From Thiocapsa rosea (GTDB taxonomy: Bacteria > Pseudomonadota > Gammaproteobacteria > Chromatiales > Chromatiaceae), in NCBI RefSeq assembly GCF_003634315.1, contig NZ_RBXL01000001.1, forward strand, positions 3,948,501 to 4,012,500: a stretch of 64,000 nucleotides of DNA, given 5' to 3'. Within the stretch, counting starts at the first letter, position 1, and every line of letters begins with the position of its first letter. The notes below the pieces were generated by a model that did not search any database, was not told the origin of the DNA, and saw only the letters and a program-made list of their open reading frames with translations. A program made the translations under genes and the position numbers. Below are positions 1 through 64,000 of the stretch, one piece after another.

Positions 1-54
1 CCCGTTCGCTTAAGCTGCTCGACGACACTTCTTCATGGAGTCCGGGTCAAGATC

Positions 55-237
55 ATGCGGGTGCTTGCCTCACTTCTATCGACGTTGTTGGTCGTCTGGA
101 TTTTTCTTCTCCTGATCGTTTGTTTCTACTTCGCGTCGCATCGAATCGTCCCCGGTCTGTTGCGTTGGTCATACCGTAAACGACGCAGCCCGCTCAGGTC
201 TTTGGATCTCGAGTTGAACGAGAGGGAGGCCGGTTGA
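55..237 (+). CDS. Small membrane protein, unknown
   Basis: The 60-residue product has one strongly hydrophobic segment at about residues 5-28, followed by a basic tail rich in Arg and Lys, so a single-span inner-membrane protein with a cytoplasmic tail is likely. Its stop codon overlaps the start of the RfaH-like gene (TGATG), which suggests translational coupling. Position next to RfaH points to a polysaccharide or surface-structure locus upstream of the window. I recognise no family; it could be an accessory of an exopolysaccharide machine. The gene is supported by the tight coupling and by the clear membrane segment, not by homology. Confidence 0.55.
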   Translation: MRVLASLLSTLLVVWIFLLLIVCFYFASHRIVPGLLRWSYRKRRSPLRSLDLELNEREAG

Positions 238-749
238 TGAAAGAGGAGCAACCCGTCGAGTCTGCGCGCTGGTATGTGGTGCAGTCCAAGCCCCGACAAG
301 CGCAGCGGGCCGAGATCAATCTCATGCGTCAAGGCTATGTGGTCTATCACCCGAGGATTCTGCTCGAACGCGTTCGGCGCGGAAAACGTCAGGCTGTCGA
401 AGACTCGCTCTTCACGAACTACCTGTTCATTCGTCTGCGCCGCTGGATCGACGATTGGTCTCCGCTGCGCTCGACCTTCGGGGTCTGCCGACTGGTGTCG
501 TTCGGGAACGAGCCGCTCGCTGTTCCCGACACGCTGATGGAGGGTATCCGACAACGCCTCGCGTCGGCGCCGGTTCAGCCCCTATACCAGCCGGGGCAAG
601 TCCTTCGCGTCAATGCAGGGGTCTTGAATGGGCTGGATGCGATCTTTGATGCCTACGACGGCGAGGATCGTGCGCGTTTGCTGATCCAGATGCTCGGCCG
701 GCCGACAGAGGTCGTGCTCCCCTTGTCTTCCTTGGCTCGGTCCGCCTGA
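237..749 (+). CDS. rfaH: RfaH-type transcription antiterminator (NusG paralogue)
   Basis: Product of 170 residues from ATG 237; a TTG at 234 is in frame but the ATG overlaps the upstream stop (TGATG). The N-terminal NGN domain (about 8-105) begins with the typical WYVVQSKPRQ stretch and contains a NYLFIRL-like core. The C-terminal part (about 110-170) fits the KOW-like domain, and the total length matches RfaH (about 160-170) rather than NusG. RfaH proteins bind RNA polymerase at ops sites and help long polysaccharide, LPS or pilus operons to be read through. No ops element was recognised in the window, so the target operon probably lies upstream, outside it. NusG-like paralogues of exopolysaccharide loci are the alternative. 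Confidence 0.88.
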   Translation: MKEEQPVESARWYVVQSKPRQAQRAEINLMRQGYVVYHPRILLERVRRGKRQAVEDSLFTNYLFIRLRRWIDDWSPLRSTFGVCRLVSFGNEPLAVPDTLMEGIRQRLASAPVQPLYQPGQVLRVNAGVLNGLDAIFDAYDGEDRARLLIQMLGRPTEVVLPLSSLARSA

Positions 750-814
750 GTCATTGGGAAGACGCGTGAGGCATCCGTCAAGGTCCCTGTCGCCCCCTCA
801 ATATCGGTTGAACT

Positions 815-1435
815 ATGTTTGAGTTCTTACCCATCGTTCGACGAAGTCGTGCTCGGATCCGCTATGAAGACCAGGTCAGAGAGCAATATGACTGTGTCTC
901 CGCGTACTCGCAGTTGCTGGCATCGTCTTCCAGTTATTCTCCATTAATTTCGGGCCGTACCATCCTGATCCATCCCAAATTCGAGTTCGGCGAATCCCGG
1001 AAACGGGTCATCGACGTGCTCGGTCGTCCGGGACATTCGATCCATTCTCCCAATCCCGTGACGGCAGCGATCCTCGTCTACCGCTATCGGCTCGAGGATT
1101 ACCGAATTCGCGACGAGATCCATTTTTCAGCGCATGGGCTCTTCTATGTGAGTCGGAACTTCTCCTCCGTCACAACGCATAGGCATGCGGATGTTCTTCG
1201 GGCCTACTCCGAAAAGTATCTCGGCGGCTCGCCATTCGACGGCGTCAAGCAAAAGATTGTTGATTCGGGCGGACGCGAGATCTTGCCAACCTTGGCGCCT
1301 GCGTTCATCGTGAACTATGTCGCGACTTCGCATCCGGCCTTTCGGCAGATTGCCGACTACGCACGAGGCGCATCCTCGAAATATGCGGATCCCGACGACC
1401 TACAGAGGGACTCCGCGTTGCACGATTGGCTGTAG
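815..1435 (+). CDS. Unknown protein with repeat-derived C-terminus
   Basis: A 206-residue reading frame with no family I recognise. Residues 1-148 look protein-like, with aromatic and charged residues in plausible alternation and a GESRKRVIDVLGRP stretch faintly like BamE/SmpA lipoproteins, but no signal peptide. From about residue 150 to 195 the DNA (1261-1400) is a copy of a dispersed repeat also present at 8659-8795 outside any convincing gene. The natural C-terminus therefore seems to have been replaced or extended by repeat insertion. The ribosome-binding site is weak. It may be a damaged gene that is still open. Its end lies 35 bases before the ATG of the following sensor kinase. Confidence 0.45.
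   Translation: MFEFLPIVRRSRARIRYEDQVREQYDCVSAYSQLLASSSSYSPLISGRTILIHPKFEFGESRKRVIDVLGRPGHSIHSPNPVTAAILVYRYRLEDYRIRDEIHFSAHGLFYVSRNFSSVTTHRHADVLRAYSEKYLGGSPFDGVKQKIVDSGGREILPTLAPAFIVNYVATSHPAFRQIADYARGASSKYADPDDLQRDSALHDWL
1261..1400. repeat. Dispersed repeat, copy 1 (about 135 bp)
   Basis: This stretch matches 8659-8795 in the same orientation, with long identical blocks such as GAGATCTTGCC and GTCGCGACTTCGCATCC and scattered substitutions. Copy 1 lies inside a reading frame, copy 2 in a gap between genes. No transposase or terminal inverted repeat is visible. Confidence 0.8.
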
Positions 1436-1470
1436 GCGCGGTCTCGTTCTCGAAGCAAACCCGGAGTTGG

Positions 1471-4400
1471 ATGGCTGAAACCGTGACCGATCTCGAACGG
1501 CCTAAGGACGATGGGATCAGTTCTGCGTCGAAAATGCAGCGTCTGATCGATGGTCTGCCCATCGCGGTCGCCATTTTGAAACTCGACGCCGAACGCAGGC
1601 TGGTCTTCCTCAACGAACAGTTCGTTCGCCAATTCGGCTATACCCTGGACGACCTCCCGACGACCGCGCACTGGGCGCTGCTCGCGTATCCGGACGAGGT
1701 CTATCGACACGAGGTCTTTTCCGTCTGGGATGCAGCCCTCGCGCGTGCGATCGCGACCGCGGGACAAATCGAGTCCATGGAATTCGTAGTCAGATGCAAG
1801 GATGGCCGCGCCCGCGACGTGCTGATCCAGGCCGTTGTCCTCGACGATGAGCTCCTGATCACGTTGGCCGACATCACGGAACGCAAGCAAGCCGAGGAGG
1901 ATCTGTGCGCCGCGCGCGAGTCACTGGAGAAGACCGCCTACGACCTCACCGAGAATATTCCGGTCGGAACCTACACCATGGTCCAGCCTCCGGATGGCGG
2001 GCTGGCACATTTTTCGTTCATGAGTGCCCGTTTTCTCGAGCTGACGGGGCTCGAACGCGAGGAGGCTCGGCAAGACCCGCTCAAGGGCTTTGCCTGTGTG
2101 CACCCCGATGACTTCGACGCATGGGTTCAACTCAATGTCGACGCATTCGACAAGAAGCGACCCTTTTACGGGGAAACCCGTATCGTCGTCGATGGGAGGT
2201 TGCGTTGGATCAACGCTGAATCGATCCCGCGAACACGCAATGATGGCTCGACGGTTTGGGAAGGCGTTCTGACCGATATCACGGACCGCAAGCTCGCCGA
2301 ACAGGGTTTGGCAGCGAAAGAGGCCGAGCTGCGCAGGGTCCTCGAGAACCTGCCGATTCCGGTCATCGTCGCGCGCTTTGCGGGCGATGCCTCCCTGACC
2401 ATCGTCAACCGCGCCTTTACCGCCGTCTTCGGTTATCGGATCACCGAGATTCCCACGCTTCGAGCCTTGTCGGAGCTGACCAGTCCGGATCCGTCTTACC
2501 GCGCGGAGATCTTCGGCCGGCTGGAGCGAAATCTCGACACGGCGATCGCCGACGCGTCTTTCGTTAAGCCCATCGATTGGGAGATCACCTGTCGGGACGG
2601 CAGCCGACGCCGGGTCGAGATGAGCGCCCTCCCGCTCGACGACGTGGTCATCGGCACCTTCGTCGACATCACACAACGCCACCAATCGGAGCTGGCGCTG
2701 CTCCAGGCAAAACGCAAGGCAGAGCGACTCGAGCGGACCAAGAGCGCCTTTTTGGCCAACATGAGTCACGAGATCCGCACGCCGCTCAATGCGGTGCTCG
2801 GCTTGGCCCAATTGCTTGGCTACGAGTCGCTGACCGACCAGCAGCACGACTTCGTCGGACAGATCAACGAGGCAGGCACCTCGTTGCTGCGTGTCGTCAA
2901 TGACATTCTGGATCTATCCAAGATCGAGGCCGGACAACTCGCCATCGAGCAGCATCCATTCGATTTGAGCAGGCTCCTGTCGAAGATCGACGCTCTCCAT
3001 CATCCGATCGCCCGGCAAAAAGGGATTGACCTGCACATCCAGGTCTTGCCTTCGCTCGAGGGGACATTGATCGGCGACGCGCTGCGGATCGAGCAAATCC
3101 TAAGCAATTTGGTGGGAAATGCGGTTAAGTTCACCGAACAGGGCTCGGTGAGCATCCTGGTGCAGCATCGGACGCATGACGATGATCGGCTCATACTTCG
3201 CTTCGAGATCCGAGACACGGGGATCGGTATCGCCCCCGAGGCACTCCCTGGACTCTTCACGCCCTTTACGCAGGCGGATACGGGGATTACCCGCCGATTC
3301 GGCGGGACCGGTCTAGGTCTCGCCATCAGTCAATTGTTGGTCGATCTGATGGGCGGTACGATCGGCGCGGACAGCCGGATCCAGCACGGCAGTCATTTCT
3401 GGTTCGAGCTTCCGGTCGCCCGTGGTGCGGCTGAGCGCACCGAGGTTCGCGCGGCCGATGCCTCGGATCAACCGCGGATGCCGCGGCTGAGCGGTCGTCA
3501 CTACCTCGTGGTCGACGACAGTGCGATGAATCGGTTGTTGATGGAACGGATGTTGCGGATCGAGGGCGCGAGTGCGACCCTTCTCGACGATGGCCGACAA
3601 GCGATCGAGTGGCTTGAGGACGGTTCGGGTGACATCGATGGAATCCTGATGGACGTTCAGATGCCGGTCATGGATGGACTGACGGCGACACGTCTGATCC
3701 GCGAGGATCTGCAGTTGCACGACCTCCCCATCATCGCCGTCACCGCGGGAGTCATGGCCGAGGAGCAAGCCGCCGCGCGGGCCGCCGGCGTCAACGCGGT
3801 CTTGCCCAAACCGATCGACCTCGAGCAGGTCACGCGCTGCCTTATGCGCTGGATCCCCGGCGACGCAGGATCCGAGGCGGACGACCGAATCGAAACCGGT
3901 GGCGAATCATCGATCGAGAATGCGCGAACAGCCAGCCGGCAGCGTAGCGTTCAGGATGATATCGGCGATTTTCCGATCATCGCCGGGATCGATACGCCCC
4001 GCGCCGTCTCGGGGACCAAGTCTGATCGGGGGTTATTCCTGAGCCTGTTGGAGATCTTCGCCGAGCAGAATAGCGACCTCAGCGCCTTGACCAAGCAGGA
4101 TCTGGCTTACGGCGAGCGCGAAGGCGCCGCACGACGCATGCACACCCTACGCGCAAATGCGGGGCAATTGGGCGCAATGGACCTGATGCGCTCGGCCGCC
4201 GCGCTCGAGTCCGCCATCCGCAACGGCGAATCGGGACTCGATGCACGCCTGGATGTATTGGCGGTTCAAATCGCTGCACTGATCGAGGCGAGTGCCCCCT
4301 GGCGGTCCAACCCCGCCGAAGCCTTGCACACATCCAGGGTCTCGCCGGCGCTGATCGACGACGCGCTGAGTCGACTGAACCGCGCACTTCAGGATCAAGA

Positions 4401-5565
4401 CCTGAGCGCGCTGCGCCTGTTCGAATCGCATCGGCAAGAACTGGCTGCCGCTTTGGGTGAAACGGTCATGCCCGTGCTGCGCCGTGCGATACGCGTCTGC
4501 CGTTTCGCAGAGGCTGTGTCGATCCTGGAGCCGTACTCGACGCGATCACGCCGAATGCAGGTCGCGGATCGGCCACCCGCGATGCAGCCCGAGCCGCGCA
4601 TCCTCATCGTCGATGACGATCTTTCGGCGATTCCGGTCCTGCACAGTGCGTTGGACGGTCTAGGCGAATTGCGCTTCGCGACCGGTGGATACGATGCCCT
4701 GCAGCGCTTGGCTCAGAGTCGGGTTGACCTGGTCCTCTTGGACGCGAACATGCCGGATCTCGACGGTTTCGAGACCTGTCGTGCGATCCAGAGCCGATAT
4801 CCGGAGACGGCGGTGATCTTTGTCACTGCGGAGAACGATGCGGCAAAGGAGGTCAAAGCTCTCGCGCTCGGTGCCCGTGATTTCATCAACAAACCGATCA
4901 ATCCGCCCGTGGTGCGCGCTCGCATCGAGACACACCTGCGGCTCAAGGCGCAAAACGACCTGCTGCGCGATCTCGGACATCGCGACCCCCTGACCGGCTT
5001 GGCCAATCGGCGCGCGCTCGACGAGCAGCTCGCTCGAACATGGCAGGATGCATTCCAGCGCCAAGAGCTCGTCTCTCTGCTCATGATCGATATCGATCAT
5101 TTCAAGGCATACAACAACCATTACGGGCATCTCAAGGGGGATGAGTGTTTGCGCGAGGTCGCCGCCATCTTGGTCAATACGGCAGCCCGCGCAGGCGATC
5201 TCTTCGCGCGTTTCGGCGGCGAAGAATTCGCGATCCTGCTGCCTGCTACAGCACCTGAGCAAGCAGCGGCCCTCGCCGAAAAGCTCTGCGCGGCGGTCCG
5301 CGCGAGGTGTATCCCTCATGAGCAATCAAACACCGCACCCTACTTGACCGTGAGTATCGGCGTCGCCAGTACCATTCCATCCATGCAGCACGAGACGGCG
5401 CTGAACGACGACGGCATCGCCGGCGCGCACCGGGATGTCGGCCTCAAGCTCGCAAGTCATCTCCTCGCTCGCGCCGATTCCGCGCTCTATGCCGCAAAGG
5501 CGGACGGCCGCAACCGCGTGTGCCTTGATGATAGTCCCGGCCAGTGGCTGACGAACAGTGCGTAG
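1471..5565 (+). CDS. Hybrid sensor kinase with phosphorelay modules and GGDEF output
   Basis: A 1364-residue protein from ATG 1471 (GGAG just upstream; an in-frame TTG at 1426 is less likely). Order: three PAS regions (about 25-140, 155-275, 290-405), HisKA with H433 in [11 protein letters not shown], HATPase (535-650), REC1 with D728 in LMDVQMPVMDG, an Hpt-like helix bundle with H891 (HTLRANAG, variant of HTLKG), REC2 with D1091, and GGDEF (1170-1350) with an intact GGEEF at 1249-1253. No transmembrane segment is evident, so sensing is probably cytoplasmic. Inference: phosphate passes H433-D728-H891-D1091 and controls c-di-GMP synthesis within the same chain. The signal is unknown. The gene at 11362 has the same module order from HisKA onward. 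Confidence 0.9.
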   Translation: MAETVTDLERPKDDGISSASKMQRLIDGLPIAVAILKLDAERRLVFLNEQFVRQFGYTLDDLPTTAHWALLAYPDEVYRHEVFSVWDAALARAIATAGQIESMEFVVRCKDGRARDVLIQAVVLDDELLITLADITERKQAEEDLCAARESLEKTAYDLTENIPVGTYTMVQPPDGGLAHFSFMSARFLELTGLEREEARQDPLKGFACVHPDDFDAWVQLNVDAFDKKRPFYGETRIVVDGRLRWINAESIPRTRNDGSTVWEGVLTDITDRKLAEQGLAAKEAELRRVLENLPIPVIVARFAGDASLTIVNRAFTAVFGYRITEIPTLRALSELTSPDPSYRAEIFGRLERNLDTAIADASFVKPIDWEITCRDGSRRRVEMSALPLDDVVIGTFVDITQRHQSELALLQAKRKAERLERTKSAFLANMSHEIRTPLNAVLGLAQLLGYESLTDQQHDFVGQINEAGTSLLRVVNDILDLSKIEAGQLAIEQHPFDLSRLLSKIDALHHPIARQKGIDLHIQVLPSLEGTLIGDALRIEQILSNLVGNAVKFTEQGSVSILVQHRTHDDDRLILRFEIRDTGIGIAPEALPGLFTPFTQADTGITRRFGGTGLGLAISQLLVDLMGGTIGADSRIQHGSHFWFELPVARGAAERTEVRAADASDQPRMPRLSGRHYLVVDDSAMNRLLMERMLRIEGASATLLDDGRQAIEWLEDGSGDIDGILMDVQMPVMDGLTATRLIREDLQLHDLPIIAVTAGVMAEEQAAARAAGVNAVLPKPIDLEQVTRCLMRWIPGDAGSEADDRIETGGESSIENARTASRQRSVQDDIGDFPIIAGIDTPRAVSGTKSDRGLFLSLLEIFAEQNSDLSALTKQDLAYGEREGAARRMHTLRANAGQLGAMDLMRSAAALESAIRNGESGLDARLDVLAVQIAALIEASAPWRSNPAEALHTSRVSPALIDDALSRLNRALQDQDLSALRLFESHRQELAAALGETVMPVLRRAIRVCRFAEAVSILEPYSTRSRRMQVADRPPAMQPEPRILIVDDDLSAIPVLHSALDGLGELRFATGGYDALQRLAQSRVDLVLLDANMPDLDGFETCRAIQSRYPETAVIFVTAENDAAKEVKALALGARDFINKPINPPVVRARIETHLRLKAQNDLLRDLGHRDPLTGLANRRALDEQLARTWQDAFQRQELVSLLMIDIDHFKAYNNHYGHLKGDECLREVAAILVNTAARAGDLFARFGGEEFAILLPATAPEQAAALAEKLCAAVRARCIPHEQSNTAPYLTVSIGVASTIPSMQHETALNDDGIAGAHRDVGLKLASHLLARADSALYAAKADGRNRVCLDDSPGQWLTNSA

Positions 5566-5661
5566 TCAGGGCTTCCAGCCCTGCTTCCGTCAGGCCGGGA
5601 TGGCCTCACGACGCAGGCTGCCGACCATGTGGTCGGCGCTCTGAAGAAGGCCGCCCGAGCG

Positions 5662-5697
5662 TAAAAAAAGCCCCGACCTTTCGGTCGGGGCTTTTTG
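5662..5697. terminator. Bidirectional intrinsic terminator
   Basis: A perfect 10-bp stem (AGCCCCGACC / GGTCGGGGCT) with a TTTC loop, preceded by an A-run and followed by a T-run, so it can work for both strands. It lies between the sensor kinase ending at 5565 and the convergent peroxiredoxin gene ending at 5731. Confidence 0.92.
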
Positions 5698-5730
5698 CGT
5701 CATTCAAGCCGGATGTACTGGCTCAGAGGC

Positions 5731-6384
5731 TCAGAGCGATTTCTTGCAGAAGTACCAGTCCACGCATTCGTACTCGCCGCTCGCCGCCCGTGCGTTCGCC
5801 TCCGCCACGCTGCCCGGCGGGGGCACGATGACCTGCTCGCCCGGCTGCCAGTTCTCGGGGGTGGCGACCTTATGGGCGTCGGAGGTCTGCATGGCCTTGA
5901 CCAGCCGCAGGATTTCGTCGATCGAGCGGCCGTTGCTCATCGGATAGTAGAGCATGGCCCGCAGCACACCTTGCGGATCGATCACGAAGGTGGCGCGCAC
6001 TGCCGAGGTATCGCTCGCGCCGGGCTGAATCATGCCGTAGGCCTTGGCGACCTGCATCGAGAGGTCGGCGATGATCGGGAAACCGATCTCCACGTCGAAC
6101 TTCTCCTTGATGTTGCGCACCCAGGCGACATGGCTGTAGTGGCTGTCGATGGACAGACCGAGCAGATCGCAGTCGAGCGCCTGGAAATCGGCATGGCGGC
6201 GGGCGAAGCCCATGAACTCGGTGGTACACACCGGGGTGAAGTCGGCCGGGTGCGAGAAGAGGACCAGCCATTTGCCGCGATAGTCCTCCAGGGTCTTGCG
6301 TCCGTGGGTGGTCGGCGCATCGAAGCCCGGTGCCGGCTCGTTCAGACGCGGCATGGCGGGGGCGGTCACGGTCTCGTTGGTCAT
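5731..6384 (-). CDS. Prx6-type peroxiredoxin
   Basis: A 217-residue thiol peroxidase. The AhpC/TSA fold covers about residues 10-160, with the peroxidatic C53 in PADFTPVCTTEF, and a 1-Cys-Prx C-terminal domain follows. Two further cysteines at C207 and C213 (ECVDWYFC) match the pattern of archaeal-type Prx6 enzymes that resolve through C-terminal cysteines, so it is probably not a pure 1-Cys enzyme. It reduces hydrogen peroxide and organic or lipid peroxides; thioredoxin or glutathione would recycle it (family knowledge). It is monocistronic, ending at the shared terminator. An oxyR gene lies at 44543, but no convincing OxyR site was found upstream of this gene. Confidence 0.93.
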   Translation of the reverse strand: MTNETVTAPAMPRLNEPAPGFDAPTTHGRKTLEDYRGKWLVLFSHPADFTPVCTTEFMGFARRHADFQALDCDLLGLSIDSHYSHVAWVRNIKEKFDVEIGFPIIADLSMQVAKAYGMIQPGASDTSAVRATFVIDPQGVLRAMLYYPMSNGRSIDEILRLVKAMQTSDAHKVATPENWQPGEQVIVPPPGSVAEANARAASGEYECVDWYFCKKSL

Positions 6385-6821
6385 GGGTCTATCTCCAGGT
6401 GTTTCAGTGGTTGTTGCGTCGTCCCTCGTTCGAGGTTGACGCTAGATTAGCGATTGCTGATGAACGTATGAAGTCGTTTGATACGATGGCTATCATCGTC
6501 ACGGACGATTGCGTTATATCAATCGATCCTTTTTGACGATTAATCGAGGTGCGAAGGAACGATCCTGAGGTCGGGGCCTGCGCAGTGTCGCGATGGATGC
6601 GTAGTGCAGAGTATCGGCGCTTTGCCGACTGCTTTACCCTGAGATTTCGCAACCGAAAGTGCACCTAAACCGCGTCCGGAGCGAGATGCGCACGCTGCAG
6701 TCGAGATCTCCAACCCGGCGGCCTGTTCGCTTCCGGACGGGGCGCAGAACGGCCGACCTCGGAGAGCCGGCACTTCCGGTATGATCGGCGTCTGACCAGC
6801 TCTGATGCGAGGGATCCCGTC
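6385..6821. other. Divergent intergenic region, 437 bp
   Basis: It separates two divergent genes and is AT-richer near 6440-6540. It contains a dyad GATA-N7-TATC at about 6482-6496, whose spacing does not fit OxyR, half of a TTAAACCGCG-family repeat at 6665-6692, and a TATGAT hexamer at about 6780 that could be a -10 box for the gene at 6822. No convincing small gene was seen. Confidence 0.5.
6665..6692. repeat. Half unit of the TTAAACCGCG palindrome family
   Basis: The left arm (TAAACCGCGTCC, then GAGCGAGATGCG) matches the arms of the full units at 26874 and 27644; the right arm is missing. Confidence 0.7.
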
Positions 6822-8603
6822 ATGCGATTTCCTTACGGCTTAAGCGATTTCAGCAAGCTCATCCAGGATGGATATTTCTACCAGGACCGCACCGACCGGA
6901 TTCCCCTCCTCGAAGCCGCGGGGGACCAACTGATCTTCATCCGCCCCCGCCGCTTCGGCAAAAGCCTGCTGCTGTCGATGCTGGAGCACTACTACGATGT
7001 GAACCGGGCGGCGCAATTCGAGGCGCTGTTTGGGCATTTGGCCATCGGCCGGAATCCCACGCCGCGGCATAACCAGTATTTCGTGATGAAATGGGATTTC
7101 TCGCTCGTCAAAGCGCAGGGAGAAGTCAAGGACATCGAAGCGGCGTTGCACCAGCATCTCAATGATCGCATGGCTCAGTTTGCCGCCAATTACGCAAGTC
7201 ATCTCACCCAGCCCGTGACGCTGCGCCCTGATAACGCCATTTCGTCGCTGGAATCGCTACTGAGCGCGACGCGTGCTGCGGGCCGAAAACTCTATCTGCT
7301 GATTGACGAATACGACAATTTCGCCAATGACGTGCTGATGGCCGGGCAGAAACAAGAATTTTACGAAGCCCTCTTATATGGCGAGGGATTGCTGAAAACC
7401 GTGTTCAAAGCGGTGAAAGCGGCGGCGGGTGGTTTAGGGCTTGATCGGGTGTTCATCACCGGCGTGTCGCCGGTCGTCCTCAGCGACATGACCAGCGGAT
7501 ACAACGTCGGCGAGAATATCTACCTGGACGCGACCTTCAACGATCTGTGTGGTTTTACCGAGGCGGAGATCGCCGCCGTGCTGGCGCGCATGGCCGAGGA
7601 GGGCAGTTCTTGGTCGGCGGCGGAGGCCCTGGAGACCATGCGCACCTTCTATAACGGTTACTGCTTCAGCGAAACCGGCGGCGAGCGGCTCTACAACTCG
7701 ACCCTGAGCCTTTATTTTCTCAAAGCCTTGCAGACTAAGGGCTGCTATCCACAGGAGATGCTGGACGAAAATCTGGCGATGGATCGCGGCAAGCTGGCCT
7801 ATATCGCCCAGCTTCCTCATGGAGAAGCGGTGTTGATTCAGGCGCTCAATGGTGCGGAAGGGGTGATCATTCCGCGCCTAGCCCGACGCTTCGGCGTCGC
7901 GGACGTCTTGACCGCGGTCAAAGATCAGCCGTTCATGGCCTCGCTGCTGTACTACTTCGGGGTCTTGACCTTTGCCGGGCGCGGCGTGCTGGGCAAGGCG
8001 ATCCTGAACATCCCCAACTTGGTGGCCCGCTCGCTCTATGTCGAACGGTTGCGGGAGCTCTGGCTGCCGACCTACGAAGATCGTCAGACCATCCCGCGCC
8101 TGGCGGAAACCGTGTATCTCAAGGGCGATTTGGCCCCGCTGGTCGCCTTCATCGAACAACGCTATCTGCCGGTGCTGTCGAATCGTGATTACCGCTGGAC
8201 GAACGAGCTGCTGGTGAAGATCGCCTTTCTCACGCTGCTGTTCGATGACCGGCTGTACATGATGGTCTCGGAAACCGAGGTGGACCACGGCTATAGCGAT
8301 CTGAGCCTGATTGTCCGATCCGATATGCGGCGGTTTCAGGCTCTGGATCTGCTGCTGGAATTCAAATACCTGGGCCTGAAAGACCTGGGCCTGAGCGGGG
8401 AGCAGGTGCGCGAATCCACCGCTGCGCAATTGGCGGCGCTGCCATTGATCCGGGCGAAGCTGGCGGAGGCGGCAGATCAGGCGCAACGCTATGGTGCCGC
8501 ATTACGGACCCGCTACGGCCTGACCGATCTGCGACTGTTTGCGGTGGTCGGCGTCGGGCTGGAGCGGGTGGTTTGGCAGGCGATCCAGCCGGTCGAACCC
8601 TAG
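6822..8603 (+). CDS. AAA-ATPase-like protein with PD-(D/E)XK nuclease-like C-terminus
   Basis: A 593-residue protein of the common AAA-ATPase-like / DUF1703 type. The N-terminus has the family signature (YGLSDFSKLIQDGYFYQDRT) and a P-loop-like RPRRFGKSLLLSML at about residues 41-54. LYLLIDEYDNF at about 158-168 is the Walker B-type segment. The C-terminal third contains the LDLLLEFKYLGL element typical of the PD-(D/E)XK nuclease-like domain. GAGGG lies just before the ATG. Such proteins occur in many copies in anaerobes and phototrophs; a role in defence or mobile-DNA biology is suspected but not shown. It has no operon partner here. Confidence 0.88.
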   Translation: MRFPYGLSDFSKLIQDGYFYQDRTDRIPLLEAAGDQLIFIRPRRFGKSLLLSMLEHYYDVNRAAQFEALFGHLAIGRNPTPRHNQYFVMKWDFSLVKAQGEVKDIEAALHQHLNDRMAQFAANYASHLTQPVTLRPDNAISSLESLLSATRAAGRKLYLLIDEYDNFANDVLMAGQKQEFYEALLYGEGLLKTVFKAVKAAAGGLGLDRVFITGVSPVVLSDMTSGYNVGENIYLDATFNDLCGFTEAEIAAVLARMAEEGSSWSAAEALETMRTFYNGYCFSETGGERLYNSTLSLYFLKALQTKGCYPQEMLDENLAMDRGKLAYIAQLPHGEAVLIQALNGAEGVIIPRLARRFGVADVLTAVKDQPFMASLLYYFGVLTFAGRGVLGKAILNIPNLVARSLYVERLRELWLPTYEDRQTIPRLAETVYLKGDLAPLVAFIEQRYLPVLSNRDYRWTNELLVKIAFLTLLFDDRLYMMVSETEVDHGYSDLSLIVRSDMRRFQALDLLLEFKYLGLKDLGLSGEQVRESTAAQLAALPLIRAKLAEAADQAQRYGAALRTRYGLTDLRLFAVVGVGLERVVWQAIQPVEP

Positions 8604-8658
8604 CGACGGTCATGTCCGAGGTCAGGCCCGCTACGGGCTGGACACGTCCTCATTCGGA

Positions 8659-8795
8659 TGATTCAGGCGGATGCGAGATCTTGCCGACCCCGGCACCTGC
8701 GTTCACCGTGAACGATGTCGCGACTTCGCATCCCGCCTTTCGGCAAAGTGCCGACCACGTAGCAAACGCTCGTTCGAGAGATGCGGATCTCGACG
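8659..8795. repeat. Dispersed repeat, copy 2 (about 135 bp)
   Basis: Second copy of the repeat at 1261-1400, same orientation. It fills much of the 323-bp gap between the ATPase-like gene (ends 8603) and the haem-sensor kinase (starts 8927). A reading frame across it exists but is not convincing as a gene. Confidence 0.8.
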
Positions 8796-8926
8796 GAGTT
8801 TTTTGCCCGGTAGGGCTTGGCCGGGAGGTCGGGCCGGTCTAAGGTGTCGTCAGATGCAGGCTGCGCTCGGCCGCGCAGGGCGCCCTCGGGCCTGCTCCCG
8901 GGGCGGGGAACGCTCCACGCTCGGCC

Positions 8927-11361
<2,435 letters not shown>

Positions 11362-11365
<4 letters not shown>

Positions 11366-14300
11366 CCAGCGACAATGCTTTGCGGCCCGAATCCGATCCG
11401 GCGACCGAGACGGCTTCGGCCACAGGTGCCGGTCGCCCGAAACCGGCTGGCCCGGTCGGCGATCCGGCCCGGGAGGCTTATGAGCCGGCGTCGTCGCCGG
11501 AGGGACAAGCCCGCGCGGCGCTTGCGCAGGGGGATCTCGCCTGGGCGACGCGCGATCTGGATCAGGCCGCCATCGAGCCGCTGAAGCTGATCGAAAATCT
11601 GCGCATCTATCAGGCCGAGCTAGAGATCCAGAACGAGGAGCTGCGGGCCGCTCAGCTCGACACGGAGCGCGCCGTACAGCGCTATTTGCGCCTCTTCTCC
11701 GACATGCCGATCGCCGGTCTGGTCATCGACCGCATCGGCCGGATCCTCGAAGTGAACCGTGTCGCCGGCGATCTATTCGGTCTGAGTACACGGCATCTGC
11801 GTCACCACTTTCTGACCCGACTCACGAACCGCAGCGGCGAGGCGACGCTCTATGAGGCGTTGCGCCAGGCCTGCGCGAGCGGCCGGTCGAGCGTCGCCGA
11901 GCTGACGTTCTCGAACGGCGACGAGATCGGCTTTGTCGGCGAGCTCGAGCTGGCGGCGCTGCCTGCTGAGACGGACGACACGCGCGAGTGTCGGCTTCTC
12001 GCCATGGTCATCGATCTGACCGCGCGCAAAGAGACCGAGCGCGCCCTATTGGATCTGAATCGGCGTCTGACCGAGACCTCGGCCCGGGCGGAGGTTCTGG
12101 CCGCGCGGGCCGAGGACGCGAGTCGCGCGAAAAGCGCCTTTCTGTCCAACATGAGTCACGAGATCCGCACGCCCATGAACGGCGTTTTCGGGATGGTCGA
12201 GCTGTTGCTGGACACCGCGCTGACCGAGCAGCAGCGCGAGTATGCCGAAAGTGCCCGCATCAGCGCCGAATCCCTGCTGGGTCTGATCAACGACATCCTG
12301 GATCTCTCCAAGATCGAGGCGGGCAAGGTGGCCCTGGATACATCGGACTTCGATCTGCGCGCCCAGCTCAAGGAGATCGCGACGATCATCGCTCACCGCG
12401 CCCGTGCCAAGGGACTGCGGCTGATCTGCGAAGTGCCCGCGGAGGTTCCGGAGCTGCTGCGCGGAGACGCCGGACGCTTGCGCCAGATCCTGGTCAACCT
12501 GGTGGGCAACGCGATCAAGTTTACTCCGAGCGGAGAGGTCGGGATCCGGGTCGCGATGATGTCGCCGGGTGACGGCCAAGGCCAAGGCGAGGGCGAGGGC
12601 GAGGGCGAGACGATGTTGCCCTCGGAGGAGATCCGGCTCGAGTTCGTGGTACGCGACACCGGCATCGGGATCCCGGCAGACAAGCTCGGGACGCTGTTCG
12701 ACAGCTTCAGTCAAGTGGAGTCCGGGATCACCCGTCGCTACGACGGCACGGGGCTGGGCCTGGCGATCTCCAAGCAGCTCGTCGAGCTTCTGGGCGGGGA
12801 GATCGGTGTCGAGAGCCGGGAAGGGCAGGGCTCGACCTTCCGCTTCAGTGTCCGTCTGCGCCGCACACCCGGGGCTGCGGCGCTGACCCGACCGGTGGAT
12901 CCCTGCGATACGGAGCTGCTGCGGCGCGGCACGGGTTCCGAGGTGCCGTCGGCGCGCGCAGGCGCTGCCGGCTCGGCCATTCCGAGGCCGGCGCCGCGTT
13001 TCGACGGCGCTTCGATCCTGGTCGCGGAGGACAAGCCCCTGAACCAGATGATTGCGCAACGCCTGCTCGAGAAGACCGGGGCACGCATCACCTTGGTCGA
13101 CGACGGGGCCGAGGCCGTGGCCATTGTTGCGAGGCAGCGCTTCGACCTGGTGTTGATGGATCTGCAGATGCCGGTGATGGACGGCTTCGAGGCCACGCGT
13201 TTGATTCGTTGCCGGGCTCCGGATCTGCCCGTGATCGCGCTTTCGGCCGCCGTAATGGAGGATGACCGGGAGCGGGCGCGTGCAGCCGGTGTCGATGCCC
13301 ATCTGGCCAAGCCGATCGACAGCCAGGCGCTCTACCAAACCCTGTCCGTCTGGTTGGGATCGGGTATCGACGAGACCCGAGCACACGCCTTGCCCGAGGT
13401 CTCGGACCGGGATCGACCCGGCCCTATCCCCGGCCCTCTCCCCGATCCGGACGAGCCTGTCCCGAGTCTTCCGACGACCCTCGAGGGGTTCGATCTGAAG
13501 CGGGGTCTGCAATACGCCGGCGACGATGCGGCCTTCTATCACACCCTCTTGCGGGGCTTCCGGACCGAGCTGGCCAAAGAACTTGCGGATCTCGTCGAGC
13601 GGCTCGGGACCGGCAACGACGCGGCGACCTCGGCTCGGATGGTACACACCCTCAAGGGGCTCGCTGCAACCGTCGGTGCCGTGCGTCTGAGCGCAATCGC
13701 GACGCGCATCGACACTGCTCTGAGGGACCGGGCTTGCGTCACGGCAGAGATGCTCGGGGAACTCGACGAGGCCTTGCGACAGGCCCGGACGCAACTGGAT
13801 GGTTTGCAGCCGCCATCGAAGGCACCCCCCGGAGACGAGACCCGAGATCGCCGACGCGCCACCGATGTCGTTGCCGACGAGGCGAGCCCGGTTGGAAGCC
13901 CGGTTGCGAGCCCCGTTGCGAGGAGCACCGTGCCGTTTTGGCCTCATGCGCGGCGCCCGAATCTGTTGGTCGTGGACGACCAACCGATCCACATCCAGAC
14001 GATGTTTCGGGTCTTCCAGGACGATTGCGAGGTCTTCATGGCGACCGACGGCGAGCAGGCGCTCGTACACTGTCGGCGCACACCCCCCGACCTGATCCTG
14101 CTCGACGTCATCATGCCCGGGATGGACGGCTTGGCGGTCTGTCGCACGCTCAAGCAAGAGCGCGCGACGGCGGATATACCGGTGCTGTTCGTGACGGCGC
14201 AGACGGATGCGCTTGATCAGGCCCTGGCGCTGGAGGCCGGCGGTGTGGATTTCATCAGCAAGCCGGTCAATCCGGCCGTGGTCCGGGCTCGGGTTCGAAC

Positions 14301-14859
14301 CCATCTGACCCTGAAGGCACAGGCCGATTTGTTGCGCGACATGGCCTATCTGGACGGGCTGACCGGCATCGCCAACCGTCGCGCCTTCGATGAACGCCTG
14401 CGTACGGAGTTGCGTCGCGCGCAACGCGCCGGCACCTCGTTGGCGGCCTTGATTTTGGATGTCGATCACTTCAAACGCTACAACGATCGGCATGGCCATC
14501 AAGAGGGCGATGCCTGTTTGCGGGCGATTGCAGAGGCACTGATCGGGGTCCCCTGTCGCGGACACGATCTGACCGCACGCTACGGCGGAGAGGAGTTTGT
14601 TTGCCTGCTGCCCGGTTGCGACATGACGGCGGCCGTTCGGCGGGCTGAATGTCTGCGCGTCGCCGTCGAAGATCTGGGCATCCCGCACCTGGATTCTCCG
14701 GTGAGCGATCGGGTCACGGTCAGTATCGGGGCGGCGGTGCTCGTACCCGATGATCGGACGCCTCCCGAGCGACTGCTCGAGATGGCCGACGAGCAGCTCT
14801 ACCGTGCGAAGGATGCCGGTCGGAACCGTGTCGAACCGGGCGGTGAAGAAGAATCCTAA
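11362..14859 (+). CDS. Hybrid kinase REC-Hpt-REC-GGDEF, cotranscribed with the haem-sensor kinase
   Basis: An 1165-residue protein. A low-complexity N-terminus (1-60) is followed by a helix with [11 protein letters not shown] (about 110-215), HisKA with H266, and HATPase (375-500) interrupted by a Gly/Glu/Gln repeat insert at about 405-415, caused by a hexanucleotide run. Next come REC1 with D600, Hpt with H762 in HTLKGLA, REC2 with D915, and GGDEF (995-1160) with intact GGEEF at 1075-1079. No membrane span is evident. It starts within the stop of the preceding kinase (ATGA), so translation is probably coupled and the two may form one pathway ending in c-di-GMP synthesis. The TAA stop is part of the repeat at 14857. 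Confidence 0.9.
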
Positions 14860-14945
14860 ACCGCGCCCGGTGCGATCTGCGTCATTTGGCGGAGTGGCCT
14901 GGCCGCCCCAGCCCCGACAACTGTTGTCGAAGCCGGCGCGGTTTA
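14857..14945. repeat. TTAAACCGCG-family palindromic unit (B-type variant)
   Basis: An 89-bp unit running from TAAACCGCGCCC to GGCGCGGTTTA. The interior resembles the first unit at 25429. Its first three bases are the stop codon of the preceding hybrid kinase. The rest of the gap to 15202 shows nothing recognisable. Confidence 0.85.
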
Positions 14946-15202
14946 GAATCAACGCGAGGGCGTCGCGGAGATGTCTGCGCACCGGAACGTCCTCGGAGTC
15001 TCCGCCGACCCGGGAGCACACCGTTCCTTCCAGGGTGGCCCCGGCTCGGTCATCGCACTCGGAAGCCGAGATGAGGACTTGCGCCGGTTCGGGTCATCGG
15101 CGAGCATAGCCAAGGAATCAACTCGGGGTTTCGGTCCGGGTTTCGAGCCCGATGTGTTCGAGCCGGCGTTGCACCGAGTCCACGTTTCGGGAGATGCGTG
15201 AT

Positions 15203-18200
15203 ATGGTCAGACCGGGAGGTAGATCATCGAGCAAGCGCGTTTCAGACGGACGCAGCCGCTCGGCGTCGGAGGACATCGGGGAACCCGAGTTCTTCCGGCG
15301 CATGATCGCGGCGAGCGCCGACCGCTTCGCCTATCTCGACCGCGATCTCAGGTATCGCGCCGCCAACGCGTCTTATCTAAGCTCATGGGGCTTGACCTCC
15401 GAGCAGGTCATAGGCCGTCGCGTGGACGAGATCATGGATCGGGATTTCTACGCGCAGGTGGTCGGACCGCGCCTAGCGGCCTGTCTCGGCGGCGAAATGG
15501 TCGTGTACGAGGCCCAGCTCCCGCGGCGCGGTGTGCGAACCGGTTGGGGAGAGGTGAGCTATATCCCGTGGCTCGACGCGGCCGGTAGCGTCGAAGGCAT
15601 CGTGGTGTGCGTGCACGACATCACGGCGCGCAAACACAGTCATGCCACGATCGAGCGGCTGACGCGGCTCTATCGCATCCTCACCGAATGTAGCCAGGCC
15701 ATCGTCCATTCCCAGGAACCGAGCACCTTGCTCCCGATCGTCTGTCGCGAGCTCGTGACGCAAGGCGGTCTGGATATGGCCTGGATCGGCCGAACGGACG
15801 CCGACGCGGGCGAGGCTCGAATCGAGTGTCTGGCGATGGACGGCGAGGGTGGAGCCGAGCTGCTCGGGGCGCTGTCCTCGTCGATGGACCCGGACGGTCT
15901 GGACGATGAACCCTTCGCGCGCGTGATGCGCAGCGCGCAGGGCTATTGGAGCCTCGACCTCCAAGCCGATCCGCTCACCCGGCCATGGCATGCGTCGGCG
16001 CGGCGCTTCGGGTGGCAAGCCTCGGCATCGCTTCCGCTGACGATGCGCGGGAAGGTGTTCGCGGTCTTGAGCGTCTATGCGTGCGATCGTGAGGTCTTGG
16101 ACGAGGACGCGCGTGATTTGCTGGCCGAGCTGGCCCGAGACATCTCCTACGCGCTTGAGCATTACGCCGCGATCGCCGAGCTGGCCGATGCGGAAGAGCG
16201 CTGGAAGTTCGCGCTGGAGGGAAGCGATGCCGGAGTCTGGGACTGGGATCTGCGCACCGGCAAGGTCTTCTACTCCGCCGGTTGGAAGCGTCTCCTGGGT
16301 CTTGGCGAGGAGGACATCTGCGAAGGGCTCGACGCTTGGAAGGACCGGGTCCATCCGGACGATCTCAAGGCGCTGACCGATGCGATCGACCATCACCTTC
16401 GCGGCCGCGCCGCTGCCCTTCACCACGAGCACAGACTCCGACGCCGAGACGGCCTTTACCTCTGGAGTCTGGGGCGCGGCAAGGTCGTGGAGCGAGCCGC
16501 AGACGGGACTCCCCTGCGGATGATCGGCACGACCACCGACATCTCCGCCCGGCGCGCGGCCAATGATTCGCTCAGTCGGCTCGGGGAGATCGTCGAGAAG
16601 GCGCAGACCGAGGTCTATGTTTTCGATCCGAAGGGCTTCTGCTTCGAGCAGGTCAATCAGGGCGCCCGCGCCAATCTGGGTTACGGCATGGAAGAGCTCA
16701 TGCGGATGACCCCATTGGATCTCATGCCCGATTACGATCCGCCGACCTTTTCGCGTTTGCTCGCACCGCTGCGCGATGGGAGCAGGAGCCAGGTCGTGTT
16801 GGAGACCCGGCATCGGCGCAAGGACGGCAGCTGTTATCCCGCCGAGATTCGCTTGCAGCTCCTGGGCTCTGAGCCCCGCTTTGTCGCTCTCGTCACGGAT
16901 ACGACCGAGCGTGTGCGTGCCGAAGAGGCGATCAAGCATCTCGCGTTTTTCGATCCGCTCACGGGCCTGCCCAACCGTCGGCTGCTGATGGATCGACTCG
17001 AGCGCGCGATCGCCGCGAGCCGACGCAGCCATCATATGGGTGCACTGATCTTTATTGATCTGGACGATTTCAAGACGCTCAACGACACCCTGGGGCATGA
17101 TCAGGGTGACCGGTTGCTGCGTCAGGTCGCCAAGCGTTTAGCCTCGTGTATCCGCGAGTCCGACACCCTCGCCCGGCTCGGCGGCGACGAATTCGTCGTG
17201 ATGCTGGAGTGTTTGAGCGCTCAAGCGCAGACGGCTGCATCACAGGCGGAGGTGCTCGCCAATAAGCTGCTCGCAGCACTGCGTGTGCCCTGCGAGCTTG
17301 AGAATCGCGAGTATCGGTGCTCGGCCAGCATGGGTGTCGCCGTCTTCGGCCGGCAGGCCAAGAGCGTCGAGGAACTGATGAAGCAGGCCGATATGGCCAT
17401 GTATCGGGCGAAGGCGGCAGGACGGGACACACTGCGTTTCTTCGACCCTCAGATGCAGGTGGAGGTATCCTCACGCGCAGCGCTCGCCACCAGTCTACGC
17501 CAAGGCTTGGAGCACGGTGAGTTTCTCCTCCACTATCAAAGCCAGGTCGACGGGGCGGGGCAGGTGACCGGCGCGGAGGGATTGCTGCGCTGGCAACATC
17601 CGCAGCGTGGTCTGCTCCAGCCGGCTGATTTCATCCGCTTAGCCGAGGAGACCGCGACGATTTTGCCCTTGGGCAGGTGGGTTCTGGAAATGGCCTGCAC
17701 CGAACTGGCGGCTTGGTCCGAGCGGCCCGAAACGGCTGAGCTGACGCTCGCGATCAATATCAGTGCACTGCAGTTCCATCATCCGGATTTCGTCGAGCAG
17801 GTTCTTGCCGCGGTCGAACGGCACGGATGCAATCCAAAGCGACTGAAACTCGAGATCACCGAGAATCTCTTGCTGGAGGACCGCGACGCGATGATCGCGA
17901 AGATGTCGATGCTCAAGGAGCGGGGCATCAGCTTCGCGCTGGATGATTTCGGAACCGGCTATTCCTCGCTGACCGATCTCGGACGGCTGCCGTTGAAAGA
18001 GCTTAAAATCGATCTGTCCTTTGTGCGGGATCTCGTGACCAACGCCAACGATGCGGCGATTGCGCGCACCATTATCGGCTTGGGCGATACCTTCGCACTC
18101 GACGTTATCGCCGAGGGGGTCGAAACCGAGGCCCAACGCGACTGGCTGGCCGAACATGGTTGCCGTGCCTTTCAGGGCTATCTGTTCGGCCGGCCGGGAC

Positions 18201-18235
18201 CGGCGGCGACTTCGGCAACGCGGCTCGATGCGTGA
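15203..18235 (+). CDS. PAS/GAF sensor with GGDEF and EAL domains
   Basis: A 1010-residue protein from ATG 15203 (CGGGAG nine bases upstream; ATGs at 15152 and 15195 are in frame). Order: PAS (about 40-125), GAF (160-310), PAS (330-445), PAS (455-575), GGDEF (585-750) with intact GGDEF at 660-664, EAL (765-1000). The EAL signature reads EGL (E792) and the later DDFGTGYSSL loop is intact, so phosphodiesterase activity is plausible. No membrane span is seen. Both synthesis and breakdown of c-di-GMP are possible; which dominates cannot be told. It lies downstream of the two kinase-diguanylate cyclases, suggesting a local c-di-GMP control block. Confidence 0.9.
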   Translation: MVRPGGRSSSKRVSDGRSRSASEDIGEPEFFRRMIAASADRFAYLDRDLRYRAANASYLSSWGLTSEQVIGRRVDEIMDRDFYAQVVGPRLAACLGGEMVVYEAQLPRRGVRTGWGEVSYIPWLDAAGSVEGIVVCVHDITARKHSHATIERLTRLYRILTECSQAIVHSQEPSTLLPIVCRELVTQGGLDMAWIGRTDADAGEARIECLAMDGEGGAELLGALSSSMDPDGLDDEPFARVMRSAQGYWSLDLQADPLTRPWHASARRFGWQASASLPLTMRGKVFAVLSVYACDREVLDEDARDLLAELARDISYALEHYAAIAELADAEERWKFALEGSDAGVWDWDLRTGKVFYSAGWKRLLGLGEEDICEGLDAWKDRVHPDDLKALTDAIDHHLRGRAAALHHEHRLRRRDGLYLWSLGRGKVVERAADGTPLRMIGTTTDISARRAANDSLSRLGEIVEKAQTEVYVFDPKGFCFEQVNQGARANLGYGMEELMRMTPLDLMPDYDPPTFSRLLAPLRDGSRSQVVLETRHRRKDGSCYPAEIRLQLLGSEPRFVALVTDTTERVRAEEAIKHLAFFDPLTGLPNRRLLMDRLERAIAASRRSHHMGALIFIDLDDFKTLNDTLGHDQGDRLLRQVAKRLASCIRESDTLARLGGDEFVVMLECLSAQAQTAASQAEVLANKLLAALRVPCELENREYRCSASMGVAVFGRQAKSVEELMKQADMAMYRAKAAGRDTLRFFDPQMQVEVSSRAALATSLRQGLEHGEFLLHYQSQVDGAGQVTGAEGLLRWQHPQRGLLQPADFIRLAEETATILPLGRWVLEMACTELAAWSERPETAELTLAINISALQFHHPDFVEQVLAAVERHGCNPKRLKLEITENLLLEDRDAMIAKMSMLKERGISFALDDFGTGYSSLTDLGRLPLKELKIDLSFVRDLVTNANDAAIARTIIGLGDTFALDVIAEGVETEAQRDWLAEHGCRAFQGYLFGRPGPAATSATRLDA

Positions 18236-18274
18236 GCCGCAAACCGGCAGGTTCAGCACTGCCAGGCCAGCACC

Positions 18275-19147
18275 TCAGACCATCTTGTTCAGCCTGTATT
18301 CGAGGATCCCCTGAGCACCGGCCGCGCTGAGCTTCGGGACGAGGTCACGCACCGAGGCGGCATCGACGATGGTCTCGAGTGCGAGCCATTGACGGTCGTA
18401 AAGGTGGCTGACCGTCGGGGCGTGCAGACTCGGCAGCAGCCCGACCACGGCGTCCAGGCACTCGGCCGGTACGTTGCACTTGAGTGCAACCTTGTGGCGC
18501 GCACGCAGGGCCGCTTGGAGCATCAGCGCGATCTGCTCGATCTTGGCTCGCCGCGCGGGATCCTGCATGGCTTGGGGGTTGGCGATGAGGCGCGTCTCGG
18601 TGATCAGCAGGTCCTCCACGATGCGCAGTCCGTGGGCGCGAATGGTGCTGCCGGTCTCGGTGATCTCCACCACGGCGTCCACCAGCCCCTCGACCACCTT
18701 GGCCTCGGTGGCGCCCCAGGAGAACTCGACGACGGCCTCGATCCCGCGCTCGGCGAGATAGCGCTTGGTAAAGCCGACGAGCTCGGTGGCGATCTTCTTC
18801 CCGGCCAGATCCTCGACCCGCTGGATCGGCGAGTCCTGAGGCACCACCAGCACCCAACGACTCGGGCGATTGGATGCCTTGGAATAGGTGAGGGTGCAGA
18901 TCGGCTCGACCTCGGCCTGCGATTCCAGGATCCAATCCAGCCCGGTCAGCCCGAGATCAAGCGCCCCGCGCTCGACATAGGGGGCCATCTCCTGGGCGCG
19001 GATCAGTGCACAGCGGATGTCCGGATCGTCGATATCGGGGTAGTAGTTGCGTGCGTGCGCCGTGATGTTCCAGCCGGCTTGGGCGAACAGCTCGATGGTG
19101 GCTTCTTCCAGGCTTCCCTTCGGGATGCCGAGCTTCAATAGGGGCAT
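18275..19147 (-). CDS. hisG: ATP phosphoribosyltransferase, long form
   Basis: First enzyme of histidine biosynthesis, joining ATP and PRPP. The 290-residue product starts at MPLLKLGIPKGSLEEATI, with GGAG five bases upstream; an in-frame extension to 19270 lacks homology. Length and the C-terminal region (about 215-290) fit HisG-long, which carries the ACT-like domain for feedback inhibition by histidine and acts as a hexamer without HisZ (family knowledge). The PRPP-binding region around EITETGSTIRAHGL is present. No other his gene lies in the window. It is convergent with the GGDEF/EAL gene, 39 bp away, and no terminator was seen between them. Confidence 0.95.
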   Translation of the reverse strand: MPLLKLGIPKGSLEEATIELFAQAGWNITAHARNYYPDIDDPDIRCALIRAQEMAPYVERGALDLGLTGLDWILESQAEVEPICTLTYSKASNRPSRWVLVVPQDSPIQRVEDLAGKKIATELVGFTKRYLAERGIEAVVEFSWGATEAKVVEGLVDAVVEITETGSTIRAHGLRIVEDLLITETRLIANPQAMQDPARRAKIEQIALMLQAALRARHKVALKCNVPAECLDAVVGLLPSLHAPTVSHLYDRQWLALETIVDAASVRDLVPKLSAAGAQGILEYRLNKMV

Positions 19148-19363
19148 GCGGACTCCGGTCGATGGATTCAATGCGGACCGGCTATTATGCGCCGAATCCA
19201 AGATCCGGAGTGCTTGCGTATTCCGCCTCGACGGCCTATTTCTTTGTGTAAGAGCGGCGACGTCCTGCATCCGAGCCGCGGTCGGGACCTCGCTCTTTGG
19301 AAGGCAGCGCGATACGGTATCGCGCGGCCTCGGCCTTCGTGCTGATCGGGAGGCAGGTGTTCA

Positions 19364-20020
19364 GTGGTGAATCAACGATTCGATCTCCTCGTCATCGTGG
19401 CAGCGATTTTCCTCGCGATCTTCGTCGCGACCTCGGTGATCCTCCTGGTCTTGGGCGTTCCGATCCGTGATGCAGGACCGGTTGCCGATTCCGCGCCCCC
19501 GACGACACGTCCGCCGGATCGTCCGCGAACCTTTAGCGTACCGGATGCGCCGACCCCGCCGCCGATGTGGCGGGACGAGCGGGCGTTTCGGTATGGGTCG
19601 CTGCCCGATGGGGGATCGGTGATCGACGGCTATCGCTTCCGCCCGCTCGACGACGAGCGCGAGACAAGTCGCTTCGGCGGCTGGGCCGCAATCCCCGATG
19701 AGCGATCCGTGGATGGGTCCGGCGAACGGAATCGCGGTCTCGGCGACCCGGTCTTTCGTCGCGACGAGCGACTCCCGGAGGGATTCACCTCCGAGTGGGG
19801 GGAAACACCCTATCGATTCCGTCCGACCGAGCCGTCGAGGAGTCCGCCCGATCCGTGGCGCCCGCCGCGAGACCCGCGGGGACCACGCGGTTTCACCGAT
19901 CCCAGGCTCTTCGAGCCGCCGCCGCAATGGGGGGCGACGCCGCCGATGCTGCCGCCGCCCTTGCCCGACCTCTATCCTTCACTTGGTCCGCCAAACGATC
20001 ATCGACTCACGGTACGATAG
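19364..20020 (+). CDS. Membrane-anchored Pro/Arg-rich protein, unknown
   Basis: A 218-residue protein with a GTG start preceded by GGGAGG. One N-terminal hydrophobic helix (about 7-31) is followed by a long soluble part rich in Pro, Arg, Asp and Gly, including FRPLDDERETSRFGGW and repeated RFRP-type patches. This looks like a signal anchor with a disordered periplasmic tail. I recognise no family. The membrane protein gene at 20078 follows 57 bp downstream and may be in the same transcript. Confidence 0.55.
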   Translation: MVNQRFDLLVIVAAIFLAIFVATSVILLVLGVPIRDAGPVADSAPPTTRPPDRPRTFSVPDAPTPPPMWRDERAFRYGSLPDGGSVIDGYRFRPLDDERETSRFGGWAAIPDERSVDGSGERNRGLGDPVFRRDERLPEGFTSEWGETPYRFRPTEPSRSPPDPWRPPRDPRGPRGFTDPRLFEPPPQWGATPPMLPPPLPDLYPSLGPPNDHRLTVR

Positions 20021-20077
20021 CCGGGCCATCCGTCACGCCTGTCCTGCCGATCGACCTATCGGAGTCGACCCGATCCC

Positions 20078-21522
20078 ATGCCGAAGGCCGAAGCCTTGAC
20101 CGCTGCGAGTAAACCCGAGCACGCGCTGCCCGTGGCGGGTCGCTGTGTTCTGTCCGAACGACGCGCACTGCAGCTCGGACTTGCGCTCGTCATGCTGGCG
20201 TATGTGCCGATCGCGCTGGTCGGTCTGCCGCTCTTCGGCGACGGTGCCTATTACTTCTTTAAGCTGGCGTTGGACGGCGTTCCGGTCTTTCCGAATCTTC
20301 GGCTCGGCTCGGTTCTCGCGCAGCTCCCGACCTTGGCTGCGACCCGACTGACCGACGATGTCGTGCTCCTGCGCCACCTCTTTTCCTTCACCTATGTCGC
20401 TCTACCCGTGGTGTCTTTGCTGGTGTGCTGGTCGATCGTACGCGAGCGCCGCCCTGAGTTGATTCTGCTGCCGCTGCTCTTTCTGGTCGCCAACCAGATC
20501 AATTTCTCTGCGGTCTCGGAACTGCTCTTCAGCCTTTACCTCGTCTGGCCGTTCGTGCTCCTCGCGGCACTCGCGCCAAATCGCCGCTTGACCTTGATCT
20601 ATGGTGCTGTCCTGGCCCCTTTGCTGCTTCTGCTGCATCCTCTGGGCTTTGCGTTGGCGGGATTTTTGAGTCTCGTTGCACTCTTGAACGCCCGTTTCGA
20701 TCGCGCGACCGATCGCACCTGGACCCGCGCTTGGAGCGGCCTTGCCGCGGCCTTTGCGGTCTCGGCCGTCTTGCGCGTGATTTCGACACTGGTCGGCGCC
20801 ACCGGCTACGAGCGCTCGCTGACGGAGCCGGATGCAGCCGTTCGTTACCTGCTCCCCGAGACCCTGTCGCAGGGTCTGTTGTTGCCTGGGTGGCGGTCTT
20901 GGGGGTCTTGGCGGCGCTGAGTCTCGTTTCAGGGTGGCGGCGAGGTCGCCGGGTTGTCGAGAGCCGACTGCTGTGGCCGGCCTTTCTGCTGCTGCCCCTC
21001 CTGGGGGCCCTCGTCGCCGTTGACCTTCTGTTCGGAGAGGGAATCAAGCTCAAGGCAGGGCTGATCCTGCCGGTCGCGTTGCTCTTGATGGCGCTTGCGG
21101 TCGGGATCGCCGGGCGGCCGTTGGCTCTTGCGGAACGTCCCGGCATCCGTCGCCTCGGGCGGTTGGTGGTCGTCGCTGCACTGAGCCTTGCCTTGATCGG
21201 GACCGCAAAATCCGCCGCCTGGTGGACGGCGACACACGGGCTGATGAATGCCACGGCCAGCGCCGAGACCACCTGTCTGGCGTTCGGGCCCGAGGAGCCT
21301 TACGCGCTGCAGTGGCCGTGGATGGCGATCATCGACGATTGGGCGACGCCGATGAATGCCTTGGTTTTCCGGCCTCCTTGGGCGATCCCGCTTCTGTTGC
21401 CGGGCGACGGGTGCCGTCGGCTCGAGCAGACCGGTCAGGCGCATCTGGCGTCATGGATCCAGAGGCCGGCCGCGCAGCTCCAAGCCAAGTTCGGGCCTTT
21501 GCGCAGTGTCGGAGCTCCCTGA
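20078..21522 (+). pseudogene. Polytopic membrane protein, frameshifted
   Basis: Two reading frames join into one membrane protein. The first (20078 to about 20880) has several hydrophobic helices and a [14 protein letters not shown] motif near the first loop. The second (about 20880-21522, other frame) continues with [14 protein letters not shown], more helices and a periplasmic-looking end. The switch lies near 20868-20895, where helix sequence runs on across the frame change; a single-base indel in TCTGTTGTTGCC would explain it. The whole, about 480 residues, resembles the layout of membrane glycosyltransferase or mannosyltransferase-like proteins, but no family is recognised. It is either a true frameshift mutation or a sequencing error. 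Confidence 0.6.
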
Positions 21523-21587
21523 TCATGCGACGCCCTGATCGTGCGACGGGTATCGCACCAGCTCTTTCAAATGGATAAGTGAGCTTT

Positions 21588-22769
21588 ATGAATCAAGATC
21601 TTGTCAATAAATGGGTCGTCATCCTGATGGCGCTCGGGATCTCCGCGCTCTTTTTCGCGATGATCCAACAGTTTCTGATGGCGCTCTTTCTCGCCGGGCT
21701 CTTCAGTGCGATGGCGCGCCCGTTGTACTTGTGGCTGCAGCCGCGCCTGCGGGGCAGTGCGAGCCTGGCATCGCTCGCCACACTCCTGGTGGTGGCCGTG
21801 GTCGTCCTGATCCCGCTGTCGCTCCTGGTCGCGGTCGTGGTGGGGCAGGCGCTCGATGTCACCCAGACCTTCTTGCCCTGGATCAAGGAGCGGCTCGCCG
21901 ATCCGGATGCCTTCCTGGAAGGCATGCGCCGCTTGCCCTTCTACGAGGATCTGCTGCCTCTGCGCTCGCTCCTGCTCGAGCGTGCCGGCGAGGCTGCAAC
22001 CTTCGCCAGCAAGTTCGTCGTCGGGGGCCTCTCCTCGCTCACGCTGGGTACGCTGAACTTCTTCTTTCTCGCCTTCGTGATGCTCTACAGCATGTATTTC
22101 CTGCAGATCGACGGCCATAAGCTGATCAATAAGATCCTCTACTACTTGCCGCTGAAGAGCGCCGACGAGCGGGTCTTGCTGCAGAAGTTCACCTCGGTCA
22201 CGCGCGCGACCCTGAAAGGAACCCTCCTGATCGGAATCCTTCAGGGCGGACTCGCCGGCATCGCCTTCGCCATTGCCGGGATCGAGAATGCCGTGTTCTG
22301 GGGCACCGTCATGGTGGTCTTGTCCATCATCCCGGCGGTCGGCTCGGCGCTCGTCTGGGTGCCGGCGTGCATCATTCTCGCCGTGCAGGGACAAACGGGA
22401 AGCGCGATCGGCTTGGCTGTCTTCTGTGCCTTGGTCGTGGGCAGCCTCGACAACGTGCTGCGCCCCATCCTGGTGGGACGCGACACCAAGATGCACGAGC
22501 TCATGATCTTTCTGAGCACGCTCGGCGGCATCGTGATGTTCGGCTTCAACGGACTCTTTATCGGGCCACTGATCGCTTCGCTGTTCATCTCGATCTGGGA
22601 GGTGTACGGGGTCGAGTTTGCCGATTTTTTGCCCGATGTCGACTTCGTTCTGGACGACCTGGGCAGTGTCGTGGAGGCGCCCATGCCGAAGCCCGTGCCC
22701 GACATGGCGGCCGCGTCACCCGATGGCTCGGAGCCGGTTGCGCCTTCGCCGGACGATTCGCAGAAGTGA
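21588..22769 (+). CDS. AI-2E family transporter (PerM/YdiK type)
   Basis: A 393-residue inner-membrane protein from ATG 21588; a GTG nine bases upstream is in frame. The expected pattern is present: two to three N-terminal helices (about 10-75), a soluble middle segment (90-145), then five helices to about residue 340, including the conserved GTLLIGILQGGLAG and DNVLRPILVG elements. Family members have been linked to export of autoinducer-2 or to Na+/H+ exchange, so the substrate cannot be called. The C-terminal 40 residues are acidic and proline-rich. No operon partner: the frameshifted gene ends 66 bp upstream and a composite repeat follows six bases after the stop. Confidence 0.87.
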   Translation: MNQDLVNKWVVILMALGISALFFAMIQQFLMALFLAGLFSAMARPLYLWLQPRLRGSASLASLATLLVVAVVVLIPLSLLVAVVVGQALDVTQTFLPWIKERLADPDAFLEGMRRLPFYEDLLPLRSLLLERAGEAATFASKFVVGGLSSLTLGTLNFFFLAFVMLYSMYFLQIDGHKLINKILYYLPLKSADERVLLQKFTSVTRATLKGTLLIGILQGGLAGIAFAIAGIENAVFWGTVMVVLSIIPAVGSALVWVPACIILAVQGQTGSAIGLAVFCALVVGSLDNVLRPILVGRDTKMHELMIFLSTLGGIVMFGFNGLFIGPLIASLFISIWEVYGVEFADFLPDVDFVLDDLGSVVEAPMPKPVPDMAAASPDGSEPVAPSPDDSQK

Positions 22770-22774
22770 CGGCC

Positions 22775-22965
22775 TTAAACCGCGCCCAGCGGTATGCGCT
22801 GTTTTGGGGTGGGATCGGGTCCGGACGACTTGACGATCGCTGGAGCCTGTGCGGTTTAAGATATTAAAAAATATGTTATTTTAAACCGCGTCCCCGCTAA
22901 GGGCCATGGATGTACCAAATGTCTGGCGCACTCGAAAATGAGCATCTCGCTCTGGACGCGGTTTA
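22775..22965. repeat. Composite palindrome element, B unit + 21-bp spacer + A unit
   Basis: B unit 22775-22859 and A unit 22881-22965, each 85 bp and each bounded by TTAAACCGCG and its complement, separated by a 21-bp AT-only-like spacer (22860-22880). The same B-spacer-A order occurs on the minus strand at 50680-50874 and, with variant units, at 25429-25621. Confidence 0.9.
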
Positions 22966-23083
22966 GGTCGGGAGAAAGTGCAGCGTTTCCAGCTTGCGCA
23001 GAGAGGGCGGGGGTATTGTCTTCTGATGAGGGACGACGTTCAGCTACCGGTCAGCTGCCGCGTGTTTCCGGGGCCGAGGATCG

Positions 23084-23184
23084 GCCGACTGAAGTCGGCG
23101 TACCCGGGGGGCCGACTGAAGTCGGCGTACCCGGGGGGCCGACTGAAGTCGGCGTACCCAGGGGGGGCGACTGAAGTCGGCGTA
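23084..23184. repeat. 27-bp tandem repeat of a hairpin motif
   Basis: Almost four copies of a 27-bp unit built on the palindrome GCCGACTGAAGTCGGC followed by GTACCCGGGGG; the last copy has lost a C. A different hairpin (GCCGGTTTCAACCGGC) follows at 23200-23215. The unit recurs at 30447-30543. With the preceding composite element it fills the 610-bp gap between 22769 and 23380. The rest of the gap holds a TTTGCCTCCTTGCGCC stretch near 23339 of the kind common in repetitive DNA, and no gene. Confidence 0.9.
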
Positions 23185-23379
23185 TCGGCCCCTGGGTTCG
23201 CCGGTTTCAACCGGCCCGGGGGTGGCGGACTTCAGTGCGCCGGGAGCAACGATCGGCATCGCGCATTAGGCTGCCCGATTCGGTACGACGCCCGTCGAGG
23301 TTCCGTCCTCACGAACATTGGTCACTCATCGTTCTCTTTGCCTCCTTGCGCCGCTTCGCGTCGGAATCCTTGTTTGGAA

Positions 23380-25410
23380 TCAACCTCCGATCGGACCGCC
23401 GTCCTCCCGTGTGACCACGACGACCGAAGGGCGCGGCGGTATCGCGGGGTCGAAGTCCGGCCAGCGTGTGGCTGGATCCTCGAAGGTCGAGGGGCGCGCG
23501 AAGCCCGGATAGTCGAGCGTGCCGTCGGTGGCCGGGTGCTGCACGGCCAGAAAGAGCGTGCGTCCGTCCGGGGTGAAGCAGGGTCCGCAGAGCTCGGCCC
23601 CGACCGGTACCCGGAAGAACATGCGACCGGTGCCGCGTCCGCTGCCCTCGGTTTCGAGCGCCCACAGCCCGTCGGCGCTGCCGGATGCGCTGTGCCATGC
23701 CTGACCTTGATCGGTCGCGACCCAGAGTCGGCCTTGATGGTCCAGAGCACAGTTGTCCGGACAGGCAAACCAGCCGTTCTCGCCGGTCGCCGGGTTCCAG
23801 AGGGCGGCGGTCGCCGGGTCCCGCGGATTGCCGGCCTTGACGAGAACCTCCCAGCCGAAACGCTGCGCCGTATGATCGCCGGCGGGCGGGGTCAGCTCCA
23901 GAAGATGACCCCAAAGGTTGGCGGCGCGCGGGTTCGCTGAGTCCACTTGCTCGGCCGCGCGTTCCTTGTTGTTGGTGAGCATCACATAGAGGCGTCCGTT
24001 GTGCGGGTTCGGCTCCACGTCCTCGGGTCGGTCCATCGGGGTCGCCCCGAGCAGGTCCGCGGCACGACGGGTCTCGATCAGGACATCGGCTTGGGAGTGG
24101 AAGCCGTTCTCCGGGGTCAGACCGGGTTGGCCGAAGATGAGCGGGAGCCAGGCGAGCGTGCCGTCCGCCTCGAAGCGTGCGACCGAGAGCGTGCCCGCGT
24201 CCAACAGATTGCGGTTCGCCGCGCGATGGCTTGGGTCGACCTTGCCGTCGGTCACGAAACGATACAGATACTCGAAGCGCTGGTCGTCGCCCGAGTAGAG
24301 CACCAGACGGCCGTCGGCGTTGACGATGGACTCGGCGCCCTCGTGCTTGAAACGCCCGAGCGCGGTGCGCTTGATCGGCATGGATGCCGGGTCGAGCGGG
24401 TCGACCTCGACGATCCAGCCGAAGCGATTCGCCTCGTTCGGCTCTGCATTGACGTCGAAACGCCTGTGGAATCGGCCCCAGACGAAGTGGCCGGCAGGCA
24501 CACCGTAGCGGGCGTAGTTGCGTTTCTCCGGATGCTCTGCGACGCCGTCCGCGACGGTTGCGTCCGGATGCCGATTTAGATCGCCTGAGAAATAGCCGTG
24601 GAAATTCTCCTCGGCCATCAAGTAGGTGCCCCAAGGGGTGATGCCCCCGGCACAGTTGTTGAGCGTGCCGATCACCCGCGTGCCGCTCGGATCCGCGGAG
24701 GTCTTCATGCGGTCATGCCCGGCGGCCGGTCCCGAGAGTGCGATCTCGGTGTCGAGCGCGGTGATCCGGCGGGCGTAACGGCTGTCGGCGACGATGGACC
24801 AGCGCCCCGCGTCCTTTCGGATCTCGAGGATGGATCCGCCGTTGCAGGCCATCTCGATCTCGACGTGCTCGCGGGTCGGCGCGCCCGAGGCAGGGAACAT
24901 CACCTCGGCGTTGGTGTACTCGTGATTGATGCACAGCAGGCCGTGCTCCGAACTCTTCGAACCGAGCGGCAAGGGCACATAGCCGACATAGTCGTTGTTG
25001 TAGCCGAACTGCCGGGTCTGGGCTTCAACGCTTTGGCGATCCGGGTCGAAGGCGGGTGCGCCGGGCAGGACGGGGTCGCCCCAACGGATCAGGATGTCGG
25101 AGCGATAGCCGGGTGCGACATGATGGGTCTCGTCGACACCATGGGTGATCTCCTGGAAATCGAAGCGGGTCTTTGTGGTCTCGCGCTCGCTTTCGGGCAC
25201 CGTGACCGTGTCGGCAAGGAGCGCCAAGGGACCGGCCGCGAGACCGCCGAGCGTGCTCGCGGCGAGCGCTCCGCGCAGCAGGTCGCGCCGGCTGAAGCGG
25301 GCCTGGATGATGTCGCCGAGCGTGGCCGCGGCGCTTGGATTAAGGGGGCGGTCGTCCGACGCCTCATGGGCCTCGGCTGAACATGAATAGCGCTGATCGA
25401 TGCTCGACAT
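23380..25410 (-). CDS. PhoX-family phosphatase (DUF839), Tat-exported
   Basis: A 676-residue protein. Near residue 37 a twin-arginine motif (FSRRDLLRG) precedes a hydrophobic stretch ending in Ala-rich sequence, a Tat signal for folded export to the periplasm. The remainder is the PhoX/DUF839 beta-propeller, with family stretches such as GLLCINHEYTN, NNCAGGITPWGTYLMAEENFHG and PEDVEPNP. PhoX enzymes hydrolyse phosphate monoesters using Ca and Fe cofactors (family knowledge), releasing phosphate. No Pho box was seen upstream, where a composite repeat begins seven bases before the start codon and may separate the gene from its promoter. No operon partner. Confidence 0.9.
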   Translation of the reverse strand: MSSIDQRYSCSAEAHEASDDRPLNPSAAATLGDIIQARFSRRDLLRGALAASTLGGLAAGPLALLADTVTVPESERETTKTRFDFQEITHGVDETHHVAPGYRSDILIRWGDPVLPGAPAFDPDRQSVEAQTRQFGYNNDYVGYVPLPLGSKSSEHGLLCINHEYTNAEVMFPASGAPTREHVEIEMACNGGSILEIRKDAGRWSIVADSRYARRITALDTEIALSGPAAGHDRMKTSADPSGTRVIGTLNNCAGGITPWGTYLMAEENFHGYFSGDLNRHPDATVADGVAEHPEKRNYARYGVPAGHFVWGRFHRRFDVNAEPNEANRFGWIVEVDPLDPASMPIKRTALGRFKHEGAESIVNADGRLVLYSGDDQRFEYLYRFVTDGKVDPSHRAANRNLLDAGTLSVARFEADGTLAWLPLIFGQPGLTPENGFHSQADVLIETRRAADLLGATPMDRPEDVEPNPHNGRLYVMLTNNKERAAEQVDSANPRAANLWGHLLELTPPAGDHTAQRFGWEVLVKAGNPRDPATAALWNPATGENGWFACPDNCALDHQGRLWVATDQGQAWHSASGSADGLWALETEGSGRGTGRMFFRVPVGAELCGPCFTPDGRTLFLAVQHPATDGTLDYPGFARPSTFEDPATRWPDFDPAIPPRPSVVVVTREDGGPIGG

Positions 25411-25417
25411 AGGATTC

Positions 25418-25621
25418 TAAACCGCGCCTAAACCGCGCCCAGTGCGGTATGCGTATTGTGTTGGATTGGCTTGGCCGCGCCGGCTCCGACAACCGCCGGA
25501 GCCGGCGCTGCTTAACATATTGAAAATATTAATTTTTAAAACGCCTCTCACCGAGGTCGAGAACATCTCCGAAGCCAAACGCAAAGTGCAAATGACGCAT
25601 TTCACTCCGGGCGCGGTTTAA
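25418..25621. repeat. Composite palindrome element with duplicated left tip
   Basis: An extra TAAACCGCGCC tip (25418-25428), then a B-type unit (25429-25514, right end decayed to GCTGCTTAA), a 21-bp AT-rich spacer (25515-25535), and a C-type unit (25536-25621) whose interior is the reverse complement of the single unit at 26874. The rest of the gap to 25900 shows nothing recognisable. Confidence 0.87.
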
Positions 25622-25900
25622 CGCTCTCGTTGTCGTCGGGTCTGTGCCCGCCCGAACCCGGTCCTTTGCGCGGGGTTGGCGCGGGAGGGCGGAACCCTGA
25701 TTCGAGACGAAATGTCTCGCGTACGGGCTCGAGGGTGCCCGAGATGTCGCGGTCGGGCTGTCGGACGGCGCTCGACCCCCACGCCCCGTCCGGACATGCA
25801 GGATACGCCCCCCGCATGACAATCCTATGTCGTGCTCGACCTGTAGCTTTGCGATACGCTTCCGGACCCTGCAGATGCGATTCGATGGAGGACGCAGCGG

Positions 25901-26815
25901 ATGACGACGAAACGGCAGGAACGCGAAACTATTTCCTTGGCACTGGGCAGCGGAGGAGCCCGCGGACTCGCCCATATCGGCATCATCGAGTCCCTGACCG
26001 CGCGGGGCTATCGTATCTCCTCCATCAGCGGTGCCTCCATGGGCGCCTTGGTCGGCGGCATCTATGCCGCGGGCGAGCTCGACGCCTACAAGCGTTGGGT
26101 CTGCGCGCTGAACCTGGGCGATGTCCTGAGGTTCGTCGATTTCGCCTTCAGCGGGGCCGGGCTACTCAAGGGCGATCGCATCATCGAGACCTTGCGCTCG
26201 ATGGTCGGCGATCATGTGATCGAAGATCTGCCGATCAGCTATACCGCCATCGCAACGGACATCGACCGACAACGCGAGGTTTGGATCTCGACGGGTCCCC
26301 TCTTCGACGCCATCCGTGCCTCGATGGCCGTGCCGGGCGTCTTCACGCCGCACCGCTATCGTGGATTGACGCTGGTCGACGGCGGCCTGCTCAATCCGGT
26401 GCCCATCGCCCCGACCTTTCGGGACTTCACGGACTTGACCGTGGCGGTCAACCTCAATGCCGAGACGAGGTCGGCGAAGGGCGTCGAACGGATGCCCGAT
26501 TCGGCCGCAGCGGCCAAGACGCACGAGGAGACGCCGGTGGATCTCGGCTATCAGGAACGGATCCGGCAATTCTTCGACGCGATCGGCGAGACCCTGGCAG
26601 GGCGCGCCGAGGAGCAGCTCGACGTGTTCGATCTCACGCTGCGATCCTTCGAGACCATGCAGAACGCGATTGCGGCGGTCAAGCTCGCCGCCTATCGCCC
26701 GGACGTGGTGATCGACGTTCCGCGCAATGCGTGCGCCGCGCATGAGTTTCACCGGGCACGCGAGCTGATCGAGCTCGGGCACCGGCTGGCGGAGGAGGCG
26801 ATGGCGGGGCGCTGA
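25901..26815 (+). CDS. Patatin-like phospholipase, RssA type
   Basis: A 304-residue cytoplasmic or membrane-associated serine esterase. The oxyanion-hole loop GSGGARGLAHIG (about 15-26) and the nucleophile motif GASMG (Ser about 48) are present, and the catalytic Asp sits in VDGGLLNPVP near residue 165. Together these give the Ser-Asp dyad of patatins. Length and layout match the RssA/YchK group. Expected activity is acyl-ester hydrolysis on lipids; the substrate is unknown. GGAGG lies eight bases before the ATG. It stands alone between repeat elements. Confidence 0.9.
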   Translation: MTTKRQERETISLALGSGGARGLAHIGIIESLTARGYRISSISGASMGALVGGIYAAGELDAYKRWVCALNLGDVLRFVDFAFSGAGLLKGDRIIETLRSMVGDHVIEDLPISYTAIATDIDRQREVWISTGPLFDAIRASMAVPGVFTPHRYRGLTLVDGGLLNPVPIAPTFRDFTDLTVAVNLNAETRSAKGVERMPDSAAAAKTHEETPVDLGYQERIRQFFDAIGETLAGRAEEQLDVFDLTLRSFETMQNAIAAVKLAAYRPDVVIDVPRNACAAHEFHRARELIELGHRLAEEAMAGR

Positions 26816-26873
26816 CCCTGCGCGGGCGGGGCTCCGACATCGCGCCTGCGGTACGGGACCCGACGAACGGGAC

Positions 26874-26958
26874 TAAACCGCGTCCAGAGCGACATGCGTC
26901 ATTTTCATGTTGCGTTTGGCTTCGGAGATGTGCTCGATCTCGGTGAGGCGCGGTTTAA
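26874..26958. repeat. TTAAACCGCG-family unit (C type)
   Basis: A single 85-bp palindromic unit. Reverse-complemented, its interior matches the second unit of the element at 25418-25621. Confidence 0.88.
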
Positions 26959-27027
26959 CTCTCGGGGATTGGGGAGGTGGTGCGTCCCTGCACCGGCGGA
27001 GAACGGTTGGCGGGTCGGTATGAGGGC

Positions 27028-27417
27028 TCAGTGCGCGGTTGCCCGGATGGCCTCTTCGCGTGTGTAGAACCGACCGTCGAGGATGAATCCGGACACGATA
27101 CCCTGGCGGGTCGCAGTCACATGACCTTCATGATCGCGTTCGAGGACCCAGGACTCGGGTAGGCCGTCGAGCAGATGCACCGGCGCCGGCGTTCCGTTCG
27201 CAAAGCGCGACAGCACCGCCTCGCCGGTCGCGCCGTTGCGATAACCGGGTCGAAATCCGAACGATCCGTTGTTCCGGCTGATGCCTCTGGTGCGCGCGTA
27301 AAGGACGTTTTCGTTTCGAAGTGACGCTTGCGTCAAGGCACCGCGGAGCCGGCGTGCGCGCTCCTGATCCTGTGTCGTCGCGGTCTGCGTCTGGGTTTGG
27401 AGGTGTAGATCGTTCAT
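27028..27417 (-). CDS. Conserved-looking hypothetical protein
   Basis: A 129-residue soluble protein with a good ribosome-binding site (GAGGAG upstream of the ATG at 27417). The first 30 residues are Thr/Gln-rich. The rest has an ordered look, with SFGFRPGYRNGATGEAVLSR and PAPVHLLDGLPESWV stretches and a final LDGRFYTREEA. I do not recognise the family. No neighbour is linked to it: a repeat and the divergent patatin gene lie on one side, and a repeat and the Lrp gene on the other. Confidence 0.6.
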   Translation of the reverse strand: MNDLHLQTQTQTATTQDQERARRLRGALTQASLRNENVLYARTRGISRNNGSFGFRPGYRNGATGEAVLSRFANGTPAPVHLLDGLPESWVLERDHEGHVTATRQGIVSGFILDGRFYTREEAIRATAH

Positions 27418-27643
27418 GGGTTTCTCCTCGCCTCTATGATGAATGAGGCTTTCGCTGGAGAGTCAAGCATTCGGCGTGCCGGAGGCGGGATTCATGCGAA
27501 TGCGGCTGGCTTGGGCGGTCGGTGTTCGGTCGCTATGGAGTTTCAGCCAACCATCCAAACCGAGCGCTGCTCGGCGAAAGTCGCGAGCGCCGATCCGAAT
27601 CTTGGTGCGCACGCGCCGGCGCATCACGCCCTTGAGGATGAGT

Positions 27644-27728
27644 TTAAACCGCGTCCCCGCTAAGGGCCGCGGATGCACCGAACGTCGAACTCACGCGAAA
27701 GTGAGTATCTCGCTCTGGACGCGGTTTA
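27644..27728. repeat. TTAAACCGCG-family unit (A type)
   Basis: A single 85-bp unit nearly identical to the A unit at 22881-22965 (shared TCCCCGCTAAGGGCC and ATCTCGCTCTGGACGCGG blocks), same orientation. It occupies the end of the 321-bp gap from 27418; the remainder shows no gene. Confidence 0.9.
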
Positions 27729-27738
27729 GTCGTCGGAT

Positions 27739-28203
27739 TCAATCCAACGGGAGACGTGCGCGCTCCACCACGCGCCGCAGGACGAAGCTCGAGTGCACGC
27801 CGGTGACCCCTTCGATGCGGGTGATCTTGTTGAGCAGCAGATCCTGATAGGCATCCATATCGCGCACGACGACCTTGAGCTGGTAGTCGGCGTCGCGTCC
27901 CGTGATCAAGAGACATTCCTGCACCTCCGGGATGGCCGCGACGGCGGCGTCGAAGCGCTCGAAGCGCTCCGGGGTGTGCTTGTCCATGGAGATGCTGAGG
28001 ATGGCCATGAGGTTGAGCCCGAGCGTCTTGGCATCGAGCAGCGCTGCGTAGCCGCGGATGATGCCGGACTCCTCGAGTGCCCGGACACGTCGCAGACAGG
28101 GCGAGGGCGACAGCCCGATGCGGTCGGCCAGCTCTTGATTGCTGATACGCCCGTCGCGTTGCAGCTCTTCGAGGATTCGGCGGTCGTAGCGGTCCAGCGT
28201 CAT
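27739..28203 (-). CDS. Lrp/AsnC-family transcription regulator
   Basis: A 154-residue regulator with an N-terminal winged helix-turn-helix (about 1-60, DRYDRRILEELQRDGRIS and ELADRIGLSPSPCLRRV) and a C-terminal RAM/ACT-like ligand-binding domain (65-145) with the ITGRDADYQLKVVVRD core. Family members form dimers and octamers and respond to amino acids. It is divergent from leuA across 493 bp, so control of leuA or of itself by leucine is a reasonable guess. No Lrp site was identified. It is shorter than the global Lrp of enterics (164), so a local regulator is more likely. Confidence 0.92.
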   Translation of the reverse strand: MTLDRYDRRILEELQRDGRISNQELADRIGLSPSPCLRRVRALEESGIIRGYAALLDAKTLGLNLMAILSISMDKHTPERFERFDAAVAAIPEVQECLLITGRDADYQLKVVVRDMDAYQDLLLNKITRIEGVTGVHSSFVLRRVVERARLPLD

Positions 28204-28527
28204 CGGGGTTGCTCCGTCCGGTGGGTCGTTCGGGGTGGTGGTTTCGAGATCTGCCGAAGAATTCGAAAAGAGTGGTAGATCCTTGCGCAGAAGATCCGCT
28301 AGAAGGGCGGTTTTGCAATCATCTGCGTGCCTTTTGATCCTATTCTATCCCCGTCGGCCAACCAGCCGCGACCCGGGCAAGGGCTCACGAGGCACCTGCC
28401 CATGAGGCTCCAAGTCCTTACCGGGACGGGAGCGGCCAAGTCCCCTACCGGGGCACGGCAAAGCGGTTCCACCCCGCCGTTTGCTCGGCGCGGGCGTGAA
28501 TGACCCGCCTGCTGGGAATAGCTGGTA

Positions 28528-28672
28528 GCTATCAGCTATCAGCTATCAGCTATCAGCTATCAGCGATTGGATGTGCTTTGACAGCATTGAGTCGAACGCA
28601 TCGACTCGGCTGACGGCTGGCGGCTGGCGGCTGGCGGCTGGCGGCTGACGGCTGACGGCTGACGGCTGCAGC
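28528..28672. repeat. Facing heptanucleotide arrays upstream of leuA
   Basis: Array 1 (28528-28563) repeats AGCTATC, reading AGCTGAT on the other strand. Array 2 (28608-28672) repeats GGCTGAC/GGCTGGC. The two face each other around about 44 bp, so they could fold into a large imperfect hairpin just before leuA. The part of the gap from 28204 to 28510 has GC-rich sequence and no gene. Confidence 0.85.
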
Positions 28673-28696
28673 GCACTCATGACTCCGGAGAACAGC

Positions 28697-30364
28697 ATGA
28701 CCTGTTTTGACCCCCGAAAATATCGTCGCGGTCCGGTAGTGGATCTGCCGAACCGCCGCTGGCCGAGCCGTGTCGTCGAGCAGGCTCCGATCTGGGCGAG
28801 TGTGGATCTGCGCGACGGCAACCAGGCGCTGTTGGAGCCGATGGGTGTCGCTCAGAAGCGTCGTCTTTGGGTGCTTCTGGTCAAGCTCGGCTTCAAGGAG
28901 ATCGAGATCGGTTTCCCGGCTGCGAGCCAGCCGGACTTCGACTTCGTGCGCTGGTTGATCGAGGAAGACAAGATCCCCGAGGACGTGACCGTCCAGGTCT
29001 TGGTCCAGGCGCGCGAGGATCTGATCCGGCGTACCTTCGATGCCTTGGAGGGTGCTCCGCGCGCGATCGTCCATCTCTACAACTCCACCTCGCCGGTTCA
29101 GCGTGATTGGGTCTTCGGCCAGGAGCGCGCGGGTGTGAAGGCGATCGCCCGTCAGGGTGCCGAGTGGGTCTTGCGCGAGGCGCAACGCCGGCCCGCGACA
29201 CGCTGGACCTTCCAGTACTCGCCCGAGAGCTTCACGGCCACCGAGCCGGATTATGCGGTCGAGGTCTGCGAGGCGGTGCTGGAGGTCTGGCAGCCGACCC
29301 CGCAACGGCCGTGCATCGTCAATCTGCCCGCGACGGTCGAGGTCGCGAGCCCGAATGTCTTCGCCGATCAGGTCGAGTATTTCGCGACACACATCTCGCG
29401 GCGCGAGGCAATCATCTTGTCGGTGCACACCCACAACGATCGCGGCGGTGCTGCGGCAGCGGCGGAGCTCGCCCTGTTGGCGGGCGCGGATCGGGTCGAG
29501 GGGACGCTGCTCGGCAACGGCGAGCGCACCGGCAACCTGGACATCGTGACCCTGGCGATGAACCTCTACAGCCAGGGCATCGATCCGGGTCTGGACCTGA
29601 GCGACCCGGACGAGATCGTCCGGGTGGTGGAGGAATGCACCGGCACCGCGCTGCATCCGCGACACCCCTGGGTGGGCGAGCTGGTCTATACCGCCTTCTC
29701 GGGCAGTCACCAGGATGCCATCCGCAAGTGTCTGATGCGACAGAGCCCGGACGAGCCCTGGCAGGTCGCCTATCTGCCGATCGACCCGCGTGATCTGGGT
29801 CGCAGCTATCAGGCGGTGATCCGGGTCAACAGCCAGTCCGGGAAGGGTGGCGTCGCCTTCGTCATGGAGCGCGACTTCGGGCTGAACCTGCCGCGCTGGA
29901 TGCAGGTCGAGCTGGCGCGATTGGTCCAGTCGCAGAGCGAGCGGCGCGGCGGGGAGATGGATTCCGAGAGTATTCATCGCATCTTCATGGACCATTTTGT
30001 CGTCGATCGAACCCCGGTCCGGCTGCTCGGCTATCGGCTGGATCGCAACGGGCACGACGTGATCGAGGCCCGCATCGCGGGACCGGACGGGGAGCATCGG
30101 CTGCGCGGAGAGGGGGAGGGCGCCATGGCCGCTTTCGTGGATGCCTGGTCGGGCTGGAGCGGTCAGCCGGTTCGCATCCTGGATTATCAGGAGCATGCGA
30201 TCGGCGAGGGCACGGATGCCGAGGCCATCGCCTATGTCCAGCTGGAGCTTGGATCGCAGCGGATCGCCGGCGCGGCGATCGATCGCGACACGGTGGCCGC
30301 CTCTCTGGGTGCCGTCCTGTCCGCGCTGAATCGCGGCGAGGTCAGACAGGCTCGGGCGGCTTAA
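28697..30364 (+). CDS. leuA: 2-isopropylmalate synthase
   Basis: First committed enzyme of leucine synthesis: acetyl-CoA plus 2-oxoisovalerate. The product is 555 residues from ATG 28697, chosen because CCGGAG lies seven bases upstream; ATG 28679 is in frame without such a site. The HMGL-type TIM barrel (about 25-300) has the metal and substrate loop [13 protein letters not shown], the HTHNDRGG histidine motif and a GNGERTGN stretch. The C-terminal third is the LeuA allosteric dimer domain that binds leucine. The N-terminus ([18 protein letters not shown]) and length fit the IPMS type of about 555 residues. Its TAA stop lies inside a repeat tip. Other leu genes are absent from the window. Confidence 0.95.
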
Positions 30365-30391
30365 ACCGCGTCCAGAGCGATATGCGCTCGC
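30361..30391. repeat. Half unit of the TTAAACCGCG family
   Basis: The left arm TTAAACCGCGTCCAGAGCGA is present without a right arm; the TAA at 30362-30364 is the stop codon of leuA. Confidence 0.75.
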
Positions 30392-30446
30392 CTTTCGTCC
30401 ATGCCTCTTGGGTTCCCCAACCGGACGCAAGACTTCGGTTCCACAC

Positions 30447-30543
30447 CCGGGTACGCCGACTTCAGTCGGCCCCCCGAGCACGCCCGCACGGCGGACTGAA
30501 GTCCGCCTCCCCGGGGGCCGACTGAAGTCGGCGTACCCGGGCG
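30447..30543. repeat. Hairpin repeats related to the 27-bp tandem
   Basis: Three palindromes: GCCGACTTCAGTCGGC (near 30455), GGCGGACTGAAGTCCGCC (near 30490) and GCCGACTGAAGTCGGC (near 30517), with flanking GTACCCGGG as in the array at 23084. Confidence 0.85.
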
Positions 30544-30598
30544 GTCGCGGTCGGTGACCTGAACACTGCTGATGTGGCCGAAAACGATGATCGAGGCT

Positions 30599-30690
30599 GA
30601 CAACGACAACGACAACGACAACGAGTATAGCGTTCGACCACTTGTCCTGGTTGCGGCGCTTACGGTCGATCATTTCCCGGAAATCACCTT
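30599..30690. repeat. GACAAC-hexamer dispersed repeat, copy 1
   Basis: Four GACAAC units then GAGTA, followed by about 65 bp that match 52083-52150 (shared TTCGAC, CTTGGTT/CCTGGTT and TTTCCCGGAAA blocks). It abuts the end of the kinase gene at 30689. Confidence 0.8.
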
Positions 30691-31753
30691 ATCGCGCGCG
30701 TCCCGAGGCGACGCCGAGTCGCTCCTCGCAAAGCTCCAGGAGCGCGGGCGTCCAGGGTCGCCGCTCCGGGATGCGGCGGCTGATCGCGATGTGACGGACC
30801 AACGTCAGCATGGCGTAGGTTCTCACCGCAGCCCGGCATGCCTCGCCGGCGAGGCGGACGAAGGCATCTTCGAGGGCCAGTTCGAGGTCGGCCAGCGCAT
30901 TCGGATCGCGGTAGGTGCGCAGACTCAGCTCGGTGACGTGTCCGATGAAGTTGCCCATGTCCAGACCGGGATCGGCCAGACAATAGAGATCGAGATCGAT
31001 CAGATAGAGTCGGGTGCCGTCCAGGATGAGGTTGTCGGCATAGCAGTCGCGATGGCTCGGGCACGGGGTGCCGGGCGCGAGCGAGCCGCCCAAACGCTCG
31101 CAGGCAGCCAAGAGACGCTCGATTCGACCAGACCAACCGGGGTGTTGCGTTGCGACCTCCCCGAGTGCGCGGTGCAGGATGCGCAGCTCGTCACGCAGGG
31201 TGTGGCGGCGGTCCGACATCGGATCCGTGCCGTGCAGCTTGTGGATCCCTGCGGCGATCCGCGGGGCTAATGCCGGATCAGCGGGGGCGGTCAGGTGTTC
31301 CGTGAGGGGTTGCCCCGAGACCTTCTGCTGCAGCCACATGGCGAGTTCGGGCACGACACCGAAGGTCTCGGGCACCGCGATTCCATCCTCGGCGTCGGGA
31401 CCGAAACCCCGGTGCCAAAGCCGGGTCTGCACCGTATGACTGTATCGGTCCAGACCCTTTGCTCGGATCTTGCCGAGCAAGACCAGCGCTGCCGGGTCTC
31501 CGATCGGCGCGCTCGGCGCCAAGCGATACTCGATCAGGCACCGCATCCCGGGCTTATGCCGGCGCATTCGGACGGCCTGAATGCCGAGCCCCGGCGCGTG
31601 GGCATCGAGCCGTCGGCTCAGTGAAGGGCTGGCCCGGAGATGCCGTTGCATCCGAGCTGGACTCAAGGCGAGCGGCAGCATCGGCATTCGGGTGTCGACC
31701 GGAGCGACACTCGAATCCACCGTCGGCCGCGATTCATGCGTCGGCATCCTCAT
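30689..31753 (-). CDS. APH-fold phosphotransferase, last gene of the glycosyltransferase operon
   Basis: A 354-residue protein starting at ATG 31753, which overlaps the upstream stop (ATGA). The kinase-type catalytic loop reads HRDCYADNLIL near residue 250 and the metal-binding LIDLD follows about 15 residues later, both as in aminoglycoside/choline/maltose-type kinases. The N-terminal lobe has GKIRAKG as the likely ATP-lysine region. It is expected to phosphorylate a small hydroxyl compound or sugar. It is the 3'-most gene of the six-gene operon and ends at the hexamer repeat. It is similar in fold, but not clearly a duplicate, of the preceding kinase gene. Confidence 0.82.
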   Translation of the reverse strand: MRMPTHESRPTVDSSVAPVDTRMPMLPLALSPARMQRHLRASPSLSRRLDAHAPGLGIQAVRMRRHKPGMRCLIEYRLAPSAPIGDPAALVLLGKIRAKGLDRYSHTVQTRLWHRGFGPDAEDGIAVPETFGVVPELAMWLQQKVSGQPLTEHLTAPADPALAPRIAAGIHKLHGTDPMSDRRHTLRDELRILHRALGEVATQHPGWSGRIERLLAACERLGGSLAPGTPCPSHRDCYADNLILDGTRLYLIDLDLYCLADPGLDMGNFIGHVTELSLRTYRDPNALADLELALEDAFVRLAGEACRAAVRTYAMLTLVRHIAISRRIPERRPWTPALLELCEERLGVASGRAR

Positions 31754-33087
31754 GCTGTCGACCTCCTCCGTCGGGGTGCGTGCGGTTCGAATGATGGTCT
31801 TCCTGTTTGGCCTCGGAGGAGATGTTCCACGCGCAGAAGCGTCTGCTCGATCCGCTCCGGCCAGTTGCACTCGCGCCTGCGGAAGGCCTCCGGCGCAAGG
31901 CGCAGCAGACCGGCCGCGACGTAAAGATCCGTGCGGACCGGTCGCGCGCATCGGCCTTCACGGCAATAGCCTTCGATCAGGTCGGCGGCGATCTCCTCGG
32001 CACGCGCCGACGCGAGGCGTCCGGCCAGGCAGTCGTCTTCGAGTCGGGCGATGAAGCTTCCGAGATCGGCCGCGGGGTCGCCCGATCCGGCTTGGTCGTA
32101 GTCGATGATCGCGACCCTGTCCGCGTCCAACAGGATCTGATCGGCGGAGAAATCGCCGTGGATACATGGGTGCTGACCCGGTGCCGCAAGGAGCGCCGAT
32201 GCCATGCGCGAGGCGAGCCGTTGCGCCAGATGGGCCAGTCGGGGTTGGAGCCCGGCCACGGCATCGGCGGCCGCCAAGGCCGCCATGGCTTCCTGCTCGC
32301 GCATGACCGGTGCAAGGGACCCCGGCGCTTGGCGATGAAACGCGGCGAGTGCGGCACCGACCGGCCGCATCGGACTCGGTTCGTGAGCCGGCCCATGCAG
32401 CCATGCATTTAGCGGATCTCCGGGTATCCACCGGCTCACGATGACGCGCTGCTGCTTGGAGCGACCGATCGCTCGGGAGACCCGCAGCCGCTCCGACGCA
32501 GTGAAATCCCGGATCGCCTTGGCCGAGCGCCAGGCGTTGGGGAAGTCGCGCTCGTCGTAGAGCTTGACGATCGCCCGGGCGCCCCCGTCGACGGACAGTT
32601 TGCCCACGTATCGACGTTCGGGCTTGTAGTGAAGGGTCTCCAGCTCCGCGCGGCGGAGCTCGAGCGCCTCCGGCGCCAGTGCGCTCATCAGCAAGCCGCG
32701 CGCCTCGGCATCGACAAGTGCGGCGAGCGCAGGGAGACGACGGTCGAGGGGAAAGCGCCGGAGGAGACTTCGGCGCTCCTCGATGAGGCAGATCCCCGCA
32801 CCCGTGCCCGCTTTCGCCGCCTTGCCTGCTTGGCGGACTGCATCCCGCGCGTCGGCGAAGGCCTTGGCGTGGAACCGCAGCGGGCCGCGCGGGGTGCGGG
32901 CACGATAGCCGACAAGACAATTGGTGCCGGGTTTGTAGCGCAGATAGCTGGTCTCGAGCGAAGTGATCCCATCATCCGGCCAGGCCATGCACACGGCGTC
33001 GAGGATCGCCTCCCTGTCCAACACGAGCCCGAGTCCCGGCAGCGCGGTGTCGCGCGCCGCGAGTGCGCGATCAGGGTCCGAAAGCAT
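31750..33087 (-). CDS. APH-fold phosphotransferase, longer paralogue
   Basis: A 445-residue protein starting at MLSDPDRALAARD (ATG 33087), which overlaps the ABC exporter gene by 17 bases; an upstream extension to 33273 is antisense-like and rejected. The catalytic loop is HGDFSADQILL (Gln where many APH enzymes have Asn), followed by AIIDYDQAG and DPAADLGSF, typical of the APH family. The N-terminal part contains a YKPGTNCLVGYRAR segment, and the other kinase of the operon has the equivalent HKPGMRCLIEYRL, so both share the same N-lobe design. The substrate is unknown; the operon suggests a sugar or glycolipid. Protein kinase-like activity cannot be excluded. Confidence 0.82.
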   Translation of the reverse strand: MLSDPDRALAARDTALPGLGLVLDREAILDAVCMAWPDDGITSLETSYLRYKPGTNCLVGYRARTPRGPLRFHAKAFADARDAVRQAGKAAKAGTGAGICLIEERRSLLRRFPLDRRLPALAALVDAEARGLLMSALAPEALELRRAELETLHYKPERRYVGKLSVDGGARAIVKLYDERDFPNAWRSAKAIRDFTASERLRVSRAIGRSKQQRVIVSRWIPGDPLNAWLHGPAHEPSPMRPVGAALAAFHRQAPGSLAPVMREQEAMAALAAADAVAGLQPRLAHLAQRLASRMASALLAAPGQHPCIHGDFSADQILLDADRVAIIDYDQAGSGDPAADLGSFIARLEDDCLAGRLASARAEEIAADLIEGYCREGRCARPVRTDLYVAAGLLRLAPEAFRRRECNWPERIEQTLLRVEHLLRGQTGRPSFEPHAPRRRRSTA

Positions 33088-34975
33088 AGTCCGCTCCGAT
33101 CGGGCGTGTGATGGCCGGTGACAAGGCCGGTGAGGGTGGACCCGAGCGGCCCCGAACGAGCGCGGTGTAGGCGCCTTCGCGTGCCAGCAGCTCGGCGTGG
33201 CATCCCTCCTCGCGGATACGGCCTGCCTCCAGGTAGAGGATCCGGTCGGCCCGTGCGGCCAGATCGAGATCATGGGTGACCATGAGGACTGTGCGACCCT
33301 GCGCGAGCTTCTCCAGGGCCTGGATCACGGCCTGCGCATTGTGCCGGTCGAGCCCGGTGGTCGGCTCGTCGAGGATCAGGATCGGGCTCGGTCGCAGTGC
33401 CGCCCGAGCGATGGCGATGCGTTGGCGCTGCCCGCTCGAGAGCGTGACGCCGCGCTCCCCGACCAGGGTGTCGTAGCCGTTCGGAAGCGCCTCGATGAAG
33501 TCGTGGGCATTGGCCAAGCGGGCGGCCCGGATGATTGCGGCCTCATCGGCACCAGGTTCGGCACCAGTGTCTGAACCAGCCGCGCCGTACCCGATGTTGT
33601 CTCGGATGCTGGCGGCGAACAGCAGGCTGTCCGACAGCACCACGCTCATCTGAGCACGCAGCGACGCGAGCCGGTAGGTGCGGATGTCGACCCCGTCGAG
33701 GAGCACGCGGCCCTCGGTGGGATCATGCAGGCGCAGCAGGAGACTGAGCAGGGTCGATTTGCCCGCCCCGGACGGGCCGACGATCGCGACCCGCTCGCCC
33801 GGCTTCAAGGCGAGATCGATGCGATCCAGCACCGGTTTGCCGGGGGTGTGTGCAAAGGTGACCTGTTCGAATCGCACGGCCCCGGCGAACGCCGGTGCGG
33901 GTCGCGCGTCCGGGCGATCCTGCACATCCGATTCCTCGTCGAGCAGGTCGACGACCCGCTCGCCCGCGGCCGATGCCTTGGCCAGGCGTGCGGTGTACTT
34001 GGCCAGCTCGCGGACGGGTCTGAAGGCGGTCTTGAGATAGGCCAGAAAGACGATCAGATCGCCGGGGGTGAGCGCACCCGTCAGCACCAGCCGGGCGCCG
34101 AGCCAGAGCACCAGCGCCGAGGCCACACCGATCAGCACATCGACCGTGCGCTCCAGATTGGCGGCCAGGCGTTTGGCCTTGACCCCTTCACGCAGATCTC
34201 TGTTGCCTTCGCAGCAGAAGGACTCGGCGAATCCCTTCTCGAGCGACAGGGCCTGGATGTCGCGGATCGCCGCCATGGACTCGGCGGCCTTCGCGGCCAT
34301 GGCGCCCTCGCGCCGACGCTGCTCGCGGCTCACCGCCTGGATACGTCGGCCGAAATGCAGCGTGGTCAGCCACAGCAGGGGCAGCGGCAGCAGTGCCGCC
34401 AAGGCGAGCTGCCAGTTCAACCACAGCATCACGGCGATCATCCCGACCAACACCAGGCTGCTGGCCAAGAGCGGCAGGATCGCTGTCACCGTCACCTCCT
34501 TGAGCATGCCGATGTCGCCGATGATGCGCAGCGTCAGCTCGCCGGTCTTGGCGCGATCGTGAAAGGACAGCGAGAGCCCCTGCAGATGCCGATACAGATC
34601 GTTGCGCACCTCGGTCAGGACCCGATGCCCGGCCAACGCGAAACCGACGGTGCTGAAATAGGAAGCGATGCCGCGCACCGCGATGACGCCGACCAGCGCG
34701 ATCGCGGCGAGGGTCAGGAGTGTCGTCGGATCAAGTGCGTCGATAAGGGCGATGCCCGAGACGCCGCCCGAGGGCGTCGCGACGACCACGCGATCGATCA
34801 CGAGCTTCAGCGGCCAGGGCTCGAGCAGCCGTGCGGCCGTGCTCAGAAGCAAGGCGAGCAATGCCCCGGCGAGCAGCGGGGCCTGCGGGCGCAGATAGGG
34901 CCTGAAACGGCGCAGGATGCGCAGCAGGCTCGGGAGCATGCGGGTCAGCGTCATCAGGCGTTGTCGTCGACTCAT
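33071..34975 (-). CDS. ABC exporter, fused permease and ATPase
   Basis: A 634-residue type I exporter half-transporter (MsbA/lipid A exporter-like layout). Six membrane helices lie in residues 30-320. The ATPase follows: Walker A GPSGAGKST near 396, signature LSSGQRQRIAIARA near 500, Walker B LILDEPTTGLD, and an H-loop in TVLMVTHDLDL. It would act as a homodimer moving a lipid-linked or amphiphilic product out of the cytoplasm. Its start overlaps the preceding glycosyltransferase stop by ATGA, and its end overlaps the kinase gene by 17 bases, so it belongs to one transcript. The substrate is not known. Confidence 0.93.
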   Translation of the reverse strand: MSRRQRLMTLTRMLPSLLRILRRFRPYLRPQAPLLAGALLALLLSTAARLLEPWPLKLVIDRVVVATPSGGVSGIALIDALDPTTLLTLAAIALVGVIAVRGIASYFSTVGFALAGHRVLTEVRNDLYRHLQGLSLSFHDRAKTGELTLRIIGDIGMLKEVTVTAILPLLASSLVLVGMIAVMLWLNWQLALAALLPLPLLWLTTLHFGRRIQAVSREQRRREGAMAAKAAESMAAIRDIQALSLEKGFAESFCCEGNRDLREGVKAKRLAANLERTVDVLIGVASALVLWLGARLVLTGALTPGDLIVFLAYLKTAFRPVRELAKYTARLAKASAAGERVVDLLDEESDVQDRPDARPAPAFAGAVRFEQVTFAHTPGKPVLDRIDLALKPGERVAIVGPSGAGKSTLLSLLLRLHDPTEGRVLLDGVDIRTYRLASLRAQMSVVLSDSLLFAASIRDNIGYGAAGSDTGAEPGADEAAIIRAARLANAHDFIEALPNGYDTLVGERGVTLSSGQRQRIAIARAALRPSPILILDEPTTGLDRHNAQAVIQALEKLAQGRTVLMVTHDLDLAARADRILYLEAGRIREEGCHAELLAREGAYTALVRGRSGPPSPALSPAITRPIGADYAFGP

Positions 34976-36174
34976 GCCGAGTACCCTTCGCGTTGTGATG
35001 GGTGTCGCGGCCGCAGTCCGGCCAGATCGAGGATTCGGGCCACCACGGCGTCCCAGGTGTGGTTTCCGAGCACGGCCTCGCGCCCGGCCGCGCCCAACCG
35101 CCGGCCCATGGCAGGGTCTCGCCGCAGTCGATCGAGGGCGGAGGCGAGGGCGCCGGGATCGCCCGGCGGGCAGAGGAGTCCGCTGACCTCGTGTCGAACG
35201 ATCCGGTGCAGATCGCCGATGCGACTGGCGACGACCGGCAGCCCCGCGGCCATGTATTCGACGATCTTGAGCGGCGAAAAATAGAAACCCGCCTGATCGG
35301 GATAGGGCGCGACCGCGACATCCATCTCGGCGAGCTGCCCCGGGACCTGATGCGGCGCCACGGCACCCGTCAGCACGAGGGCAGACGCGATGCCGAGCCG
35401 TGCTGCCACCGACTCGATCATCCCGCGCTCCGGCCCCTCGCCGACAATGAGTAGACGTCGGTCAGGGGCGTCGCGATGGCCGCGTGCGAAGGCGTCCAAG
35501 AGGACGCCGAGCCCGTGCCAGGGCTTCAAAGTGCCCAGGAATCCGACCGTGAAGGGTCGGCCACTGCGGGTCGCGGCGCCTGGTCCGTGTGAGGCCCCGA
35601 CGGCGCGAAACCGGCCGGGGTCGACGCCGTTCGGGACGATATGGATGCGTGCGGGCTCGACACCTTGCTCGGCCAGATAGGCACCGACCCCGGGCGAGAC
35701 GGCCACCAGAGCGCGTGCCGCGGCAAAGACACGGGTCGCGACCTGCTCGGCCTCGGTGCGATGCACCAGGATACGATGTCGGGCCTGCTCCTCGATGAGC
35801 GGCGCGTTGACCTCGAGGATGCCGGGCCGGCCGGTCGCTCGGGCGTATTCCATGGCGTCCCGGCTCCAGAGCGCATAGCGTTCGTAGACCAGGTCGAAGG
35901 GGCCATGCTCGGCGAGGGCGGCCCGCAGCGCGCTGTTGGCGGCCAGCCCCGCCAGCTCGCGCGCCGCCGGCTCGCCGCAGGGCGGGGAGGGCAGTCGATG
36001 CACCGCGATCCCGCGCAGGTCGTTGGGCGGGTCTCCGCCGAGCCGCGTGGCGAAGAGCGTGACCTCCGCGCCGGTGCGTGCGAAGCCACGAACGACCTCC
36101 TGGACATGGATCGAGGAGCCCTTTGACCCGAAGACGGGAACGCCCGGATCGGTGCAGATATAGGCGATACGCAT
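34972..36174 (-). CDS. Glycosyltransferase family 4
   Basis: A 400-residue GT-B enzyme. The N-terminal domain has the glycine loop FGSKGSSIHVQEVVRGF (about 15-31). The C-terminal donor domain shows TVGFLGTLKPWHG, LLIVGEGPERG and the EX7E region YFSPLKIVEYMAAGLPVVAS, all standard for GT4 retaining transferases. No membrane segment; soluble or peripheral. It probably adds a sugar from a nucleotide donor to the exported product. It lies three bases after the previous transferase gene and overlaps the exporter gene. Confidence 0.92.
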   Translation of the reverse strand: MRIAYICTDPGVPVFGSKGSSIHVQEVVRGFARTGAEVTLFATRLGGDPPNDLRGIAVHRLPSPPCGEPAARELAGLAANSALRAALAEHGPFDLVYERYALWSRDAMEYARATGRPGILEVNAPLIEEQARHRILVHRTEAEQVATRVFAAARALVAVSPGVGAYLAEQGVEPARIHIVPNGVDPGRFRAVGASHGPGAATRSGRPFTVGFLGTLKPWHGLGVLLDAFARGHRDAPDRRLLIVGEGPERGMIESVAARLGIASALVLTGAVAPHQVPGQLAEMDVAVAPYPDQAGFYFSPLKIVEYMAAGLPVVASRIGDLHRIVRHEVSGLLCPPGDPGALASALDRLRRDPAMGRRLGAAGREAVLGNHTWDAVVARILDLAGLRPRHPSQREGYSA

Positions 36175-36177
36175 GGC

Positions 36178-37440
36178 CTAGTCGACCTCCGTCGCTGCGC
36201 GCGCCGATGTCCGCGTCGCGGCCGCGAAGACATCGCGCAGGCGGGCGGCGTTGCGGCGGATGTCGAAGGCCTGCTCGACCCGAGTCCTGGCGCGGGTCGC
36301 AAGCCGCGCCCCGAGGTCGGGATCCGCGAGGATGCGCTCCAAGGCATCGGCCAGCGCCTCGGGGTCGCGCGGCGGCACGCATCGACCGGTCTCGCCGTCG
36401 TGAATCAGCTCGGGGATACCGGTGACCGCGGTCGAGACGCAGGGTGTCCCGAGCGCCATGGCTTCGAGCAGCACGGTCGGCAGCCCGTCGCGATCGCCGT
36501 CCGTGGCGACGACACAGGGTGCGACGAAGACGGCCGCCTCGCGGAACAATCCGATCAGATCCGCATGGGGCCTTGGCCCCTCCAGCTGGACCAGGGCGCC
36601 GAGATCGAGCCGCTCGATCCGGTCGTGCAGACTCGCCGCGTCGTTTCCGTCGCCGACGATGCGGCAGCGGAATCGCACCCCGCGCTCGCGCAGGATCGCG
36701 CAGGCATCGATCAGGACATCGAAGCCTTTCTTCTCCACTAGTCGGCCGACCGCCAGGATCGCGTCGCCGGCCCGCGTCGCCGGTATGAGGTCGAAACGCG
36801 TCAGGTCCAGACCGTTGTAGATCCGCGTGACGCCGGAGGCGGCATCGCCGTAGGTTGCCTCCAGATGCATCCGGTTGTAGTCGGAGACCGTCACGACGGC
36901 CGCGGCGTCCGAGAGGATGCGTCGCATGACCTGCGGATCCACGCTCTCGTGATAGATATCCTTGGCATGGAGGGTGACGCTGTAGGGGATGTTCGCCAGA
37001 TGCGCCGCCCCGCGCGTGACGGTCGCCGCCAAGGTGCCGAAGTGTGCGTGCAGATGGCTCAGGCCCCGTTCATGCGCGTGCAGGGCCAGATCGATCGTCT
37101 GCATCAGGTCTTCGGTTGCCGGGTCCGCCGCGTTGACCTCGGGGCCGACCAGGGTGTCGAGCCTCTGCCAGAAGTCGGGCAGCCTGGCGCGCGCGTCCGT
37201 CATCAGCGACCAAAGTCGTCGGGACCGTCGGTTGTCGTCCGAGAGATAGGTCACCGGGGCACGCACCGCAGCCAGGGCGTCCTGAAAATGGGTTTCGCGG
37301 ACCGGGCGTAGGGCGAAGATCTCGATCGGCAATCCTGCCTTCTCATGCTCCAGGATCTCGTTGACGATGAAGGTTTCCGAGTAGCGCGGATAACGCTTCA
37401 TGACATAGCCGATGCGTGGGTTTTCAAGAGGCGATGGCAT
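36178..37440 (-). CDS. Glycosyltransferase family 4, second
   Basis: A 420-residue protein from ATG 37440 (MPSPLENPRIGYVMKRYPRY), overlapping the upstream gene by 17 bases; the open frame further upstream to 37803 is antisense shadow. The RYSETFIVNEILEHEKAG segment near residue 20 is typical of GT4 enzymes of exopolysaccharide loci. HAHFGTLAATV and the donor-binding region (AVGRLVEKKGFDVLI, VEGPRPHADL-like, GLPTVLLEAMALGTPCVST) are all present. A retaining transferase using a nucleotide sugar is expected. The acceptor is unknown. Confidence 0.92.
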   Translation of the reverse strand: MPSPLENPRIGYVMKRYPRYSETFIVNEILEHEKAGLPIEIFALRPVRETHFQDALAAVRAPVTYLSDDNRRSRRLWSLMTDARARLPDFWQRLDTLVGPEVNAADPATEDLMQTIDLALHAHERGLSHLHAHFGTLAATVTRGAAHLANIPYSVTLHAKDIYHESVDPQVMRRILSDAAAVVTVSDYNRMHLEATYGDAASGVTRIYNGLDLTRFDLIPATRAGDAILAVGRLVEKKGFDVLIDACAILRERGVRFRCRIVGDGNDAASLHDRIERLDLGALVQLEGPRPHADLIGLFREAAVFVAPCVVATDGDRDGLPTVLLEAMALGTPCVSTAVTGIPELIHDGETGRCVPPRDPEALADALERILADPDLGARLATRARTRVEQAFDIRRNAARLRDVFAAATRTSARAATEVD

Positions 37441-38689
37441 AGTCGGTCCTCGGTGTGTGACGGAAACCTGAATCGCGGAGATCGGGTCGCGGCGGATCGA
37501 TCGGGACGCGGGTGGCGCGCCCGAGCAGCTCGCCGGCCAGGATCCGCACCCGATCGAGACCGAGAAGGTCGATCTGCGCGCGTGGGTGGACGGACGCATG
37601 TGGCGCCCGGGCGTCCGCGTGCATCCAGCGCGACAGCGAGCGGGGGTCGAGTTCCTCCGAGCCCAAGAGATCGAGCAGGCCGAGGTGTCGCAGGCGTTCG
37701 GCCCGAATCCTCTGCTCCAGGCGCGGGCGGTCTCGGGGCACGACCAGCGCCGATTTTCCGAGCGAAAGGATCTCCATGACGCTGTTGTAGCCGCCCATGG
37801 CAATCACACGGCAGGCGCCTTGGATCAGCCGCATGGGCTCGGTGAGGAGCCCCAGAACCGACATGCGCGGGTTGTGTGCCGCGAGGGCCGCGATGCGGCG
37901 TCGGTCCTCCGGGGGCAGGAAGGGGCCGGTCACGAGGACCCCTCGCTCGCCTGGTGGAAGCTGTGCCTGGACGAAGGCTTCGCCGATTGCGCGGCCGTCT
38001 TGACCGCCGCCGACGACGCACAGTGTGAACGGCTGCTCGGCGAAGCGCTCGGGGAGCGACGGGTGCAATTCGGCATCGGCCCGACCGAGCCGCAGGGTCG
38101 GGTCGAGATAACCGGTGAAGCGGGTCTTCTCGGCGATGTCGGGCGGCAAGGCATACTCGCGAGTCGCGTCGTAGACGGCTTGGTCGCCGTAGATCCAGAC
38201 GGCGTCGTAGTACTTGCGAATCGCCGAGATGTTCATCCGGCGCCGCCATTCCTTGCGAACCCGCTCCGGGGAGTCGAGGATGTCCCGAAGGCCCAGCACG
38301 CAGCGGGTCCGTCCTCGTGCCTTCAGGCGCTCGAGCACGGGATTCAACTCCTCGAGTGCACCCCGCGGGACGTTGTCGACGATCAGCAGATCCGGCTCGA
38401 AGCTCTCCAGCGCAGCGCCCATCACCTGGGCACGCAGCGCCGTGAGGGCCGCCGTCCCCAGACGCAGTGAGCGCGGGGCGTAGCCTCCGCCTTGATCCTT
38501 GCGGTAGGCGGGAAGCGTCAAGCGGTCGACGCCCGGCGGCATGGCGAAGAGCCCGGCCTCGTGCACGCCTGCGATCGTGAGAATGCTCGCGTCAAGCGAG
38601 GATGCGGCAAGGGTTTGGGCAATGAGCTGGTTGCGTCGGAGGTGACCCAGTCCCATGGTGTCGTGTGAATACAGGGCAATTCTCGCCAT
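37424..38689 (-). CDS. MurG-like glycosyltransferase (GT28-type), first gene of the operon
   Basis: A 421-residue GT-B protein from ATG 38689 (MARIALYSHDTMGLGHLRRN); the GxGHxxR loop is the GT28/MurG hallmark. The C-terminal donor site reads CVVGGGQDGRAIG and then MGGYNSVMEILSLGKSALVVPR, close to the UDP-sugar site of MurG. It differs from true MurG in context and N-terminus and is not expected to make peptidoglycan. It opens the six-gene minus-strand operon, whose promoter must lie in 38690-39107. Its stop falls 17 bases inside the next gene. Confidence 0.88.
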   Translation of the reverse strand: MARIALYSHDTMGLGHLRRNQLIAQTLAASSLDASILTIAGVHEAGLFAMPPGVDRLTLPAYRKDQGGGYAPRSLRLGTAALTALRAQVMGAALESFEPDLLIVDNVPRGALEELNPVLERLKARGRTRCVLGLRDILDSPERVRKEWRRRMNISAIRKYYDAVWIYGDQAVYDATREYALPPDIAEKTRFTGYLDPTLRLGRADAELHPSLPERFAEQPFTLCVVGGGQDGRAIGEAFVQAQLPPGERGVLVTGPFLPPEDRRRIAALAAHNPRMSVLGLLTEPMRLIQGACRVIAMGGYNSVMEILSLGKSALVVPRDRPRLEQRIRAERLRHLGLLDLLGSEELDPRSLSRWMHADARAPHASVHPRAQIDLLGLDRVRILAGELLGRATRVPIDPPRPDLRDSGFRHTPRTDYAIAS

Positions 38690-39107
38690 TGATTCAGATC
38701 CATGTTCGGCTGTGCAATGCATCGATGCCTCCGAGGTCGGGGCGTGCGTTCGGGAGAATCACCCCATCGGCCCCGCGTGGGGCGGTGATTCGCGGCAGTT
38801 GTCGGCGTGGCCCGTCTCGGTTCCGATCGGTTCCGAACCGGTTCCGGATTGGATACGGCGGTATCGCCGACGAGTCATCGTTTCACATTGGAAAACAGGT
38901 TCGGTCATGCGCAGATGCAGGAGCGGACCTCATCCTCCGGACACGAGACTCTCACGGGGAGGCTGAATGGATGCTGAATGCGGCGGCGAACTTCACACCG
39001 CGATCGGCGATCGGCGATCGGCGAGCGCCACGATGTGCCGAGCCTTCCACTCCCGTGCACGAGGTTGTAGGCTCGCGGCTTTCTCGTTGTAACCCTCAAG
39101 ACACGCG
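38690..39107. other. Divergent intergenic region, 418 bp
   Basis: It must hold promoters for both the glycosyltransferase operon and the SNF2 helicase gene. Short tandem features are a CGGTTCCGA-rich stretch (about 38817-38850) and three GATCGGC heptamers (39002-39022). No convincing promoter boxes or small gene were picked out. Confidence 0.5.
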
Positions 39108-42100
39108 ATGCCTTCCGCTCCACTGCTGCTCGACCCCGAAACCCTGAAACATGCGATCCCGCCGACCTACCTGGAACGCGGCCGGCGTTATCTCCAAGAG
39201 CGGCGCGTGCTGAGCGCGGATCACGATTCCGAGCGCGGGATCGTGACCGGGCGCGTGCGGGGCTCGGGCGGGCGGATTTATCAGTGCATTGTGCAACTCG
39301 GCGAGCGGAGCGACGGCGCCCTCACGGTGGTCGGACAATGCTCCTGTCCGGTGGGGTACAACTGCAAGCACGTGGCGGCCGTGTTGTTGTCGTTGGGAAG
39401 TCGAGCGACGCGCGCAACCTTGCCGGCCGCGGCGCGCGCGCTGCCGTTTCAGTTGAAGAGCTGGCTCGATCAGATCGAGCGTGCGTCGGGCGTTCCCGAG
39501 GAGGAACCCCATCGCATCCTCTATCTCATCGATCCGCAGGAGTACCTCGGGGTCAGGCGCACGCGGGTGCGTGCTGCGAAGGTGCGGCAGTTGCTCACCG
39601 GCGGTTACGGTAAACCGCAGGATTTCAACATCCTCGGTTCTTCCCGAGCGAGTTTCATCGGTCCGGCGGATCAACGCATCATGGGGTTGCTCGCGATCGC
39701 GCGGGGCGGCAACGACCCGAGCGGGGTCTATCTGGACACGCTGACCGGTGCGGATGTCATGCAGTCCATCGTGCGGACCGGACGTGGTCATCTGCGCACG
39801 ATCGATGGCCCGGTCCTGCGCGATGCGGGTCCGCTCTCGGGGCGGCTGGAGTGGCGTCTCGCAGAGGATGCACGGCTGCACCTGATCCTCGAGGCCGACC
39901 GCCGGGGGCTCTTGCTGTTGCCGATGTCGCCGCCCTGGTATTTGGATCCGGAGACCGGCGACTGCGGTCCGCTCGAGACCGGTCTGGATGACTGCGAGGC
40001 GGGTGTCTTGGCCGCTGCCCCGGTGGTGGCGCCCGAGTCGGTGGAGGCGTTGGAGCAAGCCGCGCGGGAGCGTTTCAAGGGCCGCTCGGTTCACCTGCCC
40101 AAGAGCCCCGAGCGACGTCGCAGCCAATCGGAGATGCCCGTTCCACGGCTGCGTCTGCGCAGCGTCGACCTGGCGGCAAGCAACGTGGGGCGCTACTGGG
40201 GCATCCAGCGTCAGCCCGAGTGGGCACATCATGCCGTGCTCGACTTCGCCTATGGCGGCACCTCGGTCGATCCACGCGAACGCGCGCCGGTGCTGCGTCG
40301 CGTCGAGCAGGGCGTGCTCGTGGAGGTGGAGCGTCAACCCGAAGCCGAACAGGCGGCGATCGGCATGCTCGAGGCGTCGGGTTTCCATCGCGCCGCGGAG
40401 GCGTCCGACGCCGATGGTCTCTGGCTCGAGCGTGCCGACCCCGAATCCTGGATCGATTTCATGCAGGATCAGCTGCCCGATCTCGCGGCGCAGGGTTGGC
40501 GGGTCGAGGTCGAGGATGGATTCCATTTCCGGATCGCCGAGATCGGCGATTGGGAGATGGACATCGCCGAGGGCGAGGGCGGGAGTTGGCTCGACGTGGG
40601 GTTGGGCGTGGAGGTCGACGGACAGCGGGTCGACCTGCTCCCGCTCTTGGTGGAGATGATCGGGCGCTATCAGGTGGACCTCTCCACGCGGACGCTCGCG
40701 GCGATGGACGCCGAAACGCGCCTGCAGATGCGCCTACCCGACGGGCGGCTGATCTTGATGCCGGTGGAGCGTCTGCGGCCCATCCTCTCGACCTTGATCG
40801 AGCTGTACGACCCCGAGGGTCCGCTGAGATCACAGGGGAGCAAGGGCCGTCTGCGTCTGTCGCGTGTCCATGCCGCACAGCTCGCCGAGCTGGAGGCGGC
40901 GGCGCCGGCGATGCGCTGGCGGGGCGGGGAGTCGGTGCGCGAATGGGGCCGGAGGCTGCGTGACTTCCAGGGGCTGGAGGGGATCGCGCCGCCTGTCGGG
41001 CTGACCGTCGAGCTTCGGCCCTACCAGCGTCAAGGGCTGGATTGGCTGCAGTTTCTACGCGAATACGGGCTCGGCGGTGTCCTCGCCGACGACATGGGTC
41101 TCGGCAAGACCGTGCAGACCCTGGCCCATCTTCTGGTTGAAAAGGAAAGCGGGCGGGCCGATCGCCCGAGCCTGGTGGTCGCGCCCACGAGTCTCCTCTT
41201 CAACTGGCGCCGCGAGGCCGAGCGTTTCGCCCCGGCCCTGCGGGTCCTGTCGCTGCACGGCTCGACCCGCCACACGCGGTTCGCGTCGATCCCCGATCAT
41301 GACTTGGTGTTGACGAGCTACCCGCTGCTGCCACGTGATCTGGACGCACTCGCGGAGCAGGATTTCCATCTGCTCGTCCTGGACGAGGCCCAGAACATCA
41401 AGAATCCGCGCAGCAAGGCCGCACAAGCGGCCCGCGGATTGAACGCCCGCCATCGGCTCTGCCTGACCGGCACGCCGATGGAGAATCATCTCGGCGAGCT
41501 GTGGTCGCTGCTCGATTTCCTGATGCCCGAGCTGCTCGGCGACGAGCGCCGTTTTCGGCGGCTGTTCCGAGTCCCGATCGAGCGCCATGGCGACGATGTG
41601 CGTCAGGACGAGCTGCGTCGGCGGGTGGCCCCCTTCCTGTTGCGTCGCACCAAGGAAACGGTCGCCGCCGAGCTGCCGCCCAAGAGCGAGATCATCCGCG
41701 AGGTCCCCCTTGCCGACGATCAACGCGATCTCTACGAGACCCTGCGTCTGGCGCTGCACGAGAAGGTGCGCGAGGAGGTGGCCCGCAAGGGGCTTGCGCG
41801 CAGCGGGATCATCATCCTGGACGCGCTGCTGAAGTTGCGTCAGGTGTGCTGCGATCCGCGATTGGTGTCGCTCGAGAGTGCGCGCCGGGTCAAAGGCTCC
41901 GCCAAGCTGGAACTGTTGATGACGCTGCTGCCCAAGCTGCTCGAGGAGGGTCGGCGCGTGCTGCTCTTCTCGCAGTTCACGAGCATGCTGGCCTTGATCG
42001 AGGAGGAGCTGATGAAACGCGGACTGCGCGAGGATCAGGACTTCGTGAAGCTGACCGGGCGCACCCGCAACCGCGATCGTCCGGTCGATCGCTTCCAGGC

Positions 42101-42428
42101 CGAGGAGGTGCCTCTGTTCCTGATCAGCCTCAAGGCCGGCGGCACCGGGTTGAATCTCACCGCTGCGGACACCGTGATCCACTATGACCCTTGGTGGAAC
42201 CCGGCGGCCGAGCGCCAGGCGACAGACCGCGCGCACCGCATCGGTCAGGACAAGCCGGTGTTCGTCTACAAGCTCTTGACCGAGGGCACCGTCGAGCAAC
42301 GGGTGGCCGATCTGCAAGCCCGCAAACAGGCCCTTGCCGACGCCATGTTGGCCGGAGGCGGTGCTGCGTCCGGCGTCTTGAGCCCGGCCGATCTCGATCT
42401 CTTGTTTGCGCCTCTCAGCGACGATTGA
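39108..42428 (+). CDS. SNF2-family helicase with SWIM zinc finger
   Basis: A 1106-residue protein. An N-terminal SWIM finger (CSCPVGYNCKH, about residues 79-90) is followed by a long middle region of bacterial SNF2 type. The ATPase core has DDMGLGKT (661-668), LDEAQNIKN (about 758-766), LCLTGTPMEN, and in the second RecA lobe LLFSQFTSML, SLKAGGTGLNLT and RAHRIGQ. These proteins are DNA-dependent translocases related to HepA/RapA and Snf2; the bacterial role is open (transcription, repair or phage defence). It is complete, stands alone, and converges with the DUF389 gene with only three bases between stops. Confidence 0.93.
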   Translation: MPSAPLLLDPETLKHAIPPTYLERGRRYLQERRVLSADHDSERGIVTGRVRGSGGRIYQCIVQLGERSDGALTVVGQCSCPVGYNCKHVAAVLLSLGSRATRATLPAAARALPFQLKSWLDQIERASGVPEEEPHRILYLIDPQEYLGVRRTRVRAAKVRQLLTGGYGKPQDFNILGSSRASFIGPADQRIMGLLAIARGGNDPSGVYLDTLTGADVMQSIVRTGRGHLRTIDGPVLRDAGPLSGRLEWRLAEDARLHLILEADRRGLLLLPMSPPWYLDPETGDCGPLETGLDDCEAGVLAAAPVVAPESVEALEQAARERFKGRSVHLPKSPERRRSQSEMPVPRLRLRSVDLAASNVGRYWGIQRQPEWAHHAVLDFAYGGTSVDPRERAPVLRRVEQGVLVEVERQPEAEQAAIGMLEASGFHRAAEASDADGLWLERADPESWIDFMQDQLPDLAAQGWRVEVEDGFHFRIAEIGDWEMDIAEGEGGSWLDVGLGVEVDGQRVDLLPLLVEMIGRYQVDLSTRTLAAMDAETRLQMRLPDGRLILMPVERLRPILSTLIELYDPEGPLRSQGSKGRLRLSRVHAAQLAELEAAAPAMRWRGGESVREWGRRLRDFQGLEGIAPPVGLTVELRPYQRQGLDWLQFLREYGLGGVLADDMGLGKTVQTLAHLLVEKESGRADRPSLVVAPTSLLFNWRREAERFAPALRVLSLHGSTRHTRFASIPDHDLVLTSYPLLPRDLDALAEQDFHLLVLDEAQNIKNPRSKAAQAARGLNARHRLCLTGTPMENHLGELWSLLDFLMPELLGDERRFRRLFRVPIERHGDDVRQDELRRRVAPFLLRRTKETVAAELPPKSEIIREVPLADDQRDLYETLRLALHEKVREEVARKGLARSGIIILDALLKLRQVCCDPRLVSLESARRVKGSAKLELLMTLLPKLLEEGRRVLLFSQFTSMLALIEEELMKRGLREDQDFVKLTGRTRNRDRPVDRFQAEEVPLFLISLKAGGTGLNLTAADTVIHYDPWWNPAAERQATDRAHRIGQDKPVFVYKLLTEGTVEQRVADLQARKQALADAMLAGGGAASGVLSPADLDLLFAPLSDD

Positions 42429-42431
42429 GCA

Positions 42432-43436
42432 TTACCAGGGGATGTGCCAACCGGTGGCGCGGATCAGGATGACGCCGATCAGCAGTGCGAGCAGGATCGC
42501 CCAGAGCGAGAGATAGATCGCGTTGGATTGTTTGGCTCGGTTGCGATCGGTCCAGGAGCGCGGTCTTACCCCTTTGAGCAGGAAGACGACCTTCGCCGAG
42601 AGCAGGACGCAGACGATGTTGACGATCAGCAGCAGAAAGGCGCCGAGCGCCTCTTCCCACCGTCCCGCGCCCAACATCATGCCCATGGTTGCGGTCGGCG
42701 GGAGCAGGGCAACGGCGACCATGACGCCGACCAGGGTGGAGGACAAGCCGGTCGTCAGCGAGAGGACCGCCGCAGCACCCGAGGCCAGCCCCAGGACGAC
42801 GCCGCCGAGATCGACATCCGTGCGGGACAGGATCTCGGGGCTGTCGAGCCCGAGCGGCAGCACCAGCGCGATCACGACGGCGATCAGAAGTGAGAGGCCG
42901 ATCCCGGCGACGTTTGTCTTGAAGGCACGCCAGGTCAGCTCCCTGTCGCCGAGCGAGGTGGCGAACGCGAGTGCGATATTGGGCCCGAGCAGGGGTGCGA
43001 TAACCATCGCGCCGATCACGACGGCAACGTTGTTTTCGATCAGACCGATGGCGGCCACCAGGGTCGAGAGGACCGTCAAGACCAGAAAATTGCTGTCGAG
43101 CTGGGCGCCTTTGGCGATCTGGCTGTAGAGTTCCTCGCGTGTGGCTGCGACGGCCTTGGCCTTGTCCTCCTTGAGATCTTTGTCGCCTTGGCCTTCGTGG
43201 GTCAAGACGGCGTCGATGGACTGAACGACGATGCGTGCGCGGTCGTTGGCCTTAAGCAGGTCCTGCAGCGAGTCGATCAGCGCTTGCCGACAATCGTCCG
43301 GGACCAGCATGCGGATGCTGCACCGTCCGTCCCCACCGTCTCCGCCCCACCAGAAATCCTCGGCGCCGTAGAACTTTGCCATGCCGGCAAGCGTTTTGGC
43401 GTGTTTTTGATCTGCGATGACCTCGACGATACGCAT
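42432..43436 (-). CDS. DUF389/TIGR00341 membrane protein
   Basis: A 334-residue protein with a soluble N-terminal domain (about 1-100), a Lys/Asp-rich linker and six or so membrane helices from about 120 to 330. It carries the family stretches VVIGAMVIAPLLGPNIALAFA and GVMVAVALLPPTATMGMMLG. No biochemical function is established for the family. A small tail-anchored protein gene lies ten bases upstream on the same strand and is probably cotranscribed. Confidence 0.88.
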   Translation of the reverse strand: MRIVEVIADQKHAKTLAGMAKFYGAEDFWWGGDGGDGRCSIRMLVPDDCRQALIDSLQDLLKANDRARIVVQSIDAVLTHEGQGDKDLKEDKAKAVAATREELYSQIAKGAQLDSNFLVLTVLSTLVAAIGLIENNVAVVIGAMVIAPLLGPNIALAFATSLGDRELTWRAFKTNVAGIGLSLLIAVVIALVLPLGLDSPEILSRTDVDLGGVVLGLASGAAAVLSLTTGLSSTLVGVMVAVALLPPTATMGMMLGAGRWEEALGAFLLLIVNIVCVLLSAKVVFLLKGVRPRSWTDRNRAKQSNAIYLSLWAILLALLIGVILIRATGWHIPW

Positions 43437-43446
43437 GGGTCCGGAC

Positions 43447-43890
43447 TCAGAAGACGGGGATCTGGGCGAATAGGACGAGGAGGATGATCGCGAGGATCCC
43501 GACAGCCGTCCAGATGCGATTGAGCCAGCGTCGACGGCCTCGCCGCTGTTCGCGCGCGGTTGAGAAGCCCGGATCGGATTCGATCTCGGGCGCGAGATAG
43601 ACCCGTTGATGGGTCAAATCGATCGCATCGACAGCGGCGGCCGCGGTCACCGGATCGGTTCGGTAAAGGCCGGCCTCCGCATCGACCATGCTGCGCCGCA
43701 GTGCCGTTTGTGCGTGCATCCGGGCGACGTGGAGTGCGGGAAAAAAGGCCGCGTAGCGCAGACGAGGCCCTGCCGAATCGGTTCCCACGACATCCGAGGT
43801 TGTCGGGTTCTGCGGTGAACTGAAGACACGCACGAGCCCCGGCCGGTCGTCACGTGTCTCGACGATCAGGTAACCTTCGAGATCACTCAT
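43447..43890 (-). CDS. Tail-anchored hypothetical protein
   Basis: A 147-residue protein with a soluble N-terminal part and a single hydrophobic helix at the very C-terminus (about 125-145), preceded by an Arg-rich patch, so it is likely inserted tail-first into the inner membrane. The N-terminus (EGYLIVETRDDRPGLVRV) has a structured look, but no family is recognised. It is ten bases before the DUF389 gene, implying a shared transcript. Confidence 0.62.
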   Translation of the reverse strand: MSDLEGYLIVETRDDRPGLVRVFSSPQNPTTSDVVGTDSAGPRLRYAAFFPALHVARMHAQTALRRSMVDAEAGLYRTDPVTAAAAVDAIDLTHQRVYLAPEIESDPGFSTAREQRRGRRRWLNRIWTAVGILAIILLVLFAQIPVF

Positions 43891-43899
43891 CGCGTCGTC

Positions 43900-43959
43900 A
43901 CGCGCCCGACGGGCGCGTCCCTACGCCGAGGGTCGGACTGGATTCGGGCGTACGCCCGA
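43900..43959. other. Two GC-rich palindromes between small genes
   Basis: ACGCGCCCGACGGGCGCGT (43900-43918) and the perfect 16-bp palindrome TCGGGCGTACGCCCGA (43944-43959) lie between the 64-residue gene and the tail-anchored gene on the minus strand. No T-run follows; they may be weak terminators or processing hairpins. Confidence 0.5.
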
Positions 43960-43969
43960 TCGATGCGTT

Positions 43970-44164
43970 TCAGGCCGCGCGGCTCTTGCGCTCGATCTCC
44001 CAGTTGCACCGGTCGATAAGAACCTTCAGCGTTCGCGTGACCGCGATGTCGCTGCGCAGCTCGAACCGTTTGCCGTGCTCCCAACAGTCGTCGGCTGCAT
44101 CCGCGAGTAGCGGAAGCCCTTGACGGCAGAGTTCCCAAAAGGCGAGTGAACGTTGTGTGCTCAT
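43970..44164 (-). CDS. Small hypothetical protein
   Basis: A 64-residue soluble protein starting at ATG 44164 with AGGGG upstream. It begins MSTQRSLAFWELCRQG and is mostly helical with a basic end. An in-frame extension to 44248 is less likely because the site is weaker. No family recognised. It lies upstream of the tail-anchored gene with two palindromes in between. Confidence 0.5.
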   Translation of the reverse strand: MSTQRSLAFWELCRQGLPLLADAADDCWEHGKRFELRSDIAVTRTLKVLIDRCNWEIERKSRAA

Positions 44165-44542
44165 GACGCATATCCCCTGACGATGGATCCGAAGACGGAC
44201 GATGGCGACTTGCTTGGCTTGCTGTGAATGACGCACAAGTCTTGCCATCTCGTCGAGACCCTTGGCTACTCAGGATCTGTAGCCGCTTCGCAACAAACAA
44301 ACGCATGCGATTTGTCGTTGACCCCACATGGAGTCTAGCGTATCGGAGCGCTTTTGTCGGCATCGCAACACTCATGATTCTTTTCCGCAACGCATTGATG
44401 TGTCTCTATGATGATTAAAAAATGCGTGCAGCGTCCGGCTTTGCAAGACAAAAGGTGCCGAACGGGAACGAATTCGGTTTTAATCTCGGCGACCGGCAGG
44501 TGGGAGTCGAGCTGCAAGAAATCGACGATTCCCTGATCGGGA
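44165..44542. other. Intergenic region, 378 bp
   Basis: Lower in GC than the surroundings, especially 44340-44430. A 64-codon frame at 44224-44418 has no ribosome-binding site or family. No terminator for oxyR was found. Confidence 0.4.
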
Positions 44543-45463
44543 TCAGCTCAGACGTCTTACCGTGTTCGGGAGGTGCTGCCGGATCACCTCGGCGAAAGCC
44601 TGCAGCGCAGCACGTCTCGGGAAGCTGCGCCGGTAGACCAACGAGATGCGTCGGAACGCATCCGGAAGGTTGCTCAGCGGGCGGGCGATGATGCCGCTGT
44701 CGGTCATCCAGGCCCCGCGGATCGCCAGCGCCGGGACCAGCGTACAGCCGAAGCCCGCGCCGACGAGCTGCAGCAGCGTCTCCAGGCTCGCGGCGCGCAA
44801 GTCCGCCATCTCGCCCTTCGTCGGCCGCTCGGCGAGACGGCAGACCTCCATGACCTGGTGGGTGAGGCAATGACCGTCGGCCAGCAGAAGAAGATCGACC
44901 TCTTCCAGGTCCTTCGCCGTGATCTCGTCCTTCTCGTAGAGAGGATCGTTGCGCGGATGGGCGAGCCAAAAGGGTTCGTCGAACAGCGGCATGGTGTCTA
45001 GGTCGGTATCCTCGACCGGCGTGGCGAGCAGCGCAGCATCGATCTCATGCCGCACGAGGCGACCGAGGAGCAGGTCGGTAATCTCCTCCGACAGGATCAA
45101 CTTCAGATTCGGGTAGTTGCGTTTCAACGGCACCAGGATCTGAGGGATCAAATAGGGGCTCAGTGTCGGAATGGCCCCGATGCGCAGCGGGCCGGCGAGC
45201 GGGTCTTGATGGGCGCGCGCGACTTGCTCGATGGCCTGGGCCTGCTCCAAGGCGAGCCGCGCATGCCCGAGAATCGCCTCGCCGACCGGTGTAATCTCCA
45301 CCGAGCGGTTCGTGCGCTCGAAGATGACCACGTCGAGCTCCTCCTCGAGCTTCTTGATCTGCCCGCTCAAGGTCGGCTGACTCACGAAGCAGCGCTCCGC
45401 GGCACGACCGAAGTGGCGTGTCTCGGCGACGGCCAGGATGTATTTGAGGTCTCGGAGGTTCAC
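44543..45463 (-). CDS. oxyR: Hydrogen peroxide sensor-regulator OxyR
   Basis: A 306-residue LysR-family activator. The winged helix-turn-helix covers residues 1-60 (ETRHFGRAAERCFVSQPTLS). The regulatory domain has the redox pair at C199 and C208 in DGHCLTHQVMEVC, the same positions as in E. coli OxyR. This supports a true peroxide sensor that forms a disulfide and activates catalase/peroxidase-type genes. A peroxiredoxin gene is at 5731, but no OxyR box was proved there. No catalase gene lies next to it. Heptad repeats fill the gap upstream. Confidence 0.95.
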   Translation of the reverse strand: MNLRDLKYILAVAETRHFGRAAERCFVSQPTLSGQIKKLEEELDVVIFERTNRSVEITPVGEAILGHARLALEQAQAIEQVARAHQDPLAGPLRIGAIPTLSPYLIPQILVPLKRNYPNLKLILSEEITDLLLGRLVRHEIDAALLATPVEDTDLDTMPLFDEPFWLAHPRNDPLYEKDEITAKDLEEVDLLLLADGHCLTHQVMEVCRLAERPTKGEMADLRAASLETLLQLVGAGFGCTLVPALAIRGAWMTDSGIIARPLSNLPDAFRRISLVYRRSFPRRAALQAFAEVIRQHLPNTVRRLS

Positions 45464-45496
45464 GTAGCGATGATACAGCGGCGGGGCGTTGGTCTC

Positions 45497-45755
45497 CAGC
45501 TTCCAGCCTCCAGCTTCCAGCCTCCAGCTTCCAGCCGTCAGCTCTCAGCTCTCAGCTCTCAGCTCTCAGCTTCCGGTTGTCACTGTTCGGGTCAGGGTAC
45601 CTTGGTTTCGCTGTTTAGTTGCTGTTTCCGGCTTGATTGGACGTCTGGAATGCCGGCATCCTCTGGCTGACGGCTGACGGCTGACGGCTGACGGCTGACG
45701 GCTGACGGCTGACGGCAGGAGGCAGGAGGCATGAGGCAGGAAGCTGAACGCCGAG
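45497..45755. repeat. Facing heptanucleotide arrays between oxyR and clpB
   Basis: Array 3 (about 45497-45572) has CCAGCTT/CCAGCCT then TCAGCTC heptamers. Array 4 (about 45664-45755) has seven GGCTGAC units and then GGCAGGA/GGCATGA heptamers. They face each other around about 90 bp, as the pair upstream of leuA does around about 44 bp. The RpoH promoter lies just after. Confidence 0.88.
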
Positions 45756-45759
45756 CCCG

Positions 45760-45788
45760 CTTGATTGCCCCCGGCCGATTCCCCACCT
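45760..45788 (+). promoter_or_regulatory. Probable RpoH (sigma-32) promoter of clpB
   Basis: CTTGATT (45760-45766), 14 bases, then CCCCACCT (45781-45788) closely matches the heat-shock consensus CTTGAAA-N11-14-CCCCATNT. It ends 37 bases before the GTG start of clpB, the expected place for a heat-shock promoter. Confidence 0.75.
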
Positions 45789-45825
45789 CCGCAATGACCT
45801 TATAAAAACTCAGGAGTCATGCACC

Positions 45826-48420
<2,595 letters not shown>

Positions 48421-48446
48421 CGTTCGGGCACTGACCGAACGAAGAA

Positions 48447-48475
48447 GGCGCGAAGGGGTGGATATCCTTCGCGCC
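48447..48475. terminator. Hairpin downstream of clpB
   Basis: Perfect 10-bp stem GGCGCGAAGG / CCTTCGCGCC with a 9-base loop, 27 bases after the clpB stop. No U-tract follows, so it may act as a weak terminator or as a stabilising 3' hairpin. Confidence 0.5.
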
Positions 48476-48533
48476 CTTGAAGTGACTTCCTGCGGGATGG
48501 CCGTCCGAGATGTTCTGTCGCCGAGTGGGGATC

Positions 48534-48794
48534 TTACTCGACTGCCGAGGCCATGATCGGTGCGCCGAGCTGCACGGTGCCCACAGGTGCGATGCGTGAC
48601 GCGACGACCGCGCTCGGATCCGGGGTCGGCGTGGCGTGAGGGTTGGCGATGACCAAGAACGATGCGGTCAGGACGACGGCGCCGCCGACCGTGCGCGTGG
48701 CGACCTTCCCCGCATCCATCGATGCGAGTCGATCGCGGATACGAATCGCCGTATCGATGACGTTCGAAATATCGGTTGCTGTCGGAATACGCAT
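48534..48794 (-). CDS. Small hypothetical protein with one hydrophobic segment
   Basis: An 86-residue protein with a strong ribosome-binding site (GGAGGAG upstream of the ATG at 48794). It starts MRIPTATDISNVIDTAIRIR and has a hydrophobic stretch at about 37-50 (GAVVLTASFLVIA), so a single-span or membrane-associated protein is possible. No family recognised. It stands alone, convergent with clpB. Confidence 0.55.
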   Translation of the reverse strand: MRIPTATDISNVIDTAIRIRDRLASMDAGKVATRTVGGAVVLTASFLVIANPHATPTPDPSAVVASRIAPVGTVQLGAPIMASAVE

Positions 48795-48969
48795 CTTGAG
48801 TCTCCTCCAAGGTTTTTGTTGTCCTTATAGACTGTCGTTGATTCAGATGCGAATCAAAACGCCTAATCCTTCCGATTCGGTCGGGATTTTGTTCGAATTT
48901 CTCGACGTGCCCGACCAGGGCATCAGGTGCGATCGGCCCGTCCGGCCCGATTCCGGCTAGAATCCGCCC

Positions 48970-49057
48970 TTAAACCGCGCCGGCTCCAGCGGTCGTCACA
49001 TCTGCCGGGGCCGGCCCCATCCAAAAAGATCACGTACCGCACCACAGGGCGCGGTTT
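48970..49057. repeat. TTAAACCGCG-family unit (B type, reverse)
   Basis: An 88-bp unit, nearly identical inside to the B unit at 50788-50874 (CGGCTCCAGCGGTCGTCAC block, ATCCAAAAA block). The right tip is truncated to GCGGTTT. It lies 25 bases before the start of the next gene. Confidence 0.85.
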
Positions 49058-49081
49058 CATTCGAATCGGGAGACCCTTGCA

Positions 49082-50056
49082 ATGAGCCAAGCGCTCAAAA
49101 CGGTCGTCGCACGTCAACGCATCCTCTTGCAGGGTCGACTGGCGGCATCGCTCGCGCGGCTGGTCGAGCCGTGTCGCGCGGCTTGGCCGGATCGCACCGC
49201 TTTGGAGCAGATCCTGCTCGCGGCATTGCCGACGCTCGCGTCCTGCAAGTATCTCTACGTGCTCGACCATGAGGCCCGCCAATTGACGGCGAACGTCTCC
49301 CCGCACGGCCTGTTGCCGGAGCATTGGGGTCGAGATCGGCGCGAGCGACCCTACTTGGCCGAGGCGCTCGCCGGCGAGCGCTTCTCGCTGTCGCCCGTCT
49401 ATATCAGCCGCAACGCCCGCCGTCCTTCGCTCACCGCGATCCAGCGGATCGAGGACGAGCAGGGCGCACCGCTGGGCTATCTCGGTGCCGACTTCGATCT
49501 GCGCGAGCTTCCGCTCACCCGCGAGCTCTACGAGCAGCCGGAGCAATGGCTCCAGCTCAAAGGCGATCCGGCGATCCGCGGCGGTCTGTTCGATCAACAG
49601 CGTGTCGAGAGTCTGATGGACGGGCATATCGACGAGATCCTCGATCTCCTCGTCGAGCTGATCGCCGCGCACGGGGTCTTCCACGGCAAGCTGCATTTTT
49701 CCAGCTCGCGCGCCACCCTCTGGCTTGTCGACGACCCCTTTCGGTTCCGAATCCTCGACTACGAGGATCTCGCCGATCCGGGCACCTGTCTCGCCTATCC
49801 ACAGCGCCCCTATCCGGTCGATGCGTCCATTCCGTTGGATCGGGTCGCCGAGGTCTTCCGCACCTTCCGGGCGCTGCGCTTCATGGACGAGAACATCTAT
49901 CTACGCTCGGGGTCGCTCAACATCTACAACGGTATCGTCGGGCTGAACTTCTCGTGCGATGGCTCGCACTACATGCCCTGGGACGACTTCCTGCACAAGA
50001 GCCTCGATTTTTGGATCGGCACGGGCGAATCCTGCGCGTTGGAGGGCGGCAGCTGA
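49082..50056 (+). CDS. PDC/Cache-type sensor-domain protein
   Basis: A 324-residue protein with GGGAG before its ATG. The first 150 residues resemble the PDC/dCache ligand-binding domains of chemoreceptors (CKYLYVLDHEARQLTANVS, then RPYLAEAL, then YISRNARRPSLTAIQRI and GYLGADFDLREL). There is no membrane helix and no methyl-accepting or kinase domain. The C-terminal half has TLWLVDDPFRFRILDYEDL and NIYNGIVGLNFSCDGSHYMPWDDF, not recognised. A stand-alone cytoplasmic sensor module is thus likely; its partner is unknown. B-type repeats lie on both sides. Confidence 0.7.
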   Translation: MSQALKTVVARQRILLQGRLAASLARLVEPCRAAWPDRTALEQILLAALPTLASCKYLYVLDHEARQLTANVSPHGLLPEHWGRDRRERPYLAEALAGERFSLSPVYISRNARRPSLTAIQRIEDEQGAPLGYLGADFDLRELPLTRELYEQPEQWLQLKGDPAIRGGLFDQQRVESLMDGHIDEILDLLVELIAAHGVFHGKLHFSSSRATLWLVDDPFRFRILDYEDLADPGTCLAYPQRPYPVDASIPLDRVAEVFRTFRALRFMDENIYLRSGSLNIYNGIVGLNFSCDGSHYMPWDDFLHKSLDFWIGTGESCALEGGS

Positions 50057-50063
50057 GGTCTGG

Positions 50064-50149
50064 AACACCGAGCCGACTCCAGCGGCCGTCAAGTCTGCCG
50101 AGTCCGATCCCCTCCAAAAACATCGCATACCGCGCTGGGCGCGGTTTAA
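50064..50149. repeat. TTAAACCGCG-family unit (B type, left tip decayed)
   Basis: The interior matches the B units at 48970 and 50788; the left tip has decayed (GGAACACCGAGCCG) and the right tip GCGCGGTTTAA is intact. The complement of TTA at 50146-50148 is the stop codon of the gene ending there. Confidence 0.8.
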
Positions 50150-50424
50150 GCCGATTGTTCGTTCTCCAAAGCCTTCTTGGTGATCTCCTGGTACAGCGCG
50201 ACCGCGCGCGTGTAGATCCCCTGCACGTCGGGGCGCTGGTCCACGTAGCGCTTCATGCCCTCCGCATCCTCGAAAACCGCGTGAAGATGAGCGAGGTCGG
50301 CGTCGTCGAGTCTCTCGCCGCGGTCGACCTTCGCCTTGATGTCGAGCGCGCGCGGCAGCCGAAACTTCTCGAAGCGTTCGAGAATGGCAACGATCACACC
50401 GTCTTGGTGCGAGGCATCGGTCAT
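50146..50424 (-). CDS. Small helical hypothetical protein
   Basis: A 92-residue soluble, mostly helical and highly charged protein (ATG 50424, GGGAG upstream). Key stretches: [19 protein letters not shown] and [18 protein letters not shown]. It looks like a conserved small protein, but I do not recognise the family. The stop codon lies within the repeat, so the last residues may differ from those in relatives. Confidence 0.6.
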
Positions 50425-50679
50425 GGTGTTCTCCCGTGGGATTGGGTTGATTCGGTGTCTGCGCCGATCGGCGCGTGACGGGCCGAGAGCAAGAGAATAC
50501 GCTTGCGCCTGCGAGATCGGAACTCCTGAAAAGCAAGGGTTTGGAAGCGCCTAAAAAAGGGAAGACAACTCGACGAGTCGATCCCTTTGGCACGGTTGTC
50601 GTTCTCGATTACGACAACGACAACGATTCGGTGCTTGAAGTATTGCCGACACATGGCCTGATAGGACTTGATAAGGCGG
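50425..50679. other. Intergenic region with a GACAAC-type hairpin
   Basis: Includes GTTGTCGT (50595-50602) and ACGACAAC (50611-50618) as facing arms around eight bases, followed by another ACAACG. It is related to the hexamer repeats at 30599 and 52060. No gene seen in the 469-bp gap to 50893. Confidence 0.55.
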
Positions 50680-50874
50680 TTAAACCGCGTCCAGATCGAG
50701 ATGCTAAATTTTCGAGTGAGCTCGACGTTCGTTGCATCCGCGGCCCTGAGCGGGGACGCGGTTTAAAATCATATCTTTTTAAATCTCTTAAACCGCGCCG
50801 GCTCCAGCGGTCGTCACGTCTGCCGGGGACGATCCCATCCAAAAACATCGCATACCGCACCGGGCGCGGTTTAA
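50680..50874. repeat. Composite palindrome element on the reverse strand (A + spacer + B)
   Basis: A unit 50680-50766, 21-bp AT-rich spacer 50767-50787, B unit 50788-50874. Reverse-complemented it has the same B-spacer-A order as 22775-22965, and both units match closely. Confidence 0.9.
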
Positions 50875-50893
50875 TGACGGGGAGATAAGCGGC

Positions 50894-51898
50894 GTGAACC
50901 TGTTCCAGTCCATCTTTCGCGGCGGCGAGTCACGCGGACGTTATCCCGAGTCGCTGATCGAGGCGGCCATCGATCGCGCCGTGGAGGGGACCGACGCTCG
51001 GCTGCTTCTGCTGCCGGGTTACCGCAAGCGTCTGCGCGGGCCGGTCATCCACGCGATCGATCATGTTGTCGCGCTGGTGGACGCCGTCCCGACACCGCTG
51101 ATGGCGGGGCGGCGCGAGCATGGCGAGGATCCTCGCCTGGCAGCGGTCTTTACATCCGCCGCGGACATGCTCGGGATCTTCGGACGGGATCCCTCGCTGA
51201 CGGCCTTTTTGGCGACGCCCGAAGGTGCTGCCGCCGAACAGGTGACCTGCTTGCTCCTCGCCGAGCGCGTGGAGCGAAACATCCTCGGCATGGATCTGGT
51301 CGGCGACCAGGTGCGGCGCGATGTGCCGCAAGTCGCCGTCAGCTTCACCGGTCATCGCCTGGTGGATCCGCGCGTGGATGAGGCCGAGATGCGCCGTGCC
51401 CTGCGGCGGCGGGCCTTCGACCATCTGCTCGCCCTGGCGTTGAACCGGATCGCCGAGGTGCGGGTCGAGCGCGAGGACCTCATGCGCCAGCGTGATCTGC
51501 TGCGCCGCAAGCGCACGGCGTTGGAGCGCGGGGGCTGGACCTTCGAGGCAACGCAGACCACACCCGGTGACCCCGCTGCGCTGATGGGCGAGCTGAACAC
51601 AATCACGGCTCAGCTCGCGGCCTTGGGTACGGATGACGGCGTCTTGCGGGCTCACCTGGGTATCGTCGCCGACTCGCTCGCCGAAGCCGAGCGCCGGTTC
51701 TGGGCGGAAGAGCTCGACCTCTCGCTCGATGCGATGAATATCCGGCGCGACCCGGGGCAACCGTCGGCTCGGCGTATCGTCCTGAAGGAGTTGCACAACG
51801 CGCGCGGGTGGCGGCTTGTGATGCTGCCGCTGATGATCACGCCCGACGAGATTCCGCCGCGCGAGGACTTCGTGGCTGCAGCGGAGCGCTATCTTTAG
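50894..51898 (+). CDS. Hypothetical protein, 334 residues
   Basis: A soluble protein with a GTG start and GGGGAGA upstream. Mostly helical; a coiled-coil-like stretch at about 185-225 (RVEREDLMRQRDLLRRKRTAL) and a Leu/Glu-rich region to 290. The N-terminal half has DARLLLLPGYRKRLRGPVI and a helical region reminiscent of scaffold or stress proteins, but no family is recognised. No operon partner. It begins 20 bases after a composite repeat. Confidence 0.6.
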   Translation: MNLFQSIFRGGESRGRYPESLIEAAIDRAVEGTDARLLLLPGYRKRLRGPVIHAIDHVVALVDAVPTPLMAGRREHGEDPRLAAVFTSAADMLGIFGRDPSLTAFLATPEGAAAEQVTCLLLAERVERNILGMDLVGDQVRRDVPQVAVSFTGHRLVDPRVDEAEMRRALRRRAFDHLLALALNRIAEVRVEREDLMRQRDLLRRKRTALERGGWTFEATQTTPGDPAALMGELNTITAQLAALGTDDGVLRAHLGIVADSLAEAERRFWAEELDLSLDAMNIRRDPGQPSARRIVLKELHNARGWRLVMLPLMITPDEIPPREDFVAAAERYL

Positions 51899-52059
51899 GG
51901 CGAACCCCGGAAGTGCGAGCCGCAGGGTCGGCACGCCGTCCAATCCGGTCGCCCGTGGAAGAGGACGACTGCAAGTCGTCTATCCCGGGGGCACGCCGCT
52001 TCGCGCCGTTGCTTCCGGCCGATCGGATGTGCAAGGAAGGATCGGTTCCTCCGGAATCC

Positions 52060-52150
52060 GACAACGACAACGACAACGACAACGAGTAGAACCTTCGACG
52101 ACTGACCTTGGTTCCGGCACTGTCGGTAGATCCTTTCCCGGAAAGCACCT
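52060..52150. repeat. GACAAC-hexamer dispersed repeat, copy 2
   Basis: Four GACAAC units, GAGTA, then about 65 bp similar to 30625-30690. It forms the end of the decayed GAF/kinase remnant on the minus strand. Confidence 0.8.
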
Positions 52151-52883
52151 AACGTGCGCGCCGCGATTTCCTTGGCGGCCAGACCTTCGGTCAACAGCTC
52201 GCGTGCGATCAGCGCGCGCTCCTGTTCCTGCGCGCGGAGCAGTTGTTGGCTCAGCCGCTGCAGTGCCAGCTCGGTGCGCTTCTTGCGGCTGATGTCGCGC
52301 AGAACACCGAAGCTGCGTCGGGCCAATCCCGTTCCCGCCCAAGGGTATTTAAACCGAGCGCCCCCACAGGCGGCTCGCCGCCCGGGGCGAGCGGCAGCCA
52401 GAGTGCCGCGCGCACGTTGTAGAGCGCACAGGATTCCCGATCGACGGCCGCCTGAGCGGGCAAAGACTCAAGAGAGCGAGTCAGAATCAGACGGCCGGCC
52501 AGCATCTGCTGGACGTACCAGTGGAACTGCTGCTCATCGAGTGGCCGGGGAGGCTCGAGTCCTTTCTCGGCATCGTGATAATGGGAGGGCACGATGCTCC
52601 CCGGCGGCGCGGCGGACCACTGCCAAAGCACCGCCAAGTCGATGCCGAAGTAGACGCAGATTCGCTGCAGCGCGATTTCGATTTCCAGGTCGATGTCGCC
52701 CGCCGGTAGGTTCGCGAAGCGCGACGACAGATCGGCAATCAGCGCTTCGAAATCAGCGGCGCGCGCGCAGGTTTGATTTGTCACCTTGAGATGCACCAGG
52801 TTATCGGCGGTAGACCCGCCCTGTTTGCGATCGCTCGCGGGAGACAGGCGCAATGGCCCAAAAGCACCCAGTCGACCGGTCAA
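52086..52883 (-). pseudogene. Decayed GAF-containing kinase or regulator
   Basis: The 5' part (52883 to about 52330) encodes a GAF domain: ALQRICVYFGIDLAVLWQWS, then NVRAALWLPLAPGGEPPVGAL and LGRERDWPDA. Near 52320 the frame changes; the other frame continues with VLRDISRKKRTELALQRLS and LRAQEQERALIARELL, the start of a histidine-kinase dimerisation helix. This runs directly into TEGLAAKEIAAR, a LuxR-type helix-turn-helix fragment, and ends in the hexamer repeat. The gene is therefore frameshifted, internally fused and truncated. The original was probably a GAF sensor kinase next to a LuxR-type response regulator. Confidence 0.72.
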
Positions 52884-53152
52884 GAATACACCCGGTCCGA
52901 ACGCCCGCGGCGACCGGCACCATCGTGCCGAATTCCGTGATCCCGAAAGTTGTTGAGCCTTGACCCCGGGAAAATTCCCGGGTCACAAGTCGTTCGGTTG
53001 CTGCCATGCTGCGTGGATCACGGGCGTTGATTCTCACTCGATTGGCCTCGACCATGCCGCTCTGCGCGGCGCGATACCGAGGGCACGAACGACCTGTACC
53101 TATCAGTAAAACGATCTCCCTCAATCGCCGAATCACGATCGGAAGGCACACC
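52884..53152. other. Gap with a strong inverted repeat upstream of ppk2
   Basis: Contains CCCGGGAA/TTCCCGGG around 52965-52982 inside a longer imperfect dyad (CTTGAC...GTCACAAG). It could be an operator or a hairpin. No gene was supported. Confidence 0.45.
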
Positions 53153-53989
53153 ATGAGTAAGAAAGCACATACGAAGTCCGGTGACGTGCCAGCGGTGACC
53201 GCGTCCACCGAGCTGCGCAAGCTGGGGACCAAGGACTATGATAAGGCGCTGCGCAAGCTGCACGTGGAGCTCGTGAAGCTCCAGGAGTGGGTTAAGCACG
53301 CAGGTCTGAGGGTCTGCGTCGTCTTCGAGGGCCGCGACGGCGCCGGCAAGGGCGGCACCATCAAGGCGATCACCGAGCGCGTGAGCCCGCGGGTCTTCCG
53401 CGTGGTCGCCCTGCCGGCGCCCACCGAGCGCGAGCAGAGCCAGATGTACGTGCAGCGCTACATGGCCCACTTCCCGGCAGCGGGAGAGGTCGTCATCTTC
53501 GACCGCAGTTGGTACAACCGGGCCGGAGTCGAGCGGGTCATGGGCTTCTGCACGGAGAAACAGACCAAGCGCTTCCTGGAGATGACCCCGATGGTCGAGA
53601 AGGCGATGATCGACTCCGGGATCATCCTGCTGAAATACTGGCTGGAGGTCAGCCCCGAGGAGCAGACCCGGCGCTTGGAGGCCCGCATCGAGGACGGGCG
53701 CAAGCTCTGGAAGCTCTCGCCGATGGATCTGCAGTCCTACAGCCGCTGGTATGACTATTCCCGGGCGCGCGACGCCATGTTCGTGGCCACCGACACCCCT
53801 TGGGCGCCCTGGTACGTCGCCCGATCGGACGACAAGAAGCGGGCTCGCTTGAATATCATCAACCACCTGCTGAGCCGCATCCCCTACCAGGAGTTGCCGC
53901 GCGACAAGGTGGCGCTGCCCAAACGGCAGAAACCGGGCGATTATGTCGAACCGGACTATCCGGTCAAAACGATCCCGGAAACCTTCTGA
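53153..53989 (+). CDS. ppk2: Polyphosphate kinase 2
   Basis: A 278-residue protein from ATG 53153 (GGAAGG upstream); an open extension to 53006 lacks homology. The PPK2 fold shows Walker A EGRDGAGKGGTI near residues 59-70, FDRSWYNRAGVERVMGF (Walker B and lid region) and a C-terminal DDKKRARLNIINHLLS. It moves phosphate between polyphosphate and nucleotides (ADP/GDP, or AMP in class III; the class is not assigned here). The SulP transporter gene follows 51 bp downstream on the same strand, probably in one operon, linking polyphosphate with anion uptake. Confidence 0.94.
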   Translation: MSKKAHTKSGDVPAVTASTELRKLGTKDYDKALRKLHVELVKLQEWVKHAGLRVCVVFEGRDGAGKGGTIKAITERVSPRVFRVVALPAPTEREQSQMYVQRYMAHFPAAGEVVIFDRSWYNRAGVERVMGFCTEKQTKRFLEMTPMVEKAMIDSGIILLKYWLEVSPEEQTRRLEARIEDGRKLWKLSPMDLQSYSRWYDYSRARDAMFVATDTPWAPWYVARSDDKKRARLNIINHLLSRIPYQELPRDKVALPKRQKPGDYVEPDYPVKTIPETF

Positions 53990-54040
53990 GCCTATCAACC
54001 CGGAGCCCTGAGAGCGAGTGAGTGGAGCGCGGAGAACAGG

Positions 54041-55783
54041 ATGACGAACGATCCACCGACGTCCCCGAACGGGTCGACCGGGCGCCTGGCACGCTTCGCC
54101 CCCGGCCTGCCCGCGCTTCTTCACTACCGCCGAGCCGATCTGTCGCATGACCTGATGGCCGGCCTGTCGGTGGCCGCGGTGGCGCTGCCGGTGGGCGTGG
54201 CCTACGCCCAGCTCGCCGGCTTCAACCCGGTCGTCGGACTTTACGCCAGCATCCTGCCGTTGCTGGCCTATGCACTCTTCGGCACCTCCCGACAACTGAT
54301 CGTCGGCCCTGATGCCGCGACCGCGGCGCTGCTGGCGGCCTCCATCGCGCCGCTTGCGGCCGGCGACCCGCAGCTCTACGTCGCGCTCTCGGTGGTGATG
54401 ACGATCCTGACCGGGCTGTATCTGATCGGCGCCAGTTTTCTGCGGCTCGGCGCGCTGGCGGACTTCCTGTCCAAGCCGATCCTGGTCGGTTATCTGAACG
54501 GCATTGCGCTCTATATCATCGCCGGGCAGTTGGGCAAACTGTTCGGCTTCGCGGTCGATGCCCATGGCATCGTGCCGAAGCTCGTGGAGGTCGCGACGCA
54601 TATCGGTCAGACCCAGTGGCCGACGCTGGCGGTCGGCGTCGGCACCTACCTGGTGCTGATCCTGTCCAAGCGACTGTTTCCGCGGCTGCCGGCGGCCCTC
54701 GTGGCACTGGTCGCGGCGACGCTCGCGGTGGTGCTGCTCGGTCTGGACAAACTCGGCGTGGCCGTCGTCGGCACGGTGCCGGCCGGATTGCCGACGCTCG
54801 CGATCCCCGGCATCCCCTTCGATCTGCTCGATGACGTCGCGGCGGCGGCGGCCGGGCTGGCCCTGATCAGCTTCTCCAGCACCATGCTGACGGCCCGCAG
54901 CTTTGCGGCGAAGAACCAGTACGACATCAATGTCGATCGGGAGATGAGCGCGCTCGGCGCGGCCAACATCGCCGCCGGCCTGTCCCAGTCCTTCGCCATC
55001 GCCGGGGCCGACTCGCGCACGGCGATGAACGACGCCGCCGGCGGACGCACCCAGGTCGCCGGGCTGATCGCCGCCGGCAGCATCGCGCTGGTGCTGTTGT
55101 TCCTGACCGGGCCGCTGCAGTACGTTCCGATCGCGGCGCTGGGTGCGATCTTGATCAGCGCCTCGCTGTCGCTGGTCAATCTCAAGACACTGGCGGTACT
55201 CTACCGGCTGGACCGGCTCGAGCTCGCACTGGCGTTGCTCGCCACCATCGGCGTCATCTGGGTCGGGGCGCTCAAGGCGATTCTCGTGGTGGTCGCGCTG
55301 GCACTGGCGCGGTTCGTGCGCTTGTCCGCGCGGCCGCAGGTCGAGGTCCTCGGCAGGGTGCCGGGTCTGTCCGGCTTCCATTCGATTGCCCGCCATGCCG
55401 ACGCCGCAACCGAGCCTGGACTGGTGCTGTTTCGCTTCAACGCCCCGCTGGTGTTCTTCAACGCGCCGCATTTCAAGCAACAGGCCCTGGCGGCCATCGC
55501 CGCCGCGGGACCGGACCTGAGGTGGTTCGTGCTCGACGCGGTGCCGGTCACCGGCCTCGACTATACCGGCTACACCGAGCTCGAAGCACTGGCCGCGACG
55601 CTGCGCCGGCAGGGCGCCGAACTGGTGCTGGCCGGGCGCATGACCGAGGCTGCGCAACGGCGTCGGGCCGCGGGGCTGGACGAGCCCGGACTGATACGAC
55701 GACATTTCCCGACGCTGCGCCAAGCGGTCAAAGCCTACCGAGCGATGCAGACAGCGGCGCCCGCCGGCGAGCAACCCGAGTAA
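54041..55783 (+). CDS. SulP-family anion transporter with STAS domain
   Basis: A 580-residue inner-membrane protein. The N-terminal transport core has 10-12 helices (about 30-430), including GLSVAAVALPVGVAYAQLAG and GPDAATAALLA typical of the SulP/SLC26 signature region, plus ADSRTAMNDAAGGRTQVAG. The cytoplasmic STAS domain lies at about 450-565 (FVLDAVPVTGLDYTGYTELEAL). Substrates in the family are sulfate, bicarbonate or other anions; none can be chosen from sequence. It overlaps the next frame's ATG (TAATG), and GGAG sites precede it. It starts a run of seven same-strand genes. Confidence 0.93.
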   Translation: MTNDPPTSPNGSTGRLARFAPGLPALLHYRRADLSHDLMAGLSVAAVALPVGVAYAQLAGFNPVVGLYASILPLLAYALFGTSRQLIVGPDAATAALLAASIAPLAAGDPQLYVALSVVMTILTGLYLIGASFLRLGALADFLSKPILVGYLNGIALYIIAGQLGKLFGFAVDAHGIVPKLVEVATHIGQTQWPTLAVGVGTYLVLILSKRLFPRLPAALVALVAATLAVVLLGLDKLGVAVVGTVPAGLPTLAIPGIPFDLLDDVAAAAAGLALISFSSTMLTARSFAAKNQYDINVDREMSALGAANIAAGLSQSFAIAGADSRTAMNDAAGGRTQVAGLIAAGSIALVLLFLTGPLQYVPIAALGAILISASLSLVNLKTLAVLYRLDRLELALALLATIGVIWVGALKAILVVVALALARFVRLSARPQVEVLGRVPGLSGFHSIARHADAATEPGLVLFRFNAPLVFFNAPHFKQQALAAIAAAGPDLRWFVLDAVPVTGLDYTGYTELEALAATLRRQGAELVLAGRMTEAAQRRRAAGLDEPGLIRRHFPTLRQAVKAYRAMQTAAPAGEQPE

Positions 55784-55830
55784 TGTTCACTGCATGTGCT
55801 TCGGAATCACCAATAAGAGAGGGCAAACCA

Positions 55831-56631
55831 TTGATCCAGCGATGTTTGCGAATAACCACCGTTCGGGGGCTTGTTCAGGCGACGGGCATCGTCCTGAGCC
55901 TCGGTCTCGCGGGCGGTGCGGCGGCGGCCGAGCAGGGCGTCGATCCCGAAGCGGATCGGGTTCTGCGGGCCATGTCGAGCTATCTGGGCGGTCTGGCCGC
56001 CTTCAGCGTTCAGGCCGATGTGGATGACGAGATCATCGATCTCGCCGGCCAGAAGCTGCAGCTGAGCAGCTCGGCAAGCCTCCTGGTCGAGCGGCCCAAT
56101 CACTTTCATGCCCATCGGCAGGGTCCCCTGGCCGAGATGGAGGCCGTCTTCGATGGCCAGACCCTGACGCTGCACGGCAAGCGCCTCCAAATCTACGCGC
56201 AGATCGAAGCCCCCGGCACCATCGACGAGGCGGTGACCGAGCTGCGTGCCGCGACGGGTTTCGACGCCCCGGCGGGCGATCTGTTTTACGCCGACCCCTA
56301 TCCCGGTTTGATGACGGACGTGACCGCGGGCGCATATCTCGGCATTGCTTATGTCGACGGGACCGAGGCCCATCATCTGGCCTTCCGAGCCGCCAAGGTC
56401 GATTGGCAGATCTGGGTCCGCACCGGCGATCAGCCGCTGCCGCTGAAATATGTCATCACCAGCAAATGGGTGACCGGCGCACCGCAATACGCGGTTCGGT
56501 TCCGCAACTGGGATACGGCGCCGACGATCGCGGCCGATCGTTTTACCTTCGTCGCCCCCGAGGGCACCCGTCAACTGGAAACGCTCTCGGTCGACGACCT
56601 GGGCGCGCTCACGATCGAGGAGGCTCCCTGA
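55831..56631 (+). CDS. DUF2092 periplasmic protein
   Basis: A 266-residue exported protein; TTG 55831 is preferred because GAGAGG lies seven bases upstream and gives a good signal peptide (LVQATGIVLSLGLAGGAAA). ATG 55783 overlaps the SulP stop and is the alternative. The body shows the family pattern: DPEADRVLRAMSSYLGGL, VERPNHFHA, DGQTLTLHG and VDWQIWVRTGDQPLPLKYVI. DUF2092 proteins have a LolA-like fold, possibly carrying lipids (family knowledge, weak). The stop overlaps the next start (TGATG). Confidence 0.82.
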   Translation: MIQRCLRITTVRGLVQATGIVLSLGLAGGAAAAEQGVDPEADRVLRAMSSYLGGLAAFSVQADVDDEIIDLAGQKLQLSSSASLLVERPNHFHAHRQGPLAEMEAVFDGQTLTLHGKRLQIYAQIEAPGTIDEAVTELRAATGFDAPAGDLFYADPYPGLMTDVTAGAYLGIAYVDGTEAHHLAFRAAKVDWQIWVRTGDQPLPLKYVITSKWVTGAPQYAVRFRNWDTAPTIAADRFTFVAPEGTRQLETLSVDDLGALTIEEAP

Positions 56632-56951
56632 TGAAGACACGCCGTCCAATCAACTCAATCGCGATGGGGATCGGCCTGATCGCCGCCGCGCTCATCGTCG
56701 ACGGCTGGCTGCCGATCGGCATCGCGATCAAGGATGCGCACGCGGTCGTGGGCCGGCCCATGACGCCCGCGAGCGTCGCCGGCGTCGCCCGCCGCACCAC
56801 ACGCCGGACGATTCACCGCTCTGCGGTCTATGTGTCCACGCTGCCGGCGGCCTGCCGTACGGTCGTGATCGACGGCACCTCCTTGTACAGCTGCGGCGGG
56901 AGCTACTATCAGTCCTACGGCGGACGCTACGCGGTGGTCTACGTCGATTGA
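56631..56951 (+). CDS. Small exported protein
   Basis: A 106-residue protein whose ATG shares a base with the upstream stop. It begins with a signal-anchor-like stretch (about 10-35), and the C-terminal third is Tyr/Gly-rich with a CGGSYYQSYGGRYAVVYV end and two cysteines. Similar small proteins often accompany DUF2092 genes; the function is unknown. It belongs to the SulP operon by spacing. Confidence 0.7.
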   Translation: MKTRRPINSIAMGIGLIAAALIVDGWLPIGIAIKDAHAVVGRPMTPASVAGVARRTTRRTIHRSAVYVSTLPAACRTVVIDGTSLYSCGGSYYQSYGGRYAVVYVD

Positions 56952-57042
56952 TTGAACGGGTCCGAGATAACGATAGACGGTGGATGAGGGCTTCTCGCTC
57001 ACCCCCAATGACTCCCATCAACGCACCCAGGATACTTTCGAT

Positions 57043-57501
57043 ATGGCGGACCTGCTCCACCCGGCCGCAATCCACCACTTACCCCCGTTCGTCACGGCGC
57101 CCGGGCAGACCGACGTGTTGTTCGTGGCGATGGCCATCTTCGTGCTGCTCGCCGTGATCGGCGTCGGCATCTTCTATCTCAAGCTCCATTCATTGCCGGA
57201 GCGAATGGCGCATCGCGGCCAGAAGATGCAATTCCAGATCGTCGCCGTGCTCGGGCTGCTGGCGCTCTTCACCCACAACCACGCCTTCTGGGTCGCGGGG
57301 TTGCTGCTGGCACTCGTGCCCTTGCCGGATTTCGGGACGCCGCTGTCGTCGATCGCCCGCTCGCTCGACCGAATTGCCGCGAACTCCGGCCCCGAGACCT
57401 CCGCAACACTTGCACAACGCGTGTCGCCGCCCGCGCCGACGCCCGAGCAAACAGGGCTGCAGCCGACCGCCGAGCGTCCGGCCGCGCAACGGGAGGCATG
57501 A
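57043..57501 (+). CDS. Two-span membrane protein, unknown
   Basis: A 152-residue protein from ATG 57043 (AGGA upstream); an open extension to 56980 is possible. Two hydrophobic helices (about 24-46 and 65-92) separate a short N-terminus from a Pro/Ala/Glu-rich C-terminal tail. No family recognised. It precedes the HlyD-type gene by three bases, so the two probably work together in the same membrane assembly. Confidence 0.72.
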   Translation: MADLLHPAAIHHLPPFVTAPGQTDVLFVAMAIFVLLAVIGVGIFYLKLHSLPERMAHRGQKMQFQIVAVLGLLALFTHNHAFWVAGLLLALVPLPDFGTPLSSIARSLDRIAANSGPETSATLAQRVSPPAPTPEQTGLQPTAERPAAQREA

Positions 57502-57504
57502 GCG

Positions 57505-58734
57505 ATGTTCGAACTCTTGCTGTGCTCCTCGCTCACCATTCTGCCGGATTTCCTGTATCGCCGCTTCGTGCAGGGCAAGCGGGTCGGGCGCGAGATCACA
57601 CTGTTCTCGGTCTGGTACGAGCTGCGCTGGGGCATCACCCTGTGCGTGATCCTCACCGTCAGTCTGATCACGACGATCTTCTACTTCCACCCCTCCACGA
57701 AGGCCGCCAACTCGGTATACCGCACCGTGACCGTCCTGCCGAAGATCAACGGTCGGGTCGCCGAGACCTTCGTCGAGATCAACCAGCAAGTGAAGGCCGG
57801 ACAGCCCTTGTTCCGCCTCGAAAGCACCCAACAGGAAGCGGCGGTGGAGACCGCCCGTCGTAAGGTCGCAGAGGTCGAGGCCGCGCGAGTCGTGGCGCAG
57901 TCCCAACTGGCCGAAGCCGATGCGCGCATCGTGCAGGCGCGCGGGGCGCTCAAGCAGGCGACCGACGAGCTCGAAACCCGCGCGGAATTGCAAAGGCGCA
58001 GCCCGGGCTCGATCTCGGAGCGCGACGTCGAGCGGATCGGGGTTCAGGTCGAAACCCAACAGGGCGCGCTCGACGCGGCCCTGGCGGCCCGCGAGGCGGT
58101 CTTTTCGCAGATCGAGTTCCAGCTCCCGGCCGAGCAGGCAAGCGCCGAGGCCACGCTCAAAGAGGCCGAGGCGGACCTCGCCAACACGCTGGTCGTAGCC
58201 GGTACCGACGGCATCCTGCAACAGTTCGCGCTGCGCCCCGGCGACGTGGTCAACCCCATGCTCAGACCCGCCGGCATCCTGGTGCCCGAGCGCAAGGTGG
58301 ACGGCCTCATGGCTGGCTTCGGACAGATCGAGGCGCAAGTCCTGAAGGTGGGCATGATCGGCGAGGTGACCTGCATCGCCAAGCCTTGGCAGATCATCCC
58401 GATGGTCGTGACCGAGGTTCAGAACGTCATCGCCTCCGGTCAGGTGCGCGCGACCGACACCATCATGGATATCCAGCAGTTTGCAAAGCCCGGAACCATC
58501 ACGGTGATGATGGAACCGCTCTATGCCGGCCAGCTCGACGACTTGCCCCAGGGCGGCAGCTGTATCGCCAATACCTACACCAGCACCCACGAGGCGCTTC
58601 AGGAGCCAAATATCGGCGCCCTGCGCTGGCTCGGGCTCCACGCCATCGAGACCGTCGGGCTGGTGCACGCGATGCTCCTGCGCATCCAGGCGCTGCTCTT
58701 GCCGATCCAGACACTGGTCTTGGGCGGGCATTGA
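57505..58734 (+). CDS. HlyD-family membrane fusion protein
   Basis: A 409-residue periplasmic adaptor anchored by helices near the N-terminus (about 35-62). A biotinyl-lipoyl-like motif follows (VLPKINGRVAETFVEINQQVKAGQPLF, about 77-103, described in parts). Next comes a long coiled coil (about 110-235) with Ala/Glu-rich helices, then a beta-barrel region (GILQQFALRPGDVVNP). The C-terminus has an extra hydrophobic helix (about 375-405), unusual for simple EmrA-type adaptors. No ABC or RND pump gene is adjacent, so the partner may be the small two-span protein, or the adaptor may act elsewhere. Confidence 0.85.
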   Translation: MFELLLCSSLTILPDFLYRRFVQGKRVGREITLFSVWYELRWGITLCVILTVSLITTIFYFHPSTKAANSVYRTVTVLPKINGRVAETFVEINQQVKAGQPLFRLESTQQEAAVETARRKVAEVEAARVVAQSQLAEADARIVQARGALKQATDELETRAELQRRSPGSISERDVERIGVQVETQQGALDAALAAREAVFSQIEFQLPAEQASAEATLKEAEADLANTLVVAGTDGILQQFALRPGDVVNPMLRPAGILVPERKVDGLMAGFGQIEAQVLKVGMIGEVTCIAKPWQIIPMVVTEVQNVIASGQVRATDTIMDIQQFAKPGTITVMMEPLYAGQLDDLPQGGSCIANTYTSTHEALQEPNIGALRWLGLHAIETVGLVHAMLLRIQALLLPIQTLVLGGH

Positions 58735-58874
58735 TCGGGGTTTTCGGGTCGGGTTCACGGCTGAAGAGAGCACCCGCCTGGCCTTGCTGCAAACGGGAAA
58801 CAGGTCAACGGCAGGCGGCGAGGGTCGAGCATGACCTCGGGCCTTTTCATCTTCGATCCGGTGGAACATGCGCC

Positions 58875-59810
58875 ATGCCAACACCCCCGATGAACCGGCG
58901 TCAGCCGATCCGTATGTGCTGCCTCGGGTGTTTGATCTGGATCCTGTCCTTGGGATCGGCGTCGGCAGCCGCTCCCCCGTCAGCCCCGGAGTCCGCCCCC
59001 GCGCCCATCTCCGAGTCCGGTCGGATCGAGGTCAGCCAGGGTGAGCCCGCGAGTCTGACCTTTTGGAATCGAGAGATTGCGATCCTGCGCGCCGATATCG
59101 GCGGGATCTCGCCAGCGGAGCGGGTCCGGCGGATCCAGGGCAAAATCACCGATGTCTTGGTGCGCGAGCCGGGGAACACGGCCGAGGCCGTCCGCTCGAC
59201 CTTCGCGAATCTCAACGGTTTCTGGGTGCAGATCGACGGTCATCCGGTCTTCGGACTGGTTCCCGAGGACGCTGACGCGGTGACTGGGGAAACCGTTGAC
59301 GAGCAGGTTCGGCGGGTGGTCGATGTGCTCCAGGAGGCGCTGGATGCACGGCGCGAGCAGCGCAGTCTGCCGCTGATTCTCGACGCGGTGCTGGTGGGCT
59401 CGCCCATCACCAACTATTCGCGCCTGGCCGACGAGCGCGGGGCTGTCGTCGGGACCAAGGTCACCATCGGCTACGACACGCCCTGGCGTCAGGTCCATGC
59501 GATGCTGACGCTCGCCGCCGGGCGCACCTCCCTGGTCCGCAAGGAGCCTGCGCCCTTTGTCCTGCAACGTACGCTGGCCGATTTCTATCCGGAGTACGAG
59601 CTGTTCGTGCACATCGATCGCCCCGAGCAGCGGTTCTTCGCCCTGTCGGAGCTGCACGGCCACATCCAGGATGTCTTCAACGAGTACGGCGTGCAGATCA
59701 TGTCCCCGAATTTCGTGTCGCAGCCCGACCAGAAGGTTTGGGTGCCCGAGCAGGACTGGTACGCGGCGCCCGCGGCACCGGAGACCCGGACCGCGCGCCG
59801 AGAGCTTTGA
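58875..59810 (+). CDS. MscS-family protein lacking its pore (internal deletion)
   Basis: A 311-residue protein from ATG 58875 with a signal peptide (about 12-32). The N-terminal periplasmic domain of long MscS channels is present (LTFWNREIAILRADIGGISP, then EALDARREQRSLPLIL near 165). It runs straight into LVGSPITNYSRLADERG, which in relatives follows the pore and the beta domain; VTIGYDTPWRQVHAML and FNEYGVQIMSPNF complete the C-terminal domain. The helices and the MscS pore motif are absent, so it cannot be a channel. The join is in frame. It could be a pseudogene or a soluble periplasmic derivative. It follows the HlyD gene by 140 bases. Confidence 0.78.
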   Translation: MPTPPMNRRQPIRMCCLGCLIWILSLGSASAAAPPSAPESAPAPISESGRIEVSQGEPASLTFWNREIAILRADIGGISPAERVRRIQGKITDVLVREPGNTAEAVRSTFANLNGFWVQIDGHPVFGLVPEDADAVTGETVDEQVRRVVDVLQEALDARREQRSLPLILDAVLVGSPITNYSRLADERGAVVGTKVTIGYDTPWRQVHAMLTLAAGRTSLVRKEPAPFVLQRTLADFYPEYELFVHIDRPEQRFFALSELHGHIQDVFNEYGVQIMSPNFVSQPDQKVWVPEQDWYAAPAAPETRTARREL

Positions 59811-59830
59811 GTCATCGCGTCCGGAGTCGT

Positions 59831-60351
59831 ATGTCCCGCTTAACCAGGCATCTTGTTTTTTGCGGCGCAATTGTCGGGTTTCTGCTCGTCGGTCAGGTGT
59901 TCCAGGTGCAGGCCCAGGACATCGAGCCGCGGGCCTTCTCGAATGCGCCGATCGGCGTGAACTACTGAAGGAGTTTCGGGACTACAAACAGGACCTCATC
60001 GTCGGCGCCAGCCTACAGGTCTCGGCACCTTGGGGCCAATACGGCAACAGCCGCGTGGTCAACCTCGGCACCAATCGCTGGTGGTTCAAGCCCGAGATCG
60101 GCGTCTCGAAGGCCGTCGGCCCCTGGACCTTCGAGCTTGCCGGCGCGGTGACCCTCTACACGGACAACCAAGACTTCCTGAACGGCGGCACCCGCTCGCA
60201 AGAGCCCCTCTACTCGACACAGGCACATGTGTTCCGCGGTTTCCGCTCGGGCGTCTGGGCGTCGCTGGATGTGACACACTTCACCGGCGGGCGCACGGCC
60301 ATCAACCTGATCGGCATCGCCTGGCAATACCGCTGGGGCGGGGGGCTTTGA
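59831..60351 (+). pseudogene. Outer-membrane beta-barrel protein (phenol MetA-type), twice internally deleted
   Basis: The start (ATG 59831, signal peptide ending in VQAQ, then DIEPRAFSNAPIGVN) is that of the putative MetA-pathway-of-phenol-degradation barrel family. It stops at TGA 59966. Right there another frame begins with KEFRDYKQDLIVGASLQVS, and continues through PWGQYGNSR, NLGTNRWWFKPEIGVSKAVG and TFELAGA to GGRTAIN. It then jumps to LIGIAWQYRWGGGL, the family's very C-terminus. Two segments seem lost: about the second quarter (frameshifting) and a later one (in frame). The usual length is near 300 residues, against about 170 remaining. Confidence 0.72.
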
Positions 60352-60449
60352 CCTCGGCCGACGGCATGTGCTGAGGCGTTTCGCCTTGCGAACCGCCGGA
60401 GCAAATGCTGCGCCCGCGCTCGAAGAACATGACCCCCCGGGACAGTCGC

Positions 60450-60706
60450 CATCCGTCCAAGAGACCCAGCAGAATCCGCGCCCCTTGGCGTAAAGACCAG
60501 CGCGCGCGATTCAGCGCTCGATGGTCACGCTCGAAGCGCCGCTCCGCGTTCAGCCCCATCACCCGCAGCGCCGCCGTCACCGTGCTCGGCCCTTGCGCCA
60601 GCAGCGTTCCCGCCAGCAAGACGTGCAGATGTGCCAGCGTCGGCGCGGTGAACAGGCAGGCAAAGGGCTGCAGAACAGATACAATCGAGGCTGGCAAAGG
60701 GAGCAT
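60450..60706 (-). pseudogene. Transposase N-terminal remnant (IS701-like)
   Basis: About 83 residues match the start of IS701-type DDE transposases: VLQPFACLFTAPT, HVLLAGTLLAQGPSTVTAAL, RVMG and ALNRARWSLRQGARILLGLL. The catalytic DDE part is missing; after about 60457 the sequence changes to unrelated material. No terminal inverted repeats were found. The 433-bp gap around it has no other gene. Confidence 0.65.
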
Positions 60707-60784
60707 CCGCGGGCATGTCCGGGGTTTTGGTCGACATCGGACGATACCGTCTGCGGCCCTCTGCCGCCACATCAATCGGGTCCA

Positions 60785-61171
60785 TCACCAGATCCGCGTC
60801 ACTCCATAGGCATCGAAGGCCGAATCGATCGACACCAGCGTCAGCCCCCCGTGCTGCGCCTGTGCCATCAACAGGCGATCGAAGGGGTCGCGATGACGCA
60901 GCGGCAGGGTCTCCACCAAGGTGACGTGTCCGAGGTCGATCGGCAGGAGTTGGAAGTCGTTGGCTGGCAGATGCTCCTGAAAATAACGCTGCACGGGCAC
61001 CGCGAGCCTGAGCTTGCCGATCGCGGACTTGATGGCCATCTCCCAGGCGGAGACCAGGCTGACATGACAGGCGTTCTCTTCATCGCCGATCAGGCGCCGG
61101 GCTTCCGGGGAGAGTCGCGGGTCATCGTCCACCCACCACAGAAGCGTGTGGGTGTCGAGCAGGAGCCGCAT
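60785..61171 (-). CDS. VapC-type PIN-domain toxin
   Basis: A 128-residue protein of the type II toxin family. The PIN acidic residues are present: D6 in LLLDTHTLLWW, E in SAWEMAIK (about 44) and D in HRDPFDRLLMAQA (about 93-97), with a final SIDSAFDAYGV. VapC toxins are ribonucleases that cut tRNA or rRNA (family knowledge). It starts at ATG 61171, sharing one base with the antitoxin stop (TGATG), so the pair is translationally coupled. Confidence 0.92.
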   Translation of the reverse strand: MRLLLDTHTLLWWVDDDPRLSPEARRLIGDEENACHVSLVSAWEMAIKSAIGKLRLAVPVQRYFQEHLPANDFQLLPIDLGHVTLVETLPLRHRDPFDRLLMAQAQHGGLTLVSIDSAFDAYGVTRIW

Positions 61172-61398
61172 CAGAGGTACTCCTCGAAGCCGCCCGGGAT
61201 GGCGTCGAAATCCGGGGCGATCCAGAGCAATTGTCCCTTGCCGGAGCCGGGCTCGCGCGGCCGCTTGGGCGACTGCACCGGCACCAGCCTGACCAGCGGG
61301 CGGTTGTCCCTGGCGATGATGATCTCCTCGCCGGCCATGGCGCGACGGGTGAGATCCGAGAGTTGGGCCTTGGCCTCGGTGATGTTGTATTGACTCAT
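61171..61398 (-). CDS. Phd/YefM-type antitoxin
   Basis: A 75-residue protein upstream of and coupled to the VapC toxin. Its N-terminus (YNITEAKAQLSDLTRRAMAGEEIIIARD) is the Phd/YefM DNA-binding fold, here given in part; the C-terminus (residues 45-75) would wrap the toxin. Such antitoxins repress their own operon. Order antitoxin-toxin on one transcript is the usual one. Confidence 0.92.
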   Translation of the reverse strand: MSQYNITEAKAQLSDLTRRAMAGEEIIIARDNRPLVRLVPVQSPKRPREPGSGKGQLLWIAPDFDAIPGGFEEYL

Positions 61399-61471
61399 GC
61401 GGGGATCCCGGTCGGTGACTTGTTGGTCAGTTTAGATGATTTGACAGAAACACTCTGACGCGACTTCAATC

Positions 61472-61837
61472 ATGAATGACGTGATCCCGAGTCATCCCTT
61501 ACGGATGTCCCCGATGAGCGATGCCACCCAGCGCGAGCATGACCGCATCAAGGCCGTCGCCCGGCTGCTGCATGAGGGCTGCCGACCCTTACGGGTTCTG
61601 AGCGCCCTGGCTTGGCCGCCCGAGGTCAAGGCCGACTTTCTGGCGAGCGGCGGGCAGACATTGCCCGAGGTCAGCTATGCGCCTTTCGACCCGGCTCCGA
61701 CCATCAAGGCGGTGCGCGAGGCGCGGCGCCTGATCTTCACGGTCTTCGCCAACCGCCTGGATATCGCGCCGCTTGTCGCAGTCGTGACCAAGCTGCTCGA
61801 CAGCGCGCCGGTGGTGCGGATGTCTTCGGCTGCCTGA
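61472..61837 (+). CDS. Shortened DUF1704-like (QEGLA) protein
   Basis: A 121-residue product (ATG 61472; ATGs at 61505 and 61514 are in frame). Residues about 38-85 (RPLRVLSALAWPPEVKADFL and GGQTLPEVSYAPFDP) resemble the N-terminus of DUF1704/QEGLA proteins, which are near 400 residues long. The last 35 residues (FTVFANRLDIAPLVAVV...) may be their C-terminal end; if so, about 300 residues are gone. The reading frame is intact but probably non-functional. The large loss parallels the two damaged genes upstream. Confidence 0.5.
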   Translation: MNDVIPSHPLRMSPMSDATQREHDRIKAVARLLHEGCRPLRVLSALAWPPEVKADFLASGGQTLPEVSYAPFDPAPTIKAVREARRLIFTVFANRLDIAPLVAVVTKLLDSAPVVRMSSAA

Positions 61838-61864
61838 TTGCGATGATGGCGCCTTGAGCTGAGG

Positions 61865-64000
61865 ATGTCCGCAGCGCCGATGAAAGCGGTCCATATCGCC
61901 TTGTGGGGACTCTTGCTGGTCCTGGCTGCGATCGGCATTACGATTGCCTCACTACCGGTTTACCTGGAAGCTCACAAGGGTCTGCTCGCCGAGGCTGCGA
62001 GCCGCGCCCTGGGTCGGTCGGTACGGATCGAGGGTGCAGTCGGAGTCGCTTGGTTGCCACGTCCCTCGCTCGTCCTGGTGGATCTCGAGATCGCCGGGGT
62101 GGAAGGTTCTGCGGCACCTCGGCCCTGGTATGCCGGGCGCTTGGAGGGCGATCTCGATCTTGCGGCCCTGTTCGACCGGCAGCTTCGGATCGGACGCATC
62201 CAGGTTCAGGACGCCGTCATCCATCTCGATCCTGATCAGCTTGCGGACTGGGTTCCGAGCGATCGGCCAAGCAGCCGGGGCGGCTTCCGGGTCACCGTCG
62301 ATTCGGTTCGCCTGGTGGAATCGACGCTCGTTCTCCACGCGGCGTCGGATCCTCCCCGGGGCTTTCGGATCGACCGCATTGATCTGTCGGGTCTCGACGG
62401 TCCGAACACAGGTTGGAGTCTGGATGTCGAGGGCGAGATCGGCCTGTCGGGTATCCCCGTGGCAATCTCCGTCTCTGCCGGGCCAGCGGGCGAGTCAGGG
62501 TCAGCCCACTGGCCCTTCGCTGTCCGAATGCAGGTTGCCGATGCCAGTCTGGAAGCCTCGGGAAGCACGGGCGCACCCTTCGACGTCGCGCAGATCGAGG
62601 CCCGGGTCGACCTCGCCGTGCCGGATCTGCAAGCCCTGCAGCCACTGTTCCCTGCGTATGCCCCTCCGGCGGGCGGGTTGCGCATGTCGGGTCGTCTGCT
62701 TCGCGGCGATGACGGACTCGCGCTCGATCGGATCGAGGGATCCGTCGACGCACCCGAGCCATTGGGTCGAATCCCCCACGGCGACGCACGACTTGCCGGC
62801 GATCTCTCCCTGACGCTGGGCGGGCCGAGGCCGAGCATCCAAGGCAGTCTAAACATCGAGAAGCTGGATCTGCGTGCCCCGGGCAGCTTCAATGGGTCCA
62901 CCGCGACAAGCGACGAGGCTCCCACCTGGCTGGATCGCCCCTTCCCGGTCGAGCGTCTGCGCAATCTGGACCTGGATCTCGCGCTGCGGATCGAGGGGCT
63001 GGAGACCAATCCCCTGACGATCGAGCGGCTCGCCACCCGGGTTACCCTCGACGACGGACGCTTGCGCCTGGGGTCGCTCGACGTCGTGCTTCCCGGCGTC
63101 GCCCTCGCGGGCGAGGCAGCGCTCGATGCTCGACAGGCTCGACCGGCCTGGACCGCGGACCTGAAGGCCGAGCGAATCCTCCTGCCCGAGGCACTCGCCT
63201 TCCTACACTCGGCGAAACCGCCCGGCGGGTATCTCGAGCGGGTCTCCCTGACCGCCAAGGCGCAGGGGACGACCGCGCGGGCGCTGATCGCATCCTTGGC
63301 CGGCGAACTCCGCTCCACGCAGGCCCAGCTCCGAGCGCCGGCGGCAAACAAGCCGCAGGCCCCGGCGGCGATCACGCTCACCAAACCCCGCTTGACTCTG
63401 GAGTCCGGCACAGCCGTCAGGCTGCAGACGGCCCTTGCGACGGGAGGCGAGCGGTTCGATCTGGATCTCACCGGTGGCCGACTCGTCGATCTGCTGCCGC
63501 AGGGCAGGGGTTGGCCGAAGATCGATGTCCTGGCGAAGCGGCGCTCCAAGACGAAAGGCGCGGAGATCCGCGGAAGTATCGGGCCACTCGACGCCTTGCT
63601 GGCCGGTCGCGACCTGAACCTGGATCTGTCGCTCGAACAACCCGGGCTCACGATCGGCGTGAAGGGACGGCTCGCCCGGCTCGACGCACTGCGGGGCAGC
63701 ACGCTGGACGTCGAGGCCGCGATCCAAGACCTCTCCGTTCTGGGTGAGCTCGCCGGCAGTCCGTTCGGTCAAGGGCTCGCCTCCGGGTTTCCGGACGGTC
63801 CGCCCCTGACGGCTTCCGCCCGTCTCCAGGGTCTCGACGACGGTTGGGCGCTGCGCGATCTGAAGGCGGCGAGCGGGGACAGCGACCTCGCCGGGAACCT
63901 GACGATCCGCCCCGGTCCCGTGCCACGTATCGAGGCGACGCTCAGCGCGCAGCGACTGGATCTGACGCCTTACCTCGGCATGGGCTTGCCGACAGCGAGT
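61865..64000 (+). CDS. AsmA-family protein (partial, runs off window)
   Basis: An open frame of 712 codons without a stop up to the end of the window; ATG 61865 or 61880 can start it. The N-terminus has one membrane helix (about 10-32), then the AsmA signature: LLAEAASRALGRSVRIEGAV, LPRPSLVLVDLEIAG, and repeated beta-rich stretches (LRIGRIQVQDAVIHLD). AsmA-like proteins are inner-membrane anchored, project into the periplasm and are implicated in phospholipid transport and outer-membrane balance. No stop, so the true length is unknown. It starts 27 bases after the DUF1704-like gene. Confidence 0.85.
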   Translation, partial: MSAAPMKAVHIALWGLLLVLAAIGITIASLPVYLEAHKGLLAEAASRALGRSVRIEGAVGVAWLPRPSLVLVDLEIAGVEGSAAPRPWYAGRLEGDLDLAALFDRQLRIGRIQVQDAVIHLDPDQLADWVPSDRPSSRGGFRVTVDSVRLVESTLVLHAASDPPRGFRIDRIDLSGLDGPNTGWSLDVEGEIGLSGIPVAISVSAGPAGESGSAHWPFAVRMQVADASLEASGSTGAPFDVAQIEARVDLAVPDLQALQPLFPAYAPPAGGLRMSGRLLRGDDGLALDRIEGSVDAPEPLGRIPHGDARLAGDLSLTLGGPRPSIQGSLNIEKLDLRAPGSFNGSTATSDEAPTWLDRPFPVERLRNLDLDLALRIEGLETNPLTIERLATRVTLDDGRLRLGSLDVVLPGVALAGEAALDARQARPAWTADLKAERILLPEALAFLHSAKPPGGYLERVSLTAKAQGTTARALIASLAGELRSTQAQLRAPAANKPQAPAAITLTKPRLTLESGTAVRLQTALATGGERFDLDLTGGRLVDLLPQGRGWPKIDVLAKRRSKTKGAEIRGSIGPLDALLAGRDLNLDLSLEQPGLTIGVKGRLARLDALRGSTLDVEAAIQDLSVLGELAGSPFGQGLASGFPDGPPLTASARLQGLDDGWALRDLKAASGDSDLAGNLTIRPGPVPRIEATLSAQRLDLTPYLGMGLPTAS

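What the first reader, a model, noticed from the sequence alone, without database searches (positions are those of the whole stretch)
22775..50874. BIME-like family of TTAAACCGCG palindromes with a conserved two-unit + 21-bp spacer architecture
Seen: eleven near-complete units of about 85-89 bp (14857, 22775, 22881, 25429, 25536, 26874, 27644, 48970, 50064, 50680, 50788) and two half units (6665, 30361), each ending in TTAAACCGCG and its complement. They fall into at least three interior types (A, B, C). At 22775-22965, 25429-25621 and 50680-50874 (reverse strand) two units are joined in the same polarity by a 21-bp AT-rich spacer whose bases are themselves partly conserved. Known: BIMEs are mosaics of REP units, some binding IHF or gyrase, and are moved by TnpA-REP proteins. 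Inference: a mobile or structured mosaic element; the spacer may bind a bending protein such as IHF.
Basis: partly seen in the sequence, partly recalled or inferred. Interest (0 to 1): 0.78.

Follow-up and report, generated by a model that had tools for sequence, protein, structure and literature searches.

The report
Twin transposon remnants at stop codons
The repeats are a large family of tiny non-coding jumping-gene remnants, often built as a matched pair around an AT-rich loop, that sit very often exactly on the stop codons of genes, which matters because it shows how hundreds of insertions can settle in a genome without breaking it.

Summary
The ~86-bp units occur genome-wide: 1402 end-motif hits in 6.11 Mb against 5 for the reversed motif. 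Their termini (YTAAACCGCGYC) are shared with an IS630-family insertion sequence, multi-copy in another genus of the family and present once, decayed, in the same genus; unit type B matches its 5' end over 52 bp. Best explanation: IS630-type MITEs, mobilised in trans by a transposase not found in this genome. A frequent form is a ~193-bp twin: unit A, 20-21 bp AT-rich spacer, inverted unit B or C (67 of 77 pairs), folding as one hairpin with the spacer as loop. The spacer is less conserved than the units; IHF is not supported. Retention by selection at gene ends is plausible, unproven. Against a simple TA target, only 1 of 7 clean absent sites in relatives shows TA.

The parts
6665..6690 (+). 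solitary head (half unit), CTAAACCGCGTCCGGAGCGAGATGCG
   Evidence: one search lists no matching right end near it
14856..14946 (+). single unit, type A2; its TAA (14857-14859) is the in-frame stop of the ORF 11362-14859
22775..22859 (+). unit A1 of twin 1
22860..22880 (+). 21-bp AT-rich spacer (hairpin loop) of twin 1
22881..22966 (-). unit C of twin 1
25417..25427 (+). extra partial terminal repeat CTAAACCGCGC abutting twin 2
25428..25515 (+). unit A2 of twin 2 (right end decayed)
25516..25535 (+). 20-bp AT-rich spacer of twin 2
25536..25621 (-). unit B of twin 2; the whole twin is absent at the orthologous place in G001
26873..26958 (+). single unit B, absent in G001
27644..27729 (-). single unit C; no unit beside the right flank in G001 and G004
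30361..30386 (+). solitary head; its TAA (30362-30364) is the in-frame stop of the ORF 28739-30364
48970..49059 (-). single unit, A1-like by eye (unassigned by the clustering), absent in G001 and G004
50064..50149 (-). single unit, A1-like, with decayed left end; its intact end supplies the stop of the small minus-strand ORF 50146-50424 (a weak gene call)
50680..50766 (+). unit C of twin 3 (reverse orientation)
50767..50787 (-). 21-bp AT-rich spacer of twin 3
50788..50874 (-). unit A1 of twin 3; the twin is absent in G001

Best explanation
The units are non-autonomous miniature elements (MITEs) of an IS630-family (Tc1/mariner-like) insertion sequence, spread hundreds-fold in most species of one genus. 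Each ~86-bp unit keeps the 11-12 bp terminal inverted repeat that the transposase would recognise (sharing of termini shown; recognition inferred). Many copies are twins: two diverged units in inverted orientation around a 20-21 bp AT-rich spacer, forming one long hairpin. At window sites 25428 and 50680 the whole twin is absent in a relative, so it probably spreads as a ~193-bp piece (inferred). A matching transposase was not found in this genome, so spread here is probably over. About half of the elements lie with their terminal T(A/G)A exactly as the stop codon of a neighbouring gene: insertion at a YTA|A or YTA|G stop would leave the protein intact because the element's own first A restores TAA (inferred). 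Harmlessness alone does not explain the excess over other intergenic sites, so there is either a target preference or selective retention at gene 3' ends; which of the two is not settled.
For: Copy number and distribution: 1402 hits versus 5 control; 304-1402 in 8 of 11 same-genus genomes counting this one, 1-6 in the other three, 26 in one other genus, 0-2 in the remaining 26 of 38 genomes. IS630 link: G014 has 26 hits; at the 21 junctions examined the element ends are YTAAACCGCGTC (5' type, 9) and YTAAACCGCGYC (3' type, 12). The frame at the 5' end is IS630-like (NF033545 E 1.4e-18 on a partial frame, 67 bits, below that model's cut-off of 100). Both the 5' frame and the sequence at the 3' end match the G007 transposase (65% over residues 2-94; 69% over residues 173-293). 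G007 has one 1279-bp copy (L211:890-2168; one TGA in the matched stretch) whose 5' end aligns to type B over 52 bp with one gap; the interior part scores 31 against a shuffle maximum of 17. Twins: 67 of 77 pairs; 56 of the 67 spacers are 20-21 bp; MFE z mean -6.5 in the 23 of 67 twins folded, with most pairs bridging the two units in 18 of 23. Stop codons: 103 gene ends on 97 of 208 elements, against 5 gene ends elsewhere inside an element; YTAR stop occupancy 39/107 against 20/289 other sites in convergent gaps and 58/178 against 53/811 in tandem gaps (Fisher p 7e-12 and 1e-18). Second sample: 15 of 37 elements in 400 kb of G001 and 4 of 5 in 160 kb of G004, one of the four with poorly matching ends. 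The G007 IS630 copy itself starts on the stop codon of an ORF.
Against: No autonomous element with these ends was found in this genome: its matches to the G007 protein are about 26% identical, and among the 23 own IS630-family loci an exact T[AG]AACCGCG[CT]C lies within 1.5 kb at one place only (two overlapping loci), one-mismatch ends at a few. A TA duplication is not shown: at seven cleanly absent sites the relative has CTGA, CCGA, TTCA, TTCA, CTAA, TGCA and TCGA, only one with TA. Of 32 comparisons of unit types with the ends of the two IS630 elements, B and C to the G007 5' end exceed every shuffle; A2 only equals the shuffle maximum and A1 stays within it. IS630 copies in G014 show no excess at stop phase (4 of 21 junctions with at least 60 open codons, as in each other frame), so the preference is not shown to belong to the transposase. 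Fixed length and near-perfect stems in copies with unrelated interiors are not what plain decay of old MITEs would give.
Confidence: 0.82

Rival explanations
1. The element has been domesticated: a hairpin (or twin hairpin, working in both directions) fixed on the stop codon serves as a gene-end element, for example for transcription termination, mRNA 3' protection, or insulation of convergent genes, and is kept by selection.
For: Stop-codon placement about 5-fold above other YTAR sites, also in convergent gaps. Diverse class: 51 units outside the main types; in them 25 compensatory pair changes against 4 single ones. Perfect-stem units outside types A-C and not overlapping a known unit are confined to 85-89 bp in a search open from about 28 to 233 bp (38 of 39; the exception is 46 bp). 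Thirteen pairs of units outside A-C have 17-29 bp spacers, mean AT 77%. One twin supplies both stop codons of two convergent genes in three species. In G001 stop-site elements are found again in 9 of 13 decidable cases, other elements in 7 of 20, a trend only.
Against: That trend is not significant (Fisher p 0.08, or 0.11 with end-like traces counted as not present), and several of its roughly 100-bp flank matches may be to partner units. 21 of the 25 compensatory changes are at one position (TA to TG/CA) and may come from few ancestors, and the unit finder's limit on end mismatches disfavours extra single changes. Types A-C carry 67 single against 3 compensatory changes, as in decay. Single stem mismatches occur among orthologues. 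At one locus a separate terminator-like hairpin lies downstream in two relatives. No expression data.
Confidence: 0.22
2. BIME/REP elements moved by a TnpA-REP (RAYT) protein, with an IHF site in the spacer.
For: Two inverted units around an AT-rich spacer, high copy number, mostly extragenic; nine Y1 transposase matches in the genome.
Against: Ends shared with IS630; Y1 matches in all 11 genus genomes whether or not they hold the units; of the eight Y1 loci fetched (of nine matches), six have no end motif within about 1.5 kb at up to one mismatch; IHF signal near control level; units far longer than the REPs listed in PMC2817692.
Confidence: 0.05
3. The paired stems are kept by mutation and not by selection: template switching in the quasi-palindrome corrects one arm to match the other (mechanism recalled, not from a call).
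For: Would give compensatory changes without any function and needs only the hairpin.
Against: Types A-C still hold many uncorrected single changes; does not explain stop-codon placement or fixed length.
Confidence: 0.12

Closest known systems
RUP elements of Streptococcus pneumoniae (107 bp, IS630-Spn1 ends)
   Same: Short non-coding repeat whose terminal inverted repeats match an IS630-family element; TA-type target (passages of PMC2229807 and PMC3049150)
   Different: Here two units often form a fixed twin with an AT-rich spacer, copy number is several times higher (my extrapolation of about 870 units, against 108 RUPs in PMC2229807), and about half of the elements lie on stop codons
BOX elements of Streptococcus pneumoniae
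   Same: Repeats that encode the stop codon of the gene they abut: 36 cases at extreme 3' ends without strong evidence of truncation (passage of PMC3049150)
   Different: Modular boxA/B/C structure, other proposed mobilising element; no comparison of stop-codon sites with other sites was seen in the passages read
BIME-1 / REP doublets
   Same: Two inverted palindromic units around a spacer, dispersed, extragenic
   Different: The REPs tabulated in the passages of PMC2817692 are about 20-40 nt, many headed GTAG, and tied to RAYT genes; these are 86-bp units with IS630 ends
Correia elements of Neisseria
   Same: Short repeats delimited by terminal inverted repeats, thought to be non-autonomous mobile elements
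   Different: 26-bp inverted repeats and internal sequences up to 156 bp (passage of PMC3049150); no twin form known to me (recalled)

Membership tests
IS630-type MITE | Terminal inverted repeats shared with an IS630-family element | tested here: met
IS630-type MITE | Short and multi-copy | tested here: met
   84-91 bp, 301 units in 2.104 Mb searched with the broader finder (at least one is a false positive); 1402 end motifs genome-wide
IS630-type MITE | Presence/absence at orthologous sites | tested here: met
   seven cleanly absent sites in G001 or G004, 17 of 37 decidable elements have nothing end-like at the G001 place
IS630-type MITE | TA target-site duplication | tested here: inconclusive
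   Most units have TA at both ends, but only 1 of 7 clean absent sites has TA
IS630-type MITE | Autonomous partner in the same genome | tested here: not met
   a decayed match (40% identity, two stops) is seen in G001
IS630-type MITE | Mobilisation by the transposase | not testable with these tools
   needs an assay
REP/BIME | About 20-40 nt imperfect palindrome, often with GTAG-type head | tested here: not met
   REP forms from passages of PMC2817692
REP/BIME | Cognate RAYT gene whose presence follows the repeats | tested here: not met
   (tested with the general Y1 family, not with RAYT subgroups)
REP/BIME | IHF or gyrase binding | tested here: inconclusive
   consensus scan for IHF near control level; gyrase not tested

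The most novel reading that the evidence does not exclude
A transposon-derived twin hairpin has become a genus-wide gene-end module: it supplies the stop codon and a structured 3' end for many genes, sometimes for both of two convergent genes, and is held by selection for its stems, unit length and AT-rich loop while its interior sequence turns over.
Probability: 0.2. Interest if true: 0.78.

Novelty: new variant of a known kind. Interest (0 to 1): 0.52.

Why it matters
It replaces a BIME label by a traceable origin (IS630), gives a clean case of how a repeat family can reach many hundreds of copies while often sitting on stop codons, and offers a natural test of whether mobile hairpins are recruited as gene ends. 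Occupancy of one third of suitable stop codons is high enough for expression data to decide the question.

Tried and rejected
Integron attC reading: considered from memory on seeing fixed length and paired stems; the ends do not fit the recalled core sites and the twin arrangement does not fit cassettes. RAYT reading: not supported. IHF site in the spacer: not supported. 'IS1380 element with the same ends' in G014: first read so from L190, then explained as an IS1380-type gene inserted in the 3' part of the IS630 element. Simple gene truncation as the cause of stop-codon overlap: rejected because only 5 gene ends fall elsewhere inside elements against 103 at the terminal stop. Promoter avoidance as the cause: rejected because the excess persists between convergent genes. 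One search gave 158 flank matches, but most for types A-C look paralogous (the flank is the partner unit) and part of its output was cut. One supposed empty stop site (L132, case c98) was dropped because the relative has an end-like sequence there. The 'unit' at 31970 of the joined 80-kb stretch looks like coding sequence, a false positive of the broad finder; the decoy run also gave 1 in the four sequences tried. The genome-contig scan returned 80 relatives at 55-63% identity and did not name the organism. Paper searches for the terminal sequence and for Thiocapsa with MITEs found nothing relevant; the genus guess was mine, from memory.
Full report
Observation. The terminal 10-mer occurs 24 times with up to one mismatch against 1.7 expected. 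Genome-wide, YTAAACCGCGYC occurs 1402 times against 5 for the reversed pattern. I sampled 101 stretches (97 of the main contig, 3 of the second contig, and the window; 2,064,000 of 6,111,855 bases, of which 2,500 read N). They hold 285 units with both ends recognisable. A broader finder, run on these stretches plus 40 kb, gives 301, of which 288 are 85-88 bp long. By my own rough estimate fewer than one strict unit would be expected by chance (not a tool result).

Anatomy. Clustering gives A1 (69), A2 (58), B (60), C (47) and 51 units outside these types. Seventy-seven neighbours lie close together; 67 are A, spacer, inverted B or C: A1-C 26, A2-B 25, A1-B 11, A2-C 5. Folding shows what the twin is: heads pair with heads, tails with tails, and the spacer is the loop. 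In every third twin (23 of 67) the mean z-score is -6.5 (range -16.8 to -1.6, 30 shuffles each), and most pairs bridge the two units in 18 of 23.

The diverse class. Searching for a perfect 12-bp inverted repeat built on AACCGCG (one mismatch allowed) over total lengths of about 28 to 233 bp found 147: 103 in types A-C, 28 in the diverse class (these 131 in the 85-89 bp bin except one A2 in the 90-94 bin) and 16 new. Of the 16, ten have other stems or new places and measure 85-88 bp, one is a 46-bp unit, three are known units with a doubled end, and two are the outer ends of whole twins. A search for any 12-bp perfect inverted repeat shows the same excess at 86-89 bp. Thirteen pairs of units outside A-C (two of them already among the 77) have spacers of 17-29 bp with AT 57-83%, mean 77%. 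Stem changes in the 51 are paired in 25 cases and single in 4; in types A-C they are paired in 3 and single in 67. Most paired changes are at one position, and the finder's limit favours them, so I count this as suggestive only. A pattern for one stem variant (TGAACCGCGTC and complement) occurs 31-52 times in each of eight genomes of the genus and in none of the other 30 searched; several loci look orthologous between G004 and G005.

Origin. G014, of another genus in the family, has 26 end-motif hits, many about 117 bp from contig starts, as expected for a collapsed multi-copy element (interpretation inferred). I examined 21 junctions; two hits belong to one 46-47 bp mini-unit, one leads to another inner sequence, and two were not fetched. 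Nine junctions carry the end that leads into an IS630-type reading frame (the frame itself was seen in the longer stretches). Twelve carry the other end, whose sequence codes for the C-terminus of the same kind of transposase, as matches to the G007 protein show. In L190 an IS1380-type gene interrupts this. G007, of the same genus but with a single end-motif hit, holds one 1279-bp copy with both ends (L211:890-2168). Its 5' end matches type B over 52 bp, and type C in part (interior scores 31 and 22 against shuffle maxima 17 and 19). A2 reaches 17 against 17, A1 stays within the shuffles, and no tail matched beyond the shuffles (32 comparisons). So the termini are shared by all types, and the longer match is shown for B and C heads only.

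Mobility. Against G001 (about 92% identical in shared genes) and G004, seven sites cleanly lack the element: window 25428 and 50680 (whole twins), 26873, 48970, two in the neighbouring 80 kb, and L132:4849. The four bases there are CTGA, TTCA, CCGA, TTCA, TGCA, CTAA and TCGA. The outer two agree with the filled site in 13 of 14 positions; the inner two are TA only once. I leave this unexplained. Three further sites looked at were not clean enough to read. A scripted count in G001 gives 17 elements absent, 4 with an end-like trace and 16 present among 37 decidable ones; some of the 'present' calls rest on about 100-bp flank matches that may be to partner units.

Stop codons. Genes were called with my own codon-usage script (1600 genes, 80% coding), not taken from an annotation. 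At 103 gene 3' ends the stop codon is the T(A/G)A of the element's end: 95 TAA, 8 TGA; all called genes have 1002 TGA, 323 TAA and 213 TAG. These ends belong to 97 of 208 elements (six with both ends used). Only five gene ends fall elsewhere inside an element. No such peak exists at gene starts. If insertions were spread evenly over intergenic and stop YTAR sites, 12% would be at stops, or 5.6% for all TA sites. By gap type, stop YTAR sites are occupied at 36% (convergent) and 33% (tandem), against 7% for other YTAR sites in the same gaps; divergent gaps, which have no stops, hold 27 elements to 362 free sites, also 7%. G001 and G004 show the same placement (15 of 37 and 4 of 5 elements). Stop-site elements tend to be shared with G001 more often (9 of 13 against 7 of 20), not significantly (p 0.08). 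In the window, units at 14856 and 50064 and the half unit at 30361 lie on stops. IS630 copies of G014 do not show the excess, which favours retention over targeting, though junction stretches were short and few; the single G007 copy does sit on a stop.

Literature. RUP, a 107-bp repeat with IS630-Spn1 ends and TA targets, is the nearest relative in kind; BOX elements encode the stop codon of the preceding gene in 36 cases (passages of PMC2229807 and PMC3049150 found by term; not read whole). REP/RAYT features were taken from passages of PMC2817692. Searches for the end sequence, for IS630 MITEs with stop codons, for Thiocapsa with MITEs, and for purple sulfur bacteria with MITEs gave listings in which I saw no report of this family; absence from print is claimed no wider than these searches of an open-licence library.

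Verdict. A real, large, IS630-derived MITE family with an unusual twin form and an unusual excess on stop codons: a new variant of a known kind.

Noticed in passing
23083-23184 and 30431-30541: A 27-bp tandem array (GGCCGACTGAAGTCGGCGTACCCGGGG) with inverted relatives about 7 kb away; another palindromic repeat family of this genome, not studied.
   Followed up: no
30599-30624, 52059-52085; also in G001 at the sites opposite 14856, 22775 and 50680: (GACAAC)n / (GTTGTC)n tracts occur in intergenic gaps here and in the relative, often near element sites; the two window copies share 91 bp at 84%.
   Followed up: no
28607-28668, 45494-45574, 45665-45716: Heptamer arrays CGGCTGA and TCCAGCT in two orientations.
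   Followed up: no
L211:890-2168 (G007): The IS630 copy begins exactly on the TAA stop of the ORF L211:3-893, like the small units in the related genomes.
   Followed up: partly
joined 80-kb stretch (G000:C1:4020001-4100000), 27331-27662, with G001 and G004: Two units about 30 bp apart in G004 lie about 160 bp apart here and about 365 bp apart in G001, with unrelated sequence between, so the space between twin units itself seems to receive insertions.
   Followed up: partly
seven absent sites: Relatives lacking the element show Y-NN-A with NN rarely TA, at odds with a simple TA duplication.
   Followed up: partly
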